From an uncultured Lachnospiraceae bacterium (GTDB lineage Bacteria; Bacillota; Clostridia; Lachnospirales; Lachnospiraceae): 64,000 nucleotides of DNA. The position numbers were made by a program, and so were the translations under genes. The stretch lies in the NCBI GenBank assembly GCA_902778245.1, contig CACYXH010000010.1, positions 18,082 to 82,081 of the forward strand. The letters run 5' to 3'. Under the pieces are notes generated by a model that ran no database searches, was not told where the DNA came from, and saw only the letters and a list, made by a program, of their open reading frames with translations. Below are positions 1-64,000 of the stretch, one piece after another (the first letter of the stretch is position 1; each line of letters starts with the position of its first letter).

Positions 1-718
1 CCAGGCCCAGACTCTGGGCTGCTTCCTCAATGTGGCTCTCCCCGAAGACCTTGATGATCTTTCCGCAGTCCGGACATTTCAGATAGCTGTAGTTCTCAAT
101 CAGCCCCAGGATCGGAATGTTCATCAGCTTCGCCATATTGTAGGCTTTCTTGACGATCATCTGTACCAGATCCTGCGGGGAAGTCACCACCAAAATACCT
201 TCCACCGGAAGTGACTGAAACACCGTCAGCGGAACATCACCGGTTCCCGGAGGCATATCTACCAGAAGATAGTCCAGCTCCCCCCAGATCACATCCGACC
301 AGAACTGCTTTACGGTGCCGGCGATCACCGGCCCTCTCCAGACCACTGCCTGCTCCGGATCCGGGATCAGCAGATTCAGAGACATTACTTTAATCTGATT
401 CGCTGTCAGTTCCGGCAGAATACCCTCTTCGGATACTTCCGCCGGTCCGGTCAGCCCATACATTTTCGGGATAGAAGGACCGGTAATATCCGCGTCCATG
501 ATGCCTACCCGGTATCCTTTCTCCGCCAGCAGGTTTGCCAGGGAAGCGGTTACCATGGATTTTCCCACACCGCCCTTACCGCTGACTACACCGATCACAT
601 GTTTTACCTCTGTGTATATGTTTGGCTCAACCTGAAAACTCTGCCGAGCCTTTGCGCTGGGACATCCCGCGCAGCTTTCCTTTGAGCAAGATGAATTGCT
701 GCAATTTTTTTCTGCCAT
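1..718 (-). CDS. Mrp/NBP35-family Fe-S carrier ATPase (3' end outside window)
   Basis: P-loop ATPase of the Mrp/ApbC/NBP35 family, which carries and delivers iron-sulfur clusters in the cytoplasm. Translating the minus strand from the ATG at 716-718 (GGAGG just upstream) gives a cysteine-rich start (CSKESCAGCPS), then the deviant Walker A VVSGKGGVGKS near residue 45, the MDADITGPS switch, VDMPPGTGD (Walker B) and, near the truncated end, a KCPDCGK pair that in this family helps bind the bridging cluster. About 239 codons are visible and the C-terminus runs off the left edge. The N-terminal cysteine cluster resembles NBP35 more than plain Mrp. Family assignment is firm; the client proteins are unknown. 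Confidence 0.93.
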   Translation of the reverse strand, partial: MAEKNCSNSSCSKESCAGCPSAKARQSFQVEPNIYTEVKHVIGVVSGKGGVGKSMVTASLANLLAEKGYRVGIMDADITGPSIPKMYGLTGPAEVSEEGILPELTANQIKVMSLNLLIPDPEQAVVWRGPVIAGTVKQFWSDVIWGELDYLLVDMPPGTGDVPLTVFQSLPVEGILVVTSPQDLVQMIVKKAYNMAKLMNIPILGLIENYSYLKCPDCGKIIKVFGESHIEEAAQSLGL

Positions 719-820
719 TTTAAAACCTCCTAAGTTACATAGTATATTTATTGTATCATGCGTGCGATATCGCCACGCGCACTTTCACGCATCTGACAGG
801 TCGTCAGGGTCATCCTTATA

Positions 821-2086
821 TCATTGCGCGTCAGGATGTCTCCTCGTATTATTCCCGGAATCGTCAGTATTGTGTACGATGGTGCCGCTGCTCTCTGTCA
901 TTTGCTCCAGAAGCGCATCCAGTATCCTCATAGCTGCCTCTTCCTTGCTCATCAGTTCCAACTGCTTTGTTTCCTGTCCGGATATCAGTGTAATTACATT
1001 CGTGTCGGTGCCAAATCCTGCCCCGGCCACCTTTACATTGTTGGCAGCGATGAGATCCAGATTTTTTCGCTCCAGCTTTTCTCTGGCGCGATTTTCCAGA
1101 TCAGAGGTTTCCATGGCAAATCCGCACAGGAGCTGACCTTCCCTCTTATGATCTCCCAGATACTGCAGGGTATCCTCCGTGCGCTCCAGTTCCAGAACAA
1201 GTTCTCCGTCTGCCTTCTTCATCTTCTCATCCGCCACGGATACCGGGCGGTAATCCGCCACGGCTGCCGCTTTAATGATCATATCCTGCTCCCCGCTCCG
1301 GGACGTCACTGCGTCAAACAGTTCCCGGGCGCTCTGTATGGGAATTACCTCCACAAAGGATGGCGGCTTTAGCGCCGTCGTGCCCGTTACCAGCGTCACC
1401 TGGGCCCCCCGCAGCATCGCCATCCGGGCCAGGGCGTAACCCATTTTTCCGGAAGAATGATTCGTAATGTAGCGCACCGGGTCAATGGCCTCCTGGGTAG
1501 GCCCCGCCGTCACCAGGATCTTCTTTCCCGCCAGATCCTTTTCCAGCGCGATCTCTCTTAAGATATACTCTAGGATCAGGCTCTCCTCCGGAAACTTTCC
1601 TGCCCCGGTATCCCCGCAGGCAAGGAGTCCCACAGCCGGTTCGATGAGAAGCCAGCCATACTTTTTCAGCAGAGACAGATTGTCCTGGGTCACCGGGTTC
1701 TCATACATTCTGGTATTCATGGCGGGCGCTGCCAGTTTCGGGCACTGACAGGCCAACAGCGTAGTGGTCAGCATGTCGTCCGCCAGCCCGTGGGCCAGCT
1801 TGGACAGCACATTGGCCGTGGCCGGAGCCACAATGGCCAGATCCGCCCGCTTCGCCAGTTCCACATGCTCCACATGAAACTCAAAATTCCGGTCAAACGT
1901 ATCCGTCAGACATTTATTCCCAGTCAATGTCTCAAAGGTAATAGGCGTAATAAATTGCTGAGCATTTTTCGTCATGATCACATGCACATCCGCATGCTGT
2001 TTTTTCAGCAAACTCGCCAGATTGGCGGCCTTGTATGCCGCAATACCCCCGGTCACGCCCAGAATAATCGTTTTTCCTGCTAACAT
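821..2086 (-). CDS. coaBC: Bifunctional CoaBC: phosphopantothenoylcysteine decarboxylase / phosphopantothenate-cysteine ligase
   Basis: Makes 4'-phosphopantetheine from phosphopantothenate in two steps of coenzyme A synthesis. The N-terminal flavoprotein half shows GVTGGIAAYKAA, the PAMNTRMYENP substrate loop and ACGDTGAGKFPE, which holds the catalytic cysteine region. The C-terminal ligase half starts at about residue 190 with VTAGPTQEAIDPVRYI and NHSSGKMG. Length 421 aa is somewhat long for the family because of a polar tail. The ATG follows GGAGGAATCT. coaX, the kinase one step earlier in the pathway, is also in this window (8.4 kb), but in a separate transcription unit. Confidence 0.97.
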   Translation of the reverse strand: MLAGKTIILGVTGGIAAYKAANLASLLKKQHADVHVIMTKNAQQFITPITFETLTGNKCLTDTFDRNFEFHVEHVELAKRADLAIVAPATANVLSKLAHGLADDMLTTTLLACQCPKLAAPAMNTRMYENPVTQDNLSLLKKYGWLLIEPAVGLLACGDTGAGKFPEESLILEYILREIALEKDLAGKKILVTAGPTQEAIDPVRYITNHSSGKMGYALARMAMLRGAQVTLVTGTTALKPPSFVEVIPIQSARELFDAVTSRSGEQDMIIKAAAVADYRPVSVADEKMKKADGELVLELERTEDTLQYLGDHKREGQLLCGFAMETSDLENRAREKLERKNLDLIAANNVKVAGAGFGTDTNVITLISGQETKQLELMSKEEAAMRILDALLEQMTESSGTIVHNTDDSGNNTRRHPDAQ

Positions 2087-2560
2087 AGATTCCTCCGTTT
2101 CGCATCAAACTCTTACATTAAAATTCTTTACAATTGATTATATTCATTATATCCGATTTCTTTATCATGCTGTAATCTGGCGACAACAAATAGCGGTAAT
2201 TGTAATCTGTTCAGAGAATAATTTAAAAGAAATTTCCAATAGGATTCCTGACGCATCCGGTATTTATACTTACATAAGGACAAACCATGGCACAAATAAA
2301 TTTCATCTTATAAAAAATCCACAGATCGCGCCCAAACATCCGAGATCATCCCCTATATACTGTAAACATATAACGCTGCGTCAATCAATGATATTTTTAA
2401 GCAAATTCTGAAAGATCGCTACAAAAACCGTTGGAATTTTCTAAAACAGAATCATACGAATATTTACGAAATTGATTATCAATGGTTTTTCAAAAACCAA
2501 ATAAATCCGGAAATCAAAATGAAAAGAGTGTTTTTTTCTACATCAAGGTCTTTAATTTTA
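2087..2560. other. AT-rich intergenic stretch, no gene supported
   Basis: About 470 bases between the divergent-facing start of coaBC and the end of the secreted protein gene. It should hold the coaBC promoter on the minus strand. One plus-strand frame near 2370-2560 stays open for about 60 codons with a plausible amino-acid mix, but it has no start codon or ribosome site. I see no RNA gene here. Confidence 0.4.
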
Positions 2561-3154
2561 TCAGTATTTCTTCCATTTTAACTTTTTAAATTTTTTTACT
2601 GTATCACCTTTTATCAGCTTCCTGACATATGCCGCGTATTTGGAATATGAAACCTTTCTTTGTCCAATGTAATATGTTCTTGTCAGCGGTGCCTGATCAT
2701 AGGAGCGGGAACCATAGTATTTTTGTACTGATGCAACATTAACATAGCGTCCCCCTTTGTATTTATAATAAATATCCATTAATGTGCCCATATGTCCATA
2801 ATCTTTCATGAAAATAACTTTTTTTCTTTTATAGTAACTGGTAAAAGTCCCCTGTCCTGTTTCCAGAATTTTTACTGCTCTCCCATTTTTATATTTGTAA
2901 ATAATCTGGGTACAATAACCATAATTAGGATATGTGATTAATTCATCCACCTTATCATTGTCCAAGTCTACATATGCATAGTCCAAATAAAATGTATTAA
3001 ATCTGTATTTATCAATTCTTATTTGCGTGCGAAACACTGCATGTGCCTTGCTATTTTTACTGGCCGCATACGTTTCTGTAGAACACATTACGGTACCCAG
3101 CATCATCACTAATAAAACAAATACCATTGCGTTTCGTCTTGTCGTTATTTTCAT
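2561..3154 (-). CDS. Secreted protein of unknown function
   Basis: I do not recognise the family. The start chosen (MKITTRRNA) gives a typical Sec signal peptide: basic N-terminus, hydrophobic stretch FVLLVMMLGTV and a likely cleavage after TYAA. An upstream ATG would add 25 residues read through the palindrome at 3201-3226 and is unlikely. The mature part (about 165 aa) is basic and rich in Tyr and Lys, with YVDLDNDKVDELITYP, which resembles an FG-GAP/EF-like calcium loop often seen in Lachnospiraceae exported 'DUF' proteins. It stands alone, downstream of the TPR gene and in the same direction. Confidence 0.75.
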   Translation of the reverse strand: MKITTRRNAMVFVLLVMMLGTVMCSTETYAASKNSKAHAVFRTQIRIDKYRFNTFYLDYAYVDLDNDKVDELITYPNYGYCTQIIYKYKNGRAVKILETGQGTFTSYYKRKKVIFMKDYGHMGTLMDIYYKYKGGRYVNVASVQKYYGSRSYDQAPLTRTYYIGQRKVSYSKYAAYVRKLIKGDTVKKFKKLKWKKY

Positions 3155-3200
3155 TCCTCCATACCCCTCTTTCATTCTGCTATTAATGACATCTCGGTCT

Positions 3201-3226
3201 GCGAACGCAGGTCGACCTGCCTTCGC
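3201..3226. repeat. 26-bp near-perfect palindrome
   Basis: The two halves (GCGAACGCAGGTC / GACCTGCCTTCGC) are complementary except at one position pair. It lies between the TPR gene and the secreted-protein gene. There is no T-run on either side, so a simple intrinsic terminator is unlikely; an RNA processing hairpin or a dispersed repeat copy is possible. Confidence 0.7.
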
Positions 3227-3247
3227 CAAGCAAAAGCCCTTTAAAAA

Positions 3248-4162
3248 CTACTTCTTTTTCTTAATTAATTGCCTGTCCGCCCAGCGGAAATAGCCCGGAG
3301 CGGATCGAAACACCTCCGGGTTCTCCATAAGTTCTGTGATCAGTTCTTCAATGCTGAACGGCCGATAACCATACTCCTGCATCTGATCAATATACTGATC
3401 CAAAGTATCGTTCTTTAATGCCCGGAAAAACTTTTTCGTATCCTTATTAGCCTTGGACAGCCGTTTCAGATAATCGCCGGCTTTCTCCCACTGTCCCTGC
3501 TTGAAATACAGCATGGAGAGCGGCAATAACATCTGTGTCTCCTCATGCCCGTCATACTTCTTGTGCAGCTCCAGGGCAGGCTGTTCTTCCTCCATCAGCG
3601 CATAAAGATGCATCAGGGTATACCTGACCCCCAGATTATCATTTTCACAAAGCCGTAGCATCTCCTCGCACTCTGCTATAGCTCTCCTCGTCATGCCGCA
3701 GTCTTTCAATGTTTCCATATACTCTTGGCGCAGCCGCATATACGGCCTTGTGGCCGTGATACCCCAAAAATGACCTATATCATCCGCCATGTAGCCTTCC
3801 CGCTCCATAAGTTCCGTTCCGTGCTTGATAGCGCTCTCCAGTTTCTTTAGCAGGTCCAGCTCATCCGCCGCGGTAATTTCCGCGATCATTCTCTCCGCAT
3901 CCAGATTATTCGGATCCAGCTGCAGCGCTTTCCTGGCATATTTCAATGCGCTTGCTTCATTACTGGCATCTTCCGCCAACTCCAGAAAGTCATCCGCCGT
4001 TTCCGCGTTCTTTTCCGTCACCTGCTGTGGCAGATTATGATTATACTGATCCATAAATTTCTGAAACAGTCCATTCAGTTCTTCCTCGCTCATATTTTCA
4101 TTGCCATTTTCTTCCATAAACGCGTCAAATTGCTTAAATACTTTCTCCGTTGCTCTGCTCAT
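3248..4162 (-). CDS. Tetratricopeptide-repeat protein, cytoplasmic
   Basis: 304-aa helical repeat protein without signal peptide or membrane segment. A recognisable TPR unit lies at about residues 85-110 (EASALKYARKALQLDPNNLDAE), with further degenerate units to about residue 240. The N-terminal 50 residues are acidic and probably helical. TPR arrays bind peptides of partner proteins, but nothing here names the partner. It resembles ST7-type TPR proteins of Firmicutes. A GACCAAAG/CTTTGGTC inverted repeat at 4191-4215 lies just upstream of the start and could be an operator. Confidence 0.7.
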   Translation of the reverse strand: MSRATEKVFKQFDAFMEENGNENMSEEELNGLFQKFMDQYNHNLPQQVTEKNAETADDFLELAEDASNEASALKYARKALQLDPNNLDAERMIAEITAADELDLLKKLESAIKHGTELMEREGYMADDIGHFWGITATRPYMRLRQEYMETLKDCGMTRRAIAECEEMLRLCENDNLGVRYTLMHLYALMEEEQPALELHKKYDGHEETQMLLPLSMLYFKQGQWEKAGDYLKRLSKANKDTKKFFRALKNDTLDQYIDQMQEYGYRPFSIEELITELMENPEVFRSAPGYFRWADRQLIKKKK

Positions 4163-4527
4163 GATATCTCCCTCTAACGTTCAAAAATATGACCAAAGTA
4201 CCACCCGCTTTGGTCCGGTCTTTTCAGGAACAGAATACCACATATTGGAAGGGATTTCTACTTGGATTTGTTAAAATTGCCGTAAAAAAACTGCCAAGCC
4301 ATTCACAATGGCAACAAAATACTGACAAACTGAAAAAAGCTTTACTACGAAACGCAAATAGATTTTATCCCATATTTCCATTTTTAAATAATCCCTGCAT
4401 CCACTCTGGACATCATATCTCTAATGCTATCTCTGTCTGCTTAAAGATTCATCGCACTCTGTATTCATATTTTGATACAATAAAACGATGCACTCATACG
4501 GTGCTAACGACACTGCACCGGGTGCAA
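4163..4527. other. Intergenic stretch with an 8-bp inverted repeat
   Basis: Contains GACCAAAG (4191-4198) and CTTTGGTC (4208-4215), a perfect short inverted repeat upstream of the TPR gene. The open frame that crosses this region on the plus strand has no ribosome site and low-complexity composition, and I do not regard it as coding. The rest looks like decayed DNA leading into the broken regulator. Confidence 0.4.
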
Positions 4528-4852
4528 ATGGAAAACGGCGACAGTCCCTCAGTTAAGATTAGAAAGAAATTGGACGGAATACCAGCTCTCCGTGAAGTCC
4601 GGACTTACCCAGTCCACCATTTCTTCCTGATACCGGAAAGATATGCTTCCGAGCATCACCTCTCTTGGCAAATTGTGTGATGCTTTCGGTATCACGATGT
4701 CACAATTCTTTATGGACGAGGAAACGGGACAGGCCGTCCTGCTGACCGAGCAGCAGATAAGGCAATTAAATTATGCCGCCAGATTAGATCCGGAGCAATA
4801 CGATTCACTGCTCAATTTTCTTCGGACGATCTGGCCGGAAGAGTTTAAATAA
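4528..4852 (+). pseudogene. Broken XRE-family helix-turn-helix regulator
   Basis: A clear Cro/C1-type HTH protein can be read in one frame (LRLERNWTEYQLSVKSGLTQ, then YRKDMLPSITSLGKLCDAFG) and on to a normal C-terminus at 4852. It is interrupted by an in-frame TGA at 4628-4630, where the family usually has tryptophan (one base change from TGG). In addition, the likely start ATG at 4528-4530 is in a different frame from the body, so an indel lies near codon 5-10. The C-terminal piece, about 69 codons, is open but lacks the recognition helix. A terminator follows at 4866-4903. This is a decayed gene rather than a short functional one. Confidence 0.8.
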
Positions 4853-4865
4853 TATTGGACATATT

Positions 4866-4903
4866 AAAAGCAACCTTACCTTTGGCTACGGCGGTTGCTT
4901 TTT
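4866..4903 (+). terminator. Intrinsic terminator after the XRE pseudogene
   Basis: Stem AAAAGCAACC / GGTTGCTTTT separated by about 17 bases, ending in a T-run. It sits 14 bases after the stop codon of the broken regulator. Confidence 0.8.
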
Positions 4904-5017
4904 GAATCGTGCTGAATTATTTTGTGATACAGGTTGTGATTTTCACAAGTTTAGAATATAATAAAAATGTGATTTTGATACACCAAAACCCTAATAAAAG
5001 TGTGAAGGGGCGTATCT

Positions 5018-5119
5018 ATGGAACGATTGATTTTGAATAAGCTTCTGGATTGGAAAAATTCACCCTATCGAAAACCGCTTATCTTAAAAGGCGTGTGGGT
5101 TGTCTATTTTATTTTTTGA
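5018..5119 (+). pseudogene. N-terminal stub of a DUF4143-type AAA ATPase
   Basis: A good ribosome site (AAGGGG, 8 bases before ATG) leads into 33 codons: MERLILNKLLDWKNSPYRKP followed by LILKGVWVV. This matches the start of the widespread DUF4143 AAA ATPases, whose sequence normally continues LILxGARQVGKT, the Walker A loop. Here the reading is lost exactly before the Walker motif, and the frame then runs into the antisense end of the YafQ toxin gene. The likely explanation is that an insertion or deletion bringing in the toxin-antitoxin pair removed the rest of the ATPase. Confidence 0.65.
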
Positions 5120-5390
5120 ACAGTTCGGAATGCGATCCAAGACGATATAGCATCAGAACAAGCACATCATCCCGGATTTCATATACAAGAAGCCAGTCCG
5201 GTTCGATATGGCACTCCCGAGTTCCTTTATAGTTCCCGGAAAGATCGTGGTCATGGTATTTTGCATCCAGTTTGCCGCCGTGAGCAAGAATATTCACAAC
5301 TTCGAACAGCTTATCCAAGTCTTTATTCTGTTTTTTCGCCAACTTCAGATCCTTCTTGAACTGGGTGGTGAATTTTACATCGTACTTCAT
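5109..5390 (-). CDS. YafQ/RelE-family mRNA interferase toxin
   Basis: 93-aa type II toxin that cleaves mRNA on the ribosome. It carries the YafQ signature set: HDHDLSGNYKGTRECHIEPD, then WLLVYEI and, near the end, LYRLGSHSELF, containing the conserved histidines, Asp and Trp of the YafQ active site. The ATG overlaps the antitoxin stop codon (ATGA), the usual translational coupling. The family assignment is secure; I have not named the gene because the specific locus is not E. coli yafQ. Confidence 0.93.
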   Translation of the reverse strand: MKYDVKFTTQFKKDLKLAKKQNKDLDKLFEVVNILAHGGKLDAKYHDHDLSGNYKGTRECHIEPDWLLVYEIRDDVLVLMLYRLGSHSELFKK

Positions 5391-5659
5391 ATTTCAAGCG
5401 CCGCCTTGAGCGCATCCATGCTGGAATACCCCTTCACACTGCTATCGGAAGCGATACGCCTGCCTTCTTCAATAGCAGCCGCAGTCGCTTCATTCGGCAC
5501 ATCCAGTTTCAAAGAAAAAGGAATCCCCTGTTCACGAATGGTAGTTCTAAGGAACATGTTAATGGCGGTTGTCATATTCAGTCCCAGTTCAGAAAAGATC
5601 TGTTCCGCCTGATCCTTTACATCCTTATCCGTTCTAATATTCAAATTCGTGGTTGCCAT
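5387..5659 (-). CDS. DinJ/RelB-family antitoxin
   Basis: Ribbon-helix-helix antitoxin that neutralises the toxin encoded immediately downstream and represses its own promoter. TTNLNIRTDKDVKDQAEQIF and LGLNMTTAINMFLRT are typical of DinJ. The start MATTNLN is chosen because GGAGG lies 8 bases upstream of it; the longer frame begins inside that ribosome site. 90 aa. Stop and toxin start overlap by four bases. Confidence 0.93.
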   Translation of the reverse strand: MATTNLNIRTDKDVKDQAEQIFSELGLNMTTAINMFLRTTIREQGIPFSLKLDVPNEATAAAIEEGRRIASDSSVKGYSSMDALKAALEI

Positions 5660-5695
5660 TTCATACTCCTCCATTTCTGATAGCTTTCTTATAGT

Positions 5696-5724
5696 AGTAT
5701 ATGCAATTACTCGTCTATTGTCAA
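5696..5724 (-). promoter_or_regulatory. Sigma-A promoter for the dinJ-yafQ-type operon
   Basis: On the minus strand, TTGACA (5724-5719) and TATACT (5701-5696) are separated by 17 bases, close to the ideal housekeeping promoter. Transcription would start about 30 bases before the antitoxin ATG, so autoregulation by antitoxin binding is plausible. Confidence 0.75.
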
Positions 5725-5734
5725 TACGATGTCA

Positions 5735-6424
5735 TTATTTTCGTCTTTCCTTCGCGACGATCAGCGTAAAGTACCCCGCATCGTCCGGTATCTCCTCCAC
5801 ACTGCGGTAAATTTTCTCCGTTTCCATGCCGCAGTTTTCCACTGCGCTGACATTCCGCCCGCTGGTGCACAAAAGCTCTTTGACTTCTTTCATATGGCTG
5901 GCGGATTTCATCAATATATAAGTGCCGGGACAATTCAGAGTGTCCTGCGTCTTATGAACAGCGGGAATAATGAGGAGCTGCTCATCCCATTCTGCCAGGG
6001 GAAGTTTTAATCTGGCAGCTGCGGCGCAGAAAGAAGTGACGCCGCTGACCAGCTCTACAGAATAACCGTCCGCCTCCAAAATATGCTGTAGGTAGCTGAA
6101 GGTGCAGTAAACGGTTGGATCTCCCAGTGTCAGGAAAACCACATTTTTTCCCTGATCCAAGTATGTTTCCAGAATCTTCGCGCCTTTTCTGTGTTCCTGA
6201 TCCATCTGTGTTTGGTTCTTCACCATAGGCATGTCCACCGCGATTACCTCTTTTTCTGCCAGCTGCGGAACTGCCTTCCCTGCGATCTGATAGGCAACGG
6301 ACTCTGCCGGATTCTTTCCCGGAACAGCGATCACCTCATTTTCCCGAATCAAGCGAACGGCTTTTAATGTCATTAACTCCGGATCCCCAGGGCCCACGCC
6401 CACTCCATATGCAATCCCTTTCAT
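5735..6424 (-). CDS. cobI: Precorrin-2/cobalt-factor-II C20-methyltransferase
   Basis: SAM-dependent methyltransferase that adds the C20 methyl group in cobalamin ring synthesis (CobI/CbiL). Visible family motifs are YGVGVGPGDPELMTLKA at the N-terminus, VFLTLGDPTVYCTFSYL near residue 95 and GVTSFCAAAARL near residue 130. The start at MKGIAYG is preferred: GGAGG lies 9 bases upstream, whereas the extra 41 codons of the longest frame are AT-rich and unlike the family. 229 aa, normal size. It stands alone between two toxin-antitoxin loci, not in a cob operon, so it may be a relocated piece of a cobalamin cluster. Confidence 0.9.
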   Translation of the reverse strand: MKGIAYGVGVGPGDPELMTLKAVRLIRENEVIAVPGKNPAESVAYQIAGKAVPQLAEKEVIAVDMPMVKNQTQMDQEHRKGAKILETYLDQGKNVVFLTLGDPTVYCTFSYLQHILEADGYSVELVSGVTSFCAAAARLKLPLAEWDEQLLIIPAVHKTQDTLNCPGTYILMKSASHMKEVKELLCTSGRNVSAVENCGMETEKIYRSVEEIPDDAGYFTLIVAKERRK

Positions 6425-6588
6425 TATGAAATTCCTCCTGCTCATTATACTGTATATAATCATACCACAAAGCCGCCCCAGTTGCGATTTGTAAAGGACT
6501 TTTTCATCCAAACGATAAACTTTTTCTATTTTCATCATATTTTTCACTATAAAATCTTATATCTCTCAAAAAATTATTGCATATTGTA

Positions 6589-6616
6589 TTGCATTTTGTG
6601 TTCTTCTGCATATAAT
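6589..6616 (+). promoter_or_regulatory. Promoter and repeated TTGCAT element before brnT
   Basis: TTGCAT (6589-6594) and TATAAT (6611-6616) are 16 bases apart and lead to the brnT ribosome site GAGGAGG. A second TTGCAT precedes the first by 11 bases; the repeat could be a binding site for the BrnA antitoxin, which is known to repress its own operon. Confidence 0.65.
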
Positions 6617-6636
6617 AGAAGTGAGAGGAGGATACT

Positions 6637-6948
6637 ATGTACGAGCATTTTGAAATGAATCTGGACGATGCTTCATTTGAATGGGATGACGAAAAAGAAG
6701 AACTAAACTTTCAAAAACATGGCATCCACTTCAAGACCGCCGCAAAGGTTTTTCTCGATCCGGATAAATTAATACGCGAAGATGAAGAACATCCGCAGGA
6801 ACAGCGATATAACGTTTTAGGAAAGGTTGGAAAAGTTCTCTTTGTGGTCTGCGCCTTCAGAGATAAAAATGTTATTCGAATGATTTCTGCCAGGTTGGCT
6901 ACTAAGCCTGAAAAGGAGAGGTATGAATATGGCGAAACTGAATATTAA
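6637..6948 (+). CDS. brnT: BrnT-family ribonuclease toxin
   Basis: RelE-fold toxin of the BrnT/BrnA type II system. Sequence shows the family core FEWDDEKEELNFQKHGIHF, followed by the acidic EDEEHPQEQRYNVLG strand and MISARLATKPEKERYE at the end, all standard BrnT landmarks. 103 aa. The ATG follows GAGGAGG. The toxin is encoded before the antitoxin, which is the normal BrnTA order, and the two frames overlap slightly. This is the second toxin-antitoxin pair within 1.5 kb. Confidence 0.93.
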   Translation: MYEHFEMNLDDASFEWDDEKEELNFQKHGIHFKTAAKVFLDPDKLIREDEEHPQEQRYNVLGKVGKVLFVVCAFRDKNVIRMISARLATKPEKERYEYGETEY

Positions 6949-7231
6949 AGAATTAAATAAAGAATTGTCTATGGACGAACTGTCTGAGCTTGATGCTGCC
7001 GCTGCTCTTCCACCTGTCTTTGATAATGATAGTCCGGAAATGACAGCAGAAATGCTCCTTCAATTTAAACGAGTTCGACAGGGAGAAAGAAATAAGCAGA
7101 CGGTTTCCTTGCGGCTTTCACCAGCCACTCTCAAAAAAGCTAAAATGTATGGAAAAGGATATACTTCCTTTCTCAGTCGTCTTTTAGATGAAGCAATTAA
7201 AGACGATTCTCTGGTTCGTAAATGCATTTAA
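6929..7231 (+). CDS. brnA: BrnA-family antitoxin
   Basis: Antitoxin partner of BrnT: a flexible N-terminal region that wraps the toxin and a C-terminal ribbon-helix-helix DNA-binding part (VSLRLSPATLKKAKMYGKGY, then TSFLSRLLDEAI). The second ATG (MAKLNIKE) is chosen as start because GGAGAGG lies 7 bases upstream; an ATG six bases earlier is also possible. Translation overlaps the brnT end by about 20 bases. Confidence 0.9.
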   Translation: MAKLNIKELNKELSMDELSELDAAAALPPVFDNDSPEMTAEMLLQFKRVRQGERNKQTVSLRLSPATLKKAKMYGKGYTSFLSRLLDEAIKDDSLVRKCI

Positions 7232-7275
7232 CTGAAAATCAGCCTCAGTTACTATTTGGGTCTAAAACAGTCAGA

Positions 7276-7315
7276 TAAGCCATCTGCTATAGAATAATCC
7301 TATTGCAGATGGCTT
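7276..7315. repeat. 12-bp inverted repeat after brnA
   Basis: TAAGCCATCTGC and GCAGATGGCTTA form a perfect stem with a 16-base loop, 44 bases after the brnA stop. There is no clear T-run on the plus strand, so it is a weak or non-canonical terminator at best. Confidence 0.7.
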
Positions 7316-7502
7316 AAAAACAAATTCATTTTGAGATAACTTATCCTGAAAGTCCGATTCCTTCTTTCAGAGGAATATTTTCTGACTCTTTCTTTACTTC
7401 CTTGATATCCTCGTTCTCCTTAATGATAAAGAAACGGATAGAGCATACAATGGCGTTTTTCCAAACTAAAACCGGCATTATGCAGGCAGCAGAGCGAATC
7501 AT

Positions 7503-7560
7503 GTTACAACACCGAAAGCATTGAATTAATTTCCCGGACATGCTATACTCCCGTTGTAAC
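7503..7560 (+). promoter_or_regulatory. Promoter of ECF S component/coaX, bracketed by an inverted repeat
   Basis: TTGAAT (7521-7526) and TATACT (7544-7549) lie 17 bases apart. The promoter is framed by GTTACAAC (7503-7510) and GTTGTAAC (7553-7560), exact reverse complements. This spacing suggests two half-sites for a repressor that covers the promoter. Regulator unknown. Confidence 0.6.
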
Positions 7561-7775
7561 TGTATTATATCCCCAGTCATAGATTATCTGGCTCTATCGG
7601 GTTTTCTTATGGCGCATACATAGGTTGGATCTTTAGCCTCCGTGTCTGCAGATTTTTCTGCGCGGAGCCATACCTGTCCGGGTGGCATCCGCAGCTTGAA
7701 AGCTCTGCCAAAATAGATATGCAAAGGGCTTTGTTTCAACTGGAAGGGGAATAGTAACAAGGAGGAAAATTGAAT

Positions 7776-8399
7776 ATGAAAACAAGAAAAAAAGACACCC
7801 GTTGGATGGTCAGTGTTGCACTTATGGCCGCTATTGTAATTGTGCTGGCAAATACCCCGCTGGGCATGATCCAGCTGCCGGTCATCAAGGCGACAACAGT
7901 CCATATCCCCGTCATTATTGGCGCCGTTTTGCTGGGTCCTGCTGCCGGAGCAATTCTTGGCGGCGTGTTTGGTATCTGCTCTATGATCAGCAATACCACC
8001 GCCCCCACCCTGCTCTCTTTTGCGTTCTCGCCGTTTCTGAGCAGCGACCTGGCAGGAATCTTTAAAGCACTATGGATCTCCATCGGCTGCCGTATCATGA
8101 TCGGTGTGCTGGCAGGATGGATCTGGATCGCGCTTAAGAAGCTGAAAGTCTCTTCCTGGATCGCGCTTCCTATCACCGGTTTTTTAGGTTCCATGGTAAA
8201 TACGGTGTTTGTTATGGGAAGCATTTATCTGCTGCTGGCAAGCCAATATGCAGAGGCGAAAAATGTGGCGGTTAATGCCGTCTGGGGACTGATCATGGGT
8301 ACGGTTGTTGCCTCCGGCATCCCGGAAGCCATAGCGGCTGCGGTTCTGGTAACTGCGCTTGGGAAAGCATTGCTTTCCATCTTTTCCCGTCAAAAATAA
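7776..8399 (+). CDS. ECF transporter S component, probably for pantothenate
   Basis: 207-aa integral membrane protein with about six hydrophobic helices, the substrate-binding subunit of an energy-coupling-factor vitamin importer that shares its ATPase module with other S components. The N-terminal helix shows VSVALMAAIVIVLANTPLG, and GPAAGAILGGVFGICSMIS follows, both typical of S components. The ATG at 7776 is preferred over an upstream TTG because of the spacing to AGGAGG. Pantothenate specificity is inferred only from coaX, the pantothenate kinase gene 38 bases downstream; other vitamins cannot be excluded. Confidence 0.85.
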   Translation: MKTRKKDTRWMVSVALMAAIVIVLANTPLGMIQLPVIKATTVHIPVIIGAVLLGPAAGAILGGVFGICSMISNTTAPTLLSFAFSPFLSSDLAGIFKALWISIGCRIMIGVLAGWIWIALKKLKVSSWIALPITGFLGSMVNTVFVMGSIYLLLASQYAEAKNVAVNAVWGLIMGTVVASGIPEAIAAAVLVTALGKALLSIFSRQK

Positions 8400-8437
8400 G
8401 CAATGAAAATAAACAGCGAAAGCATTAGGGTAGCACT

Positions 8438-9202
8438 ATGATTTTAGCAATAGACATCGGAAATACAAATATTGTCCTGGGCTGTATCCGGGACCGGAAA
8501 ATTCTATTTACAGAGCGTCTTTCCACGGATCATGCCAAAACAGATCTGGAACACGCGATCTCCATCAAGAATGTGCTGGAGCTTCACAATATTAATCCAA
8601 AGGAAATCGAGGGAGCCATCATTGGCTCCGTGGTTCCCCCTATCACTGCGCTGATCGGGGAAGCGCTTCGAAAGATCACCGGCTGTACCGCCATGATCGT
8701 GGGACCCGGGGTAAAGACGGGACTGAATATCCTGATGGATAATCCCGCCCAGGTAGGAAGCGACCTGATCGTGGGGGCTGTGGCGGGCATTGCGGAGTAT
8801 CCCCTCCCGCTGGTTCTCATTGATATGGGTACTGCCACCACGGTCTGCGTCATTGATGAACACAAAAATTACATCGGCGGTATGATCATGCCGGGCCTTC
8901 GGGTTTCCCTGGATTCCCTTACCAGCCGCACTTCCCAGCTTCCGCGCATCAGTCTGGATCCTCCGAAGCGGCTGATCGGAAAGAACACCATCGAATGCAT
9001 GAAGAGCGGGATCCTCTACGGCAATGCATCCTGCATTGACGGCATGATCGACCGCATTGAAAAAGAACTCGGACAGAACGTCACGGCCGTTGCCACCGGA
9101 GGCCTCGCCGGGCGGATCGTTCCCCTGTGCCGCCATGAGATCATCCTGGACGACGAACTGCTGCTGAAAGGACTGCTGCTCATCTACGAGAAAAATTCAT
9201 GA
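8438..9202 (+). CDS. coaX: Type III pantothenate kinase
   Basis: Phosphorylates pantothenate, the first step of coenzyme A synthesis, using the acetate kinase/hsp70 fold. Signature motifs are ILAIDIGNTNIVLG (phosphate loop) at residues 2-15, NPAQVGSDLIVGAVAG near residue 105, LVLIDMGTATTVCVID near residue 130 and GGMIMPGLRVSLDSLTSRT near residue 150. 254 aa, normal length. It follows the ECF S component and precedes the aminopeptidase gene by 15 bases, so the three probably share a transcript. Confidence 0.97.
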   Translation: MILAIDIGNTNIVLGCIRDRKILFTERLSTDHAKTDLEHAISIKNVLELHNINPKEIEGAIIGSVVPPITALIGEALRKITGCTAMIVGPGVKTGLNILMDNPAQVGSDLIVGAVAGIAEYPLPLVLIDMGTATTVCVIDEHKNYIGGMIMPGLRVSLDSLTSRTSQLPRISLDPPKRLIGKNTIECMKSGILYGNASCIDGMIDRIEKELGQNVTAVATGGLAGRIVPLCRHEIILDDELLLKGLLLIYEKNS

Positions 9203-9217
9203 AAGCGAGGAAACACT

Positions 9218-11008
9218 ATGATACCGGAAAGACTGGCCGCCCTGCGCGCCCTCATGAAACAGCATGATATAGATGCTTATCTGGTTCCCACCGATGACTT
9301 CCACGGTTCGGAATATGTGGGAGATTACTTTAAGTGCCGGGAATTCATCACGGGTTTTACCGGTTCCGCCGGAACTGCTGTGATCACCCGGGATGCGGCG
9401 GGACTCTGGACAGATGGAAGATACTTCATCCAGGCTGCCAGACAGCTGGAGGGAAGCGGATTTACTCTTTATCGTATAGGGGAAGAAGGAGTACCCACCA
9501 TCGAGGAGTTTCTGTTAGATATCCTGAAACCGGGACAATGCCTGGGATTTGACGGTCGGACTATGACCGCCGGGCAGGGAGCCCAATTGGAGCAAAAACT
9601 GGCGGAGAAGAATATTTCCATATCCTGTCAGTTGGATCTGATCGGGGATATCTGGGCTGATCGCCCGGCGCTTTCCTGTGAACCTGCCTGGTCTCTGGAT
9701 GTGAAATACGCCGGAAAACCCCGAAATGAAAAGCTGGCAAAGATCCGCAGCCTCATGGCGGAGAAAAAAGCTGATTACTTTTTACTTACTTCTTTGGATG
9801 ACATTGCCTGGCTTCTCAACATCAGGGGGAATGATATCGCCTGCAATCCCGTGGTACTCTCCTACCTGGTTATGACCCAGGGCCGTGTTCTTCTGTTTGC
9901 CCAAAGCGCAGCGTTCTCCCCTGAGTTAATCGAAGAGCTGCGGCAGGATGCAGTTACGTTAAAGCCCTACCATGATGTTTATAATTATGTTGCGGGCATC
10001 CCTGCAGGAAAGACCGTGCTGCTGGACACATCTTCCGCCAATTACACACTCCGCAGATCTCTGCCGGAGCAGATTACTGTACTGGAGGATACCAATCTTA
10101 CTCTGCTGCCGAAAGCAGTCAAAAACGCGGTAGAAGTTGCCAATATGAAAAAAGCCCACATAAAAGACGGCGTGGCTGTGACAAAATTCATCTGCTGGCT
10201 GAAAAAGAATATTGGAAAAGAAGAAATTACGGAGTTATCCGCTGCCGATAAGCTGGAAGAATTTCGCAAACAGGGAGAACATTATATCGGTCCCAGCTTT
10301 GACCCGATCTTATCCTACGGTTCCCACGCAGCCATCGTCCACTACTCTGCCACACAGGAAACAAATATTCCTCTGCAGCAAAAGGGTCTGCTGCTGGCCG
10401 ACACCGGCGGACAGTATCTGGAGGGCACCACTGATATTACCCGCACCATAGTGTTGGGAGAAACCACGGAAAAAGAAAAAGAATTCTTTACCCGGGTGCT
10501 CCGGGGCAACCTCAGACTGGCCTCGGCCAAATTCTTAAAAGGCTGCAGCGGAAAAAATCTGGACTATCTGGCCCGCGAACCCCTCTGGGAGATCGGTGAG
10601 GATTACAATCACGGAACCGGTCACGGAGTTGGCTTCCTGCTGAATGTCCATGAAGGGCCAAACGGTTTTCGCTGGAAGACCGCTCCCGGCGCCAGAGAAA
10701 TGGCCGCATTTTGGGAGGGCATGATCACCACCGATGAGCCCGGGTACTATGTGGAAGGCGAATTCGGTATCCGTCACGAAAACATGATGGTATGCAAAAA
10801 AGCAGAGAAAAAACCTTGCGGTCAATTTATGGAATTCGAGACCATTACTCTGGCGCCGTTTGATCTGGACGCCGTTCTGCCAGAGTTAATGACCGAAAAA
10901 GAACGTCAGCTTCTAAATGCTTATCATGAAAAAGTATATGAAAAAATTTCTCCCTATCTGAATGAGGAAGAAAAAGAGTGGCTGAAATCGGCCACCCGGA
11001 AAATCTGA
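9218..11008 (+). CDS. Xaa-Pro aminopeptidase (aminopeptidase P, M24B)
   Basis: Removes the N-terminal residue when proline is second. It is the 596-aa three-domain form: two creatinase-like N-terminal domains (residues 1-300) and a C-terminal pita-bread metallopeptidase. Metal ligands are visible in LLADTGGQYLEGTTDITRT (two Asp), GTGHGVGFLLNVHEGP (His), ITTDEPGYYVEG (Glu) and IRHENMMV (Glu). Cytoplasmic, no signal peptide. It ends before a strong bidirectional hairpin at 11038-11079. Confidence 0.96.
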   Translation: MIPERLAALRALMKQHDIDAYLVPTDDFHGSEYVGDYFKCREFITGFTGSAGTAVITRDAAGLWTDGRYFIQAARQLEGSGFTLYRIGEEGVPTIEEFLLDILKPGQCLGFDGRTMTAGQGAQLEQKLAEKNISISCQLDLIGDIWADRPALSCEPAWSLDVKYAGKPRNEKLAKIRSLMAEKKADYFLLTSLDDIAWLLNIRGNDIACNPVVLSYLVMTQGRVLLFAQSAAFSPELIEELRQDAVTLKPYHDVYNYVAGIPAGKTVLLDTSSANYTLRRSLPEQITVLEDTNLTLLPKAVKNAVEVANMKKAHIKDGVAVTKFICWLKKNIGKEEITELSAADKLEEFRKQGEHYIGPSFDPILSYGSHAAIVHYSATQETNIPLQQKGLLLADTGGQYLEGTTDITRTIVLGETTEKEKEFFTRVLRGNLRLASAKFLKGCSGKNLDYLAREPLWEIGEDYNHGTGHGVGFLLNVHEGPNGFRWKTAPGAREMAAFWEGMITTDEPGYYVEGEFGIRHENMMVCKKAEKKPCGQFMEFETITLAPFDLDAVLPELMTEKERQLLNAYHEKVYEKISPYLNEEEKEWLKSATRKI

Positions 11009-11037
11009 ACCATAAAAATTGACAGGCGAAGACAATA

Positions 11038-11079
11038 CAGGGAAAGCGGCGCTAGATATGCACCGCTTTCCCTGCTTTT
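11038..11079. terminator. Bidirectional intrinsic terminator
   Basis: CAGGGAAAGCGG pairs with CCGCTTTCCCTG across a 13-base loop, followed by CTTTT on the plus strand. It separates the convergent aminopeptidase and MBL-fold genes; the MBL stop codon lies inside the loop. Confidence 0.8.
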
Positions 11080-11837
11080 GGTTTTACCACCGGAATATCC
11101 GGATAATCCTCGTCCATCATCTGTTTCAATTCTCTGGTATCCACACTGCGGGACAGGGGCGGAAACGCATTATCAAAATGGGACAGCAGTATCCGTTTTG
11201 GTTCCAGTCGTTTTATAATCTTCAACGCCTCTTTCTCTAAATCACTATTGCCCTGATAAGGAAGGATCAGCAGATCCGCCCGTTTCGGATAGTCCTCCTC
11301 TTCTGACAGAGCAAGGCTGCCCAATAGAAGGATTTCTTTCCCTTCTGCCCGGATATCAAATGCCAACGTTTCATTCGCTTCTTTAAACGTTTTGTTCATA
11401 AGGAACAACCACGGCAGATTGTACCAATATTTTAACAGGCGGATCGGACTCAACGTTTTAAAAATCAGTCTCTTATCAAATTTTATATGCTTTCCACGCA
11501 ATACTTTCACAGACACGCCGCCAATGGAAAACTCGTCTCCAGGACGCATTTCCAGTATTCTTCCGCTTTCCGGAGAAAATTCCTCCACAAATTTTTCCAG
11601 GGTTCGTGCTGGCCGGGCACTGCAAAAAACAGTGGAATCTCCCTCTTCCAAAAGCCAGGGAACCGTGCTTAAATGATCAAAGTGCCCATGAGTAATAAAA
11701 ATCGTCTCTTCGGCAAGAAAATCTTCCAGCCCGTTTGGATTCTCTCCACCCTTTATCTGTACAAACGGGTCAAACAAAATACGCTCACCAGAAGCCTCCA
11801 GCAATATGGAAGCTGTCCCCATCCAAGTAATCTGCAT
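11052..11837 (-). CDS. MBL-fold metallohydrolase (UPF0173/RNase Z-like group)
   Basis: Metallo-beta-lactamase fold hydrolase. MQITWMGTASILLEASGERI opens the fold, FITHGHFDHLSTV supplies the HxHxDH metal motif, and LLGSLALSEE, LILPYQGNSD and RILLSHFDNAFPPL give later strands, the last with the closing histidine. The start at MQITWMG is chosen for the GAGG site about 6 bases upstream; 261 aa. Substrate unknown. It is followed downstream by the terminator it partly overlaps. Confidence 0.85.
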   Translation of the reverse strand: MQITWMGTASILLEASGERILFDPFVQIKGGENPNGLEDFLAEETIFITHGHFDHLSTVPWLLEEGDSTVFCSARPARTLEKFVEEFSPESGRILEMRPGDEFSIGGVSVKVLRGKHIKFDKRLIFKTLSPIRLLKYWYNLPWLFLMNKTFKEANETLAFDIRAEGKEILLLGSLALSEEEDYPKRADLLILPYQGNSDLEKEALKIIKRLEPKRILLSHFDNAFPPLSRSVDTRELKQMMDEDYPDIPVVKPKAGKAVHI

Positions 11838-11869
11838 TTTCTCCCTCACTATAATCATTCCCGTTATTC

Positions 11870-12511
11870 TTACAGTTTCGAATACCCGTAACTATTCACA
11901 ATAGCATCTATCTTCTCTTTTCTCGCGCACATCGGGCAGTTGGTAAAGTCATAGGTTCTATAATCTCCGATATCCTCCTTACCAAAAATCGCATTGATCT
12001 CCATTCCGGCCACCTCTTTGCTGGCGCTGAATATAGCGGACACCCCCTCAATGATTCCGCCGTAATACTGCACACATTCAATAGCTCTGGCGATGGTGCG
12101 TCCCGTAGTAGCGGACGCCAGCAAAAGCAGACAGTGCTTCCCGTCTATCATCATCTGCATATTATCACGGAATATCAACTGGCCCCCCGGGTTCATCTCC
12201 GGCGTCACAATGTACATCGTCTGATGCTTGTTCAGGGACATAATGCCGGAAGCCGTCAGTTCGTCTGCCAGATAAGCGCCGATCACTTCACAGCCATCCA
12301 TACAGATAATCGTATCAATGTAGGTACTGGTAGAATACTTTCTTGCCAGCACGGACGCTGCCGCAGCCGCCTCGCTCTTTCTCGATTTCATGATAGTCAT
12401 ATCCACGTAATAGTTGATATGGGAATGGTTCGTAGCAAAATGTCCGGGAATCACACGGATAATTGCATTCTGATTTACCTTTGAGAGTATCTTCGTCGCT
12501 CTGCTTTCCAT
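11870..12511 (-). CDS. Type I phosphoribosyltransferase, orotate-PRTase-like
   Basis: 213-aa phosphoribosyltransferase-fold protein. TYIDTIICMDGCEVIGAYLA resembles the hood/PP-loop region, and HCLLLLASATTGRTIARAI occupies the PRPP-binding loop, although the usual two acidic residues before it are replaced by hydrophobic ones. The C-terminal TNCPMCARKEKIDAI has a CxxC pair not found in PyrE. Start MESRATK follows GGAGG by 7 bases. Annotated in related genomes as an orotate phosphoribosyltransferase-like protein; its real substrate is uncertain. Confidence 0.75.
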   Translation of the reverse strand: MESRATKILSKVNQNAIIRVIPGHFATNHSHINYYVDMTIMKSRKSEAAAAASVLARKYSTSTYIDTIICMDGCEVIGAYLADELTASGIMSLNKHQTMYIVTPEMNPGGQLIFRDNMQMMIDGKHCLLLLASATTGRTIARAIECVQYYGGIIEGVSAIFSASKEVAGMEINAIFGKEDIGDYRTYDFTNCPMCARKEKIDAIVNSYGYSKL

Positions 12512-12611
12512 AGAAATACCTCCGCTCCAATTATTTGCAGTAAAACAACACCCCACGTTCTTGCAAAACTGCTGTCATATATGTATAGAATACACAATAA
12601 TCTTTTCGATT

Positions 12612-13418
12612 TCAAGAAATATTTCTGCCTAACTGCCAAAACGCAATGGCGCTGGCTGCCGCCACGTTAAGGGAATCCACTCCGTGGCTCATAGGGATAC
12701 GCACAGTATAATCACATTTGTCGATCATCTCCGGTGAAAGCCCGTTTCCCTCCGTCCCCAGCACAATGGCCTGTCTTTCTTCCTGCATAAGCAGCGGGTC
12801 TTCTATACTGACCGTATCATCCCGCAGGGCCATGGCTGCCATTCGAAAGCCCATCTTTCGCAGAAGTTCCATGTCGCCTTTTTGCAAGTAAGTCCAAGGC
12901 ACCTGAAAGGCTGTCCCCATGCTGACCCGGGAAGATCTACGATACAGAGGGTCGCTGCAGCCGGAAGTCAAAAGTACCGCATCCATGCCCAGGGCTGCAG
13001 CTGAACGGAAGATAGCCCCGAGGTTCGTAGGATTCATCACATCCTCCAACACAGCGATCCGTCTGGCGTCCACGCATAGCTTTGCAGTGCTTTTTAACGG
13101 CGGCCGCCGCATAGCGCACAGGGCTCCTCTGGTCATGGGAAATCCGGTCAGGTTTTTGATCACCTTATATTCTGCCGTATATACCGGGATATCTCCGCAG
13201 CGGGAAATGACATCTCTGGCTTCTCCCTCCGCCTGTTTTCGCTCTGCCAGGAAAGAAATGGGTTCACATCCGGCTTCCAACGCCCGCTGGATCACCTTGG
13301 GACTTTCCGCAATAAATATTCCGCCTTTTGGCTCGTAAAGGTGAGACAGCTGCCCCTCCGTATAACGGGCATAAATGTCCAGCTCCGGCGCGCCAAAATC
13401 AGTTATTTCTATCATCAT
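12612..13418 (-). CDS. TrmH/SpoU-family RNA 2'-O-methyltransferase
   Basis: SAM-dependent methyltransferase with the trefoil-knot SPOUT fold acting on rRNA or tRNA ribose. Motif 1 is VLEDVMNPTNLGAIFRSAAA, motif 2 IVLGTEGNGLSPEMID, motif 3 RIPMSHGVDSLNVAAASAI. An N-terminal substrate-binding extension (residues 1-105) is present. Start at MMIEITDF follows GGAGG; the longer frame is not credible. 269 aa. Target base cannot be predicted. Confidence 0.93.
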   Translation of the reverse strand: MMIEITDFGAPELDIYARYTEGQLSHLYEPKGGIFIAESPKVIQRALEAGCEPISFLAERKQAEGEARDVISRCGDIPVYTAEYKVIKNLTGFPMTRGALCAMRRPPLKSTAKLCVDARRIAVLEDVMNPTNLGAIFRSAAALGMDAVLLTSGCSDPLYRRSSRVSMGTAFQVPWTYLQKGDMELLRKMGFRMAAMALRDDTVSIEDPLLMQEERQAIVLGTEGNGLSPEMIDKCDYTVRIPMSHGVDSLNVAAASAIAFWQLGRNIS

Positions 13419-13559
13419 TCTCTGTACCTCCAAAACCTCCCTTTCATGGTAGTAAAATATTCTGTCCTTGTCAATCGTTGTATTCGCCCCGGATATATGG
13501 TACGATACATGATGATATTTGCAGAGCAAAACCAACTATTCAGACTGAGAGGATCCGCA

Positions 13560-14336
13560 ATGAAAGAACAATTATATACCATTCCCCTGATGGATGCGCT
13601 GCGCGCCGATGAAGAGTGTCCTTTTTGTTTTATCCGCCGTAATCTGGAACAGCACGCCATCGATTTTACGCTCGGGTCAGGCGCCTCCTACATGGAAGAT
13701 GATATTCGCGCCCAGACAGACAAGGCCGGTTTCTGCAGGGAGCATTACCGTCAGATGTTTGTCTATGGAAATCGTCTGGGCAGCGCGCTGATCATGGAGA
13801 CTCATTTAAAAAAGATGTCCACGGAATTAAAGAAGCAGATGGATCACTATTCTTCCGGAAGTAAGCCATCTCTTGTGGGGCGTTTGCGCAGAACCGGGGG
13901 CCCCGGCGAAACAGAGAAAAATAATGTCAGCGCCTGGATTTCCTGGCAGCTCGGTTCCTGCTATATCTGTGAGCAGATATAGCAGAACTATGAGCGCTAT
14001 CTGGCTACTTTTTTTGATCTGTTTAAGAAAAATGAGTCAGAGTTTATTGATTTGCTAACAAAAGCCAAAGGCTATTGCATCCCCCACTTTGGTGATCTTT
14101 TGGAGAGCGCCCAGCGTTACCTGAACGAAAAAGAACAAAAACGCCTCAGAGAGATCCTGTTTCCCCAGATGGAAAACAGCCTGGAACGTATGATCGGCGA
14201 CGTGGACTGGTTTCAGAAGAAATTTGATTATCGCTTCAAGGATGCGGAATGGAAGAACTCAAAAGACGCTGTGCAGCGGGCTATGCAAAAAGCGGGCAGC
14301 GGTTACCCCGCTGACCCGCCCTATGAGCAGAAATAA
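13560..14336 (+). pseudogene. DUF6062-type cysteine protein with in-frame amber codon
   Basis: One frame of 259 codons reads as a single protein with CPFCFIRRNLEQ near the start, AGFCREHYRQMF, CYICEQI and GYCIPHFGDLLE, the paired-cysteine pattern of DUF6062. It is cut by TAG at 13980-13982, exactly after CYICEQI; the sequence then resumes in the same frame with QNYERYL. A single base change GAG to TAG explains it, since family members often have Glu at this point. The start follows GAGAGGA. Either a recent nonsense mutation, an assembly error, or amber read-through. Function of the family is unknown. Confidence 0.8.
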
Positions 14337-14340
14337 TATT

Positions 14341-14766
14341 TTACTGCGCTAGCGAACTTCCCAGTTCTTTGCAGGCTGCAGCAGCTTCATCATCCGGTGC
14401 GTCGTTTGCGATCACAGAATCGTGTGCCAGCACCGCACCGGTGTTCTTGCAGTCTTCTTCCCAGTTGCGCATCCACTCTCCGTCTCCCCATCCATAGGAG
14501 CCGAACAGACCAATCTTTTTCCCGCTTAGTTTTTCCTTACACTCGTCAAACACCGGCTGGAACACTTCCTCTTCCAGTACCTCATCGCCCATAGCGGGGC
14601 AGCCGAATGCGATGGCATCAAACTCTTCCACCTTTCCTGCGGAAAAATCGCTCACCTCAAAAACGGAAACTTCAGCGCCTGCTGCCTTTGCTCCTTCTGC
14701 TACGGCGTTTGCCATTGCCTCCGTGTTTCCTGAACCGCTCCAATAAACAACTGCTACTTTACTCAT
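14341..14766 (-). CDS. Flavodoxin
   Basis: Small FMN-binding electron carrier, 141 aa. VAVVYWSGSGNTEAMANAVA is the phosphate-binding loop; AFGCPAMGDEVLEEEVF and LFGSYGWGDGEWM give the two isoalloxazine loops. Start at MSKVAVV, with AGGA 8 bases upstream. Flavodoxin replaces ferredoxin when iron is short, and the gene is downstream of two genes behind a metal-box-like operator (15776-15791), which fits iron control. Confidence 0.95.
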   Translation of the reverse strand: MSKVAVVYWSGSGNTEAMANAVAEGAKAAGAEVSVFEVSDFSAGKVEEFDAIAFGCPAMGDEVLEEEVFQPVFDECKEKLSGKKIGLFGSYGWGDGEWMRNWEEDCKNTGAVLAHDSVIANDAPDDEAAAACKELGSSLAQ

Positions 14767-14813
14767 TTTTTTCATCCTTTCATAATATTATAGTTAATTA
14801 TAGAAGTTTCCTT

Positions 14814-15365
14814 TCAGGCAGCTATTGTAAGCTGCGTGATCGACCTTCCATTTATAAACTGTCTCACATACACATCTTTGCACTTTTCAAATTTGGCGAA
14901 CTGTTTTCTAGCCTCGCACTCATTACAATATACTTTCCAGACGCCAGAACACTTGCAGTTCTTTCCGCCCTGTTCGATAAAGCCAATGACGTCTTCCAGA
15001 GGGTATCCCAGAAACAGGCCGATCTCATGGGGAAAACAATCCCGGTTTTGAAAGCTGCTTTTCAGATGAGCGATGCAGTCCTGTATGTCCCGGCTTCTAT
15101 ACCCGTACTTTTGCATCAGTTCAGCTACACCGGGTTTCGCGAAATCTGCTTCCAGCTTCTTTTTTCGGTAGACATACAGCAGCACCCCCGTCTGATTCCT
15201 CTTTAGTATTTCTATAAATACCCCTTTTTTATTCAATTTCCGGCTTTCGACGCGCAATTCCTCACGCAATGTATTCATATCCGAACATTTGTAATTGAAC
15301 AGATTTGCCGTTTTCAGCCCCGCCAATGTAGGGGCGCAATGTTCTACCAGCTTTAATTCCAGCAT
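14814..15365 (-). CDS. DUF3793 family protein
   Basis: 183-aa protein with the DUF3793 pattern: CAPTLAGLKTANLF near the N-terminus, KGVFIEILKRNQTGVLLYVY in the middle and FPHEIGLFLGYPLEDVIGFI. A CSGVWKVYCNECEARKQF cluster of three cysteines near the C-terminus suggests metal or thiol chemistry. Start MLELKLVE follows GGAGG by 7 bases. It lies between DUF2325 and flavodoxin genes in the same direction, an association common in Clostridia. Molecular function unknown. Confidence 0.88.
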   Translation of the reverse strand: MLELKLVEHCAPTLAGLKTANLFNYKCSDMNTLREELRVESRKLNKKGVFIEILKRNQTGVLLYVYRKKKLEADFAKPGVAELMQKYGYRSRDIQDCIAHLKSSFQNRDCFPHEIGLFLGYPLEDVIGFIEQGGKNCKCSGVWKVYCNECEARKQFAKFEKCKDVYVRQFINGRSITQLTIAA

Positions 15366-15384
15366 TCCAAAACCTCCGATCCAT

Positions 15385-15669
15385 TTAACGATTGCAATAG
15401 GTTTCCAACACATTGGTCAGCGCCGCTGCGCTGCTGGAGTGAGTTCGGGCGATGGTGATATTGTTTCGTTTTGCCTCAGTTACCGCGCTGAGTACCATTT
15501 TATGTGACACTGTGTTAGTGAACAGGATCATCAGATCCGGGGAACCCAGTTTTTTCTTAAAACCACTCTTCTCTTTGACAAATACCTTTGCCTTACAGCC
15601 ATGTTTTTTGCAGATTTCCTGATATTGACAGACCATACACTCATTTCCGCCGATGATCACTACGCTCAT
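15385..15669 (-). CDS. DUF2325 domain protein
   Basis: 94-aa protein matching DUF2325: VVIIGGNECMVCQYQEICKK at the N-terminus, PDLMILFTNTVSHKMVLSA, and ARTHSSSAAALTNVLE at the C-terminus. The Rossmann-like start and the CxxC-containing first helix are conserved in the family. First gene of the DUF2325-DUF3793-flavodoxin cluster; the DUF3793 start is within 20 bases of its stop. Role unknown, possibly redox or iron stress. Confidence 0.88.
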   Translation of the reverse strand: MSVVIIGGNECMVCQYQEICKKHGCKAKVFVKEKSGFKKKLGSPDLMILFTNTVSHKMVLSAVTEAKRNNITIARTHSSSAAALTNVLETYCNR

Positions 15670-15738
15670 TTCCCGCCTCCTGTATACTATTATGTCCTGT
15701 ATTTTCAGTTAGTTTATTCTAATTATTGATTTAAATTT

Positions 15739-15760
15739 ATGGGCTGTGTATCCAGCCCAT
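15739..15760. repeat. Hairpin in the leader of the DUF2325 operon
   Basis: ATGGGCTG and CAGCCCAT form a perfect 8-bp stem between the promoter and the first gene. Read on the minus strand there is no T-run directly after it, so an attenuator is not proven. Confidence 0.6.
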
Positions 15761-15775
15761 TTTGTCGTCCATTTA

Positions 15776-15828
15776 GTTAGCATTTGCTAACCATTTAACA
15801 GAATATCATATCCTTTTTTCATTGTCAA
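15776..15828 (-). promoter_or_regulatory. Promoter with DtxR-box-like palindrome
   Basis: On the minus strand TTGACA (15828-15823) and TATTCT (15805-15800) are 17 bases apart. Immediately downstream, across the expected transcription start, lies GTTAGCATTTGCTAAC (15776-15791), a perfect 6-4-6 palindrome that resembles DtxR/IdeR-family iron boxes (TTAG...CTAA). A repressor bound there would block initiation. A further TTAG/CTAA pair occurs nearer the gene. Confidence 0.65.
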
Positions 15829-15902
15829 CTGTTTTTTCCCCTTGACGTCCCCCCTCCTCCCCAGTTACTATCTTCATATAAAAACTTAGGAGTGAAAAAA
15901 CT

Positions 15903-16985
15903 ATGTTACAAGCCATAATTGGCATCGCCATTTTAATTATGATACTTGGCTTTCTCTATCTGATCAGCCGTTTCCGAAAATTTTGCTTTGTTCAAAGGCT
16001 GGCCGGAGGCAGAAAATGGCTGACCTGGGTGATCGCCGTCCTTCCGATTTTGGTCATCGTGTATTTCGGGTTTCAGGATCTGATAAATACTGTGATCGCA
16101 GTACTTCATTTGATGATTTTCTGGCTCCTCTGCGATCTGATCGGACGGATACCGAAAAAAAGAGTGAAATTCTATTGGCAGGGAACACTGGCCATTGCTG
16201 TGACGACTGTATACCTCGGATATGGATGGTATCAGGATCATCATGTGTACGAGACGGATTATACCGTTGAGACCGTAAAAGAGCTTGGCACGGATTCTCT
16301 GCGCATCGTCCAGATTTCTGACTCTCATTTAGGCGCCACCTTTGACGGGGAGGGCTTTGCCAGGCACATAAAGAGGATAAAGGAAACAAACCCTGATCTG
16401 GTGGTCATTACCGGGGATTTCGTAGACGACGATTCTACAAAAGAAGATATGATAATAAGCTGTGAGGCTCTTGGCACATGGAAGCCAAAATATGGGATTT
16501 ATTTTGTCTTTGGAAATCATGATAAGGGCTATTTTAATTACCGTGATTTCTCAACGGAGGAATTGCGCAGCGAACTGGAAAAAAGCGGTGTTCATATTCT
16601 GGAGGACGAAACTGTCCAGATCACCGAACACCTCTCTCTCACCGGACGGCAGGACCGCTCCGAATACGGGCGCAAAAGCGCACAGGAACTGGCGAAAGAG
16701 CTGGATACGTCAGATTATACGATCCTGCTGGATCATCAGCCCAACGACTATGATGCCGAGGAAGCCGCGGGCTTTGATCTGGTACTCTCCGGCCATACCC
16801 ACGGCGGCCAGATGTTTCCTATCGGCATCACAGGAGTGCTGTCCGGGGTCAACGACAAAACCTATGGGCTGGAAGCGCGGGGCGGCACGACCTTTATCGT
16901 TAACTCAGGTATCTCTGACTGGGCGATCAAATTTAAAACAGCAACATTTTCGGAATTTGGGGTAATCGTCATTACTAAGAAATAA
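15903..16985 (+). CDS. Membrane-anchored metallophosphoesterase (YkuE/calcineurin-like)
   Basis: 360 aa. The first 125 residues hold three to four membrane helices; the rest is a calcineurin-like phosphoesterase domain facing probably outward. Metal motifs: VQISDSHLGA (D-x-H), VVITGDFVDD (GD), VFGNHDKGYF (GNHD), LDHQPNDY, and LSGHTHGGQMFPIG (GHTH). The pattern matches the YaeI/YkuE group that hydrolyses lipid A-type or other phospho-substrates. Convergent with the MATE gene, 10 bases between stops. Confidence 0.92.
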   Translation: MLQAIIGIAILIMILGFLYLISRFRKFCFVQRLAGGRKWLTWVIAVLPILVIVYFGFQDLINTVIAVLHLMIFWLLCDLIGRIPKKRVKFYWQGTLAIAVTTVYLGYGWYQDHHVYETDYTVETVKELGTDSLRIVQISDSHLGATFDGEGFARHIKRIKETNPDLVVITGDFVDDDSTKEDMIISCEALGTWKPKYGIYFVFGNHDKGYFNYRDFSTEELRSELEKSGVHILEDETVQITEHLSLTGRQDRSEYGRKSAQELAKELDTSDYTILLDHQPNDYDAEEAAGFDLVLSGHTHGGQMFPIGITGVLSGVNDKTYGLEARGGTTFIVNSGISDWAIKFKTATFSEFGVIVITKK

Positions 16986-16995
16986 TGTGTTAATT

Positions 16996-18384
16996 TTATT
17001 TCAGCGTCTTATACGTATATCGGATCACAGCGGCTGACAGGATAAAGGTCAGCACATCCGACACCGGCATGGAGTACAGCACGCCGTTCAAACCGAAAAA
17101 TAATGGAAGCAGCAGCGCAAAGCCCACGCCAAATACCACCTCTCGCACCATGGAGAGCGCTGTGGAAGTCAATGCTTTTCCAAGAGACTGCAGGTAGATA
17201 AACGTGGCTTTATTCACGGTGGCCAATACCATCATGCACAGGTAAATCCGAAAACACCTTACTGCAAAGTCCGTATAATACACGCTCTCATTTGCCGCAC
17301 CGAAAATACCGATGAGCTGTTTTGGAAATACCTCTACAATAAGCAGCGCTACGGCTCCCACGGCTGCCTCCGAAAGCAGCAGGCGGGTAAAGAGTCCCTT
17401 CGCCCTGTCATTCCGGCCTGCGCCAACATTATATCCAACGATAGGAATACAGCCAGCCGCCATTCCTACAGAAATGGAAATGACGATCTGAAAAAATTTC
17501 ATCACGATACCCAGCACGGCCATGGGAATCTGGGCGTACTCCTCCTGCCCAAAGATTGGATCCAGGGCGCCGTATTTTAAGGTCATATTCTGGATGGCGG
17601 CCATAGCAGCCACCAGAGAGATCTGAGATAGAAAACTGCAGATTCCCAGAGGAATATATCTCTTTACCAGTCTTCCATGCAGGCCAAAACTGCTTCTGCC
17701 CAACCGGATCGCTTTCATGTGGCACAGATACCAGATGGCCAAAACAGCAGTCAGGATCTGTCCCAAAATAGTTGCCACAGCAGCTCCCATCATCCCCCAC
17801 TTGAAAACAAAAATAAAAATCGGATCCAGAATAATATTTACCGCTGCCCCTGCCAGGGTTGATGCCATGGCAAACTTAGGACTTCCATCGGAGCGGATAA
17901 TGGGGTTCATGGCCTGGCCAAACATGTAAAACGGCACTCCCACCGTGATCCAGAAAAAGTATTCCCTGGCATGGTGAAACGTCTCTTCATTGACCCGTCC
18001 TCCAAACATGGTTAGAATCTGTTCCTGAAAAATCAGATAAACGGCTGTCAGGATTATCCCTGCAATGACGCAAAGCAGCACAGCGCTTCCGATGCTCTTG
18101 TGGGCGTCGTCCTTTCTGTCCGCCCCCAGGCTGATGCTGACAAATGCGCAGCATCCATCACCGATCATCACAGCGATGGCCAGAGCCACCACCGTTAATG
18201 GAAAGACTACCGTGTTGGCCGCGTTCCCATAGGATCCCAGATAGCTGGCATTGGCTATAAAAATCTGATCTACAATATTATAGAGCGCTGCCACCAACAG
18301 GGAGATCACGCAGGGAACCGCGTATTTTCTCATCAGTACTCCCAAAGATTCTGTCTCCAGAAAACGATTTGATTTCTCATTCAT
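16996..18384 (-). CDS. MATE-family efflux transporter
   Basis: 462-aa integral membrane protein with twelve hydrophobic segments, in the two-bundle MATE arrangement, exporting drugs or metabolites by Na+ or H+ antiport. Typical features: VPCVISLLVAALYNIVDQIF in helix 1 and GDGCCAFVSISLGA after helix 2, repeated as GMAAGCIPIVGYNVGAGRND in the second half. Start MNEKSNRF follows GGAGAG. A long palindrome (18416-18471) lies between this gene and the next one upstream. Substrate unknown. Confidence 0.93.
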   Translation of the reverse strand: MNEKSNRFLETESLGVLMRKYAVPCVISLLVAALYNIVDQIFIANASYLGSYGNAANTVVFPLTVVALAIAVMIGDGCCAFVSISLGADRKDDAHKSIGSAVLLCVIAGIILTAVYLIFQEQILTMFGGRVNEETFHHAREYFFWITVGVPFYMFGQAMNPIIRSDGSPKFAMASTLAGAAVNIILDPIFIFVFKWGMMGAAVATILGQILTAVLAIWYLCHMKAIRLGRSSFGLHGRLVKRYIPLGICSFLSQISLVAAMAAIQNMTLKYGALDPIFGQEEYAQIPMAVLGIVMKFFQIVISISVGMAAGCIPIVGYNVGAGRNDRAKGLFTRLLLSEAAVGAVALLIVEVFPKQLIGIFGAANESVYYTDFAVRCFRIYLCMMVLATVNKATFIYLQSLGKALTSTALSMVREVVFGVGFALLLPLFFGLNGVLYSMPVSDVLTFILSAAVIRYTYKTLK

Positions 18385-18415
18385 AAAAATTATCTCTCCT
18401 TTACCAAACTTTTTT

Positions 18416-18471
18416 GCGCGAACAGTTCGCCAGGCATAGCCTCCAGCGGCATGATGGCTCACTGTTCGCGC
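18416..18471. repeat. Dispersed palindromic element, copy 1
   Basis: GCGCGAACAGT and ACTGTTCGCGC form an 11-bp stem, extended by a T6/A8 pair on the flanks. A 25-base segment inside it (18446-18470) is identical, on the opposite strand, to 24862-24886. Both copies sit about 30-35 bases upstream of a minus-strand gene start. Confidence 0.8.
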
Positions 18472-18579
18472 AAAAAAAACGTGCAGCAAAAAGCCGGATT
18501 TACGCTTGTTTGCTACACGCTATGTTGGCATTATACTCTTTTATTTAAGAAAAAGTCAAAACAAATTTTGAAAAAAATT

Positions 18580-19125
18580 CTATGCTTCCAGCAATGCCTC
18601 ATAATCTTCCTTTGTAAAGCGGTGATAAATGGTATGTCCCATCTCTTTCTTTACGCAGTAGTAATATGGATCAATGCCGACATCATTAAAGTGAACGACG
18701 TAATCAAAATCCGATCCCTCCGGCATCTTCTCACAAACATAGTCCTCACTGTATTTCTCAAAAACGCATTTTATTTCATTCAGGGTGCAGGCGTGATGTG
18801 TCCTAAACAACGTGATCAGATCGACCAGAAACGCAGGTTTTGGCAGCTTGCGGTATACATATTCTGCCCCTTCGGGCGGCACGCTGATCTCCACCCTTCC
18901 TTCATGAACCCGAAACGTCAGTTTTCCCAATTTTGAATCCGCCAAAGCCGCTTCTTTCTCCACCAAAGCACATAGCTGTGATGGCGTCTGTGCATTTGTA
19001 TCCAGCAGCGCGTTGATGGAAGCCAAGGGGTAATAAAACCGAACTGTCTCCCTGGCGTACCCAAGTTTGATCTGAGCCTCGATCATCTGGTCAGCGATGT
19101 TTCCTATCAGCTTATCTGTATTCAT
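18580..19125 (-). CDS. DUF3877 family protein
   Basis: 181-aa cytoplasmic protein. IADQMIEAQIKLGYARETVR near the start and PEGSDFDYVVHFNDVGIDPYYY near the C-terminus match the DUF3877 family of Lachnospiraceae. No catalytic motif, signal peptide or membrane segment is visible. ATG at 19125 is chosen; a TTG nine bases earlier lies too close to GGAGG. Function unknown. Confidence 0.8.
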   Translation of the reverse strand: MNTDKLIGNIADQMIEAQIKLGYARETVRFYYPLASINALLDTNAQTPSQLCALVEKEAALADSKLGKLTFRVHEGRVEISVPPEGAEYVYRKLPKPAFLVDLITLFRTHHACTLNEIKCVFEKYSEDYVCEKMPEGSDFDYVVHFNDVGIDPYYYCVKKEMGHTIYHRFTKEDYEALLEA

Positions 19126-19188
19126 TCCTGTCAATACCTCCCATACCGCAGCACTGCCGCAGTTTTCACAGCATGTTATATGCTTCCC

Positions 19189-19455
19189 TCATTCTTTTTC
19201 TTTCAATGACTTATCGTACATTTTGTTCAGCCATTCCACTGCGCTTTTCAGCCCCAAAGCCGAACCTTCAAAAAACTCCGTTATCTTCTGATCATCCGGC
19301 GTTTCCTCCCAGCAGTACGGCCCGGGATAAACTGCCGCTTTCAGCCGTCCCTCTTCCATACACAGCATGTATCGCATGGTTCCATAAGAGCCGGTAAAAC
19401 GTTCCTTTTTCAAAAAGGCAAGGGAAACCATGCCTTTCAAAGATATTTCTCCCAA
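19189..19455 (-). CDS. Small conserved-looking protein of unknown function
   Basis: 88 aa. I do not recognise it. GSYGTMRYMLCMEEGRLKAA and VYPGPYCWEETPDDQKI read like a compact beta-rich domain, followed by a helical tail with KSAVEWLNKMY. GGAGG lies 8 bases before a TTG start (used here); an ATG is available 24 bases further in. It is immediately upstream of, and may be co-transcribed with, the DUF3877 gene (55-65 bases apart). Confidence 0.65.
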   Translation of the reverse strand: MGEISLKGMVSLAFLKKERFTGSYGTMRYMLCMEEGRLKAAVYPGPYCWEETPDDQKITEFFEGSALGLKSAVEWLNKMYDKSLKEKE

Positions 19456-19544
19456 CCTCGCATCCTCCCTGACTGTGGTTTTCTATATCAATATACCCCT
19501 TTCTCAAAAAACCTGCAAGGGATACAACGGCCCCTGATCCCCGC

Positions 19545-19805
19545 AAAAAAAGAGCTATCTGACTTTCTCGTCATCAGATAGCTCTACCTGTGAATAATCT
19601 GGAGTTTCACTTTATAACCTCCATTTCCTTTATTCTGTTTTTTTACTATGGATCTCTGCCTTTCAATGGACTCTCCTCCTTACTGTTCTGAGAAGTGGTT
19701 CCTTATCATCTTCCTGTACTAACTATCCCATTGGACCGTCCTCCTGAAATTATATTTTTCGTCTTCTTTTTTCCTCTTCTGTTTTGTTGATATCATTGTA
19801 TTATA
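19545..19805 (-). ncRNA. Candidate non-coding RNA with own promoter and terminator
   Basis: No protein gene fits the 350 bases between the MATE gene and 19546. On the minus strand there is a TATAAT (19805-19800), then about 210 bases with no open frame beyond a few codons, then a strong terminator: AGAGCTATCTGA pairs with TCAGATAGCTCT (19585-19551) and is followed by seven T. Inside, CAATGG (near 19731) can pair with CCATTG (near 19674). Three Shine-Dalgarno-like AGGAGG/GGAGG stretches occur in it, each followed by only 2-8 codons. The -35 is weak. I cannot assign a known RNA family. Confidence 0.5.
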
Positions 19806-19905
19806 TATATCTGATTTTGTCAAGTACTTTTCTGTAATTTTTTATTATTTTTTTCAATTTGTCAGATATTTTAATTTCTTTTATATTTTTATTTGTCAAA
19901 ACAGA

Positions 19906-21300
19906 TTACTCAATGGTTTCCATCCACTTCCTGCTGCGGAACATGACGATGGTGATCAACAGACGCACTAATTCCTCCTGGGACAGGATAAAATATACCC
20001 AGACGATGGGCAGTTTTAGCACCAGTCCCGTCAGCAATCCCAGAGGCACACCCACCACCCAGGTACCGAACATATCAATCATCATAATGTACCTGGTGCG
20101 GCCGCCGCTGCGGATCACCCCGCCTCCCAGGATCATATTTTCCACCTTAATGGGCGCCAGCACCGCAAAGGCCAGAAGCAGCTGCGCTGCCGTCTCTTTC
20201 ACCACATCTTCCACCTGATAAATTTCCGTATATAAATTACCAAAACCGATCAAAGCCACCGACAGGAGCAGCGAACTTACAAGTCCATATAAGCAAAGCA
20301 ATTTTGATTCCTTGTATGCTGCTTCATATTCTTTCTGTCCCAGACGTTTTCCAATAATAATTCCCGCAGCCTGGGAAATGCCGCTGAGCGCGCCGATCAG
20401 CAAGCCCTGAATCGGCCCGGTAAGAGACATAGCTGCCAGTCCCCGGGTTCCTATATGTCCGTAAATATAAGTATTTACATTCTGCCCCACGCTCCAAAGA
20501 AATTCATTCACTACTACCGGCAGCAGCATGGCAAAATACTGGCGGTAGCCTTCCTTTCCAAGCTGCACAGACCATAATAACCTCTTGAAAATATTCGAGG
20601 CATCTCCCTCTTTGGACATGGGTTGTGTTCGTAAACTCTCCTGTCCTCTACAGAGAGTCAGATAAAAAACAACTATCACCATCAGGTTGACAACCTGGGA
20701 CAGAACGCTGGCAATCGCCGCGCCGCGGACACCCAATTTTGGCATTCCCGCATTACCAAAAATCAGCAGCCAGTTCAGCCCCGTATTCACTAAAGCTGAT
20801 GCGATGCCGGCATACAGAGGATAAACTGCTTTATCCATGCAGCGGATCCGCACAGCCAGAATCGACGCAATGCCCATGGGCAGATAAGTCCACGCTATCA
20901 TCTGCAGGTAGGGAACGGCGTCCTCTATTACCAACGCATCCTCCGTATAAATCCCTGCAATCTTCCACGGCCAGAGAAGACAAGCCGCTGTAAATAACAG
21001 TGCCAGCAAAATCGTGACCATGAGATTCACCGATACGCTTTTATGCACTGCTTCTTCATCTTTCTTCCCATAATATTGGGAAACCATGATCCCCGCAATG
21101 GCTGCCACTGCACCGATAACAAAAGTATAGATAAACGACGGTTTTCCCGCGATCTCCACCGCGGCTATACTGGTGCTGCCCAGCTGTCCCACCATCACCT
21201 GGTCGATCATGGAAAAGGAAGATTGGAGCATGGATTGCAATGCCACCGGCAACGCGATCCGTAATACTGTTTTCCCAAAAGAAGTTTTATTTCCTGACAT
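19906..21300 (-). CDS. MATE-family efflux transporter (second, unrelated paralogue)
   Basis: 464-aa twelve-helix MATE exporter. Helix 1 region ALPVALQSMLQSSFSMIDQV and the loop VAAIAGIMVSQYYGKKDE mark the first bundle, SLTGPIQGLLIGALSGISQA the second. Start MSGNKTSF is preceded by GCGAGG at 8 bases. The sequence is clearly different from the exporter at 17.0-18.4 kb, so it is not a recent duplicate. A LacI-type regulator gene lies 88 bases upstream in the same direction. Confidence 0.93.
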   Translation of the reverse strand: MSGNKTSFGKTVLRIALPVALQSMLQSSFSMIDQVMVGQLGSTSIAAVEIAGKPSFIYTFVIGAVAAIAGIMVSQYYGKKDEEAVHKSVSVNLMVTILLALLFTAACLLWPWKIAGIYTEDALVIEDAVPYLQMIAWTYLPMGIASILAVRIRCMDKAVYPLYAGIASALVNTGLNWLLIFGNAGMPKLGVRGAAIASVLSQVVNLMVIVVFYLTLCRGQESLRTQPMSKEGDASNIFKRLLWSVQLGKEGYRQYFAMLLPVVVNEFLWSVGQNVNTYIYGHIGTRGLAAMSLTGPIQGLLIGALSGISQAAGIIIGKRLGQKEYEAAYKESKLLCLYGLVSSLLLSVALIGFGNLYTEIYQVEDVVKETAAQLLLAFAVLAPIKVENMILGGGVIRSGGRTRYIMMIDMFGTWVVGVPLGLLTGLVLKLPIVWVYFILSQEELVRLLITIVMFRSRKWMETIE

Positions 21301-21388
21301 AAAATATCCTCGCTTTCTTACCAGTATTATCTGACAGAAAACGAGGAAACGCAATGGGTTAAACGCGTAACCACTTACAAATATTTGC

Positions 21389-22411
21389 TTACATTTTTGT
21401 CTGTTTTGTACATTTGGCGGTGCTGTCTCTGGCGATCAATTGCACCGGCGCCACAATATTTTCTGTGTACTGCGCATTTTCCATCATTTTTCCAAGAAGT
21501 CCAATCGCCATTACCGCCCGTTCCCTTCCATCCTGATAGACGGAGGTCAGCTTTGGAATCGTCTGTTCGCACACCGGATTGCTGTCAAACCCGGCGACGG
21601 AGATATCCTGTGGTATCCGGATCCCTTGGCCGGTAAGAAATCTCATCAGATCAATCGCATAGTAATCCGATACCGCAAAAATAGCCGTGTATGAAATCAG
21701 TTCCTCCAGATGCTGCTCATAAAAGCGGCGTCTTTCCTCCTGCTGCATCGGTATCATCATAAAAGCTGCCTTTGCGCCAAACCCTTCGCAGAACCCCTCA
21801 TACCGGGCCAGATCCATACAGATCTTGTTATCTGAAATACAAAGCACTCTTTCATGCCCCAGTTCGCGGAAATGCTGTCCCATCTGCCTCCCGCCATCCC
21901 GGTCATCGATCATAATATTGCAGATGCGCCCCTGATTATCAAAATAGCCATCATACACCACAAACGGGATGTGGATCTGATTTCTAAGGGTCTGATACTC
22001 ATCGGTGCAGAAACTGAGCACCACCAGGCCATCCAGGTTCCACATAGAGGCAAACGTTACAATCTCCATAATGTCCTTCGCCTTTTTGAGCATCATAAAT
22101 TTTCCTGCCCGCTCAATCTCATCCGCCAAATAATTCATGGAAGACGCAATAAAAGGATCCTCCAATACATGGCCCTCATACTTTTCATGGTCTTTCACCA
22201 CCACTCCGATGATCCTGGAATTATTCTGGGCCAAAAGAAGACCCGCCATGTTGGGGATGTAATGGCGTTCCTCCAGCTTCTGCTGAACCATCTGGACCGT
22301 GCGGTCTGAAATTTTCTTCGTCTTCCCATGGATGACATTGGACACCGTGGCAGTGCTAAGTCCCAGTTCCTCCGCAATGTCAATGATCCTCACGCGTTCT
22401 TCCTTTGCCAT
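21389..22411 (-). CDS. LacI-family transcriptional regulator
   Basis: 340-aa repressor with the LacI HTH at residues 7-55 (IIDIAEELGLSTATVSNVIH, hinge near ISDRTVQMVQQ) and a periplasmic-binding-like ligand domain after residue 65, ending with the usual SVAGFDSNPVCEQTIPKLTS. Ligand unknown. It follows the flavoprotein gene by 9 bases and probably shares its transcript, and precedes a MATE gene; it may control either or both. Start follows GAGGAAAACCT. Confidence 0.93.
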   Translation of the reverse strand: MAKEERVRIIDIAEELGLSTATVSNVIHGKTKKISDRTVQMVQQKLEERHYIPNMAGLLLAQNNSRIIGVVVKDHEKYEGHVLEDPFIASSMNYLADEIERAGKFMMLKKAKDIMEIVTFASMWNLDGLVVLSFCTDEYQTLRNQIHIPFVVYDGYFDNQGRICNIMIDDRDGGRQMGQHFRELGHERVLCISDNKICMDLARYEGFCEGFGAKAAFMMIPMQQEERRRFYEQHLEELISYTAIFAVSDYYAIDLMRFLTGQGIRIPQDISVAGFDSNPVCEQTIPKLTSVYQDGRERAVMAIGLLGKMMENAQYTENIVAPVQLIARDSTAKCTKQTKM

Positions 22412-22420
22412 AGGTTTTCC

Positions 22421-23281
22421 TCATTTATCATAATCTGCCAGATACTCGATTACGCTGTGAGCAGCTACATTTCCTTCTCCCACCGCCTTGGTGTATTGAT
22501 AGGGACGTCCCGTACAATCACCTGCTGCAAAGCAGCCCCGCAGATTGGTCGCCATTGCTCTGTCTACCGCAATATGACCGTCTTTCGTCTCCAATCCGGG
22601 GAGCAGCGTGGCAAGAGAAATGGAATCCCTCAGACAGAATACACCATCCACCGGAAGTATAGTCCCATCTGACAGGCTGATCTGGGACACTCTCTCCCCA
22701 CCATCTATACTGACCGCACGGACATTCATTTTCTCCACATTTTCCGGCAGGTCAGATACCTCTTTATATCCTGGAAAATAATATACCTTCGCAGCGAGAT
22801 CAGAAAGATACTTTACTTCGTGTTCAAAACGACGGTTATTGCAGATAACGGCGATCTTTCTGCCCCGGTAAAGGCCCCCGTCACAGGTTGCGCAGTAACT
22901 CACACCGCGGCCTACCAGTTCGTTCTCCCCCGGAAGAACATTGCGGTTTACAATACCTGTTGTCAGTATGACCGTTTTTGTCTCATAAAAATTGGCCCCC
23001 GCCGCAAGGGCATAGTGATCCCCCATCCTATAAATTGTGTTCACCATCGCCTCAGTGATCTCAATCCCCATCTCTTCTATCTGCCGTCTAAACGCATCAT
23101 TTAATTGAGTTCCTGTGGCATAAAGAAAGCCCGGATAATTAGAAATCTTCTCTGCTTTTGAGATTTTATCACTCAGATTTCTGCTGCCAATCCATACAAA
23201 CGTTTTTTGATGGATCTTCAAATTTAGCGCCGCTGAGACACCAGCCGGTCCTGTTCCTATAATCGCAGTATCGTAAACCAT
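22421..23281 (-). CDS. Thioredoxin-reductase-like FAD/NAD(P) oxidoreductase
   Basis: 286-aa flavoprotein. DTAIIGTGPAGVSAALNLKI is the FAD dinucleotide fold, VSYCATCDGG has the TrxB redox-active CxxC, GRKIAVICNN opens the NAD(P) domain but lacks the usual GxGxxA pattern, and GCFAAGDCTGRPYQYTKAVG closes the FAD site. The altered pyridine-nucleotide loop suggests it may take electrons from another donor, as ferredoxin-dependent TrxB-like enzymes do. The adjacent upstream hydrogenase (24 bases) makes ferredoxin a reasonable candidate; that is inference. Confidence 0.85.
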   Translation of the reverse strand: MVYDTAIIGTGPAGVSAALNLKIHQKTFVWIGSRNLSDKISKAEKISNYPGFLYATGTQLNDAFRRQIEEMGIEITEAMVNTIYRMGDHYALAAGANFYETKTVILTTGIVNRNVLPGENELVGRGVSYCATCDGGLYRGRKIAVICNNRRFEHEVKYLSDLAAKVYYFPGYKEVSDLPENVEKMNVRAVSIDGGERVSQISLSDGTILPVDGVFCLRDSISLATLLPGLETKDGHIAVDRAMATNLRGCFAAGDCTGRPYQYTKAVGEGNVAAHSVIEYLADYDK

Positions 23282-23304
23282 CTCTTACTCCTTTATATTG
23301 CCGC

Positions 23305-24828
23305 TTATACATTCTTCTCCTCCAGAAGTTCCAGTTTATCTTTATGACTGCTCTCCAGAGAATTCTTCTTCTGAGATTTTCTCATTGTCACTATGATCTG
23401 CCCTCTGGACTTGGTGGAACCCTGCAACGTTCCAGCGCCGCCTACGCAGCCTCCGGGGCAGGCCATTCCCTCCAATAGATACCCGTCATATTTCCCTTTC
23501 TTCGCATCTGCCAGCAGTTCCCGGCAGTTTCGCAACCCCTCTGCGTTAGCCACCTTAACTTCTCTCTCCGGATCCATCTCTTTGATGCAGTTCACCACTG
23601 CGCTGGCAACGCCTCCGCTCACAGCAAATCCCCGTCCGTCCGCCGTGGCCTGAGTAAAATCGCCATCCGCCGGCAACTCTTCAAAGTGAACCTCCTTCGC
23701 CGCGAACATACCCATGACTTCCTCGAAGGTCAGCACAAAGTCAATATCGCTTCGTATCGTTCTCCGGCTGGCCTCCAGCTTTTTCGCCGCACAGGGCCCG
23801 ATAAATACCACCTTACATCCCGGATGTTCTTTTTTGATCATGCGCCCTGTCAGTACCATGGGCGTCAGCGCCATGGAGATATACGGCGCCAGATCCGGAA
23901 ACCGTTTTTTCGCCATGGTAGCCCAGGCCGGGCAGCAGGATGTGGCCATGAAAGGCTGTTTCTCCGGAACTTCTGCCATAAAGTCCTTCGCTTCCTCTAT
24001 CGTGCAAAGGTCTGCTCCCACAGCTACTTCCACCACATCAGCAAAGCCCAGCTCCTGCATAGCTGATTTCAGGCGCTCCGGCGTCAGATCTTTTCCGAAT
24101 TGCCCCACAAAAGCCGGCGCCACCGCCGCGTACACCGGGATTCCGGATTTGATGGCATGAATCACCTGAAAGATCTGTCCCTTATCCGCGATAGCGCCAA
24201 ATGGGCAGTTCACCAGACACATTCCGCAGGACACACATTTATCGTGATCAATGTGCGCTCGTCCCAGCTCATCGCTGCCGATCGCATCCACTCCGCAGGC
24301 CTTTGCACAAGGGCGCTCCAGTTTCGTTATAGCCTGATAAGGACAGACACCCATACACTTTCCACACTTAATGCATTTTTCCTGATCTATCACGGAGCGG
24401 CCATTCACTATTGAGATTGCTCCCTTTGGGCATACTTCTTTGCAGGGATGCGCCAGACATCCCTGGCAGGCGTCTGTCACCTTCACCACATTATCCGGGC
24501 AGGAGTGACAGGCAAACTTGATGATGTTTACCAGGGGCGGATCATAATATTTCTCCGCGATGGCACTCTCCTCAATTCCTTTGGATACCGGGGCATGCTC
24601 CGTAATATCCCGCAGTGGAAGGCCGATAGCCAGGCGCAGACGCTCTTCTACAATTGCCCTCTCCAGAAATACACTCTCCCGGTAGGTAGCCACCTCCCCG
24701 GGAATAATCTTATAGGGCAAGTCAATAATCCTGGAATAATCCCCTCCCTCATAGGCCATGCGGGCCACCTCAGTAAATATTTTCTGACGGATATCCACCA
24801 CACTGGTATAAACGCCTCTCATGCTCAT
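23305..24828 (-). CDS. Monomeric [FeFe] hydrogenase, group-B-like
   Basis: 507 aa. N-terminal region with two classical 4Fe-4S motifs (CIKCGKCMGVCP and CVSCGMCLVNCP) and an additional cysteine cluster CHSCPDN/CQGCLAHPC. The H-cluster domain follows: TSCCPAWATMAKK (L1), FIGPCAAKKLEASR (L2) and EGMACPGGCVGGAGTL (L3). The L2 loop lacks the Met of group A enzymes, fitting group B, whose members use ferredoxin. Cytoplasmic. GAGGAG precedes the ATG. A TrxB-like flavoprotein gene follows in the same operon. Confidence 0.92.
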   Translation of the reverse strand: MSMRGVYTSVVDIRQKIFTEVARMAYEGGDYSRIIDLPYKIIPGEVATYRESVFLERAIVEERLRLAIGLPLRDITEHAPVSKGIEESAIAEKYYDPPLVNIIKFACHSCPDNVVKVTDACQGCLAHPCKEVCPKGAISIVNGRSVIDQEKCIKCGKCMGVCPYQAITKLERPCAKACGVDAIGSDELGRAHIDHDKCVSCGMCLVNCPFGAIADKGQIFQVIHAIKSGIPVYAAVAPAFVGQFGKDLTPERLKSAMQELGFADVVEVAVGADLCTIEEAKDFMAEVPEKQPFMATSCCPAWATMAKKRFPDLAPYISMALTPMVLTGRMIKKEHPGCKVVFIGPCAAKKLEASRRTIRSDIDFVLTFEEVMGMFAAKEVHFEELPADGDFTQATADGRGFAVSGGVASAVVNCIKEMDPEREVKVANAEGLRNCRELLADAKKGKYDGYLLEGMACPGGCVGGAGTLQGSTKSRGQIIVTMRKSQKKNSLESSHKDKLELLEEKNV

Positions 24829-24861
24829 ATCGCTCTTCTCCTCGTCTTTTTACTTATATTA

Positions 24862-24920
24862 CGCGAACAGTGAGCCATCATGCCGCTTACAGGACAATGC
24901 TTAGCGAACGTCGCGATAGT
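24862..24920. repeat. Dispersed palindromic element, copy 2 (decayed)
   Basis: Its first 25 bases are identical to the reverse complement of 18446-18470. The remainder aligns to copy 1 with several differences (AGG..ATGC.T.GCGAAC), and the second arm of the stem is reduced to CGCGA/TCGCG. The hydrogenase start codon is 34 bases away. Confidence 0.75.
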
Positions 24921-25112
24921 ATCCGGCGGCGTGTACCTCGTGAAATTCTTCACCCGGTGTCCGTTGCACGTGTTCCTACAGATACAAATCCGCTCTCTTG
25001 CATGCAAGCATGCGATCGCGCCTTTGCACCTGTATGCCACGCCGCCTATGCGCTCATTATATCTTGATAAAGCCGGAAGCGCAAGGGGGGGATGGAGTGA
25101 CTGCACAGAAAA

Positions 25113-25271
25113 GGGGCTGTTGCAAAATACTGGCTAGCGGAGTTCCGATATCCTATGTTCGCTTGCTCCTTCCGACACTGTATGTCTATGACGGACTAAA
25201 GTCCGCCCTATCTCATACAGTGTCTCGGAGATGCGTACATATGGATACGCCTGTTATTTTGCAACAGCCCC
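25113..25271. mobile_element. MITE-like element, 159 bp
   Basis: Perfect 17-bp terminal inverted repeats, GGGGCTGTTGCAAAATA at 25113-25129 and its complement at 25255-25271. A second inverted pair, GACACTGTATG (25174-25184) and CATACAGTGTC (25214-25224), surrounds the palindrome GGACTAAAGTCC. No coding capacity. The termini look like those of insertion sequences mobilised by a transposase elsewhere. I do not see a target-site duplication. It lies 46 bases beyond the glyA stop and may also act as a transcription-blocking hairpin. Confidence 0.7.
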
Positions 25272-25316
25272 GTTCAACCACTATCTTAGGGAAACCTGAA
25301 ATCTATCCATATTTTC

Positions 25317-26555
25317 TTAGATCAAAGGGTATTTATCTGTCAGGCTCTTCACCAGCTTCTTGGCTTCCTCGGTCTTGCTCTCGCCTTCTTTGAGAATCAT
25401 GGCGATCGCCTCCGCGATGACATCCATATCCTCCTCATTCATACCTCTGGCTGTAACTGCCGGAGTACCAAGTCGCACACCGCTGGTAACAAATGCCGAT
25501 TTTGGATCGTTGGGAATGGTATTCTTATTGCAGGTAATATTCACGCTGTCCAGAAGATTCTCCACTTCCTTACCTGTTTTTCCAACACTGGTCAGATCTA
25601 CCAGCATCAAATGGTTGTCCGTACCACCGGATACGATCTTGATACCGCGGTCCATCAGACCTTTGCACAGAGCTTTCGCGTTCTTTACAATGTTTTCCTG
25701 ATATACCTTGTATTCCGGGCTAAGCACTTCTTTGAAGCACACTGCTTTGGCCGCGATGACATGCATCAGCGGACCACCCTGAATGCCTGGGAAAATCGCT
25801 TTATTAAATTTATGTTCCTCTGCAAACTCCTTGCTGGAAAGGATCATACCGCCCCGGGGTCCCCGGAGTGTTTTATGGGTGGTGGTGGTAGTTACATGGG
25901 CATAGGGAATCGGACTTGGATGCTGTCCTGCAGCTACCAGACCTGCAATATGAGCCATATCTACCATCAAATATGCCCCTACCTCATCCGCGATCTCACG
26001 GAATCTTTTGAAGTCAATAATGCGGGCATAAGCGCTGGCTCCTGCCACGATCAGTTTTGGCTTACATTCCAGCGCGATCTCTCTCACCTTATCATAGTCG
26101 ATCACGCCTTCATCATTTACGCCGTAGGGCACAACATGAAAATAAGCGCCGGACATATTAGCAGGGCTTCCATGGGTCAGATGTCCGCCATGCGCCAGAT
26201 TCATACCCATCACTGTATCACCGGGCTGCAGCAGAGCAAAGAATACCGCCATGTTTGCCTGAGCGCCGGAATGAGGCTGCACATTGGCATAGGTACATCC
26301 AAAAATCTCCATGGCGCGGTCTCTGGCCAGATCTTCTACTACGTCTACACACTGGCATCCGCCATAATAACGTTTTCCCGGATATCCTTCCGCGTATTTG
26401 TTAGTCAACGGGCTTCCCATAGCAGCCATAACCGCTTTTGTCACCCAGTTTTCTGAAGCAATCAGCTCTATGTGGCTGTTCTGCCGCTCCTGCTCCGCCA
26501 CAATGGCGTCAGCGATCTCCGGGTCTGTCTTTCTGATCTCATCCAGTGAATACAT
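25317..26555 (-). CDS. glyA: Serine hydroxymethyltransferase
   Basis: PLP enzyme converting serine and tetrahydrofolate to glycine and methylene-THF, the main source of one-carbon units. 412 aa. Landmarks: [20 protein letters not shown] at residue 32, [45 protein letters not shown], and [20 protein letters not shown] with the PLP lysine in THKTLRGPR. The start follows GGGAGGACTTTGAA. It has a strong promoter with a 115-base leader (26680-26708). Confidence 0.98.
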
Positions 26556-26679
26556 TTCAAAGTCCTCCCTTACGTCTGTTCATCTCTTACTTATCCATCT
26601 TTTCTATATCTGTCTTTCTTACGCCGACTTTGGGGCGTTTTGTCTTCCGTACGCTTCCATCTGTGCGCGCACTATGCAC

Positions 26680-26708
26680 ACTATACTTGATTTCCTCTGC
26701 ACTGTCAA
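26680..26708 (-). promoter_or_regulatory. glyA promoter
   Basis: Minus-strand TTGACA (26708-26703) and TATAGT (26685-26680) with a 17-base spacer. The 115-base untranslated leader contains a small hairpin (ACGCC..GGCGT); no known riboswitch recognised. Confidence 0.75.
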
Positions 26709-26714
26709 GCGAAA

Positions 26715-27380
26715 TTACAGATAGAATTGCAGTACCACAGAAATCAGGTTCGCCCCCATATGAAACAGGATCGGAACTTTCAGAAAACCCGCTTTTTCAT
26801 AAAACCAGTGCAGCAGACATGCCATGGGGAGCGCGTATATGATCTGTATCATGTTTCCATGGGACAGCGCAAACAGAAGGATGGCCACTGCCAAAGCACC
26901 CTTCTTTGGCAAAAACTCCAACAGCCGATGATAAACCAGACCCCGATAGAGCAGCTCCTCCGCAACCGGTACCGCTATTCCCAACCCTAAAATCTGCACC
27001 AGGATATCACCGGAAAACAATTCTTCCTGCACCCGGTTGGAAAAAAATTCTGTGATACCGCTTATCTGCATCAGAAAGCTGCCTGCGCAGGACGCAAGCA
27101 TACCGCTGAAAAATGCTGCAGGAAAGATCCAACATTTCCCTCTTTGTTTTCCCTGATCATAAAGATACTGCTGTTGGTCTCTTCTCCACATCCACCATAA
27201 CACCGGAAAACTAAAGACTGCCGTCAGCGTTGTAGCCAGCGCTGCGTCGATGCCTGCCAACCCGGACGTTTGAGGGTAAGCTCCGCTGATACCCATCATT
27301 ATCAATACGCCATAACTGATCCCCAAATAGATCAGCAGAGGAGCCGCTGCTCTTCCGATTTTTCTGCCATATTCCGCCAT
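26715..27380 (-). CDS. CPBP-family intramembrane protease (CAAX/Abi)
   Basis: About 221-aa membrane protein with some seven hydrophobic segments. The conserved glutamate pair and Arg are in VAEELLYRGLVYHRLLEFLP, followed by FALSHGNMIQIIYALPMACL with the catalytic histidine, and HMGANLISVV near the C-terminus with the second histidine. Such proteins process peptides or give bacteriocin self-protection. Start MAEYGRK chosen because the preceding 25 codons are not membrane-protein-like and AGGG lies upstream. No bacteriocin gene is seen nearby. Confidence 0.88.
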   Translation of the reverse strand: MAEYGRKIGRAAAPLLIYLGISYGVLIMMGISGAYPQTSGLAGIDAALATTLTAVFSFPVLWWMWRRDQQQYLYDQGKQRGKCWIFPAAFFSGMLASCAGSFLMQISGITEFFSNRVQEELFSGDILVQILGLGIAVPVAEELLYRGLVYHRLLEFLPKKGALAVAILLFALSHGNMIQIIYALPMACLLHWFYEKAGFLKVPILFHMGANLISVVLQFYL

Positions 27381-27483
27381 CTTGATCTTACCCTGCTTTT
27401 CATTCCTGATAATGTTGCTATAATAACACGCTCCACAGGAAAAGTCTATTTGCAAAATATCGAATTATATATGCCCTTTCCAA

Positions 27484-30393
27484 TCATTTTCGGATCCGGG
27501 GAAAAGCAACGATGGCAAAAATGAAAAGCAGTATCGTCAGCAAGACCAGGAGAAACAAAATCCCCCAGACAGACTGTAATTTCCGTATAATACGTCCCGT
27601 CAGGCCGTTTTGCGTTTCCTTCTTCGCCACAGCTAATCCCGGGTTTTTTATCAGAGTATCTTCCTCACTGTTTTTATCCTCCTGCAAAGAGTCTTTTCCT
27701 TTCTCCTCTCCTCCGGCAGAGCGTTTCAGTTCTTCCAATTCTCTGGCGCTTTTTTCTGTTTCCACATAAGGTTCTATATCCGCTTCTTCTTTTTCTGTAA
27801 TATAATAGGGAAGTTCCTCCGTCCAGAACTCATTTCCTGCCTCGTCCAGCACGTACACCTGGAGCCTCTGCCAGGATGTTTTCGCCTCTGCCTTCCATTT
27901 AATAATACCTCCCTGCCGATGAATTTCTTCTCCATCACAAGAGTAAGCCAGCTGTCCGTCCAGATAGAGTTTCATTTCTTTCAACCTTCCGTTGTCCCTG
28001 GGTTCCAGGCAGGCCCACACTTCTTTCGCGCGGTAGATCCGCTCCTTTTCCAGACCTGTGATGAAACATTCCGGAGGAGTACGGTCTATGGCAAAAGAAA
28101 CCGCTTTTTCCTGTGTCTGACTGTCAGCACTGTTTTTGGCCCGATCCGTAGAGAGCAGGATCACTTCATACATTCCTTCCTGAGCAAATACCTGCTGTGA
28201 TACCGTATAGCTGTAACGTTTCCATGTATTACTCCCGCCGGAATGCCTGACAGTATAGTCCTTCCCCTCCGCCAGTTCGCGCATACTTCCGTCTTTTCTG
28301 CATAAAATCTGTACTTCGCCCACATCATCAATATTTGTTTCCAGAAATACCACCGGGAACGCCTCCCGGTGATAAAACTGACTTAACGCCTGTCTGGTCT
28401 CATCCGTCAGATCATAGACGGATCCAAAACGGTTGACTGAAAAAGTGATCTGCTCCTCCGTCTGATTGCCAGCCAGATCTTCGGCAGCTGCCCGGAGCGT
28501 ATAAATATCATCGAAAGCCTTGCTGTAAGGAAAATCCTCAAAGATAATCTCCGCCCCCTGATCGTTTTCTTCCTGCCTGACCAGCGCCGGAGCACTCCCT
28601 CCATTGGCGCCATTTAGTTCGACCTGCAGAGAGCCTGACCGATAGCAGGTATCACTGCATGCGACAGCCACGCGGACGGCTCCGCCATTGGCGCTGTTAT
28701 TCTCCACTCCGGAAATCGATAATCCCGGGGCTTCTGAATCCACCATGATCTGACTGCTTCTGACCCAGGCCTTGTTTCCCACATGATCTTCTGTCTCTAC
28801 ATATACCACATACGTTCCGTCCTGTGTCAGATCCAGCCTCGTTCCCGACAGACAGTCCTGCCACCACTCCTCTCCGTTCTGATTCAGGCTATTAAATACA
28901 TCCCTGCTGGCGGCCACAAAGTACCTGGCATTTTTCATTCCGCTTTCAGAGTCCTCAGGTACGCGAATGATGACAGAAACGCCCTGGCTTCCATAGAAAA
29001 TTCCCCCAGCCTCCCTGACATTTTCCACCGATACGACTGCCTCCGGCACTTCACCATCCACAGAAAACTCCACCGTCTCCTCCAATGAATCCGCCGTTAT
29101 CTCTCCATTTTTATTTCTCCTCTTCAGGGAGAATGAAAATGTCCCCCGCTGTTGCAGGTCCCCCATTTCCGCTCCCTGATTATAACCGCTGTTCTCCAAA
29201 GGATACGCTTCTATAGAAGCTCCCCGTTGTACCCATAAAGTTCCGTCTTCCGTCCGGTAAAACGTTCCGTCCTTTCCTCCCAGCTCATAATCGCTTCCTA
29301 ATACCGCTCTGGACTGGGCAATCACCAGACTGCCTGTCTTGTATTTTCCAGAAGCGGCATCCTGGGAAAAAACATAATTATCGGTAGGATTTCCCGATAA
29401 TTTCCCCTTTTTATTTTTGCGCAGCACCAATGCATCCTGATATATTTTCTGTGTTCCCTGTTGGTAAATATCGCTGTGGGGCTCTATCACCGAAGTATTT
29501 AGTGCAATATCCGGCATTTCAAATCCCTCCGGCACAATTTCATTTCCGTTTTCATCCCTGAGGAAACCGCTAACCTGCACTTTCCCCAACAGATGCACAT
29601 TTTCCATCTTTACGGCGCTTCCGTAGGTCTTCCATCCATCCGGTATCATTACAGTAAGTTCTCTTGGCAAAATCCTTGCTGTAAGAGGAGTTTCCTCTAC
29701 TTCCAGCTGATACACTTCCGCCCCGGTGTCATCCAGATCAAACTCAAAGGCCACCGCCCATTCTCCCACATCGCTCCCCGCCAAATGCGCTTCATATGTA
29801 ATCTGCGGCAAGTCTTCCGCTTCTTTTCTCTCAACAATCTCCACATCATACCCCAGTTCTATCCGGTCTGTCCCATCGTAAATTTTGCTGTTGTCCGCTC
29901 CCAAAACATGGATATTGGAAACCCGCATAATTTGCTTCTCCGGCTCGGTCTGTGTTTCCGCCTCTGCTGTCTCTTTCTCTGTGTCAAGTTCCGTGGATTT
30001 TTCTCTCACATCCTCTGTATTTGCTTCCGTGGATTTTTCTCTCACATCCTCTGTATCTGCTTCTGTGGATTTTTCTGTCAGCTCCTCTGTATCTGCTTCT
30101 GTAGTTTTCTCCGTTGCTTCGCTCTCTGACTCTATTTCACTTTCTAACTCTGTCTCGCTTTTCGTCTCTGTCTCTGCCTCTGTTTTGCTTTCCGTCTCTG
30201 TCTCAGCTTCTGTCTCCGTTTCGCTGTGCAGTTCACGCTCCTTCTGCATCATTATTTCTCCTTCCCCTTCTATCTGCACCTTCTGCTCTGTCTCAGATGC
30301 CTTTACTCTTTTTCCGTACTCCACATAACGGCTCGCCAAAAGCAGTGATAAAATCAATACCACCACTGTTTTCTTTTCAAAATGCTTCTTCAT
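27484..30393 (-). CDS. Large anchored surface protein with Glu/Thr-rich repeats and Ig-like domains
   Basis: 969 aa. Signal anchor at residues 6-25 (KKTVVVLILSLLLASRYV), then about 120 residues of low-complexity Glu/Thr/Ser repeats (EADTEDVREKST and variants), which look like a stalk. A YDG/MBG-type Ig-like domain follows (NSKIYDGTDRIEL), then several bacterial Ig-like units with DG-T-Y-V-YVETEDHVGN and AEDLAGNQTE motifs to about residue 880. The C-terminus is a single membrane helix and basic tail (LFLLVLLTILLFIFAIVAFP, RIRK) without LPxTG. The start overlaps the kinase gene end by 17 bases, so the two are coupled. Likely adhesin or envelope structural protein. Confidence 0.8.
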   Translation of the reverse strand: MKKHFEKKTVVVLILSLLLASRYVEYGKRVKASETEQKVQIEGEGEIMMQKERELHSETETEAETETESKTEAETETKSETELESEIESESEATEKTTEADTEELTEKSTEADTEDVREKSTEANTEDVREKSTELDTEKETAEAETQTEPEKQIMRVSNIHVLGADNSKIYDGTDRIELGYDVEIVERKEAEDLPQITYEAHLAGSDVGEWAVAFEFDLDDTGAEVYQLEVEETPLTARILPRELTVMIPDGWKTYGSAVKMENVHLLGKVQVSGFLRDENGNEIVPEGFEMPDIALNTSVIEPHSDIYQQGTQKIYQDALVLRKNKKGKLSGNPTDNYVFSQDAASGKYKTGSLVIAQSRAVLGSDYELGGKDGTFYRTEDGTLWVQRGASIEAYPLENSGYNQGAEMGDLQQRGTFSFSLKRRNKNGEITADSLEETVEFSVDGEVPEAVVSVENVREAGGIFYGSQGVSVIIRVPEDSESGMKNARYFVAASRDVFNSLNQNGEEWWQDCLSGTRLDLTQDGTYVVYVETEDHVGNKAWVRSSQIMVDSEAPGLSISGVENNSANGGAVRVAVACSDTCYRSGSLQVELNGANGGSAPALVRQEENDQGAEIIFEDFPYSKAFDDIYTLRAAAEDLAGNQTEEQITFSVNRFGSVYDLTDETRQALSQFYHREAFPVVFLETNIDDVGEVQILCRKDGSMRELAEGKDYTVRHSGGSNTWKRYSYTVSQQVFAQEGMYEVILLSTDRAKNSADSQTQEKAVSFAIDRTPPECFITGLEKERIYRAKEVWACLEPRDNGRLKEMKLYLDGQLAYSCDGEEIHRQGGIIKWKAEAKTSWQRLQVYVLDEAGNEFWTEELPYYITEKEEADIEPYVETEKSARELEELKRSAGGEEKGKDSLQEDKNSEEDTLIKNPGLAVAKKETQNGLTGRIIRKLQSVWGILFLLVLLTILLFIFAIVAFPRIRK

Positions 30394-32095
30394 TCAATTC
30401 CCCCTTTTCCTTTTCCATCCTGTCAGTACGCTGTAATGTATTTTCCAGATGCTCCAATATCTCCTCTGCAGTCTGGGCACCGTATGCTATTTCCTGTTTC
30501 AATTCATCTTCCAGCTGCGTACCGCTTTGATCTGTTTCCACATTCTCCGCCCTCTTGGCAAGCTGTTTCACCACAGCGGTCAGTTCTTCCTTTTTAATCC
30601 CTGTCTTTTGCATTTCCTTCGCCAGAAAAAGAATCTGCTGAAGAGATTCCTGGTAAAAGCGAAGTCTAGTAACCGGCTGACTGTATCCGTCAACTCCTGC
30701 TTCCAGCAGCTGTTTCAGTTCCTGCCAATAGACCTGGGCGTAGTTCTCCTTCTCTCCGCTATCATCCTGTATTCCAAGGCGTTCATAATAGCTCCCCATA
30801 TGGCTGTAAATCTGTGCCCGGATGCTCCAGCCAGGCGCTTCTTCCTTTTTTGTTCCATCTACAGCACGGACAGCCTTTGAAAACCATCCCGCAGCAATTT
30901 TCCGGCCATCCTGTCCCTCATAGTCATACCAGTAGATCATCCCCAGCTCCGATGCAAACGCGCCATAAGCCTCCGGATTCTCCTCCAGCATTTCTTCATT
31001 GGTGTCTGATTTTCCAACAGGTATAGTGTGAAGTAATGTGCGCAGAAATTCCTCCTCCCGGCAGTCAAATACTGCATCGGCGTCCGCCTGGTGAAGATAC
31101 TGCAGATACGCCTCGCCTCGCTCCGGCGCAGTGTACACGGCTTTTTTATAGTACTCCTCGCTTTTTTCTTCTCCCGCACAAAGTGCTTCCGCTAACAGCC
31201 GGTCATAATCCCAGTCTTCCTTGATACGGGTCTGAAACTCCCGGGGAATTTCCCGCGCCGCCATTCCCGCCGTTATGCTCAATAACATAAGAGCGATCCA
31301 GAAACGATAGCGCTGTTTTTCAAAATAATACTTCTTTTTTGCCCGTCCAAGGCTCCTGGAAAGGCTTCGGCTGCTTTCCCACCGATCCCCGGGGCTGACC
31401 TGAACACATTTTTTAATCACTTCCCCCAGATAGTCCGGGCATCCATTGATTCTGCTTTTTTTCAGAGCATGGCTGTAAGGCACCCCGGAGATCAAACGGT
31501 ACAAAGTAGCACCCAAGCCGTAAATATCAGTTCGAACATCCACCGGTTTTGACAGATCATACTGTTCCGGCGCTGCGTAACCGTCCGTTCCTCGGCGCTG
31601 GTTTACCTCTGTCATTCCGGACTTTCTCTGAGCCGCTCCAAAATCCACCAGCACCAGCCTGCCGTTCTTTTTTCGGATAATATTGGCAGGTTTTATATCC
31701 AGATGAAGGATAGGCAGAGTTTGTCCGTGCAGATAGCAAAGAACATTGCTGATCTCATCCCCCACTTCCAGAACTTCCTCCGGAGAAAAACGCTTTCTTT
31801 GCTTCAGCCATTCCTCCAGTGTACGCCCTCTGACGTACTCCATGATCAGAAAACAATGCGCTTCATCTTCCAACACATCAACGATCTTCGGCAAAGAAGG
31901 GTGTTGCAGTTTCTTCATCATATTGATCTCGTGAAATTCCTGCCCATCTCCCCGTTTTAAGATTTCTTTTACTGCCCATAACTGCACTGTCTGCAGATGA
32001 ACAGCCAGCCAAACACTGCCCTCCCCGCCCTTTCCCAGAGCTTTCAAAATACGGTACTTACCTGACAGTACCTCTCCTGTCTGCAGGCGCGTCAC
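30377..32095 (-). CDS. Membrane-bound Ser/Thr protein kinase (Hanks type)
   Basis: 572 aa. Kinase domain residues 14-250: glycine loop GKGGEGSV (21-28), Lys43 in AVKEI, catalytic loop HLDIKPANI (131-139), DFG (151-153), APE (175-177). One membrane helix at about 264-281 separates it from an external region of about 290 residues with helical, TPR-like texture, rather than the PASTA domains of PrkC. The next gene, overlapping by 17 bases, encodes the anchored surface protein, which is a natural candidate partner. A distinct kinase from the cell-division PrkC. Confidence 0.9.
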   Translation of the reverse strand: MTRLQTGEVLSGKYRILKALGKGGEGSVWLAVHLQTVQLWAVKEILKRGDGQEFHEINMMKKLQHPSLPKIVDVLEDEAHCFLIMEYVRGRTLEEWLKQRKRFSPEEVLEVGDEISNVLCYLHGQTLPILHLDIKPANIIRKKNGRLVLVDFGAAQRKSGMTEVNQRRGTDGYAAPEQYDLSKPVDVRTDIYGLGATLYRLISGVPYSHALKKSRINGCPDYLGEVIKKCVQVSPGDRWESSRSLSRSLGRAKKKYYFEKQRYRFWIALMLLSITAGMAAREIPREFQTRIKEDWDYDRLLAEALCAGEEKSEEYYKKAVYTAPERGEAYLQYLHQADADAVFDCREEEFLRTLLHTIPVGKSDTNEEMLEENPEAYGAFASELGMIYWYDYEGQDGRKIAAGWFSKAVRAVDGTKKEEAPGWSIRAQIYSHMGSYYERLGIQDDSGEKENYAQVYWQELKQLLEAGVDGYSQPVTRLRFYQESLQQILFLAKEMQKTGIKKEELTAVVKQLAKRAENVETDQSGTQLEDELKQEIAYGAQTAEEILEHLENTLQRTDRMEKEKGELNEEAF

Positions 32096-32161
32096 CCCCT
32101 GTTCTTAACTTTTAAATTAATAAATGCTTGAATTCTGGGCGAATGCCCATGAGTGAAACAG

Positions 32162-32217
32162 AAAAATAGAGCTATATCTTTGCAATGTTTTGTATTGCAT
32201 TTGCCGATATAGCTCTA
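32162..32217 (-). terminator. argS terminator with nested hairpins
   Basis: Outer stem TAGAGCTATATC / GATATAGCTCTA, inner stem TGCAAT / ATTGCA. Read on the minus strand it ends in a T-run (TTTTTC). It separates argS from the kinase gene. Confidence 0.85.
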
Positions 32218-32269
32218 TTATATACATTTCGTGACGTATGTCAAGTCATTTCTGATTTTTATTTATTTT

Positions 32270-34036
32270 TTACATTCGCTCCGGAGCCGAGAAGCCCAGC
32301 AGGTCAATGCTGGTCTCCAGCACTCTGCGGGTCAGTTCCAACAGCGCGATCCATGAAGCTTTCTGCTCCTCATTCCCTTCTGAGAGGATCTTCGTTTCAT
32401 GGTAGAAACGGTTAAAATCATTCGCCAGATCGTAAATATAAGAACAGATTTTATGGGGCGCTATCTCCTCATATGCCTGATAAATGGCATCGGAGAACCG
32501 GGTCAGTTCCAGCATAAGGTTCTTTTCACTGTCGCTGGCTGCCAGCCCGATCTTTGCGCCTTCCAGACTGCCGCCTGCCGCCTGATACTTCGCCAGGATC
32601 GACTTGATCCGGACGATGGTATACAGAATGTAGGGACCGGTATCTCCTTCAAAGGAGGTAAACTTGTCCACATCAAAAATATAATCTTTGGAGGCCTGGT
32701 TAGAGAGGTCACCATACTTGATGGCGGATAAGGCCACCAGCTTCGCTGTCTCCCGTGCCTCCTCTGGATCCGCCTCATGGTTTTCCATGATCTTGCGATA
32801 CATTTCTTCATTGATCTGGGTAAGGAGATGTTCCAGGCGCATCACACCGCCTTCGCGGGTCTTAAAAGGCTTTCCGTCCTTGCCGTTCATCGTTCCGAAG
32901 CCCAGGAATTTCAACTGGGTATCCTCTTTGATCAGCTTCGTCTTACGGGCGCAGCGGAACACCTGCGTAAAGTACAGTTCCTGCCGCTTGTCCACCACAT
33001 AAATGATCTCATCCGGATCAAAGAGTTTCCGGCGTTCCACGATCGTAGCCAGATCCGTAGTATTGTACAGAGAAGCCCCATCGGATTTTAAGATCATGCA
33101 GGGCGGGATTTCCTTAGTATCCGTTTCCTCCTTTACATCCACCACCAGGGCCCCCTGATCCAGATGCGCATAGCCCTTGTCCTTCATGTACTGCACCATA
33201 TCCGGAATGTAGGGCTGGGCGTCGGATTCTTTCTTCCACAGATCAAACTCTACCTGCAGGTTCCCATAATTCTTCTTCAGATCGGCAATGGACACGTCCA
33301 GAATGTGATGCCACAATGCCAGATAACCTGGATTTCCGTGCTGCAGTTCGTAAGTAGCCTGCATCGCTTCTTCTTTGTAGGCCGCATCCTCCTTGGATCT
33401 CCCGCTGGCGCAGGGATAGATCTCTTCCAGCTCTGAAATAGTAAAAGGGGCTTCCTTCGGGTACTCTCCCGTATATTCAGTATCAAAATAAGGCAGATCC
33501 GGCTGGCGGTGCTTCACTTCCGTAATGATCAGCCCCATCTGCAGTCCCCAGTCGCCAAGATGCACATCGCCGATGGTCTTATGTCCCAGAAAACGGCCGA
33601 TACGCTTTACACTCTCGCCGATAATGGCGGAGCGCAGATGACCGACATGCAGAGGCTTTGCCACATTGGCCCCGCCGTAATCGATGATGATGGTCTTGGG
33701 CTGCGCAGCTTTCTCAATGGACAGGTTCTCATCTGTCTGCATCTGCTGCAGATAACCGGAGAGAAATTCTTTCTTGAGTTTCAAATTGATAAAGCCCGGA
33801 TTGACCGCCGTCACTTCCTCAAAAACTTCGCTCTTTTCCAGCTCGGCCACCACATCATTCGCAATCATGATGGGAGCCTTTTTGTATTTTTTCGCTGCTG
33901 CCATGGCTCCGTTGCACTGATATTCACACAGATCCGGCCGGTTGGACAATGTTACCCTTCCCAGGCTTCCATCGTATCCCGCCGCCTCGAAAGCGCGGAC
34001 CGCCTCTTTATTGATCAAATTTAAAATCCGTTCCAT
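32270..34036 (-). CDS. argS: Arginine-tRNA ligase
   Basis: Class I aminoacyl-tRNA synthetase charging tRNA-Arg; 588 aa. The HIGH signature is in VAKPLHVGHLRSAIIGESVK; PCMILKSDGASLYNTTDLA and YVVDKRQELYFTQVF are typical of ArgRS, and the KMSKS loop is replaced by KDGKPFKTREGG as usual in this family. The N-terminal Add1 domain and C-terminal DALR domain ending SIDLLGFSAPERM are complete. Start MERILNL follows AGGAGG. Confidence 0.98.
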   Translation of the reverse strand: MERILNLINKEAVRAFEAAGYDGSLGRVTLSNRPDLCEYQCNGAMAAAKKYKKAPIMIANDVVAELEKSEVFEEVTAVNPGFINLKLKKEFLSGYLQQMQTDENLSIEKAAQPKTIIIDYGGANVAKPLHVGHLRSAIIGESVKRIGRFLGHKTIGDVHLGDWGLQMGLIITEVKHRQPDLPYFDTEYTGEYPKEAPFTISELEEIYPCASGRSKEDAAYKEEAMQATYELQHGNPGYLALWHHILDVSIADLKKNYGNLQVEFDLWKKESDAQPYIPDMVQYMKDKGYAHLDQGALVVDVKEETDTKEIPPCMILKSDGASLYNTTDLATIVERRKLFDPDEIIYVVDKRQELYFTQVFRCARKTKLIKEDTQLKFLGFGTMNGKDGKPFKTREGGVMRLEHLLTQINEEMYRKIMENHEADPEEARETAKLVALSAIKYGDLSNQASKDYIFDVDKFTSFEGDTGPYILYTIVRIKSILAKYQAAGGSLEGAKIGLAASDSEKNLMLELTRFSDAIYQAYEEIAPHKICSYIYDLANDFNRFYHETKILSEGNEEQKASWIALLELTRRVLETSIDLLGFSAPERM

Positions 34037-34123
34037 AATTTCCTCCTGATTTATAACTGCATAGCATTTCAAACAGTATAGCATATCCCGCAAATTGCGA
34101 CAATAACATATTTCTCTGATACC

Positions 34124-35440
34124 CTACTCTTCCCGGAGCCAGTTCAGATATTCCTGCACCTGTCTTTCATACCCACTGTCAGAGGGATGATAAAATCTGC
34201 GTTCTCCCAGTTCTTGCGGCAGATACCGCTGCCCGGAAAAATGTTTGGGATAATCGTGGGCATACTCATATCCCACACCATGTCCCAGTTTATGGGCGCC
34301 TCCATAGTGAGCATCCTGAAGGTGGACGGGCACGGTGGCTTTCATTGACCTTACCGCGTCCATGGCCTCTCCAATGGCAACCGTAGCAGAATTGCTCTTA
34401 GGCGCGGTTGCCATATACAATGCCGCCTGGGCTAATATCAGCTGCGCCTCCGGCATGCCCACACGCTCCACCGCCTGGGCCGCCGCCACCGCCACCTGCA
34501 GCGCCTGAGGATCCGCGTTGCCAATATCCTCCGAGGCAATGATCATGATCCTGCGGGCAATGAAGGTAACACTTTCACCGGCATACAGCATTCTTGCCAG
34601 ATAATACACCGCTGCGTCCGGGTCGGAACCCCGCATACTTTTAATAAAAGCGGAAATGGTGTCGTAATGGTTGTCCCCGGTCTTATCATAGCGGATCACC
34701 CTCTTCTGGATACATTCGGAGGCCACCTCCAGCGTAATGTGGATCTTCCCGTCCTCCTCCCGCTTTGTGGTAAGAACGCCAAGTTCCACAGCATTGAGGG
34801 CTGCCCTCGCGTCTCCGTCAGCGATATCCGCCAGGAAATCCAAGGCATCCTCCTCGATCACGGCATGATAAGCTCCCATTCCCCGCTCCTGATCGTACAC
34901 CGCGCGCTTTATCAGAGTACAAATGTCTTCCTTCTCCAGCGGTTTCAGTTCAAAGATCACCGATCGGGAGATCAGAGCGCCATTGACCTCAAAGTAGGGA
35001 TTCTCTGTGGTTGCCCCGATCAAAATGATCGTTCCATCTTCCACAAACGGCAGCAGATAATCCTGCTGACCTTTATTGAAACGGTGGATCTCGTCCACAA
35101 ACAGGATGGTTTTCTTTCCGTACATTCCCAGATTGTCCTTCGCCGCCTTCACCACTTCTTCCATATCTTTTTTCCCCGCCACTGTGGCGTTGATCTGGGT
35201 AAATTCCGCACTGGTGGTATTGGCGATCACCTTTGCCAGCGTAGTTTTCCCCGTTCCGGGCGGGCCGTAAAAAATAATGGAGCTGAGTTTATCCGCTTTG
35301 ATCGCCCGGTACAGCAGCTTATCCTCCCCGATAATATGCCGCTGTCCCACCACTTCTTCCAATGTCCTTGGGCGGATGCGGGAAGCCAGGGGCGTTTCCT
35401 TTTCCATACTGTTATTTCTTGCGTACTCAAATAAATCCAT
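34124..35440 (-). CDS. rarA: Replication-associated recombination ATPase RarA/MgsA
   Basis: AAA+ clamp-loader-like ATPase that acts at stalled replication forks; 438 aa. PRTLEEVVGQRHIIG at residue 24, Walker A FYGPPGTGKTTLAK, Walker B LFVDEIHRFNKGQQD, sensor 1 GATTENPYFEVN, and the MgsA C-terminal KSMRGSDPDAAVYYLARML and YEYAHDYPKHFSGQRYLP. Length and all domains are normal. Confidence 0.97.
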   Translation of the reverse strand: MDLFEYARNNSMEKETPLASRIRPRTLEEVVGQRHIIGEDKLLYRAIKADKLSSIIFYGPPGTGKTTLAKVIANTTSAEFTQINATVAGKKDMEEVVKAAKDNLGMYGKKTILFVDEIHRFNKGQQDYLLPFVEDGTIILIGATTENPYFEVNGALISRSVIFELKPLEKEDICTLIKRAVYDQERGMGAYHAVIEEDALDFLADIADGDARAALNAVELGVLTTKREEDGKIHITLEVASECIQKRVIRYDKTGDNHYDTISAFIKSMRGSDPDAAVYYLARMLYAGESVTFIARRIMIIASEDIGNADPQALQVAVAAAQAVERVGMPEAQLILAQAALYMATAPKSNSATVAIGEAMDAVRSMKATVPVHLQDAHYGGAHKLGHGVGYEYAHDYPKHFSGQRYLPQELGERRFYHPSDSGYERQVQEYLNWLREE

Positions 35441-35542
35441 AATTTTTCCTTCCTCGTAATAGGTATCGGCACGATTGTTTCACAATCCTGCCAGGTCAGT
35501 CGGAACCATGCTAAATCATGCATTTCGCATGATGGGTCCTCC

Positions 35543-36217
35543 CTAGGGGGCCAAAATAATCTGGTCCACTGTCACAAACTCATACCCCTGATCCAGTAAT
35601 AAGTCTACCACCTGCAGAGCAGCCTGCGCCGAAGATGCATAACAATCGTGGAACAAAATGATATCCTGATCTTTCACCTGTTTCATCACTTTCTCCACTG
35701 TGGCGGGTACGTTTTTTGTGGTCCAATCCAAAGTGTCAATGCTCCACATAACCGGCAGCATAGTAACATCGTATTCCAGAGCCTTATTCCACACCCCAAA
35801 TGGCGGGCGGGCAAACTCCGTTCCCTCACCGGTAACACGCTCCACCAGCTCACTGGTCTTTTCCAGTTCTTCCGCCGCTGCCTGCTTCTCTATACAGTCC
35901 AGTTTCTTGTGACTGTACGTGTGATTGCCGATCAGATGCCCCTCCTGGTGCATCCGCTCCAAAAGTTCTTCATTTCCCTCAATGTTCTTTCCAATGACAA
36001 AGAACGTGGCCTTTACTCCCCGTTCTTTTAATCCATCCAATATTTGCGCCGTGTAGACCGGATGCGGACCGTCATCAAACGTCAGCGCGATCTGTGGCGT
36101 CATTTCCTCCTCCGCCAGCGTTTTCTCTCCAAACCAAAGAACAAGAACGCAGATCAGCACCGGCACGATCCGCAGATCACGAACAGTTCTAATATTTATC
36201 CCAAACCTTTTCTTCAT
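35543..36217 (-). CDS. Polysaccharide deacetylase (NodB/CE4)
   Basis: 224-aa secreted or membrane-anchored deacetylase acting on cell-wall sugar polymers. N-terminal hydrophobic anchor at residues 16-35, then the NodB motifs: ALTFDDGPHPVYT (D-D), NHTYSHKKLD (H-x3-H metal ligands), FARPPFGVWN, MWSIDTLDWTTKN and ILFHDCYASSA (catalytic His). Spacing of motifs is normal. It overlaps no neighbour; the 100 bases after it contain two small hairpins (around 35475-35487 and 35517-35532). Confidence 0.92.
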   Translation of the reverse strand: MKKRFGINIRTVRDLRIVPVLICVLVLWFGEKTLAEEEMTPQIALTFDDGPHPVYTAQILDGLKERGVKATFFVIGKNIEGNEELLERMHQEGHLIGNHTYSHKKLDCIEKQAAAEELEKTSELVERVTGEGTEFARPPFGVWNKALEYDVTMLPVMWSIDTLDWTTKNVPATVEKVMKQVKDQDIILFHDCYASSAQAALQVVDLLLDQGYEFVTVDQIILAP

Positions 36218-36287
36218 ATTCCTGACCGATACAACAGGTTTCCCTATTACTTATGTTTCCCGGCTGCGTATCATGTCAGTTTCTTTC

Positions 36288-37406
36288 CTATAAACCCTGC
36301 TTTTCAAACGGAAACCGGTAAGGAAGATGATAGCGGTCACGGATCTCAATAAACTCTTTCTGGACAGCCTCCCCCACCGGGACGCCTTTATCCTTTCGTT
36401 CCTGCCACACCAGATACTCCTTTTCTCCCGCAGTGTAGATGCGTTCCTGGCCGGGAGCTTTTTCGGAAGAACGTAGCTGCCGCAATATCTCCCCGGTTAT
36501 TTTTCGGAACTCTTCTTCTCCCATAAAGAACTCCGGATTGATCACAAGGAAGAAGTGACCCAGATGGTACGGCGTCTTATTTCCATTTTCGTCAATACCG
36601 TTTAACATCTTCATAAAGTTTCCTGCCTGCAATGCCGCGGAGAGGATCTCCACTACCGCAGCGTAACCATAGCCTTTATAACCGGCAAGTTCCTCCCCGA
36701 TACCGCCAAGGGGCGTCAGAGCCGCATGGCCCTGCGTAAGATCTTTTAAAATCTGCTGGCTGTCCGTCTTTGCCTTGCCGTCCCGGCCAATTACCATGCC
36801 GGCAGGTACCTCTTTCCCGCTTCTGGCATAGTACTCGATCTTGCCGCGCTGGGTGATGGATGTGGCGCAGTCCAGCACAAACGGAAATTCCTCATCCGTT
36901 GGGAAGGCGAAGGTCAGAGGGTTGGTGCCCAGCATATTCTCCACGCCAAAAGTAGGCGCAATGGACGGTCGCGCGTTCGTCCCTGTGATGCCCAGCATTC
37001 CCTGCCGGGAGGCCATCATTGCCCAGTACCCGGCGATGCCGTAGTGGGTGGAATTGCGGATCACCGCCATGCCCATGCCGTATTTTTTTGCCTTCTCGAT
37101 AATGGAATTCATGGCCTTGTAGGAGGCCACCATACCCATGCCGTCGTGAGCGTCCACCACCAGGGTAGTGACCGTCTCTTTCAATATTTCATATTCCGTC
37201 ACCGGCTTCTGGATACCGGCGTTGATCCGGTCAATATAAATGGGTTTGAACCGGTTGCATCCATGACTCTCAATGCCTCTCCGGTCGCTCTCCATCAGAA
37301 CATCCGCGCAGATTTTCGCGTCTTCTTCCGGAACTCCCACCGTTTTGAATGCGTCTGTCATAAAATTGCCGATCAAATCCCAGGATACATAAGGTCTCGT
37401 CTCCAT
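36288..37406 (-). CDS. Malate/L-lactate dehydrogenase-type oxidoreductase (Ldh_2)
   Basis: NAD(P)-dependent 2-hydroxyacid dehydrogenase of the Ldh_2/YbiC superfamily, not related to classical MDH/LDH. RRGIESHGCNRFKPIYIDRI, RNSTHYGIAGYWAMMASRQG, GTNPLTFAFPTDEEFPFVLD and GYKGYGYAAVVEILSAAL are family landmarks. 372 aa from METRPYV, which follows GGAGGAGG. Substrate (malate, lactate, ureidoglycolate or sulfolactate) cannot be decided from sequence; it stands alone. Confidence 0.88.
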   Translation of the reverse strand: METRPYVSWDLIGNFMTDAFKTVGVPEEDAKICADVLMESDRRGIESHGCNRFKPIYIDRINAGIQKPVTEYEILKETVTTLVVDAHDGMGMVASYKAMNSIIEKAKKYGMGMAVIRNSTHYGIAGYWAMMASRQGMLGITGTNARPSIAPTFGVENMLGTNPLTFAFPTDEEFPFVLDCATSITQRGKIEYYARSGKEVPAGMVIGRDGKAKTDSQQILKDLTQGHAALTPLGGIGEELAGYKGYGYAAVVEILSAALQAGNFMKMLNGIDENGNKTPYHLGHFFLVINPEFFMGEEEFRKITGEILRQLRSSEKAPGQERIYTAGEKEYLVWQERKDKGVPVGEAVQKEFIEIRDRYHLPYRFPFEKQGL

Positions 37407-37494
37407 GCTGTACCTCCTCCGTCGTTTCCCCAAACACCCCGTATAGACTATTTTTATAGTAAAGATTATAGCATATATTTATCCCAATACCTAC

Positions 37495-37537
37495 AAAAAA
37501 TTCCGGCTATCTCTCATTATTGAGAAAATAGCCGGAA
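37495..37537 (-). terminator. Terminator of the clpB-DUF4250 unit
   Basis: TTCCGGCTAT / ATAGCCGGAA with an inner TCTC..GAGA pair; on the minus strand a T6 run follows. It ends the transcript just after the DUF4250 stop. Confidence 0.85.
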
Positions 37538-37549
37538 CTTAACATCTGC

Positions 37550-37723
37550 TCACACAAACGCGTTCAACGCTTTATCGTACTCATAGTCAATACTCCGCAG
37601 CTTCTCCACAATTTCTTCTCTGTCAGCGTCTAGTGCCGAGCAAAGCTCATCCAGAGAAGGATAATGGTCGCGAAGCTGCGTATTTACATAACTGAGCAGC
37701 ATCACCGGGTCATTTGGCAGCAT
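37550..37723 (-). CDS. DUF4250 small protein
   Basis: 57-aa gene read directly from the sequence: MLPNDPVMLLSYVNTQLRDH, then YPSLDELCSALDADREEIVE and KLRSIDYEYDKALNAFV. This matches DUF4250, a short helical, CUE/UBA-like family common in Clostridia. AGGTGA precedes the ATG. It lies 31 bases after the clpB stop and before the shared terminator, so it is probably transcribed from the heat-shock promoter. Function unknown. Confidence 0.88.
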   Translation of the reverse strand: MLPNDPVMLLSYVNTQLRDHYPSLDELCSALDADREEIVEKLRSIDYEYDKALNAFV

Positions 37724-37754
37724 AACTTCACCTGCTTTCTTATTCTGCCCTCTC

Positions 37755-40355
37755 TTACTCCACCGTAACTTCGGGCTTTACTTTTGCCACAAGTTTTCCA
37801 TCTTCCACATCCAGAACAATGGTGTCGCCCTCCATCACTGTGCCGGAGAGGATCAGCCGGGCTGCCAGCGTCTCCACATTCTTCTGCAGGAAACGCTTCA
37901 GCGGACGCGCGCCATAGATCGGGTCGTAGCCGCCCTCCACCACATAATCTTTGCCTGCCTGCGTCAGTTCCAGGCGGATATCCTGGCCGGCAAGACGTTT
38001 ATTCAGGTCATCCATCATCAGATTAATGATATTGCCGATATTCTCTCTTGTCAACGGTTTAAACATGATGATCTCATCCAGGCGGTTCAGGAACTCCGGA
38101 CGGAAATGCGCCCGCAGGTCATTCATTACCATATCCTGATTCTCTGCCCGTATCTCCCCGTTGTCCTCTATGCCGTCCAGAAGATAGGACGAGCCGATAT
38201 TGGAAGTCATGATCAGGATCGTGTTCTTAAAATCCACTGTGCGTCCCTGGGAATCCGTGATACGGCCGTCATCCAGTACCTGCAGCAGCACATTAAACAC
38301 GTCCGGATGCGCTTTCTCGATCTCATCAAACAAAACTACAGAGTATGGTTTCCTGCGGACCGCCTCCGTAAGCTGTCCGCCCTCCTCGTAACCAACATAT
38401 CCGGGAGGCGCCCCGATCAGACGGGATACCGAGTGTTTCTCCATATATTCACTCATATCGATACGTACCATGTTCTGCTCGTCATCAAACAGATTTTCTG
38501 CCAGAGCCTTCGCCAGTTCTGTCTTACCTACCCCGGTAGGCCCTAAGAACAGGAAGGAACCGATGGGCTTTGTGGGATCCTTGATACCTGCTTTGGAACG
38601 CAGGATGGCATCCGTCACCTTCTCCACACCGTCATCCTGGCCGATGACACGCTTGTGCAGCTGGCCCGCCAGCGACAGTATCTTGCTGCGCTCTCCCTGG
38701 GTCAGCTTCGCAACCGGGATCCCGGTCCAGCGGGAAATGATCCGGGAGATCTCTTCCTCCGTCACGCTCTCGTGTACCAGAGACAGATCCTGTTTCTTCA
38801 CTTTATCTTCCTCGATGGCCAACTGCTGCTGCAATTTCGGCAATTCACCATACTGCAGCTCCGCTGCCCTGTTCAGGTCGTACTTCTGCTTCGCCAATTC
38901 GATTTCTTTATTCATAGCCTCGATCTGTTCCCGCAGACCGGACAGCTTCTCTACGGAATGTTTCTCGTTGTCCCACTGGGCCTTTTTCGCGTTAAATTCA
39001 TCCCGCAGTTCTGCCAGTTCTTTCTGCAGCGTCGCCAGACGCTCCTGGCTGGCCTTATCGGTCTCCTTCTTTAACGCTGCTTCCTCGATTTCCATCTGCA
39101 TCACGCGGCGCTGCAGTTCATCCAGCTCCGTGGGCAGGGAATCCAGTTCCGTCTTGATCAAAGCGCAGGCTTCATCCACCAGATCAATAGCTTTATCCGG
39201 CAGGAACCGGTCAGATATATAGCGGTGCGACAGGGTAGCCGCCGCCACCAGAGCGCTGTCTGTGATCTTCACACCGTGATACACCTCATAGCGCTCTTTC
39301 AGTCCACGGAGGATCGAAATCGTATCCTCCACCGTAGGTTCATCCACCAGAACCGGCTGGAAACGCCGCTCCAGCGCCGGATCTTTTTCAATGTATTTCC
39401 GGTATTCATCCAGCGTCGTGGCGCCGATACAGTGCAGTTCGCCCCGGGCCAGCATAGGCTTTAACATATTTCCGGCGTCCATGGCCCCATCCGTCTTACC
39501 CGCGCCAACGATCAGGTGCAGCTCATCAATAAACAGGATGATCTCGCCCTCGCTCTTTCTCACTTCCTCCAGAACGGCTTTCAGACGTTCCTCAAACTCG
39601 CCCCGATATTTTGCTCCCGCCACCAGAGCTCCCATATCCAGCGCAAAAATCTTTTTATTCTTCAAACCCTCCGGGACATCCCCCCGGACAATACGCTGTG
39701 CCAGACCTTCCACAACGGCGGTCTTACCTACGCCGGGCTCTCCGATCAGAACCGGATTATTCTTCGTCTTCCGGGACAGGATGCGGATCACGTTGCGGAT
39801 TTCCGAATCACGGCCGATCACCGGATCCATTTTCTGATTTCTGGCCTTCTCCACCAGGTCTTCGCCATACTTATTCAGCGTATCGTAAGTAACCTCCGGA
39901 TTGTCTGTCGTTACCCGCTGATTGCCCCGGACTGTGGAAAGCGCCTGCAAAAAACGCTCTTTTGTGATGCCGTATTCCTTGAAGAAGGATTTCATGGACG
40001 GGCTGGGATGATCCACCAGGGACAGGAACAGATGCTCCACGGAGACATACTCATCTCCCATGGCTTTCGCCTCATCCTCCGCGCTCACCAGAGCCTTATT
40101 CAGATACTGTCCAATATACGGCTGCCCTCCGGAAACCTTCGTTCTACTGTTCAAAAGCTGCTCCAGACGGTTCTCAAAATGCTCCTTCTGGATTTCCATC
40201 TTCTCTACCAGCTTCAGGATCAGACTGTCTTCCTGTTTTATTAAACTGTACAGCAGGTGTTCCTGCTCCAGCTCCTGATTTCCGAATTCATATGCGATTT
40301 TTTCTAGGTCGTTCACTGCCTGGATGGATTTCTGTGTAAATTTACTGATATTCAT
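37755..40355 (-). CDS. clpB: ATP-dependent disaggregase ClpB
   Basis: Hexameric AAA+ chaperone that, with DnaK, rescues aggregated proteins. 866 aa: N domain (1-145), first AAA with [19 protein letters not shown], coiled-coil middle domain (about 400-520, [20 protein letters not shown]), second AAA with [20 protein letters not shown] and the C-terminal RPLKRFLQK. Start MNISKFT follows GAGAGGGGG. A CIRCE element overlaps its promoter (40426-40452), so HrcA control is expected. Confidence 0.98.
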
Positions 40356-40409
40356 AAACAAGCCCCCTCTCAGTGCTATGTATTGAGTTCTTTGTTCTAC
40401 TTGAACTAT

Positions 40410-40452
40410 AACATAACACATTTTGTTAGCACTGTCAATAGGCGAGTGCTAA
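40410..40452 (-). promoter_or_regulatory. clpB promoter with CIRCE element (HrcA operator)
   Basis: TTAGCACTG-N9-GAGTGCTAA at 40426-40452 differs from the CIRCE consensus (TTAGCACTC-N9-GAGTGCTAA) at one base. Within it lies the -35 TTGACA (40438-40433, minus strand), with TATGTT 17 bases on (40415-40410). HrcA binding would block the polymerase. Confidence 0.92.
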
Positions 40453-40539
40453 TTTTTTGTAAAGATTTTGTGAAGCCTTGATTTTACGGGCTTCACAGGG
40501 ATTTTTCACTTACTTTCGCACGGAGGTTTCTTGGTTTGA

Positions 40540-40607
40540 CCACATTTTTACGACAAATTCTTGGAAAAATATATTCGTCTGATTTTCTTACCACATTTTA
40601 CAACAAC
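40540..40607. repeat. Direct repeats beside integrase gene: candidate arm-binding or att sites
   Basis: CCACATTTTTACGACAA (40540-40556) and CCACATTTTACAACAAC (40591-40607) are imperfect copies 51 bases apart; a third ACCACA follows at about 40621. They lie between the CIRCE promoter and the integrase stop. Tn916-type integrases bind short repeats near the element ends through their N-terminal domain, so these are candidates for such sites and for the left end of the island. Confidence 0.5.
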
Positions 40608-40617
40608 GACTTCTGGT

Positions 40618-41841
40618 TTATACCACAGCAGGTACGGTTTCCGGCAGGTTCATTTTAGACATCTCATTCTCCACGTGAGACTTCTCTGCAATATGATTGT
40701 AGACATTCATTGTGATCTGTGCATCTGAATGGCCCATCACATACTGCATAACTTTGGGATTGACACTGTTCTCACCCAGTCTGGTACATCCCGTATGACG
40801 AAGGGTATGCGATGAAATAGGAGGCATCAGCTCCGGCTCTCGCTTCTCTTCTTCTGCCAGTTTGCTTTCTTTCTTATTATAGGCATTGACAATATTTTTC
40901 AGAAAACTGTTCACTCCCGCCGGCATAATTGGACGTCCATGCTTTGTATTGAAGATGAATCCACTGCGTCCACCGATCTCTACATTACTCTGCAAACCAA
41001 GCATTAGGTTCAGCTCTCTCTGTTTACGGAACGCATCATATACCATCTGTGTCATAGGAATATCTCTGATTCCTGCATCCGTTTTGGTTTCTGAATCATG
41101 GAAACAATACCCTTCATCACCTTCATAATACACAAGCTGTCCACCTACATGGATCTCCCGATTCTTCATATCCACATCTGACCAGGTTAAACCGATGGTC
41201 TCACTCACTCTCAGGCAAGCCCCAAACATAACCTGCATCATTGGAAGATGAGGCTTATACACATTACTCTGTTCAACAAACTTCAGAAGTTTTTCCTGCT
41301 GTTCCAGTGTCAGTGCTTCTTTCTCTTTTACCGGAGCCCCATAATCTCCAAGTGTTCCAGTTACCGGATTCTTGCGGATAATCCCATCTTCCACTGCCAG
41401 TTCAAAACTGGGATTCAATAAGCCATAAAGACCTTTGATCGTGCTGTGTGCCAGTCCTTCATCTGACAATGCGGAAAAGAATGTCCTTACGTGAGATGTC
41501 TTAAAATCCACAACACGAATGTTTCCCAAAGTATTTCGTATCCGGTAGTCCCACATACGGATATAATTCTTTTTCGTTCTTTCCTTAATATTCTTTGTTG
41601 CCATGTATCGCTCAAACAACGTATTTACGGTCAGCTTCTTGACTGATGCATCTGTAATAAGCAAATCATCCATATCCTTATTGATCTTCTTTTCCATTTC
41701 TCGCAGACTCGCCAGATCAGCTGCATAAACCGAATTACGCTTTCCGGTAATTTCATCCTTGTAGCGATACTCATAACGTCCATCCGGACGCTGGTATTCA
41801 CCTGTTTTTAAATTTCTGCCTTTATTATCTTTTCTTGCCAT
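40618..41841 (-). CDS. Tn916-type tyrosine recombinase (integrase)
   Basis: About 407 aa. N-terminal Tn916 DNA-binding domain (RNLKTGEYQRPDGRYEYRYK), core-binding region around residues 70-160, and catalytic domain with ACLRVSETIGLTW (Arg), SHTLRHTGCTRL (H-x-x-R) and MGHSDAQITMNVYNH (His, nucleophile Tyr). All catalytic residues are present, so it should be active. Start MARKDNKG is chosen by homology to Tn916 Int. It marks the boundary of the island; excisionase lies 225 bases upstream in the same direction. Confidence 0.95.
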   Translation of the reverse strand: MARKDNKGRNLKTGEYQRPDGRYEYRYKDEITGKRNSVYAADLASLREMEKKINKDMDDLLITDASVKKLTVNTLFERYMATKNIKERTKKNYIRMWDYRIRNTLGNIRVVDFKTSHVRTFFSALSDEGLAHSTIKGLYGLLNPSFELAVEDGIIRKNPVTGTLGDYGAPVKEKEALTLEQQEKLLKFVEQSNVYKPHLPMMQVMFGACLRVSETIGLTWSDVDMKNREIHVGGQLVYYEGDEGYCFHDSETKTDAGIRDIPMTQMVYDAFRKQRELNLMLGLQSNVEIGGRSGFIFNTKHGRPIMPAGVNSFLKNIVNAYNKKESKLAEEEKREPELMPPISSHTLRHTGCTRLGENSVNPKVMQYVMGHSDAQITMNVYNHIAEKSHVENEMSKMNLPETVPAVV

Positions 41842-42065
41842 ATCAATCATTCCTTTCACTTTATTTTTCGTTATTCGGAATGATTTTTGTCCTGTCGGTA
41901 TCAGTCATATACTGTCTGATATCTGCTCACAGATTAACATAATATTTTATGATTTCCAAGGGTAAATTCCTGCAAAATGCTAATTTTTATTTGCCTTTTT
42001 TACAGGAATACTTTTCACTTTTCATTCCGAAGGAAAGTTGTTGTATTTTATCCTCTCATCTTTCA

Positions 42066-42260
42066 TTACACTGCCATTGCATCAATATATTTTTTTATCT
42101 TATCCACGTTATAGAGAACACGTCTTCCAACAATCACTCTTGCCTCTGCATAGTCTGCAATTTTCTTTGCAGTTACTTCTCCGCAGGATAACATTGCCAT
42201 TAATCCTTCAATATCTACCGTCAGACGGTTCTCAGCCTTATACTCTGTTGTTTTTCTCAT
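42066..42260 (-). CDS. Excisionase-like helix-turn-helix protein
   Basis: 64-aa basic protein with a winged-helix/MerR-like fold of the Tn916 Xis/AlpA type: LMAMLSCGEVTAKKIADYAE followed by ARVIVGRRVLYNVDKIKKYI, where the basic VGRR stretch and terminal helix are typical. Position directly upstream of the integrase supports a directionality role. The start is preceded by GGAGGTAGGTGC. Confidence 0.8.
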   Translation of the reverse strand: MRKTTEYKAENRLTVDIEGLMAMLSCGEVTAKKIADYAEARVIVGRRVLYNVDKIKKYIDAMAV

Positions 42261-42822
42261 GATGCACCTACCTCCTTTCCTCCGTATTCTTCTGCATCAC
42301 CTCCCAGACAGCGGTTATGTCCGTTGTCAGTACATTGATTTTTTGTTTGAACTTCTTACGATGATTTTCCATTCCGTTCGGCGTGTTGGCTTCCATTTGT
42401 ATATGGCGGTGTCAACGTTACATTTGACCTCTATCAGAAATCTTTCTGAATACTGGCAGCTTCTTCTCAAACATACCAGCCGTTGCCGGAGTATCTTCGG
42501 TTTCCACATACTATTCTCTGATACAGCGGTGGAATCCTGTGTTACCTTTAAGCCCGAAAGGCACCCATACAGCTCATTCAATTTTCAAGGTTCAATAATC
42601 AAAAGTTTTTAGGTATACATTTTTGTACCTATTTGATTTAATGCCATTATATCCCCCGTTACTGCTAATGTCAATAGCACTTCATGCGTTTTAGGTTCTT
42701 TTTTGTACTCTTTTTTATTGATTTTCTGCTAGTTTGTGTTATAATATGGACAAATAGTTATTCATTTTTTGATTTTACTATCTTCAATGGATGTTTATCA
42801 GGACTAATGCAGAGGTGGCTTT
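42261..42822. other. Regulatory stretch between excisionase and XRE gene
   Basis: About 560 bases. A minus-strand frame (42327-42581) starting at TTG gives an 84-aa basic peptide with GCLSGLKVTQDSTAVSENS; it has no ribosome site and resembles spurious frames common in such elements, so I do not call it. At 42610-42632 AGGTA and TACCT flank a short AT-rich loop, and a similar AGGTTCTTTTTTGTACT lies at 42693-42709; these may be operators for the XRE protein. The xre promoter is at 42718-42745. Confidence 0.45.
42718..42745 (+). promoter_or_regulatory. Promoter of the island XRE regulator
   Basis: TTGATT (42718-42723) and TATAAT (42740-42745), 16 bases apart, 77 bases before the xre ATG. Confidence 0.7.
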
Positions 42823-43392
42823 ATGAATTTTAATCTGAAACTAAAAAAAATCCGGACATTCCGGAAAATGACACAAAAAGAACTGTCAGAGAAGATCGGA
42901 CTGACCGATCAACATAGAATTGTACAATACGAAAAAGGCGTTCGTGTTCCCAAAAAAGATCTGGTCGATAAAATGGCTACAGCTCTTGATGTTAATCCTT
43001 ATACCCTCTATGATACCGCTGGACGTGACGCTTCCGAAATGATGGAACTGCTTTTCTGGCTGGATGAATTTAATCCATCTGCCCTGCACCTGTTTCTTCC
43101 TCGGAAATTTCCTGGTGAAAAATGTAATGAAGTAGCAGACACTTCCGTTTACTACCATGATAACGATAGCTGGCCTGCCCATGCTCCTGTCTGTATGTGG
43201 TTTGATTATGGGGTTCTGAATGATTTTCTGAAAGAATGGGTAGTTCGAATGGATGAACTGAAATCCGGTGTGATTACCAGAGACGAGTATTTTGAATGGA
43301 AAATCAATTGGCCGTATACCTGTGATGATTGTGGAAAGTTTGAACCTAAGAAACAATGGCGCTCTGCAAAATCAGAACTCAGTGAAACTTAG
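42823..43392 (+). CDS. XRE-family transcriptional regulator
   Basis: 189 aa with an N-terminal Cro/C1 HTH (KKIRTFRKMTQKELSEKIGL through KDLVDKMATALDVNPYTLYD, residues 8-65) and a C-terminal domain of unknown fold ending with YTCDDCGKFEPKK, a CxxC that may bind metal. It is divergent from the integrase/excisionase pair and from the BREX operon end, as expected of an element master regulator. A terminator follows at 43432-43479. Common in mobile elements of gut Clostridia. Confidence 0.88.
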   Translation: MNFNLKLKKIRTFRKMTQKELSEKIGLTDQHRIVQYEKGVRVPKKDLVDKMATALDVNPYTLYDTAGRDASEMMELLFWLDEFNPSALHLFLPRKFPGEKCNEVADTSVYYHDNDSWPAHAPVCMWFDYGVLNDFLKEWVVRMDELKSGVITRDEYFEWKINWPYTCDDCGKFEPKKQWRSAKSELSET

Positions 43393-43543
43393 CAAAACTT
43401 AAATTCACTGCTTTTTTCTCTTTAGCAAAAGAAAAAGCACTGTAAAAACCAATAATCCAACGGTTTTCAGTGCTTTTTTCATGTTTTTCCTATTAAATTT
43501 TCCTCAGACACCTATATAAGTGAAACTTAGCGAAACTTAAATT
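43381..43543. repeat. Pair of 25-bp direct repeats around the xre terminator
   Basis: Copies at 43381-43405 and 43519-43543 differ at one base (GTGAAACTTAGC(A/G)AAACTT core). Each contains AAACTTA twice. The first covers the last codons and stop of the xre gene, the second lies 65 bases before the end of the TrlF gene. Between them is the xre terminator. They may be a duplication footprint of an insertion or excision. Confidence 0.75.
43432..43479 (+). terminator. Terminator of the XRE gene
   Basis: AAAAAGCACTG / CAGTGCTTTTTT with inner AAAACC / GGTTTT, ending in T6. Bidirectional in form; may also end the BREX operon transcript arriving from the right. Confidence 0.85.
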
Positions 43544-43607
43544 ATGTCCAATATGGAATATACATATTTGTTTGTTCTTGATTTTTTAATCTGATCATCT
43601 ATGCAAT

Positions 43608-46181
43608 CTATTTCCATGATGTATAAATTAATTGCCTTTTATCAAATGCTTCCTCTCCGCCTTCCATAATATCTACAATTTGCTTATGTGTAGATTTCAG
43701 GTCAATATTCCCTTGCGATATATCAATCGTTGTATCTTGATACTCAACCACAAAAATTCTTTCAGCATCACCCAGAACTGGAATGTTAGCATTGTGTGTA
43801 GCAAAAATAAATTGTATATCTTGTTTCTTTTTCGCAATTGCTGTAATTACTTCATCGTAAATAATTTTATTATCCAAATCATCTTCTGGCTGATCTATAA
43901 GAATAATATCATTATCAGACTGCATGAGTATAAACAATATAAGAGCTGACGCACGCTGCCCTATTGAATGGTGTCGTAATAATTTGTCATGATAATATAT
44001 TTCAACATTATTGGAAACCTGATTCTTCAGAAGATCCGCATACTGATCTTGCAATTTTTTATCAAGCTTTGTATATTCTGAGGATGAAATAATTTCCTTG
44101 ATTTTCATACCATCACATAATATCCAGTCTTCTATAAGCTCCACATAATCTCTAAACGTGTCACATAAGTATTGATATTTTATTTCAGAAATACCTGACC
44201 CCCTAAAATCAGTCTTCATCTGTGATTTAAAATTATCTCTGTCACCTTTAAAATCAATAGTGATTTTTAATTCATTTTGTGATTCATTAATTTTCTGAAT
44301 TTCAAGTTTATATGCATTGAATTGTTCTAATAATATATCATTTCTTTCACGCATTGCTTTCTTGAATGCACTTTCTATTTGTTTTTTGGATTTAGCTCGT
44401 TCATCTAGTTGCTTTAAATTCTCTTTATATTTTTCCAGCTCTTCTGTCATTTTGACAAATCCATCAATATCTAACGTATCATCTTTGATTTCTCTTTTTA
44501 TTTCAGCAAATTCATCAGATAATCCATCTATTTTTTTCGATAACATTTCCACTACATCTGCAAATTCTAACGAATTACTTTCTATCTGCGTGACGGCCTC
44601 TCCAATTTTTAAAATTTCATTTCCAATTGCACTTAAAATATCACTTGCCTTCTTTATAATATCAGAATTATAAACACTTTCCACGCCCTGCAATCCTAAA
44701 GTCACATCTTTATTATTATCATAACACTTTTTTAATTCTCGTACTGCTGAATCAATTCGTCCTTTTACAGAATCCAACTTTGCTTTATCTGTTGTGTATC
44801 CAGTTTGTTTTTTTAATTTTTCTGCAACGCCTTTTTCCTTGTAAATAGACATTTTATGCTCAACTTCAGATTTTTTAATTTTGTATTCCTCAATCTGCTC
44901 TGGAATTTTATTCGCATCTAATAATTGAGAAACCGATGTTGTCAACTCCTTCACACAAGATGTTATTTCTGCACTTTTCCCTATTTTTCCACCAACCAAT
45001 TTCTCAAGAAGACCATTTTCATGATCAGCACTATTTGATAGATCTTTTTGCCCAAAATATTGAATTCCATCAAACAAGCTTGACGGTTGTATATTTAAGT
45101 CAAGTCCATTTTCATCTATAACATTACTCTGTTCTCCGTATATACGACTAACAATATAATGTTTGCCATGTTTATCAACAACAGATAATGTTGCTTTTCC
45201 TCCTGAGCCAAAAATATTTTTTATCAGTGATTCTTTATATTCTTTATCTGTTTGCAACGGTAAATCAAATATATAACGAATTGCTTCAAGCACAGACGAC
45301 TTTCCACTTCCGCGAATTCCAATTAACGAATTAAGCTCTGATGAAAATCTAATAGTCTGACCATCAAATTTTCCGCCTTGAAAACTTATAGATTCAATAT
45401 ACCCATGTCTTCTTTCCGGTAATGATTCAGCAACTCTACTTTTATAGTCCTGTAATGCAAATTTAATCGCCGCATATGAATATTCTCCGATTTTTAAATA
45501 TGTTTGTTTATCGCCTTTTCCAATATCTTTCAATGATTTAGGATCCGATCCCTCTATAAGAGCTGGAATATATCCAAAACAACGATTAAATTTATTTATA
45601 TTATCCCTTGTCCTCGATTTTTGTATTCCTAAAACTCGTTTTCTAAACGGAGCAAGCCCTGAGAGCGATTCTAAAAGACCGCCTCCACATTCGTTAAACA
45701 AACCACTGCCTTGATCAACATGGGCAAATATTACAAAATAATCTTTTCCATACTCCTCCAGTTTTTCCAATGTGCTTTTTAAATCATAACAACATTTTGT
45801 ATTTCTATTTTCAGGATTAGATATTGTTGCAAATGCGGCTGTTAAAAATGTTTGAATGTGATTATTGCCATTTTCTAACCATTCATCAGGATTAAAAACT
45901 ATAAGAGTATGTATACCATTAGCTCCCTCTTTAACAGTCAATTCTACACCAGGTAATATAAATATTTTTTCTTTGCTTGCTGCCCTTTTTAAGGCTTTAT
46001 ATTCATCTTTGTCAAATTTATTATGATTGGTAATAACTCCAACAGAAATATTAGCTTGTTTCAATGCCGAAATATATGATTTCACAAAATCATTTGGTTC
46101 ACCACTATATGAAAATTCTTTATCTTTTTGTGTATGCAGATGAAAATCTGCCCTTAAAAATTCAAGCCCTGATTCAAACAT
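43608..46181 (-). CDS. TrlF-like protein: PHP domain fused to SMC/RecF-type ATPase
   Basis: 857 aa. The N-terminal PHP phosphoesterase domain has metal-ligand motifs DFHLHT (12-17), TNHNKFD (51-57), PGVELTV (77-83), H91, AHVDQGSG (153-160) and EGSD (210-213). The ATPase starts with GIRGSGKSS (288-296), followed by a long coiled-coil region (about 400-640) and ends with SIGQRASA, IILIDQPEDDLDN and FIFATHNANIP. This is the TrlF-type architecture, suspected of nucleic-acid cleavage or phosphate removal controlled by ATP. It is last in the BREX operon, 16 bases after brxL, in noticeably lower-G+C DNA, so it was probably added later. Probable accessory effector. Confidence 0.85.
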   Translation of the reverse strand: MFESGLEFLRADFHLHTQKDKEFSYSGEPNDFVKSYISALKQANISVGVITNHNKFDKDEYKALKRAASKEKIFILPGVELTVKEGANGIHTLIVFNPDEWLENGNNHIQTFLTAAFATISNPENRNTKCCYDLKSTLEKLEEYGKDYFVIFAHVDQGSGLFNECGGGLLESLSGLAPFRKRVLGIQKSRTRDNINKFNRCFGYIPALIEGSDPKSLKDIGKGDKQTYLKIGEYSYAAIKFALQDYKSRVAESLPERRHGYIESISFQGGKFDGQTIRFSSELNSLIGIRGSGKSSVLEAIRYIFDLPLQTDKEYKESLIKNIFGSGGKATLSVVDKHGKHYIVSRIYGEQSNVIDENGLDLNIQPSSLFDGIQYFGQKDLSNSADHENGLLEKLVGGKIGKSAEITSCVKELTTSVSQLLDANKIPEQIEEYKIKKSEVEHKMSIYKEKGVAEKLKKQTGYTTDKAKLDSVKGRIDSAVRELKKCYDNNKDVTLGLQGVESVYNSDIIKKASDILSAIGNEILKIGEAVTQIESNSLEFADVVEMLSKKIDGLSDEFAEIKREIKDDTLDIDGFVKMTEELEKYKENLKQLDERAKSKKQIESAFKKAMRERNDILLEQFNAYKLEIQKINESQNELKITIDFKGDRDNFKSQMKTDFRGSGISEIKYQYLCDTFRDYVELIEDWILCDGMKIKEIISSSEYTKLDKKLQDQYADLLKNQVSNNVEIYYHDKLLRHHSIGQRASALILFILMQSDNDIILIDQPEDDLDNKIIYDEVITAIAKKKQDIQFIFATHNANIPVLGDAERIFVVEYQDTTIDISQGNIDLKSTHKQIVDIMEGGEEAFDKRQLIYTSWK

Positions 46182-46197
46182 TTTATCCCTCCTTATA

Positions 46198-48336
46198 TTA
46201 CTCTACCCCCAACGCCTTAAACACTGCATCTTCCGCACTCTGATACGGAATCAGCTGAAATGCACTCATCAGATCAGCCGGAACGCTTGCAAAATCAACA
46301 AATGAGGTACTTGGAATCAGCACCTTCTTTGCGCCGCTATCCAGACACACCTGAAGTGTATTGGCAAGTTCATCCACCTTTATCATTGTGCCACTAATTG
46401 TTATATCTCCCAACACTGCCAAGTTGCTGACAACAGGCTTTCCAAGGGCAATCGAACAAAGTGCAATCAATGTTGGAAGTGCCAGTTTATCTGTCATGCC
46501 GATACCCTGCAAATCCTGATAATTGATGATGTAATCCTTAGTTGAGGTGCTGATAGATCCACTGATCCGATTGCCGTTGGCTTTCAGATAATTAAATGCC
46601 GTGTTCACCGCTTCCTTGCATTTAGAATCACTGCCTAAGCCAGTCCGTTCAATTTTGCCATTGCCTGGAAGCATCTGACTTTCCAAACGGAATACACCAA
46701 TCATGCCACTTTTTCCTCTGGATACAGTATAAACCTGTCCCGGATTGCACATTCCGTCCGGTATCAGTTTACCGCCGCCTTGCTCCGGTACAGAAACATA
46801 ATGTTCTGACATATCCTCCAAGTCGATATAGGAGAAATTCACATCATAAAACTCCATACCGCCCAGCTTTTTCAGCTGTTCTTTTACACGGCGACGCATT
46901 TCCAATGCAATCTGAATAATTTCTTCCAGTTCTTCCTTTGTAAACTCACCATTTGGATACATCAACTTCAGATAACCGTCTATCATACGCCGAACCGCAA
47001 TTGTATCACGCTGATTCAGATTTCTCCCCAAGCGGAAGTAGTGGTCAAGTGCATCTCCATACTGCTCCTTACGGAGCTCTCGGATGAACTCTGCCAAATA
47101 GTCACTGATAAAACCGTAATCATCGGTAAAATGCTCCGGTCTGAACTTCGGTATTTCCCATCCTGGAAGATAACAATGCATACGATCAAGAAATGCTGTA
47201 TCTGTTCCCATTTCCTGTGGAAAAGGTGCAAACAGACTGGATGTTTTCAACAGCACATCCACACTCTGATTGATGTTTCCAACAAACACCATCGACGCAG
47301 TAGCAGCCTTTTCTTCTTTGCCACGGGCGAAAGAGCCGGATGCCATGTAATCCTTCATAATCTGGATGCCATCTTTATCCTTAAACTTGATACCTGCCAC
47401 TTCATCAAAAGCAACGCAGTCCCACAAGCCGACCAATCCGACCGTTTTGCGTCCCATATTGTAAAACAGATTTGCAACTGTCGTCTGCCCACCGGAAATC
47501 AAAATACTGTTTGGTGAAATCTCTTTGTAAAGATGAGATTTACCGGTGCTTCTCGGTCCAAGCTCACAAAGATTAAAGTTATTCTCAACTAATGGAATCA
47601 TACGGGTCAAGAGCAACCATTTCTCACGGTATGTAAATTCATCCGGTTCCATTCCGATAGAACGAAGAAGGATATCCAACCATTCATCTTTCGTAAAAGC
47701 TTTTCGTCCCTGCTTCAGTTCATCAATATCAATGTGCGGCATCTGGATCGGTGTCAGCTTACGGATACTGATTGGTGAAATATCTTTCTGCTTTTTCTGT
47801 TTGGAACGAAGTGGATTTCCATCAATGTCCTCAATACCAAAATTATTGTCGCCTTCAACCTCATAATCCAGCTGAACAATACACCAGACACCGCCACAGA
47901 GCAGGCGATCAAATTTTTCTGGATATTCATCGGCAATCGGTACATTACCAACGCCCAAATTAGAAAACTCTGCAAAAAAGCAGTCCTTTTTCATATCCAG
48001 TCGAACAGTCACCATATCAATGATTGTGTGACTGCCTTTTTTACGCAGCTGAGACAGAATTTTCTGTGATTCATCCGGGCGTACAAAGTTATCAGCAAGA
48101 ATACGCTTCACATTCTGTACGCCTTTCTCTATAACAGTCTCATCATCTGAACTGCAATACTGTCCCAACAAGAACTCAAGAACATACACTGGGACATTCG
48201 CCCCTTCTTTGATTTTCTTTGTCAGGTCTTTCCGAACAATCTTACCGTCAAAGTTCTGACGGAGCTTGTTCTTTATTTCTTTGCGGGTACTTTCACCCTC
48301 TCTAAATTGCTCCACCTTTCTCTCCTCCTGCGGCAT
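46198..48336 (-). CDS. brxL: BREX Lon-like AAA+ protein BrxL
   Basis: 712 aa. BrxL is the type 1 BREX AAA+ factor that binds DNA as a barrel and is needed for phage exclusion. Walker A is ELGPRSTGKSH (around 260-268), Walker B CVAFDEVAG (307-315). The Lon-protease-like C-terminus (about 560-712) ends with TISGTMIKVDELANTLQ and AKKVLIPSTS. The expected serine and lysine of the Lon dyad are not at the aligned positions (around GMTDKLALPTLIAL and DELANTLQ), so proteolysis is doubtful. Its ATG overlaps the pglZ stop (TAATG). Confidence 0.95.
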   Translation of the reverse strand: MPQEERKVEQFREGESTRKEIKNKLRQNFDGKIVRKDLTKKIKEGANVPVYVLEFLLGQYCSSDDETVIEKGVQNVKRILADNFVRPDESQKILSQLRKKGSHTIIDMVTVRLDMKKDCFFAEFSNLGVGNVPIADEYPEKFDRLLCGGVWCIVQLDYEVEGDNNFGIEDIDGNPLRSKQKKQKDISPISIRKLTPIQMPHIDIDELKQGRKAFTKDEWLDILLRSIGMEPDEFTYREKWLLLTRMIPLVENNFNLCELGPRSTGKSHLYKEISPNSILISGGQTTVANLFYNMGRKTVGLVGLWDCVAFDEVAGIKFKDKDGIQIMKDYMASGSFARGKEEKAATASMVFVGNINQSVDVLLKTSSLFAPFPQEMGTDTAFLDRMHCYLPGWEIPKFRPEHFTDDYGFISDYLAEFIRELRKEQYGDALDHYFRLGRNLNQRDTIAVRRMIDGYLKLMYPNGEFTKEELEEIIQIALEMRRRVKEQLKKLGGMEFYDVNFSYIDLEDMSEHYVSVPEQGGGKLIPDGMCNPGQVYTVSRGKSGMIGVFRLESQMLPGNGKIERTGLGSDSKCKEAVNTAFNYLKANGNRISGSISTSTKDYIINYQDLQGIGMTDKLALPTLIALCSIALGKPVVSNLAVLGDITISGTMIKVDELANTLQVCLDSGAKKVLIPSTSFVDFASVPADLMSAFQLIPYQSAEDAVFKALGVE

Positions 48337-50978
48337 TAACTAAAGAAATCAAACTCATCCACCGCAAAGGCGATGTCAATCTGGAATGACTCCCGCTGTG
48401 GCATCTGTAATCCCTGTTCATCTGCAATTACCAGATAATACGTTGCTGTATTGCTGTATTTTAGAGATTTTAGATTAAACTGACAACGGAAAGTTCTTTC
48501 TGCACCGTTATCGCTGGTCTTATCTGCAATAATCTTTTGAATATCACTAATCTGCTTGCCGTCCTCATCTGTAAAGTAAACCTGATAGGTTTCAGCTTCA
48601 CGGTTTGTACTGACTGCATCTTTTTGATAGAAGTTCAATGAAAAAATCATATTGCTGATTTTACGGTTTGCGGACAGTAACTTGACCGTTACCGGCTTGG
48701 TATCATATTTCTGCTTATTTCGCTTATATTCCATAGAATCGTTGCGGAGATAATGATACTCAATCACCGGAACAACCATTTCCTGCAAACTGATACCACC
48801 ATGCACAAAATTCATTCCGCCACCATTCATTTTGATACGAATACTTTCTCTCGGTGCAAATCCATCAAATTCTGTATTTCCTCCCAGGAATTTTACAGGC
48901 ATCAAGTAATCTGGTTGCACACCTTTCTGCATAATTGCATATCTTCTGCCATATTCTACACACCGCTTGATGCTTTCTTTTTTTGTAATGTCAGAGTTTG
49001 TTACATCCACATCAAAAAAACCTCTTTTATCTACTTTGTCCTCTTCCTTCAAAGGACTGTATGTATAAAGAAATCCATGATCTGCCGTAATTAGAATATT
49101 CGTTCCACCAAATTCATTTACAATGATACGCACAAGATTCTTCAATTCTGAAATCGCCTTGTCACACGCAGCAAAAACAGCAGTATCCGAAGTGTGGCTG
49201 GCTTCATCAATGGTATCGTGGTAAATATAGACCACATCCATACCTTTTACCAAAGCACTTCTTTCCGCTCGTTTCATAGCAATGATGTCATTATACTTTA
49301 AGGCCACGCTTGCCGAATCTTCTGTTTTCAGAACCTTGTCCCTATAAGTACTAGCCGTAGACTGTCCATCTGCCAAAACCGTCAAAATATCGTTCCGAAC
49401 CTCTACTGTCAATTCTTTGTGCGGCAACAAAGCTGCCATACCAAACTTTGTAGTAGAAGGGAAAATGCTCTGCATACTGCTGATAGAAACCTTACTTTGC
49501 GTTTCTCGCTGAAGCTGATCTGCCATCGTAGCCGCCACTTCATAACGCATGGCATCTGAGATAATTACAAATACTTTCGTATCCGAGGTTTGGATACGTG
49601 AACGGTAAAAATCCTCCTGTTGCGGTACTTCCAGAACTTTACCGTAAATTTCCAGTTCATCCGCACATACATCCGACCAGTTGTTGCCCAACTCACCTAA
49701 GAACCAGTGCGTATAAAGTCCTTCCACCTTATCAACAACATGCTTGAACAAATCATCCAGCAGAATATTGGAAGTCTCCAAACTCTTTTGAAAACTAAGA
49801 TGGAACAAACGGTAATAAGTGTCCATCTGATAGTAACTCTCTGTATATTCTTTCCAGATACTTTTCGCTTCTGCGGTATGGAATCCGGCTGAATGTTCCT
49901 TAAAGAAACTTTGCATATTCGCCACTTGTAAGATACCATCGTAAAAATTTTCAAATGGCTCATACCATACACAAGTTCTCCGTTTTTCAACGGTATTCGT
50001 AATGGTATCCACATCAATAATATGGTCACTAATCTCTGTCATTAGCTTTGTCAGAATTACTTCGTTAATACACGGAAAGCACTCTGTTCCTGCCAAATCT
50101 TCTACTGTCAGCTTTTCAAAACGCTGATACAGACGAGCTTCATCCTCAACATAACGTGCCACATCATATAATTGCGGAATGTTATCACTATGAAGCCATT
50201 CAGAAATGAAATCATAGCAATATGCCTGATGGGGTATGGAAATAAAACTGTCCAGTCCGGCAAGATACTCCTGCCGCATGGTACGGGTCGCTGCAGTTAA
50301 AAGCAGATGAATTGCCAACTGCCCAAGATCTGGTTCTTCCTCCACAAATCCACATCCCTGACGAACCATCGCCCAAAAAGCTGCGTCTGCATGATATTTT
50401 ACAAAATCCTGATAAACCGTATTATTATTCAAATCCAGTCCCGCCTGGAACACACTACGGAGAATCATATTAGGCTGTGCACCTTTCAATCCACAGATTG
50501 CCGCCATGACAGCCATGTGTAACTGTGCCGGTGTTTCCGGAACTTTATTCTGTGTGCTGACTTTCAAACGACGGTCTTTCGCATTGAAGTAAGCACGATA
50601 ATTTTTAACCTGTTTCCTCATTGCAGGATTTGATATAAGTCCCATCTCATCCATCCAGATAGAAATCAGATCTGCCCGAAACTCTTCACTGTAAAGCTCT
50701 ACATCTAGAAGCCAGTTATCATCCGGACGGTTATAGACACACGGGCTGTAAACCAGATAATTTGTGGTCAAATCATCTATTGAAAGTAATTTTTTTACAG
50801 AAAACGCATTATTTCCAGTCAGTGCAATCACCTTTGCATTTTCCAAAACCACTTCATCCAGTTTATCCTCAAATTCCTTATCTTCATCATACCAGAAAAT
50901 GATACGACGCTGATAAAACTCAGGCAGAGGTGCAGCAAACCTGCGATTTAAATCTTGAATTATTTTATCTGTATCCAT
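48336..50978 (-). CDS. pglZ: BREX type 1 alkaline-phosphatase-fold protein PglZ
   Basis: 880 aa. The PglZ domain of the alkaline phosphatase superfamily is shown by VFVIISDAMRYEVAATMADQ (nucleophile-region motif), VYIYHDTIDEASHTSD and ILITADHGFLYTY (metal-binding D-H), in the middle third. The N-terminal third is alpha-helical and specific to BREX type 1 (type A). The C-terminal part is beta-rich. Proposed to be a nuclease or phosphodiesterase in the exclusion complex, and needed for methylation. Start follows TAGGAGG. 9 bases after the AlbA_2 gene. Confidence 0.95.
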   Translation of the reverse strand: MDTDKIIQDLNRRFAAPLPEFYQRRIIFWYDEDKEFEDKLDEVVLENAKVIALTGNNAFSVKKLLSIDDLTTNYLVYSPCVYNRPDDNWLLDVELYSEEFRADLISIWMDEMGLISNPAMRKQVKNYRAYFNAKDRRLKVSTQNKVPETPAQLHMAVMAAICGLKGAQPNMILRSVFQAGLDLNNNTVYQDFVKYHADAAFWAMVRQGCGFVEEEPDLGQLAIHLLLTAATRTMRQEYLAGLDSFISIPHQAYCYDFISEWLHSDNIPQLYDVARYVEDEARLYQRFEKLTVEDLAGTECFPCINEVILTKLMTEISDHIIDVDTITNTVEKRRTCVWYEPFENFYDGILQVANMQSFFKEHSAGFHTAEAKSIWKEYTESYYQMDTYYRLFHLSFQKSLETSNILLDDLFKHVVDKVEGLYTHWFLGELGNNWSDVCADELEIYGKVLEVPQQEDFYRSRIQTSDTKVFVIISDAMRYEVAATMADQLQRETQSKVSISSMQSIFPSTTKFGMAALLPHKELTVEVRNDILTVLADGQSTASTYRDKVLKTEDSASVALKYNDIIAMKRAERSALVKGMDVVYIYHDTIDEASHTSDTAVFAACDKAISELKNLVRIIVNEFGGTNILITADHGFLYTYSPLKEEDKVDKRGFFDVDVTNSDITKKESIKRCVEYGRRYAIMQKGVQPDYLMPVKFLGGNTEFDGFAPRESIRIKMNGGGMNFVHGGISLQEMVVPVIEYHYLRNDSMEYKRNKQKYDTKPVTVKLLSANRKISNMIFSLNFYQKDAVSTNREAETYQVYFTDEDGKQISDIQKIIADKTSDNGAERTFRCQFNLKSLKYSNTATYYLVIADEQGLQMPQRESFQIDIAFAVDEFDFFS

Positions 50979-50987
50979 GCTGTCCTC

Positions 50988-52460
50988 CTACCTTATAATT
51001 TTCCAATTTGCTTTTCGTTTTGTTCCGCCCTGTACCAATCTACCTTTTTCCTGTAAAGAAGCGAACATTCGAGAAATCGTTCTTTTCGATATACCCATTT
51101 TTTCTGCATAATAGGCCTGTGTTGCAGACGGATTCTTCTCTATAATCTGCAACAATTTTTCTATCTGCATCTGTTCCTTATTAAGTGGCACTTCAGCGCC
51201 ATTAGTGCCATCATCAGCGCCACAATTAACGCCATTAGCGCCATTTTTAGTGTCATTGGCGTTAATTATGGCGCTATTGGTATCAACCTGACCTCGATAA
51301 ATATTGATACGCAAATCAACTTCGCCACCAATAAACTCTGGCTCTTGCAATCCGGCAGCTTTTACTTTGTCTATAATTCTCGGAATGCCGCTTCCCCAAT
51401 GCTCGATCAGATTCATGTAAGCAAACGCATGAGCAAGAGCTTCATTTCTGATTTTAGAATAGCCTTCTTTCATACGCTCCATCGTTTGTCCCATTGGCAA
51501 CTTTCCTGGAGAAGTAATTTCCAATCGGTTGTCATATACCGCTACCTGTATCGTACCATGATCCAGATAACTACGATGTACCATAGCATTGATAATCAAC
51601 TCACGAATGGCATCCGGTGGAATCTCATAAACATCCTGGCGATAAATTCCCACAATAGTAGCACCCAGATGAATATTTCTTAAGACAAACTGAAATGCTT
51701 CGTCTATCTGTTTCCAAAGCGGACCGCTATATTCTCTACGGTCAACAAAAACTGCTTTTGTTGTCCCTTTGAACACACCACATTGCGTTGCAACATGAAG
51801 TCCTCCGTTTCCAGTCAAAATAGCAAAAGCATTAGACGGATAATCTTTTCCATCACGCTCAATTAAAATTCCCCAGGAACGCAACTGCTGTCTTCCCACA
51901 TCTTTAATCGATGCTTTCTGTTCCTCTGTACGGGCATTTCTGACAGCCTGCTCTTTCATAGCTTTGCAAAGGGCATCAATATCTTCCTCTGTAACATTTA
52001 ACCCAGTACATAAAGCCTGATCATAGTAGCGGTTACTGCCCTCAAACAACAACTCCTTTACCATATACTCATCGGCAAGGCGGGTAGTTCCGGCAACACG
52101 GACATATACACCACCATCTCTACCAAGAGCTTTGATATAATATGGACGTTGTCTGCCCTCAGAAACCTCTACCACGATGACAGTCTTACCATCAACCGTC
52201 TGTAAAGTAATATCCGGGATGATTGCCGGTTCACAGCTGTCTGATACGGCATTGGCAATGGCATCCATTTTTTTGAACACATCTTCCTTGTCAAAGCCAA
52301 CAACCTTTCTGGTTTTATCAGCAATTCCGAAAATAATTTTTCCTCCGGTTCCATTTGCAAAGGCAACCACAGACTTCATATATTTGATGCTTTTCTCTGG
52401 CAGGGTCTCTTTGAACTCCACATTCTTCGATTCTCCTGCAAGAATTTCTTCTATGGTCAT
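50988..52460 (-). CDS. AlbA_2/Schlafen-like ATP-binding protein with C-terminal HTH
   Basis: 490 aa. N-terminal AlbA_2 domain (residues 1-125, NVEFKETLPEKSIKYMKSVV then GTGGKIIFGI), HATPase_c_4-type region (around 285-385, PPDAIRELIINAMVHRSY and HWGSGIPRIIDKVKAAGL), an Asn/Gly/Ala-rich linker near 400-430, and a winged helix at the end (ATQAYYAEKMGISKRTISRM). This is the form often called putative DNA-binding or transcriptional regulator. It lies between the 263-aa protein and pglZ, where some BREX loci have extra genes. Could be a regulator or a tRNA/RNA-targeting effector; undecided. Confidence 0.85.
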   Translation of the reverse strand: MTIEEILAGESKNVEFKETLPEKSIKYMKSVVAFANGTGGKIIFGIADKTRKVVGFDKEDVFKKMDAIANAVSDSCEPAIIPDITLQTVDGKTVIVVEVSEGRQRPYYIKALGRDGGVYVRVAGTTRLADEYMVKELLFEGSNRYYDQALCTGLNVTEEDIDALCKAMKEQAVRNARTEEQKASIKDVGRQQLRSWGILIERDGKDYPSNAFAILTGNGGLHVATQCGVFKGTTKAVFVDRREYSGPLWKQIDEAFQFVLRNIHLGATIVGIYRQDVYEIPPDAIRELIINAMVHRSYLDHGTIQVAVYDNRLEITSPGKLPMGQTMERMKEGYSKIRNEALAHAFAYMNLIEHWGSGIPRIIDKVKAAGLQEPEFIGGEVDLRINIYRGQVDTNSAIINANDTKNGANGVNCGADDGTNGAEVPLNKEQMQIEKLLQIIEKNPSATQAYYAEKMGISKRTISRMFASLQEKGRLVQGGTKRKANWKIIR

Positions 52461-52497
52461 TGTAACACCTCGCTCTCTTTTACAGCTTTAACTGTTG

Positions 52498-53289
52498 TTA
52501 CGATAGCATTGGTCCAACGAATTGAATCAATGCCGCAACTGCCGATCCAAATTCGACAGTTCCTTTTATAGCCTGTAACGAAGCTATTGCTGTCTTTATC
52601 ATAGATTTCTTTGGCTTTTCAGATATAACTTCTGCTTCTATAACTTCCAAGCTTTCAGATGCTGCTTCTTTATCCTCATCAGATGTAAGAGTATCCATCT
52701 TCGTCCTAACTGCATCAATTAACTGTTCAATATCGTTTGCTGTTGCCCCAATATTTGTAGTTGCCATAACAGATGAATTATCATTTGCAATAATAGCTTG
52801 ACCATTTTGCACCGTCACATTATAAATATTCTTTTCATCTATTCCCATATCAATACCTACTTTCGTTAAATAACTTTCCACATGACGAATCAACACCATA
52901 ACAAATCGTTCATTAAAACCTTTGATTTTATCTTGCCATTTGGATGAAGAAGAATATCCCATGGCAACACCACGATATACAGAACTGTTATTTTCTACCA
53001 AATATCTTAAAACAGCGTACACATTTCGTATTTCTTCGCTATCAGTTTCACCCAATGAAAAAATCAATCTTCCGTAGGATCCTTGTACTTCTTTAACTTC
53101 ACTCTCTAAATTCCAATCACAGCTGCCACAATCATGAATGTAATCACTTATAATCGGAGTGCTATCTATGTAGTTCACAAATTTCCCAAGCACATCAGCA
53201 TAATCTTCATAATTTGCCTGAAGTAGTCGATTAGAGCAACTATTAAAATCATATTGAATTTTTCGCAATTCTTTTCTATTCAATTTCAT
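52498..53289 (-). CDS. Unknown 263-aa protein with possible C-terminal hydrophobic helix
   Basis: Not assigned. The first 160 residues are polar and mixed helical (DCGSCDWNLESEVKEVQGSY, RHVESYLTKVGIDMGID). A short Asn/Thr/Gly beta-like stretch follows (GQAIIANDNSSVMATTNIGA), then a charged helix (DIEQLIDAVRTKMDTLTSDE) and a C-terminal amphipathic segment (TVEFGSAVAALIQFVGPMLS). That tail layout resembles AbiTii-like or other toxin-immunity proteins that act at membranes, but this is only by eye. Its start overlaps the zinc-ribbon gene end by 14 bases, a strong sign of coupled translation. Confidence 0.7.
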   Translation of the reverse strand: MKLNRKELRKIQYDFNSCSNRLLQANYEDYADVLGKFVNYIDSTPIISDYIHDCGSCDWNLESEVKEVQGSYGRLIFSLGETDSEEIRNVYAVLRYLVENNSSVYRGVAMGYSSSSKWQDKIKGFNERFVMVLIRHVESYLTKVGIDMGIDEKNIYNVTVQNGQAIIANDNSSVMATTNIGATANDIEQLIDAVRTKMDTLTSDEDKEAASESLEVIEAEVISEKPKKSMIKTAIASLQAIKGTVEFGSAVAALIQFVGPMLS

Positions 53290-53737
53290 AATTTTTCACC
53301 CCACAAAACGGGCAATATGCACCCGTCATCTTTAATAATGGTTTAATTTTTGCAGTACGTTTGCAACATGGAAAATCACAAATTTCCATTGCTTCTATTC
53401 CTGAACGAATAGGATCTTCATTTTCATGCTTCGGACGTTTTCCAGCCTTGAATGTAATGATTCCTTTTTTGCTATGCCGTTCCATTTTTTTGAATTCATT
53501 ATAAATCATATCATTAACAGCATTCGTCACCATTTTCATGGCAAGTTCAAGTACATCCTCAGTAACATAGTTTTCGCTTATTAAGCCGCAACTTGGACAA
53601 AATATATGAAGCACCCCGTCATCCTCCAAATCAGAAGGAGTTGCCTTAAAATATGTGCCACATTGTTCGCATTGCAAAAGAACATAACCATCATCATCTG
53701 CAGGAATAGGAATCGTCATATTGATTTCATCACTCAT
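53276..53737 (-). CDS. Multi-zinc-ribbon protein of unknown function
   Basis: 153 aa. Four cysteine pairs: LLQCEQCGTYF (residue 18), IFCPSCGLIS (49), DFPCCKRTAK (about 128) and AYCPFCGVK (about 144), forming two likely zinc ribbons at the two ends. The middle is helical (DVLELAMKMVTNAVNDMIYN). Zinc ribbons of this kind bind nucleic acids or proteins. It sits 12 bases after pglX and overlaps the 263-aa gene, so these two form a pair inside the BREX operon. I do not recognise a named family. Confidence 0.7.
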   Translation of the reverse strand: MSDEINMTIPIPADDDGYVLLQCEQCGTYFKATPSDLEDDGVLHIFCPSCGLISENYVTEDVLELAMKMVTNAVNDMIYNEFKKMERHSKKGIITFKAGKRPKHENEDPIRSGIEAMEICDFPCCKRTAKIKPLLKMTGAYCPFCGVKNYEIE

Positions 53738-53748
53738 ATTGCTCCCCC

Positions 53749-56700
53749 TTACTTTATTTTAGCCAACACCTCTTGAAAAATTGCATAATTCTTCTTCACG
53801 CCGTCATCCAGGTCAATAGAGATCATTTGGTCGGCAAGATGATGAATCTTTTCCTCGTAGGTACGGATTTCTGCATCCTGTGCCTGCAAGGTGGTCAGCC
53901 TTTTGTTCAGTTTCACTCGCTCACCAGTGGAAGCATTGGCAATCCGCTGCTCCAGATCAGCAATAGCAGTACGATAACGAGCCTGCTGTTCATGCACATA
54001 ATCTGTACGGATACGGGCAATGGTGTCCGGCTGATAACGGTGCATATAAATCAGAGCCTTAAAGCCATTCTTCTTGCCACTGTCAAACAACCAATAAATC
54101 GGGCGTTTTTGATAAATCTTACAATGATCTTTATAAAAATCATTTAGGAAATAATTTCGAATTACATCTTTCGGCTGACCTTTTCCGCCCAGAGCATCGG
54201 CAATAAATTTTAAGTTTTCATCCAGCGTATCTGCACCGTAAACGGTTTTCACAAACTCCACGAACAGACCGACAATATCATCCTCGAAGTATTCATCGTC
54301 GCAAATCGGAATAATGTTATCCTTATCAGCCGCAAAAGAGGTATACTTGCTGTCATCCCATTCGCCACCTGCATAGGTAAGACCATCCACATCCAGCGAG
54401 TAGCGACCGAACATACAGCCCACCGCATAGGAAATGAAGGAGCGAATATCTCTGCCAAGGTCAGCCTTGCGGACGGTAACATCCTTGTCCTCAACCTCCG
54501 GTGTCAGTTCGTCCTGCAAGCCGTAAATATCAATAAAAATACGGTTCAGTTCTTCCTCGTTGGATTTCAGATGATTAAATCGGTCGTCACATTCCGCCTG
54601 CCACTGGTTAAAGGCTTCGGAAATGGTAGAAACGTTGCGAAGCAGCGGGTGACGCTGAAAGTCCCATGAGGTTTCAAAGGAATCCCAATCCGTTTGTGAT
54701 AATAAAATATTCCATTTTGTTAATTGATTTACCTCATCTTCATTTGAATATACAATTGGTATTCTATTTATCTGCTCAGGACCATAGTTAATTGTCGGTG
54801 CTAAATATCCTAATATTTCCATTGCAACTTTTGAATTTAAGAGTGCTAAATGATACATAAGTCTTTTATTAAAGAAAAAACTAACTGGTCCACCATTTCC
54901 AAACAAAATTCCTTTTGGAACATACCGACAGGTAAAAATGCTTGAAGAAATTTCTGTCCAAGTTATAGCTTCCAGCATATAATACTGTGAATCTCTCAAA
55001 CGATAATTCTTAACATTTGCTTTTATATCCGCTCCATCATTCTCTAAATTTACAATCGTATCAAAATTGCCATACCACCGTCGCTTTTCTCCTCCAGATG
55101 TAACAGGAAACCATTTCATTGACGAATCTATCATTTCAGCATGAGAATACAATTCAAACCCAAGCTTGCCAATATTCACTTCATGCCATAAACGAAGATA
55201 TGTATTATTATCTCCAGTCAACACTCCCTTTTTAGTTTCACCTGCAAATTTATTTCCTGTCTGAAATGCTTCAAGCATTTTAGTACTTGCCCAATATGCC
55301 ACAGGACTTCCTGGTATTATTGAAAAATTATCTGTATTCTGCTCGTAATAAAACCCACAATCGTGGTTTTTAATTGCTTCCAATGTTTTCTGCCGCTGAA
55401 CTTCCATACCACCCCGGAAATCTACCAAACGCAAATAGCATCCCTTTTTCTGTACATTGCGATTCTGGAAAGCAAACGTACATACCGGAACGGTTGCTTC
55501 TTCAAATGCAGAATATTCAAACTGAATCAGTGTTTCAATGGTTGCTTGGTTATACAAGTAATTACGCATTTTCTCATAGCTCTGAATAAACATCCAAACA
55601 TACGGGGTAAAGAATCCGCAATAACCACTCTGTTTTGTCATTTGAGAAGCATGAATGACAAACGCAGAGAAGAAATCGCTCTTATAATCTGCGTGATTAT
55701 TTTTTATAAATTCATTCAGCTTCGGATTCATATTAGACGCACCCATATACGGCGGATTCGTCACTACCACATCATATTTCTGTGCCAGAGCTTCTGCCAT
55801 CTGTACCAGCGGCAGTAATTCTCTCAATGCCGTCTCACGGGACATATTTATATCTTCCGTAATCTCTGCAAAGCGGTCATACAACGCAGACCAATCCTGC
55901 GGTGTTACGTTCAGAATAGAACCGTATTCCTTTGCATCATGCAGTTCGCTGATAATGGTGTCCATAGCAGCTGTCAGCTTCGCATCCCCATTACAGAAAT
56001 AGTCTACCGCAAATTCATCTACATGATTGCTCTCCACAATAGCATATACATGGGGCTGAATGCCACGGCTGAAGAAGCGGCGGTCATACTGACGAGCTTT
56101 CATCATTACCGCAAAATAAGCCAGCTGTGCCGCACGGTCATCAATATCCAATCCGTAAAGATTATTCTCCACAATGCTTGCCACTGCTTCACGTGTAGTA
56201 TAGCCATAGGATTCATAAATCTTCATCAGCACATCGAACATATACGCAAGAATATGACCGGAACCGGAGCATGGGTCAATGACTTTCAGTTGATCCGGTG
56301 TCAGTGCGGCGTATTCCTTACGAATTTCTGCAAGCTGTGCCTGCACTTCCGGCTCCTGCTCAGCTTCTTCCAGATAGTAGTGCCATTTGGTATCTTCCGT
56401 GTCACGGTTTCCAGCAGCATAGGCAGACTGTTCTTCCTCGGTAGGAAGAAACTGATCTTTGGCATCCGGGTGTCCTTCCAGCCACAGACGACCAAGGCTG
56501 TTCTCTACCATGTAGTGAACAATCCAGTCCGGTGTAAAAAGCTGGGTTGCTGCAGGGATGTTTTCCTTTGTGATTTTCACATTCTTTTTCAGTGCTGCGA
56601 AAACATCGTCTTTTTTCTCGCTGTTATAATACTGATATAGCCAGCCGATAATCTGTACAGCATCCTTCCAGTCATCCTCCGGTATCAGTTCAATCATCTG

Positions 56701-57255
56701 CTGAATGACACTGCCTTCACGGAGCAGATTGTCCGGCAGAAGAAGCTCTGTGTAGTCGGCAATCTTTTGGAACATTCCCGGCAAAATTTTATTCAGAGCG
56801 TTGCACTGCACAGTCAGTAGGTATTTATACAGTTCTTCGGTCTTTTCTGCATCTTTCAGCTCATAGACTTTTTCCATATTCAATCCATCTAAATCCAGAT
56901 GAATGACTTCGGAGATAATCTGCGGCTTAAAGCTGTTTTCCTCGTCCGTGAACACACGCACATGAGAAGGAAGATAGCTGTTTACTTCCATGAATCGCAG
57001 AGCAGAGAAGCGGTTGAACCATGTGTAGGCAACCTCCTCCATGACCTGCTTATATCCTTTATCGTTAATCTCGTCAATGAGAGCCTGACGCTGTTTCTTT
57101 TCATCGGCTGTGAGGACTTTGCCGCCAATGCTGTCCGCATTGGCATCCTCAATATTGTCCTCTGTGATACCGTATTCCACACCTTTCAATGAAACACGGG
57201 CGATCAGCTCTGTTCTTGCCCAGACAGCAAACTTTTTTATCGCATTTTTATCCAT
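53749..57255 (-). CDS. pglX: BREX type 1 adenine-specific DNA methyltransferase PglX
   Basis: 1168 aa. Methylates N6-adenine in a non-palindromic host motif and marks self DNA; also required for defence. SAM-binding motif DPCSGSGHILA (327-337) and catalytic NPPY (500-503), in gamma/Type IIL-like order. Residues about 610-855 (54690-55430) form the probable target-recognition part and lie in much lower G+C DNA than the rest (16 G/C of 60 at 54721-54780, 31 of 60 at 54601-54660), suggesting recombination of specificity. C-terminal coiled coil near 1095-1150. Start follows GGAGG. The SEFIR gene ends 3 bases upstream. Confidence 0.97.
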   Translation of the reverse strand: MDKNAIKKFAVWARTELIARVSLKGVEYGITEDNIEDANADSIGGKVLTADEKKQRQALIDEINDKGYKQVMEEVAYTWFNRFSALRFMEVNSYLPSHVRVFTDEENSFKPQIISEVIHLDLDGLNMEKVYELKDAEKTEELYKYLLTVQCNALNKILPGMFQKIADYTELLLPDNLLREGSVIQQMIELIPEDDWKDAVQIIGWLYQYYNSEKKDDVFAALKKNVKITKENIPAATQLFTPDWIVHYMVENSLGRLWLEGHPDAKDQFLPTEEEQSAYAAGNRDTEDTKWHYYLEEAEQEPEVQAQLAEIRKEYAALTPDQLKVIDPCSGSGHILAYMFDVLMKIYESYGYTTREAVASIVENNLYGLDIDDRAAQLAYFAVMMKARQYDRRFFSRGIQPHVYAIVESNHVDEFAVDYFCNGDAKLTAAMDTIISELHDAKEYGSILNVTPQDWSALYDRFAEITEDINMSRETALRELLPLVQMAEALAQKYDVVVTNPPYMGASNMNPKLNEFIKNNHADYKSDFFSAFVIHASQMTKQSGYCGFFTPYVWMFIQSYEKMRNYLYNQATIETLIQFEYSAFEEATVPVCTFAFQNRNVQKKGCYLRLVDFRGGMEVQRQKTLEAIKNHDCGFYYEQNTDNFSIIPGSPVAYWASTKMLEAFQTGNKFAGETKKGVLTGDNNTYLRLWHEVNIGKLGFELYSHAEMIDSSMKWFPVTSGGEKRRWYGNFDTIVNLENDGADIKANVKNYRLRDSQYYMLEAITWTEISSSIFTCRYVPKGILFGNGGPVSFFFNKRLMYHLALLNSKVAMEILGYLAPTINYGPEQINRIPIVYSNEDEVNQLTKWNILLSQTDWDSFETSWDFQRHPLLRNVSTISEAFNQWQAECDDRFNHLKSNEEELNRIFIDIYGLQDELTPEVEDKDVTVRKADLGRDIRSFISYAVGCMFGRYSLDVDGLTYAGGEWDDSKYTSFAADKDNIIPICDDEYFEDDIVGLFVEFVKTVYGADTLDENLKFIADALGGKGQPKDVIRNYFLNDFYKDHCKIYQKRPIYWLFDSGKKNGFKALIYMHRYQPDTIARIRTDYVHEQQARYRTAIADLEQRIANASTGERVKLNKRLTTLQAQDAEIRTYEEKIHHLADQMISIDLDDGVKKNYAIFQEVLAKIK

Positions 57256-57258
57256 ATA

Positions 57259-58368
57259 TCATTCCTCCGGCTCCATAAGAACTGCTTTGCAGGGATTCTC
57301 CTCCGTTATCTTTGTTCCAGCTGTAACCGTTATTTCTTTCATTGGAATTGCGTACTCAAAATCAAATTGCATATTCTCTATTACAGCTCCCATTGATGGA
57401 TTCTTTAATCCGACAGGAACTAAATAATATTTTCCTGTCTTGTTATACATATCTAAAAACTGATCTCTATTACCTGATCCGTTATTTTCATCCATCCACT
57501 GGTAACGTGAAACCGTTGCCAAAAGTAGTTGTTGCATTTCTATTCCGCACTTATTAGCTCGACTAATGCTTTCATCAATATTTGCGCCTATATGCAGAAA
57601 ATATCCTTTTCCATAATTTCTGTCATACGATTCATATACCCAACATGACTTAGGAAACGGTGGAACAATATAATCAACCCTCAAAAAAGTATCTGCGAAT
57701 GCCATATCTTTGTATTTTTTCTTCCACTCTTTGAAAATTTCTTTACCCACTGAGTAATTTGTAAAAAACAAGCCTATGGCAGGTGCATCTCCACCCCAAA
57801 GATATACTGTTCCTCTCCACTTTGCAGCATTCCACTTTTCAAGGTTAATTGGTGAAGAAAAGAACATTGTTTTTCGTTCCTTTTCTGGCAGTGGCTTCAA
57901 TTCTCCCAATGGCGGTTTTTTACTATTCGTAACACCTCTGAAACGCCAATATAGCCTGTCATACTGCTTTTCATCCAAAAGATTATAGTATGTGTATGGT
58001 TTCAACGGTGTAGGTATATACTGTTGATCAGCATCATCAAAAAATGCCGCAATAAATTTATTTGTTTCTGCCGCTGAATCATATAACATTTGATAGACAA
58101 TGTTAGCCTCCCATACAACGCCCTTCCCCTTTTTCTCGGAATAGAGTTTTTGATGATATGTTTCTTCACATAAAACAAGAACAAACTCTGACTCCATGAT
58201 TTGATGCTCCATCCACCTCGGCCATCCTTCAGGAGGTGCTTCTTCATATTGGTCTATCATCGCATCAATTCCTTCTGAACGTAGTCTATTTGCCAATTCC
58301 AACACTTTATCTTCATATGCTTGATTTTTATGGGCATATGAAATAAACACTTTTGGGTTATTTTCCAT
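57259..58368 (-). CDS. SEFIR-domain protein with uncharacterised C-terminal domain
   Basis: 369 aa. The N-terminal 150 residues are a SEFIR (TIR-like) domain: KVFISYAHKNQAYEDKVLEL, GIDAMIDQYEEAPPEGWPRW, SEFVLVLCEETYHQ. Some bacterial TIR-superfamily domains degrade NAD+ or make signal nucleotides; the acidic residue pattern (EGWPRWMEHQI) is seen but catalysis is unproven. Residues 175-369 contain a beta-rich region (RGTVYLWGGDAPAIGLFFTN, GYFLHIGANIDESI) with no family I recognise. It sits between the membrane protein and pglX, 18 and 3 bases away. A sensor or effector inserted in BREX is likely; function open. Confidence 0.82.
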   Translation of the reverse strand: MENNPKVFISYAHKNQAYEDKVLELANRLRSEGIDAMIDQYEEAPPEGWPRWMEHQIMESEFVLVLCEETYHQKLYSEKKGKGVVWEANIVYQMLYDSAAETNKFIAAFFDDADQQYIPTPLKPYTYYNLLDEKQYDRLYWRFRGVTNSKKPPLGELKPLPEKERKTMFFSSPINLEKWNAAKWRGTVYLWGGDAPAIGLFFTNYSVGKEIFKEWKKKYKDMAFADTFLRVDYIVPPFPKSCWVYESYDRNYGKGYFLHIGANIDESISRANKCGIEMQQLLLATVSRYQWMDENNGSGNRDQFLDMYNKTGKYYLVPVGLKNPSMGAVIENMQFDFEYAIPMKEITVTAGTKITEENPCKAVLMEPEE

Positions 58369-58386
58369 ATCTGTCTCCTATTCTTT

Positions 58387-58866
58387 TTAATTGATTCCAA
58401 TACTTCTAATATTTGACCTTATCGCAAACAATGGAACTGGTAGTATTCCTTTTGCTTTTTTCTTTTCAATACTAATTGCAGTTACTTGACATTCTTCAAA
58501 ATGTTCCCTCTGACAATGCCATTCCAATGCGTCTGCTTCCTGTTCGGATAACGTATATACGACATTATGGAACGGCAATATAATTCTATCGCTTTCAGGC
58601 ATTTGACAATCTACCAATATTTTTTTCTTATAACAAATTACGAAGTTTTCTAAAACAAAAGGCTTCTCGCCGACATTAAAGATTTCAATTCCATGTTCAG
58701 AAAAACTTTCTTTCACACGATATTCTTTCTCTGTTAACTCATTTTCTGGAGTTGCTACCATTTGGAAACATAGCTTCGGTCGTCCTCGAAAAATAGTAGT
58801 CAGTTCATTTAACAACCAGCCAATAATAACTCCTAAAATGCCAATAGTTGCACTAATCAGTTCCAT
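58387..58866 (-). CDS. Small membrane-anchored protein, unknown
   Basis: 159 aa. One N-terminal membrane helix (residues 3-20, LISATIGILGVIIGWLLNEL) without a cleavage site, then a cytoplasmic domain, predicted beta-rich (KLCFQMVATPEN, HGIEIFNVGEKPFVLENFVI, DCQMPESDRIILPF). The pattern resembles small anchored beta-sandwich proteins that accompany TIR/SEFIR or other effectors. It lies 19 bases downstream of brxC and 18 upstream of the SEFIR gene. No family recognised; pairing with SEFIR is inference from position. Confidence 0.7.
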   Translation of the reverse strand: MELISATIGILGVIIGWLLNELTTIFRGRPKLCFQMVATPENELTEKEYRVKESFSEHGIEIFNVGEKPFVLENFVICYKKKILVDCQMPESDRIILPFHNVVYTLSEQEADALEWHCQREHFEECQVTAISIEKKKAKGILPVPLFAIRSNIRSIGIN

Positions 58867-58885
58867 TTTCTATTGTTCTCCACCT

Positions 58886-61800
58886 TTAATTCAGCTTGAT
58901 CTCGTCGCAATTCTTCAGCAACTGTTTCAGCTGAGAACGAATCTTCTCTACATAATCATCAATATCCGCATCCGTCTGTAAGGTCTTTGCCTGAAATACA
59001 ACCTGACGGTTATAGGCTCGGACAACCTTTTTCTTTGCAGTTGCTTGCTCTTTTCCTTGCTGTGTCGGCTGTACCTGTGGCTTCGGTGCAGGCGGTTCCA
59101 AAACAGATTCAATATTGCTGACTGTATCATCCTTGTACTGACACATCGGCAGAAACATGGCATCCAAAAGGGCAAGGCTCTTTAATTCTGCGATTTTCTC
59201 CTTGCACTGGCTGAAATACCGATCTGATTTTTCAATTAGATGGGATACCTTAGAATCGCCGTTTGCGGCAGTGTGGGTTGCTTCCATACACTGACGAACC
59301 GTTTCCAGAATCTCAACACGTTTTTCTTCCAACATCTTGTCATGAGCTGTACGAACCGTATCCATCAGCGGATTCAGTTCACGAATCCGGTTATAGTTGA
59401 ACTTACTTCCGGTCTGAACCATGATAATCAAACGAATGGTATTCAGTGCCTTGTGTGCTTCCTCATTTTCTGCGATACAGTCAAGATCATCATGCAGAGA
59501 TTTTTCAAACTGCACTGCCTGGTCGAATACTGTTACCTGGGTTTTGAAGAAGTTTTCAATGCCGTTGCTCATGGCTTCTTTATTGTCGAAAAGAGCATCC
59601 TCTTTTTTCAGCACACGCTCAATCAGGGCAATATTGTCTTTCTTCTGAGAAAGTACATCGTCCATCAAATGAATGGCTTCCTGCACCAATGCACGGTCTG
59701 GGTATTTATGTCCGTCATAACGGGCATCCAGAGAAGTATAGTAATCACGCTGTTCACCAAATTTCTCAGTCACAAAGCGAATCAGCCCATCTTCATCGTC
59801 CGGTACATCCATGATGTCGAAATACTCTCGGAGCATCGCTTTTACATCACGCATCATCGTAGCAGAAATGGTTTTACGCTTGCTGATGGAAGCCTTGCCG
59901 ATCTCACTCTTTTTTCGGAGCATATCTGGCAATTTCGGGTCATCTGGCTGAATGGTATTGCCTGCATACTTGATGGTTACTTTCTGGGAATAAATCAGCT
60001 GTGCCGCAACCGCAGCAATATCAATTTCTTTCCATCCATACGGAATTGCACTATATTTGCTTTGCACGTCTGCCATAGATGTCGGCAGTTTTTTCGCATC
60101 CTGCATTTCCAGATATTCTTCCATAGCGGAAGCAGCATCACGGTTTGGCTCCATGCCCGGAAGTACCGTTACCGCACCTGTCAGAATCGCAATAATATCT
60201 GCATCACTGCCTGCATTATCTGTAATCAGGTCAAGCTTGCTATATACATGAGCAACCAGATATTCAAGAGACTGGTCAATCTTACTCTTGGCATTTCCGG
60301 CTTTGATTTCCAGATGTTCACCGTCTACATAGAACTGTGCCCCCTCGATAGCATTTTGCAATTCGCTCATGGCACTCAGCTCATATTTTCCGGCTTCGTC
60401 CTGCTGGTCACTGATGATTTTCTGCACAGTTTTCGGAAGCTGGCTTACATTTCTCTGCTTTACATACTTGCGAATCTTCATAGCAGATTCCAGAGATTCA
60501 TAGTAAGGCGTATCAGCCAGAACTACGATTGCTTCGTTGCCTTTGGATTCTGCCATCAGACGATAATCCGTTTTTTCAATAGCATCGGTAGCAACGGTCA
60601 GAAAACGCAGACGCATACCGCCTGTTGCCACACCAACAGTAATACCATCTACCATCTGGTCGAAGGCAAAGTCATATTTTCCATAACGGAACTTCTTAGT
60701 TGTGAAAATATCACCGTAAATCATCTGAGCAATACGCTCTACGATAGAAGCGGTATCCACATTTGTATCTCTTATTTCACGCTGAATATCCTGTTCTTCG
60801 TCAGTCAGGAAGTTATAAGTGTCACCAGTTCTGCCGATATAGTTCTGGCTCATCAGACGATCAAGGCATCCTCGGACAGCTTCACGCATGATAATCTTAT
60901 CCACACGAATATCGTCTGCCATAAGAATTACGATATTGTCCAAATTGGAAGGAATATCATCAATATATCGAATCAAGTACAAAAGTTTCAGTACATCTAC
61001 ATCCTGCTGTTCAATGCCGTCCCCGTTGTCAGCAGCTTTCTGGCAACGCTCAATTACACGACGAATCGAACCATCCAGGAAAGTATGTACAGTATCATAA
61101 AAACGGAAGAACGGAACAAGTGCATATTCATCCTTCTCCTGAATTTTCTGTGCAGCTTCCTGGAAACCGGACAGCATGGAACGCTCACCACCAGACAGGT
61201 GCTTACCGGAATTTCCATGTTTCCGGATTTCAGCAAATATCTTCTGCATGATGATAAACTGATACGGCACGAACGGGAAGTTCTCGGTAAATTCCCTTGG
61301 GCCGGAATAACCTTTAATATCCAGAATGGAACCGCTAAAGCTGAACAGGTTACGAAGAACAGAATCATTCTGCTCATAAACAGCTTCCAGATTTTTAGCT
61401 GCTTCTGGTTTCTTTTTCAGAATACGTTTCTGGATGACCTCATCCACAGAGGAAGATGATAAACTCAGTCTTGTCTTAAAACGAGCCTGAATACGGGAGA
61501 ACTCATCGGCACGAACTTTGATGATTTCATCAATGGCTTCCTGTCCGGTGCAGATCACCCAAATCTTTCCTTCACACTCACTTCCGATTTTTTCTGTCAA
61601 AGACTGGAGGTTCAAAAGCATATCGGTGTCTGTGCCGACATACTGACCAACTTCGTCGATCATAAACAGCAGACGGAAGTTCGCTGGTTTAGTATCCACA
61701 TAGGCTTTCATATCTTCCACAAGCTGAGCAATAGATATTTCTGTTGCAGTTTTATCATTGAACCATGCCTTGGCATCGTCCTCACTCATATCTAAAACTT

Positions 61801-62434
61801 CCATTAGTGTCGGGATGATGAACTTGCCATTGAAAGCAAAGGCACGGCGCATTTCAAGCCAGGGCTTGCCTTTCTTTTCTTCAAAGACTCTGCGGAACTC
61901 CTCGGTTTTTCCCTGCTGGTCGATATAACGCTCCATCATGGCAACTTTCAGATTTTCTCCGTAAAATCCCAGATGGTTATAGAACATCTTGGCAAAAACA
62001 CGAAGTACAGCGGTCTTGTCTTTATTGCTGAAGCCTTCAATATCAATGTTGAAAAGAATGGTTTCCGTCTGCCCCTTCGTGGCACGGTCGATCAGCATAA
62101 AAGTTGCCGGGTCATCCTCAAATTTTTTACGGAAACGTTCCACACTGCGAATGCCTTTCACCTCTTTATTTTCCAAAAGATAGGAAAGCATTTTCAAGAA
62201 GTGAGATTTACCACTTCCAAAGAAACCAGAAATCCAAACACCCATATCAGCGGTCGGCTGATCGAAAGCATCACCGTAATAATTGAAGAACGTAATGAAA
62301 TGTTTCTTCAATTCTCTGGTAATGACATATTCATTTAACTCCTGCTCGATTACATCATCAGCAGCCTGATCTACTTTAATTACACCATTGATTTTGCGGT
62401 TAATGTCATCCGCAAACATATCTCGAATCATCAT
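58886..62434 (-). CDS. brxC: BREX system ATPase BrxC
   Basis: 1182 aa, P-loop NTPase of DUF499/PglY type, a core BREX component. Walker A is GFFGSGKSHFLK (70-81), with LLFMIDEVGQYVG near residue 255 as Walker B. The long middle and C-terminal parts are helical and specific to the family. Length is normal (about 1200). Start MMIRDMFADD follows a GGGGG site. brxB ends 13 bases before. BrxC together with PglX, PglZ, BrxA and BrxB forms the complex described for type 1 systems. Confidence 0.97.
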   Translation of the reverse strand: MMIRDMFADDINRKINGVIKVDQAADDVIEQELNEYVITRELKKHFITFFNYYGDAFDQPTADMGVWISGFFGSGKSHFLKMLSYLLENKEVKGIRSVERFRKKFEDDPATFMLIDRATKGQTETILFNIDIEGFSNKDKTAVLRVFAKMFYNHLGFYGENLKVAMMERYIDQQGKTEEFRRVFEEKKGKPWLEMRRAFAFNGKFIIPTLMEVLDMSEDDAKAWFNDKTATEISIAQLVEDMKAYVDTKPANFRLLFMIDEVGQYVGTDTDMLLNLQSLTEKIGSECEGKIWVICTGQEAIDEIIKVRADEFSRIQARFKTRLSLSSSSVDEVIQKRILKKKPEAAKNLEAVYEQNDSVLRNLFSFSGSILDIKGYSGPREFTENFPFVPYQFIIMQKIFAEIRKHGNSGKHLSGGERSMLSGFQEAAQKIQEKDEYALVPFFRFYDTVHTFLDGSIRRVIERCQKAADNGDGIEQQDVDVLKLLYLIRYIDDIPSNLDNIVILMADDIRVDKIIMREAVRGCLDRLMSQNYIGRTGDTYNFLTDEEQDIQREIRDTNVDTASIVERIAQMIYGDIFTTKKFRYGKYDFAFDQMVDGITVGVATGGMRLRFLTVATDAIEKTDYRLMAESKGNEAIVVLADTPYYESLESAMKIRKYVKQRNVSQLPKTVQKIISDQQDEAGKYELSAMSELQNAIEGAQFYVDGEHLEIKAGNAKSKIDQSLEYLVAHVYSKLDLITDNAGSDADIIAILTGAVTVLPGMEPNRDAASAMEEYLEMQDAKKLPTSMADVQSKYSAIPYGWKEIDIAAVAAQLIYSQKVTIKYAGNTIQPDDPKLPDMLRKKSEIGKASISKRKTISATMMRDVKAMLREYFDIMDVPDDEDGLIRFVTEKFGEQRDYYTSLDARYDGHKYPDRALVQEAIHLMDDVLSQKKDNIALIERVLKKEDALFDNKEAMSNGIENFFKTQVTVFDQAVQFEKSLHDDLDCIAENEEAHKALNTIRLIIMVQTGSKFNYNRIRELNPLMDTVRTAHDKMLEEKRVEILETVRQCMEATHTAANGDSKVSHLIEKSDRYFSQCKEKIAELKSLALLDAMFLPMCQYKDDTVSNIESVLEPPAPKPQVQPTQQGKEQATAKKKVVRAYNRQVVFQAKTLQTDADIDDYVEKIRSQLKQLLKNCDEIKLN

Positions 62435-62447
62435 GGCTTTATCCCCC

Positions 62448-63008
62448 TTAATCTATGACATTGAATGCCCGGTAATAATCATTTGGTGTCAGACGATTGA
62501 ACAGTTTTACATGACGACCATCGAACTCACCTGGATACATAACCAAAATCGGAACATCCGAAAAATACGGTTGCAAGGCTTCCAGTAACGTATGGATTCT
62601 CATAAATGGAAACACCTCGCCTACACCTGTCAACATCAGCACATCACCTAGTTCGTGTGGCTCATACTGAATTTTATCAATGAACTCTCCCTTGCCGATT
62701 GCGGAATTCAGCTGTTCCAGAAGATAAGCACTTCCGTCAGCTTCTTCCATATCTGGAATTGCATCTGTGATGTCCATATCATCGCAGATAGAGAGAAATG
62801 TTTTATATAAATTACAAACAATCAAATGGCAATCTAAGGACTGATCAGTTTCCAGCTGATTCACAAAATGGCGAACAACCATTTCTTTCTCCGGCTCATA
62901 GCAGAAGATTCTGATATTCACCTCATTGCTGAGTCCTTTGCCTTCCAGGAACTCCGGTTCCTGAATCAATGCCCGAACTTTGTCCAGGCGCTCTTTTATT
63001 TCACTCAT
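62448..63008 (-). CDS. brxB: BREX protein BrxB (DUF1788)
   Basis: 186 aa, DUF1788. EIKERLDKVRALIQEPEFLE at the N-terminus, VNIRIFCYEPEKEMVVRHFV, LTGVGEVFPFMRIHTLLEAL and VLMYPGEFDGRHVKLFNRL at the end match the family. The start MSEIKERL follows GGAGGTAACCCG; the longer frame starts inside brxA. BrxB is an essential BREX factor of unclear activity. Confidence 0.96.
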   Translation of the reverse strand: MSEIKERLDKVRALIQEPEFLEGKGLSNEVNIRIFCYEPEKEMVVRHFVNQLETDQSLDCHLIVCNLYKTFLSICDDMDITDAIPDMEEADGSAYLLEQLNSAIGKGEFIDKIQYEPHELGDVLMLTGVGEVFPFMRIHTLLEALQPYFSDVPILVMYPGEFDGRHVKLFNRLTPNDYYRAFNVID

Positions 63009-63019
63009 CGGGTTACCTC

Positions 63020-63625
63020 CTACACAAAGCAATTAAACGCCGGCAGTATTGCCATATCGCCATTGCTTCTGATGGCATTTTCCAAAACAGGATGCAGCCA
63101 TACTGGATTCAAATGATCTGCCTTGAGATTATCGAGATATTCTGTTTCGACAAGCACTCTGGCAATAATCTGTTTTAACTTTGTTATCGTACTATCGCTC
63201 CAGGAAGCTACGGTATCATTTTGTTCCTGTAAACGCATAAAAAATGTATTCAAATCTATCTTACCAAAAGACGTGTCCCTTAATCTGTACTTCTCGCCAA
63301 TGACGGTCAGCATAAATTCCCAGACCAGTCGGCTTTGCTTCATTAACGCATACAGACAAATCTGTTTTGCTACATCTGTTGGTTGTGACGCAATCGCAGA
63401 AACCAGAGAATCATCTTCCAGAGCATGAAGCCGTTTGATGCAGGCTTTCGCCATGCGTGTAATAGATTTTTCCGTTGGATACTGGAAAAGATTCTGCTCT
63501 ACAATTTCTTTAACAATCGCATCATTTGAATTTCCTTCTGCCATTAGCTTTGCGGTAGAGCGCATCTCGTAGAAAAGGAACGGCTCTCTGGTCAAAGACG
63601 CAATATAAGGATAAGAATGATCCAT
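63020..63625 (-). CDS. brxA: BREX protein BrxA (DUF1819)
   Basis: 201 aa, DUF1819, a small DNA-binding winged-helix protein of BREX. PYIASLTREPFLFYEMRSTA opens it, QLLQYPTEKS-like NLFQYPTEKSITRMAKACIK follows, and YLDNLKADHLNPVWLHPVLE is near the end. First core gene of the operon, 14 bases after the HTH gene, with GGAGG before the ATG. Confidence 0.96.
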   Translation of the reverse strand: MDHSYPYIASLTREPFLFYEMRSTAKLMAEGNSNDAIVKEIVEQNLFQYPTEKSITRMAKACIKRLHALEDDSLVSAIASQPTDVAKQICLYALMKQSRLVWEFMLTVIGEKYRLRDTSFGKIDLNTFFMRLQEQNDTVASWSDSTITKLKQIIARVLVETEYLDNLKADHLNPVWLHPVLENAIRSNGDMAILPAFNCFV

Positions 63626-63639
63626 GCTACCGTACCTCC

Positions 63640-63858
63640 TTACTGTTCCTCTTTTTTATCAGGAACAAATTCCATGATATCTCCCACATCACAATTCAAA
63701 GCAGAACATATCTTTGACAGAATCTCTGTACTTACATTTTCATCTTTTGATAATCGAGACATCGTTGTTGTACTAACTCCTGTCATTGCACGCAAATCTT
63801 TCTTCATCATTTCTTTATCAATTAACAATTTCCACAATTTCTTGTAACTAACTGCCAT
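63640..63858 (-). CDS. Small XRE/HTH_26-type regulator at head of BREX operon
   Basis: 72-aa single-domain HTH: YKKLWKLLIDKEMMKKDLRA, MTGVSTTTMSRLSKDENVST, EILSKICSALNCDVGDIMEF, the YozG/HTH_26 pattern. It is unlike the WYL-domain BrxR regulators of other BREX loci. It likely controls the operon, with the palindromes at 63914-64000 as candidate operators. Start preceded by TGAGGTG. Confidence 0.9.
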   Translation of the reverse strand: MAVSYKKLWKLLIDKEMMKKDLRAMTGVSTTTMSRLSKDENVSTEILSKICSALNCDVGDIMEFVPDKKEEQ

Positions 63859-63885
63859 TTTTTCACCTCAATCTTATTTGCTTGA

Positions 63886-63914
63886 AATATCTGTTCACAT
63901 GCCTCAATTGTAAA
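63886..63914 (-). promoter_or_regulatory. Possible BREX operon promoter
   Basis: On the minus strand TTTACA (63914-63909) and GATATT (63891-63886), 17 bases apart, about 28 bases before the HTH start. The -10 is imperfect. Confidence 0.4.
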
Positions 63915-64000
63915 ACGAGATGCAACCCCTCTCGTTCCGGCCTGAGGCCATAGTGGATTGAAATTGAACACTTCCCGGGAGGTTGCATCCCGGCTTACAA
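63914..64000. other. Palindrome-rich end region with CRISPR-repeat-like motif
   Basis: Contains AACGAGA-N9-TCTCGTT (63914-63936), GGCC-TGA-GGCC (63939-63949), then GTGGATTGAAAT (63953-63964), which is the usual 3' end of type I-C repeats, followed by 36 bases to the window edge, a normal spacer length. GATGCAACC and GGTTGCATC also form an inverted pair. Only one copy is visible. It may be the first repeat of a CRISPR array or operators of the BREX HTH. Confidence 0.35.

Follow-up and report, generated by a model that had tools for sequence, protein, structure and literature searches.

Does a type 1 BREX operon that holds six additional genes own them as core parts, or does it lodge them as exchangeable defence cassettes, and what might such cassettes do there? 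The question is raised by the window, i.e., the whole stretch of 64,000 nucleotides from a gut bacterium analysed here, in which the sequence-only reading had recognised a complete type 1 BREX core and six extra genes at brxC/pglX, at pglX/pglZ and after brxL. Profile scores bear out the core, with brxA, brxB, brxC, pglX, pglZ and brxL all present in one cluster, and all genes lie at the stated coordinates, the six extra ones included:

63640..63858, minus strand: gene of an HTH_26 (Cro/C1-type) regulator of 72 aa at the operon head, 14 bases before brxA (PF13443, 8.3e-23)
63020..63625, minus strand: brxA (PF08849, 1.7e-62)
62448..63032, minus strand: brxB (PF08747, 3.2e-35), TTG start as listed, though translation may really begin at the in-frame ATG at 63008
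58886..62434, minus strand: brxC (PDLC02471, 1268 bits; BrxC Pfam domains; Walker A)
58387..58866, minus strand: memb, slot brxC/pglX, a protein of 159 aa whose N-terminus holds a single hydrophobic segment, from hydropathy
57259..58368, minus strand: SEFIR protein, slot brxC/pglX (PF08357, 9.4e-20; PADLOC bSEFIR, 1.3e-59)
53749..57255, minus strand: pglX, methyltransferase (NF033452, 1424 bits, cut-off 500; NPPY)
53276..53737, minus strand: M14A, CxxC zinc-ribbon protein, slot pglX/pglZ (PDC-M14A, 1.5e-58; CxxC at residues 23, 47 and 142)
52498..53289, minus strand: M14B, 263-aa protein, slot pglX/pglZ (PDC-M14B, 5.3e-120)
50988..52460, minus strand: Schlafen AlbA_2 + HATPase_c_4 + HTH protein, slot pglX/pglZ (PF04326, 9.4e-26; PF13749, 1.7e-25)
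48336..50978, minus strand: pglZ (TIGR02687, 598 bits, cut-off 270)
46198..48336, minus strand: brxL (TIGR02653, 1034 bits, cut-off 628; Walker A)
43608..46181, minus strand: TrlF-family ATPase, after brxL (NF045780, 544 bits, above the curated cut-off of 350; DFHLHT and Walker A)

The whole operon lies on the minus strand and its 12 gene spacings range from -14 to +37 bases, the M14A and M14B genes overlapping by 14 bases. Within it, neither promoter-like sites (59 versus 55.5 in shuffles, sd 8.5) nor terminator-like sites (15 versus 13.1, sd 3.2) exceed shuffled sequence, which makes a single transcript plausible as far as sequence alone can tell. The NPPY motif of PglX, the Walker A motifs of BrxC, BrxL and TrlF and the CxxC pairs of M14A presumably have their usual meanings, and the N-terminus of TrlF is taken by us to be PHP-like. 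The SEFIR protein belongs to the bSEFIR family (PDLC03957), its residues 1-307 aligning to positions 35-343 of the 412 in the profile. M14A and M14B are adjacent and match the PADLOC models of PDC-M14, a system reportedly attributed to Payne et al. in 2024, over nearly full length. On the other hand, memb (best 19-residue Kyte-Doolittle mean, 2.03) found no match in the Pfam, PADLOC and NCBIfam scans.

The sequence-only reading had placed the extra genes in three fixed slots and nowhere else. In a comparison of 43 BREX loci, with a usable number that differs per junction, the same junctions were found to carry exchangeable cassettes: inserts are present at brxC/pglX in 9 of 35 loci (26/35 without a counted insert), at pglX/pglZ in 27 of 39 (12/39 without) and after brxL in 17 of 28. 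In L030, the gene after brxL is no defence gene. The restriction to three junctions stands for the window locus and fails for its relatives, where pglZ/brxL is also occupied (7/33); the three slots are thus borne out, and this junction, empty in the window locus, has to be added as a fourth. No insert was found at brxA/brxB (0/32) or brxB/brxC (0/33), whose spacings are short throughout (largest gap, 91 bases), so that brxA-brxB-brxC is closed in every locus examined. The contrast of 0/65 at these closed junctions with 43/107 gives a Fisher p of 3.7e-11, with related loci treated as independent.

Relatives with 87-97% core DNA identity carry different cassettes, the breaks falling at gene ends or close to them, so the extra genes are exchangeable cassettes and not core parts. 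For example, L018 is 95-97% identical to the window over 18.8 kb, and in it a 300-aa gene replaces the M14AB pair between 52485 and 53742. Another example is L017, where a 206-aa gene replaces memb and the SEFIR gene (breaks at 58886 and 57256) and GajA occupies the TrlF position. The central stretch of pglX (about 54700-55742) is also exchanged among relatives, as judged by region identity, and no link between the PglX central region and cassette type was found in 8 loci: the window and L018 have the same central region and different M14 slot content, and L012, L017 and L018 all have the 300-aa cassette, L012 and L017 differing in the central region. Such near-identical cores with different cassettes amount to a natural experiment on modularity and on the sites where the operon accepts genes. 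A supposed SEFIR transfer in G302, based on a SEFIR identity above that of brxC, was dropped (full brxC, 84%; brxB, 89%).

The inserts are not constant in all relatives, and several of them also occur outside BREX. M14AB is found elsewhere, and so is memb by one locus: besides its occurrence at brxC/pglX in L018, L010, L046 and L116, memb follows an hsdS-like gene in L117; none was found in viral contigs and plasmids. The SEFIR protein occurs outside BREX in one case (L100), and, on the Schlafen side, one AlbA_2 protein was seen outside BREX, beside M14AB (L103). The view of the inserts as exchangeable nested defence modules is therefore supported by the swaps, the closed brxA-brxB-brxC block, the matches to defence families and these occurrences.

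The distribution of M14AB was followed by three genome searches unselected for BREX, which yielded 21 intact pairs, window included. Fourteen of them (13/20 without the window) lie in or beside methyltransferase systems, namely BREX (7, three decayed), type I restriction-modification (R-M; 5), a C5-methylase cluster (1) and a DUF1156-like cluster (1). In 11/21 loci (BREX, type I R-M and the C5-methylase cluster), the gene immediately before the pair is a methylase or specificity gene, M14A being immediately 3' of pglX in the window and relatives; in G894, G455 and G103 it is methylase-associated without directly following such a gene. In two type I loci (L079 and L081), M14AB lies directly between hsdS and hsdR, and in L104 it shares that place with a 646-aa gene; prrC also lies between hsdS and hsdR. 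The other seven loci showed no methylase label nearby when compared with 18 reference proteins, and the ORFs of at least 200 aa within 6.5 kb held neither an [NDS]PP[YFW] nor a C5-type motif. Two further stand-alone copies were located, one on a plasmid and one on a phage-like contig, and none was found when a phage record collection was searched for M14B. The pair in G604 was rejected as a type I R-M insertion, since the last 18 residues of its upstream HsdM fragment recur at the end of the PglX remnant in G1067, and the two loci have 1,364 bases in common at 99.8%, M14AB within; G604 is probably a BREX-derived remnant.

M14B itself is modular, with an N-domain (residues ~1-150) and an exchangeable C-terminal unit (~150-263). 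In four relatives the N-domain is joined to a TIR domain, recognised in L104 by PF13676 (1.9e-10); the other three share 55-69% identity with L104 in their C-terminal parts, and the TIR glutamate motif is present in 4/4. Conversely, the C-module is found on other N-termini; its own-genome E-value was excluded because the matched protein was already in the query alignment. The AlphaFold2 model of M14B (pLDDT 76.5) had no match in the PDB at E<=0.001, and a profile search of solved structures returned weak matches only (best E, 0.022); the model of M14A (pLDDT 44.9) was of no use. Family scans found no nuclease domain in M14B and no significant PrrC/RloC match in Pfam and NCBIfam, PADLOC giving PDC-M14B only, and M14B is not classed with the PrrC/RloC anticodon nucleases. 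TRADD-N and EAD, which are analogies only (excerpts of PMC8195603), were rejected as identities of the C-module, neither being among the weak Pfam matches of 10 M14B proteins (10 families, E<=5). The C-terminal unit of the window version appears to be no nameable enzyme, and might be an adaptor-like or membrane-active module.

How might these genes work together? The explanation that we consider likely is that a complete type 1 BREX operon accepts independent defence cassettes at the junctions downstream of brxC, pglX, pglZ and brxL, and that these act as backup effectors. BREX would be the first line, PglX marking self, in type 1 BREX by methylating a non-palindromic 6-bp site, and the other core proteins blocking unmarked phage DNA; the SEFIR, Schlafen (putative RNase) and TrlF proteins, expressed from that same transcript, would serve as semi-autonomous backup effectors. 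SEFIR proteins act by NAD depletion. M14AB may be a backup effector that is portable and perhaps stands guard in the manner of PrrC: M14A together with the N-domain of M14B might watch the resident modification machinery, or a phage product blocking it, and a failure of that machinery might release the C-terminal unit, as with PrrC in type IC R-M. A phage that disables BREX might trigger the inserts, as the sequence-only reading suggests; the place of M14AB behind methylase or specificity genes of several systems fits this idea. It is possible, but rather doubtful, that M14AB guards DNA-methylation-based immunity in general. The zinc-ribbon protein and the M14B N-domain would then form a sensor pair that plugs into unrelated modification systems (BREX, type I R-M, C5-methylase and DUF1156-like), in most cases immediately behind the methylase or specificity gene, and that fires an exchangeable C-terminal effector when the system is inhibited (TIR in some; in the window a new adaptor-like or membrane-active module). 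If so, BREX and type I R-M would share a common stock of interchangeable guards, and phage anti-restriction proteins should trigger M14AB.

The principle of embedded defences, and of backup effectors in BREX, is already published. Excerpts of the sources used here describe BREX operons with extra effectors, termed backup effectors (Rakesh and Krishnan, 2026; PMC12839542), which resemble the window in placing effectors inside a type 1 BREX operon; SEFIR, TrlF and PHP do not turn up there in a search by term, nor were M14AB and memb met in the portions drawn on, and the slot counts and the swaps between near-identical cores go beyond these portions. Excerpts likewise describe PrrC/EcoprrI, in which an R-M operon houses an effector gene that is activated on enzyme inhibition (PMC12707154), to which M14AB at the hsdS/hsdR position would be alike if it is indeed a guard. 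TgvAB, a cassette of two genes within a type I R-M operon (PMC11411939), and DarTG2, embedded between hsdS and hsdR (PMC12255303), are similarly placed in the excerpted accounts, but belong to protein families different from M14AB. What is newer concerns the zinc-ribbon/263-aa pair: alongside the match to PDC-M14, the present analysis describes the TIR-bearing variants, the C-module on other proteins, and the BREX, type I R-M, C5-methylase, DUF1156-like, stand-alone and phage-like contexts. The uncharacterised M14AB thereby gains a testable idea, that of a plug-in effector common to BREX and classical R-M with a swappable effector end.

A serious contender, which we hold to be clearly less probable than the backup-effector explanation, is that BREX offers only a site of good expression where genes can land, so that a defence island forms within a single operon, whose cassettes each sense phage alone and need nothing from BREX. 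The stand-alone M14AB copies and the 7/21 loci lacking a nearby methylase speak against strict dependence on a host system, breaks at gene ends fit exchange via conserved flanks, and tgvAB protects alone, albeit, for several phages, 10- to 100-fold less strongly than the complete cluster does (excerpts of PMC11411939). Autonomy by itself, however, does not account for the 11/21 loci in which M14AB comes immediately after a methylase or specificity gene, nor for the one in which memb follows an hsdS-like gene. That the inserts are subunits tuning BREX specificity or activity, e.g., M14A zinc ribbons binding PglX or DNA, is very improbable: the tight spacing and the place of M14A directly 3' of pglX would suit it, but insert-free brxC/pglX and pglX/pglZ junctions are common, M14AB occurs without BREX, and SEFIR, TIR, GajA, Schlafen and GmrSD-type inserts resemble effectors. 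Neutral accumulation, with insertion counter-selected in brxA-brxB-brxC, tolerated elsewhere and filled by chance, is very improbable, since, despite the short spacings in that block, the 6/10 inserts without a family in the Pfam scan and the L030 gene, particular families return to particular slots (16 loci have Schlafen-like proteins, 15/16 at pglX/pglZ, and 4 loci have the 300-aa protein, again at pglX/pglZ) and several inserts match known or candidate defence families.

Finally, the window ends with its contig, and a repeat-like stretch there (~63901-64000) had been taken for a candidate CRISPR array. This was rejected; the absence of direct repeats, together with the finding of the same 100 bases at an end of contig C83 (99% identity), makes an insertion-sequence end more likely.

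The BREX operon lies near the window end, which is also the contig end. Its genes and left-hand neighbours are the following.

Last 20 kb of the window, minus strand: regulator HTH, brxA, brxB, brxC, memb (159 aa, hydrophobic N-terminus), SEFIR, pglX, M14A (CxxC zinc ribbon), M14B (263 aa, PADLOC PDC-M14), Schlafen, pglZ, brxL and TrlF, in this order
42823-43392, left of the operon: divergent helix-turn-helix regulator
40618-41859, left of the operon: Tn916-type integrase
37755-43392, left of the operon: group formed by a ClpB-like gene with this integrase and regulator

The core BREX proteins scored well above curated cut-offs wherever such cut-offs exist, and the operon genes are spaced by -14 to +37 bases; promoter-like and terminator-like sites in 44100-64000 were in no excess over shuffled sequence. 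Because of the ClpB-like gene, integrase and divergent regulator on its left, the operon may be part of an integrated element, with 37755-43392 perhaps as its edge. The sequence at 63901-64000 (about 100 bases) is 99% identical to one end of another contig of the same genome (C83), and may represent the end of an insertion sequence immediately ahead of the operon. BrxL (46198-48336) lacks the pattern [DG]x[PS]SAG, which we take as the classic Lon serine motif. Contig C74 of this genome carries another, distant BREX fragment (L004 18096-20000, and L005), with pglX 43% and pglZ 28% identical, nothing inserted between pglX and pglZ, and BrxL unmatched anywhere in the contig.

PglZ type A (TIGR02687) was found above cut-off in 43 of 397 same-family genomes, at 47 places, two of them in the own genome (the window and C74). 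A junction census took in 40 of the places (L008-L047), the window and four loci from the M14B search (L048-L051); C74 was not counted and five above-cut-off places were omitted (G383, G001, G342, G129, G083). These 45 sources gave 43 loci, L051 yielding no rows (pglZ out of range) and L044 being removed as a duplicate of L048; some, such as L019 and L047, give few or zero junctions. A junction was considered filled when a gap of 300 bases or more held an ORF of 100 aa or more on the same strand; to count as a post-brxL insert, such an ORF had to start -30 to +150 bases from the brxL end. Filled junctions numbered 0/32 at brxA/brxB, 0/33 at brxB/brxC, 9/35 at brxC/pglX, 27/39 at pglX/pglZ and 7/33 at pglZ/brxL, the denominators being unequal because contig ends or the 12-kb reach cut some loci. 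Without the M14B-query loci L048-L050 (L044 kept), the same series reads 0/30, 0/31, 9/33, 25/37 and 7/32. The first two junctions together (0/65) differ from the others (43/107) with a Fisher p of 3.7e-11, relatedness ignored. A gene follows brxL in 17 of 28 loci, an upper limit since the one in L030, with CHAP, lectin and LRR domains, is not a defence gene. These counts indicate that the three slots are real, that pglZ/brxL is a fourth, and that the brxA-brxB-brxC block is closed in every locus examined. The sequence-only reading was right in placing inserts at slots, and its three junctions hold for this locus, but relatives also use the fourth; the comparison across many BREX loci that it proposed, run here on 43, found the same junctions filled with contents differing between relatives.

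Cassettes are exchanged between near-identical cores. The window and L018 share 95-97% identity on both sides of 52485-53742 (M14A and M14B), where L018 carries a 300-aa gene (9126-10028); its protein, without Pfam or PADLOC match, occupies pglX/pglZ in four relatives (L018, L012, L017 and, with 304 aa, L015). Against L017, identity is 94-95% outside pglX and drops at 58886, where brxC ends, and at 57256, where pglX starts, L017 having a 206-aa gene instead of memb and SEFIR, and GajA after brxL. The brxC/pglX junction holds one 481-aa SEFIR protein in L013 and no gene in L012, L021, L049 and L050. Among ten inserts of relatives scanned with PADLOC, GajA, AriA-like and HEC-01A ATPases, SpbK-type TIR and PDC-S02 were included (3/10 without any match), and a Pfam scan of ten included GmrSD_N and an AAA_13 ATPase (6/10 without). 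The gene memb matched in 7/397 family genomes, once as a weak, stop-containing fragment (G211). It lies at brxC/pglX in five (own, G152, G186, G217 and G302, of which G302 is a BREX remnant lacking PglZ); three of these (own, G152, G302) also have SEFIR, the other two do not. In G252 (L117), memb comes after a gene named hsdS-like by eye, within a type I operon that also holds hsdR-like and hsdM-like genes. Identity also breaks within pglX, whose central part is exchanged among relatives: PglX residues ~505-852 (window 54700-55742), presumably the target recognition part, are 28-62% identical across eight loci, with 99% only between the window and L018, while the flanks are at 82-97%. In these eight loci, variation in this region does not follow that of the cassettes.

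The M14AB pair is also found outside BREX. Profile searches for M14B, which drew genomes regardless of BREX, matched 6/398 genomes of the phylum, 8/391 of the class and 14/397 of the family, own genome included each time; the first profile (A1) came from BREX-borne copies only and may favour them. After removal of own-genome repeats, broken fragments (G852, G300) and C-terminal-only matches (G047, G225, G339, own contig C20), 21 intact pairs remained, window included. Labels for neighbouring genes came from BLAST against 18 reference proteins and, for ten proteins, from Pfam.

Genomic contexts of the 21 intact M14A+M14B pairs
BREX, 7: own, G186, G072; G894 (pair between brxC and pglX); G250, G1067, G604 (decayed BREX; M14AB DNA common to G1067 and G604)
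Type I R-M, 5: G813, G965 (hsdM-hsdS-M14A-M14B-hsdR); G103 (hsdM-like, hsdS-like, named by eye, 646-aa gene, M14A, M14B-TIR, hsdR-like); G888 (hsdM, hsdS, M14A, M14B-TIR, contig end); G705 (Methylase_S protein upstream, no hsdR in 3.7 kb downstream)
C5-methylase cluster, 1: G1152
Methylase and helicase cluster, presumably DUF1156, 1: G455 (helicase precedes M14A)
Others, 7: G685 (permease-like gene), G695 (short contig), G159 (DUF5697 gene), G110 (bSEFIR), G152 (reverse transcriptase), G345 (neighbours without assigned family), G131 (AlbA_2 protein)

The pair therefore lies in or beside a methylase system in 14/21 cases (13/20 minus the window), and directly after a methylase or specificity gene in 11/21, including two remnants with shared DNA. 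In a small control, proteins bearing only the M14B C-module had no methylase-system neighbour in 4/4 places (L064, L066, L105, L106; 0/4 vs 14/21, Fisher p 0.026). That M14AB is autonomous and does not depend on the methylase system is a real possibility, if a somewhat doubtful one, and copies without a methylase nearby do exist: in the seven "other" loci, no ORF of 200 aa or more lying up to 6.5 kb away held a [NDS]PP[YFW] or C5-type motif, a check positive in 4/4 methylase loci tried. Outside the tally (L049 and L050, both BREX, a Lysinibacillus plasmid, L068, and L067, which shares identical hsd proteins with L079), M14AB stands alone on the plasmid and, among replication-type genes, on the 126-kb phage-like contig L068 (4556-5798). 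At L100 (7205-9577), outside BREX, a bSEFIR gene lies about 140 bases ahead of M14AB; both families co-occur in the window operon.

In the layered arrangement, BREX would act first, as established for type 1 BREX, with SEFIR, Schlafen and TrlF as predicted backup effectors, an idea already published for BREX (PMC12839542). M14AB may be a backup or guard, a role suggested by gene position and by analogy with PrrC, which is embedded in type IC R-M and fires on enzyme inhibition (PMC12707154). Embedded defences are known (Payne et al., 2024, as cited in PMC11411939 and PMC12255303), further cases being TgvAB (PMC11411939), DarTG2 (PMC12255303) and the BREX backup effectors (PMC12839542), and this locus adds one more example. 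The full-text articles searched make no mention of PDC-M14, and none combines BREX, zinc ribbon, TIR domain and HsdR; preprints, supplements and most subscription papers lie outside that scope, so M14 contexts may be described there. Worth following are the positions that M14AB takes in different systems and the exchange of its effector.

Judged from sequence, M14B is modular, its N-domain (~residues 1-150) occurring with TIR and its C-module (~150-263) on other N-termini. A TIR domain follows the N-domain in G888, G103, G345 and G131 (query positions 3-150, E 6.4e-30 to 4.4e-33); L104, the only TIR-bearing M14B scanned with Pfam, matched PF13676 (1.9e-10), and the TIR part of the other three is 55-69% identical to it. 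The same glutamate-bearing motif occurs in 4/4 TIR variants, and we assume a catalytic role for its glutamate. The C-module, in alignment a GGQVN-like strand pair followed by helices, was found on a 473-aa own-genome protein with another N-terminus (E 2.1e-14), on other N-termini in L105 (8.7e-17) and L106 (4.8e-16), and in L066 as the C-terminal part only of PADLOC PDC-M14B (2.8e-16). This arrangement is similar to the way in which effector-associated domains act as homotypic adaptors (PMC8195603), but no effector-associated domain family matched the C-module. The hydropathy maximum of the window M14B, 1.41 near its end, is too low for a confident membrane segment. At L106 (5721-9361), the C-module protein lies beside a P-loop ATPase (named by eye) that begins with a similar motif; the start of the C-module protein is presumably DUF4062-like.
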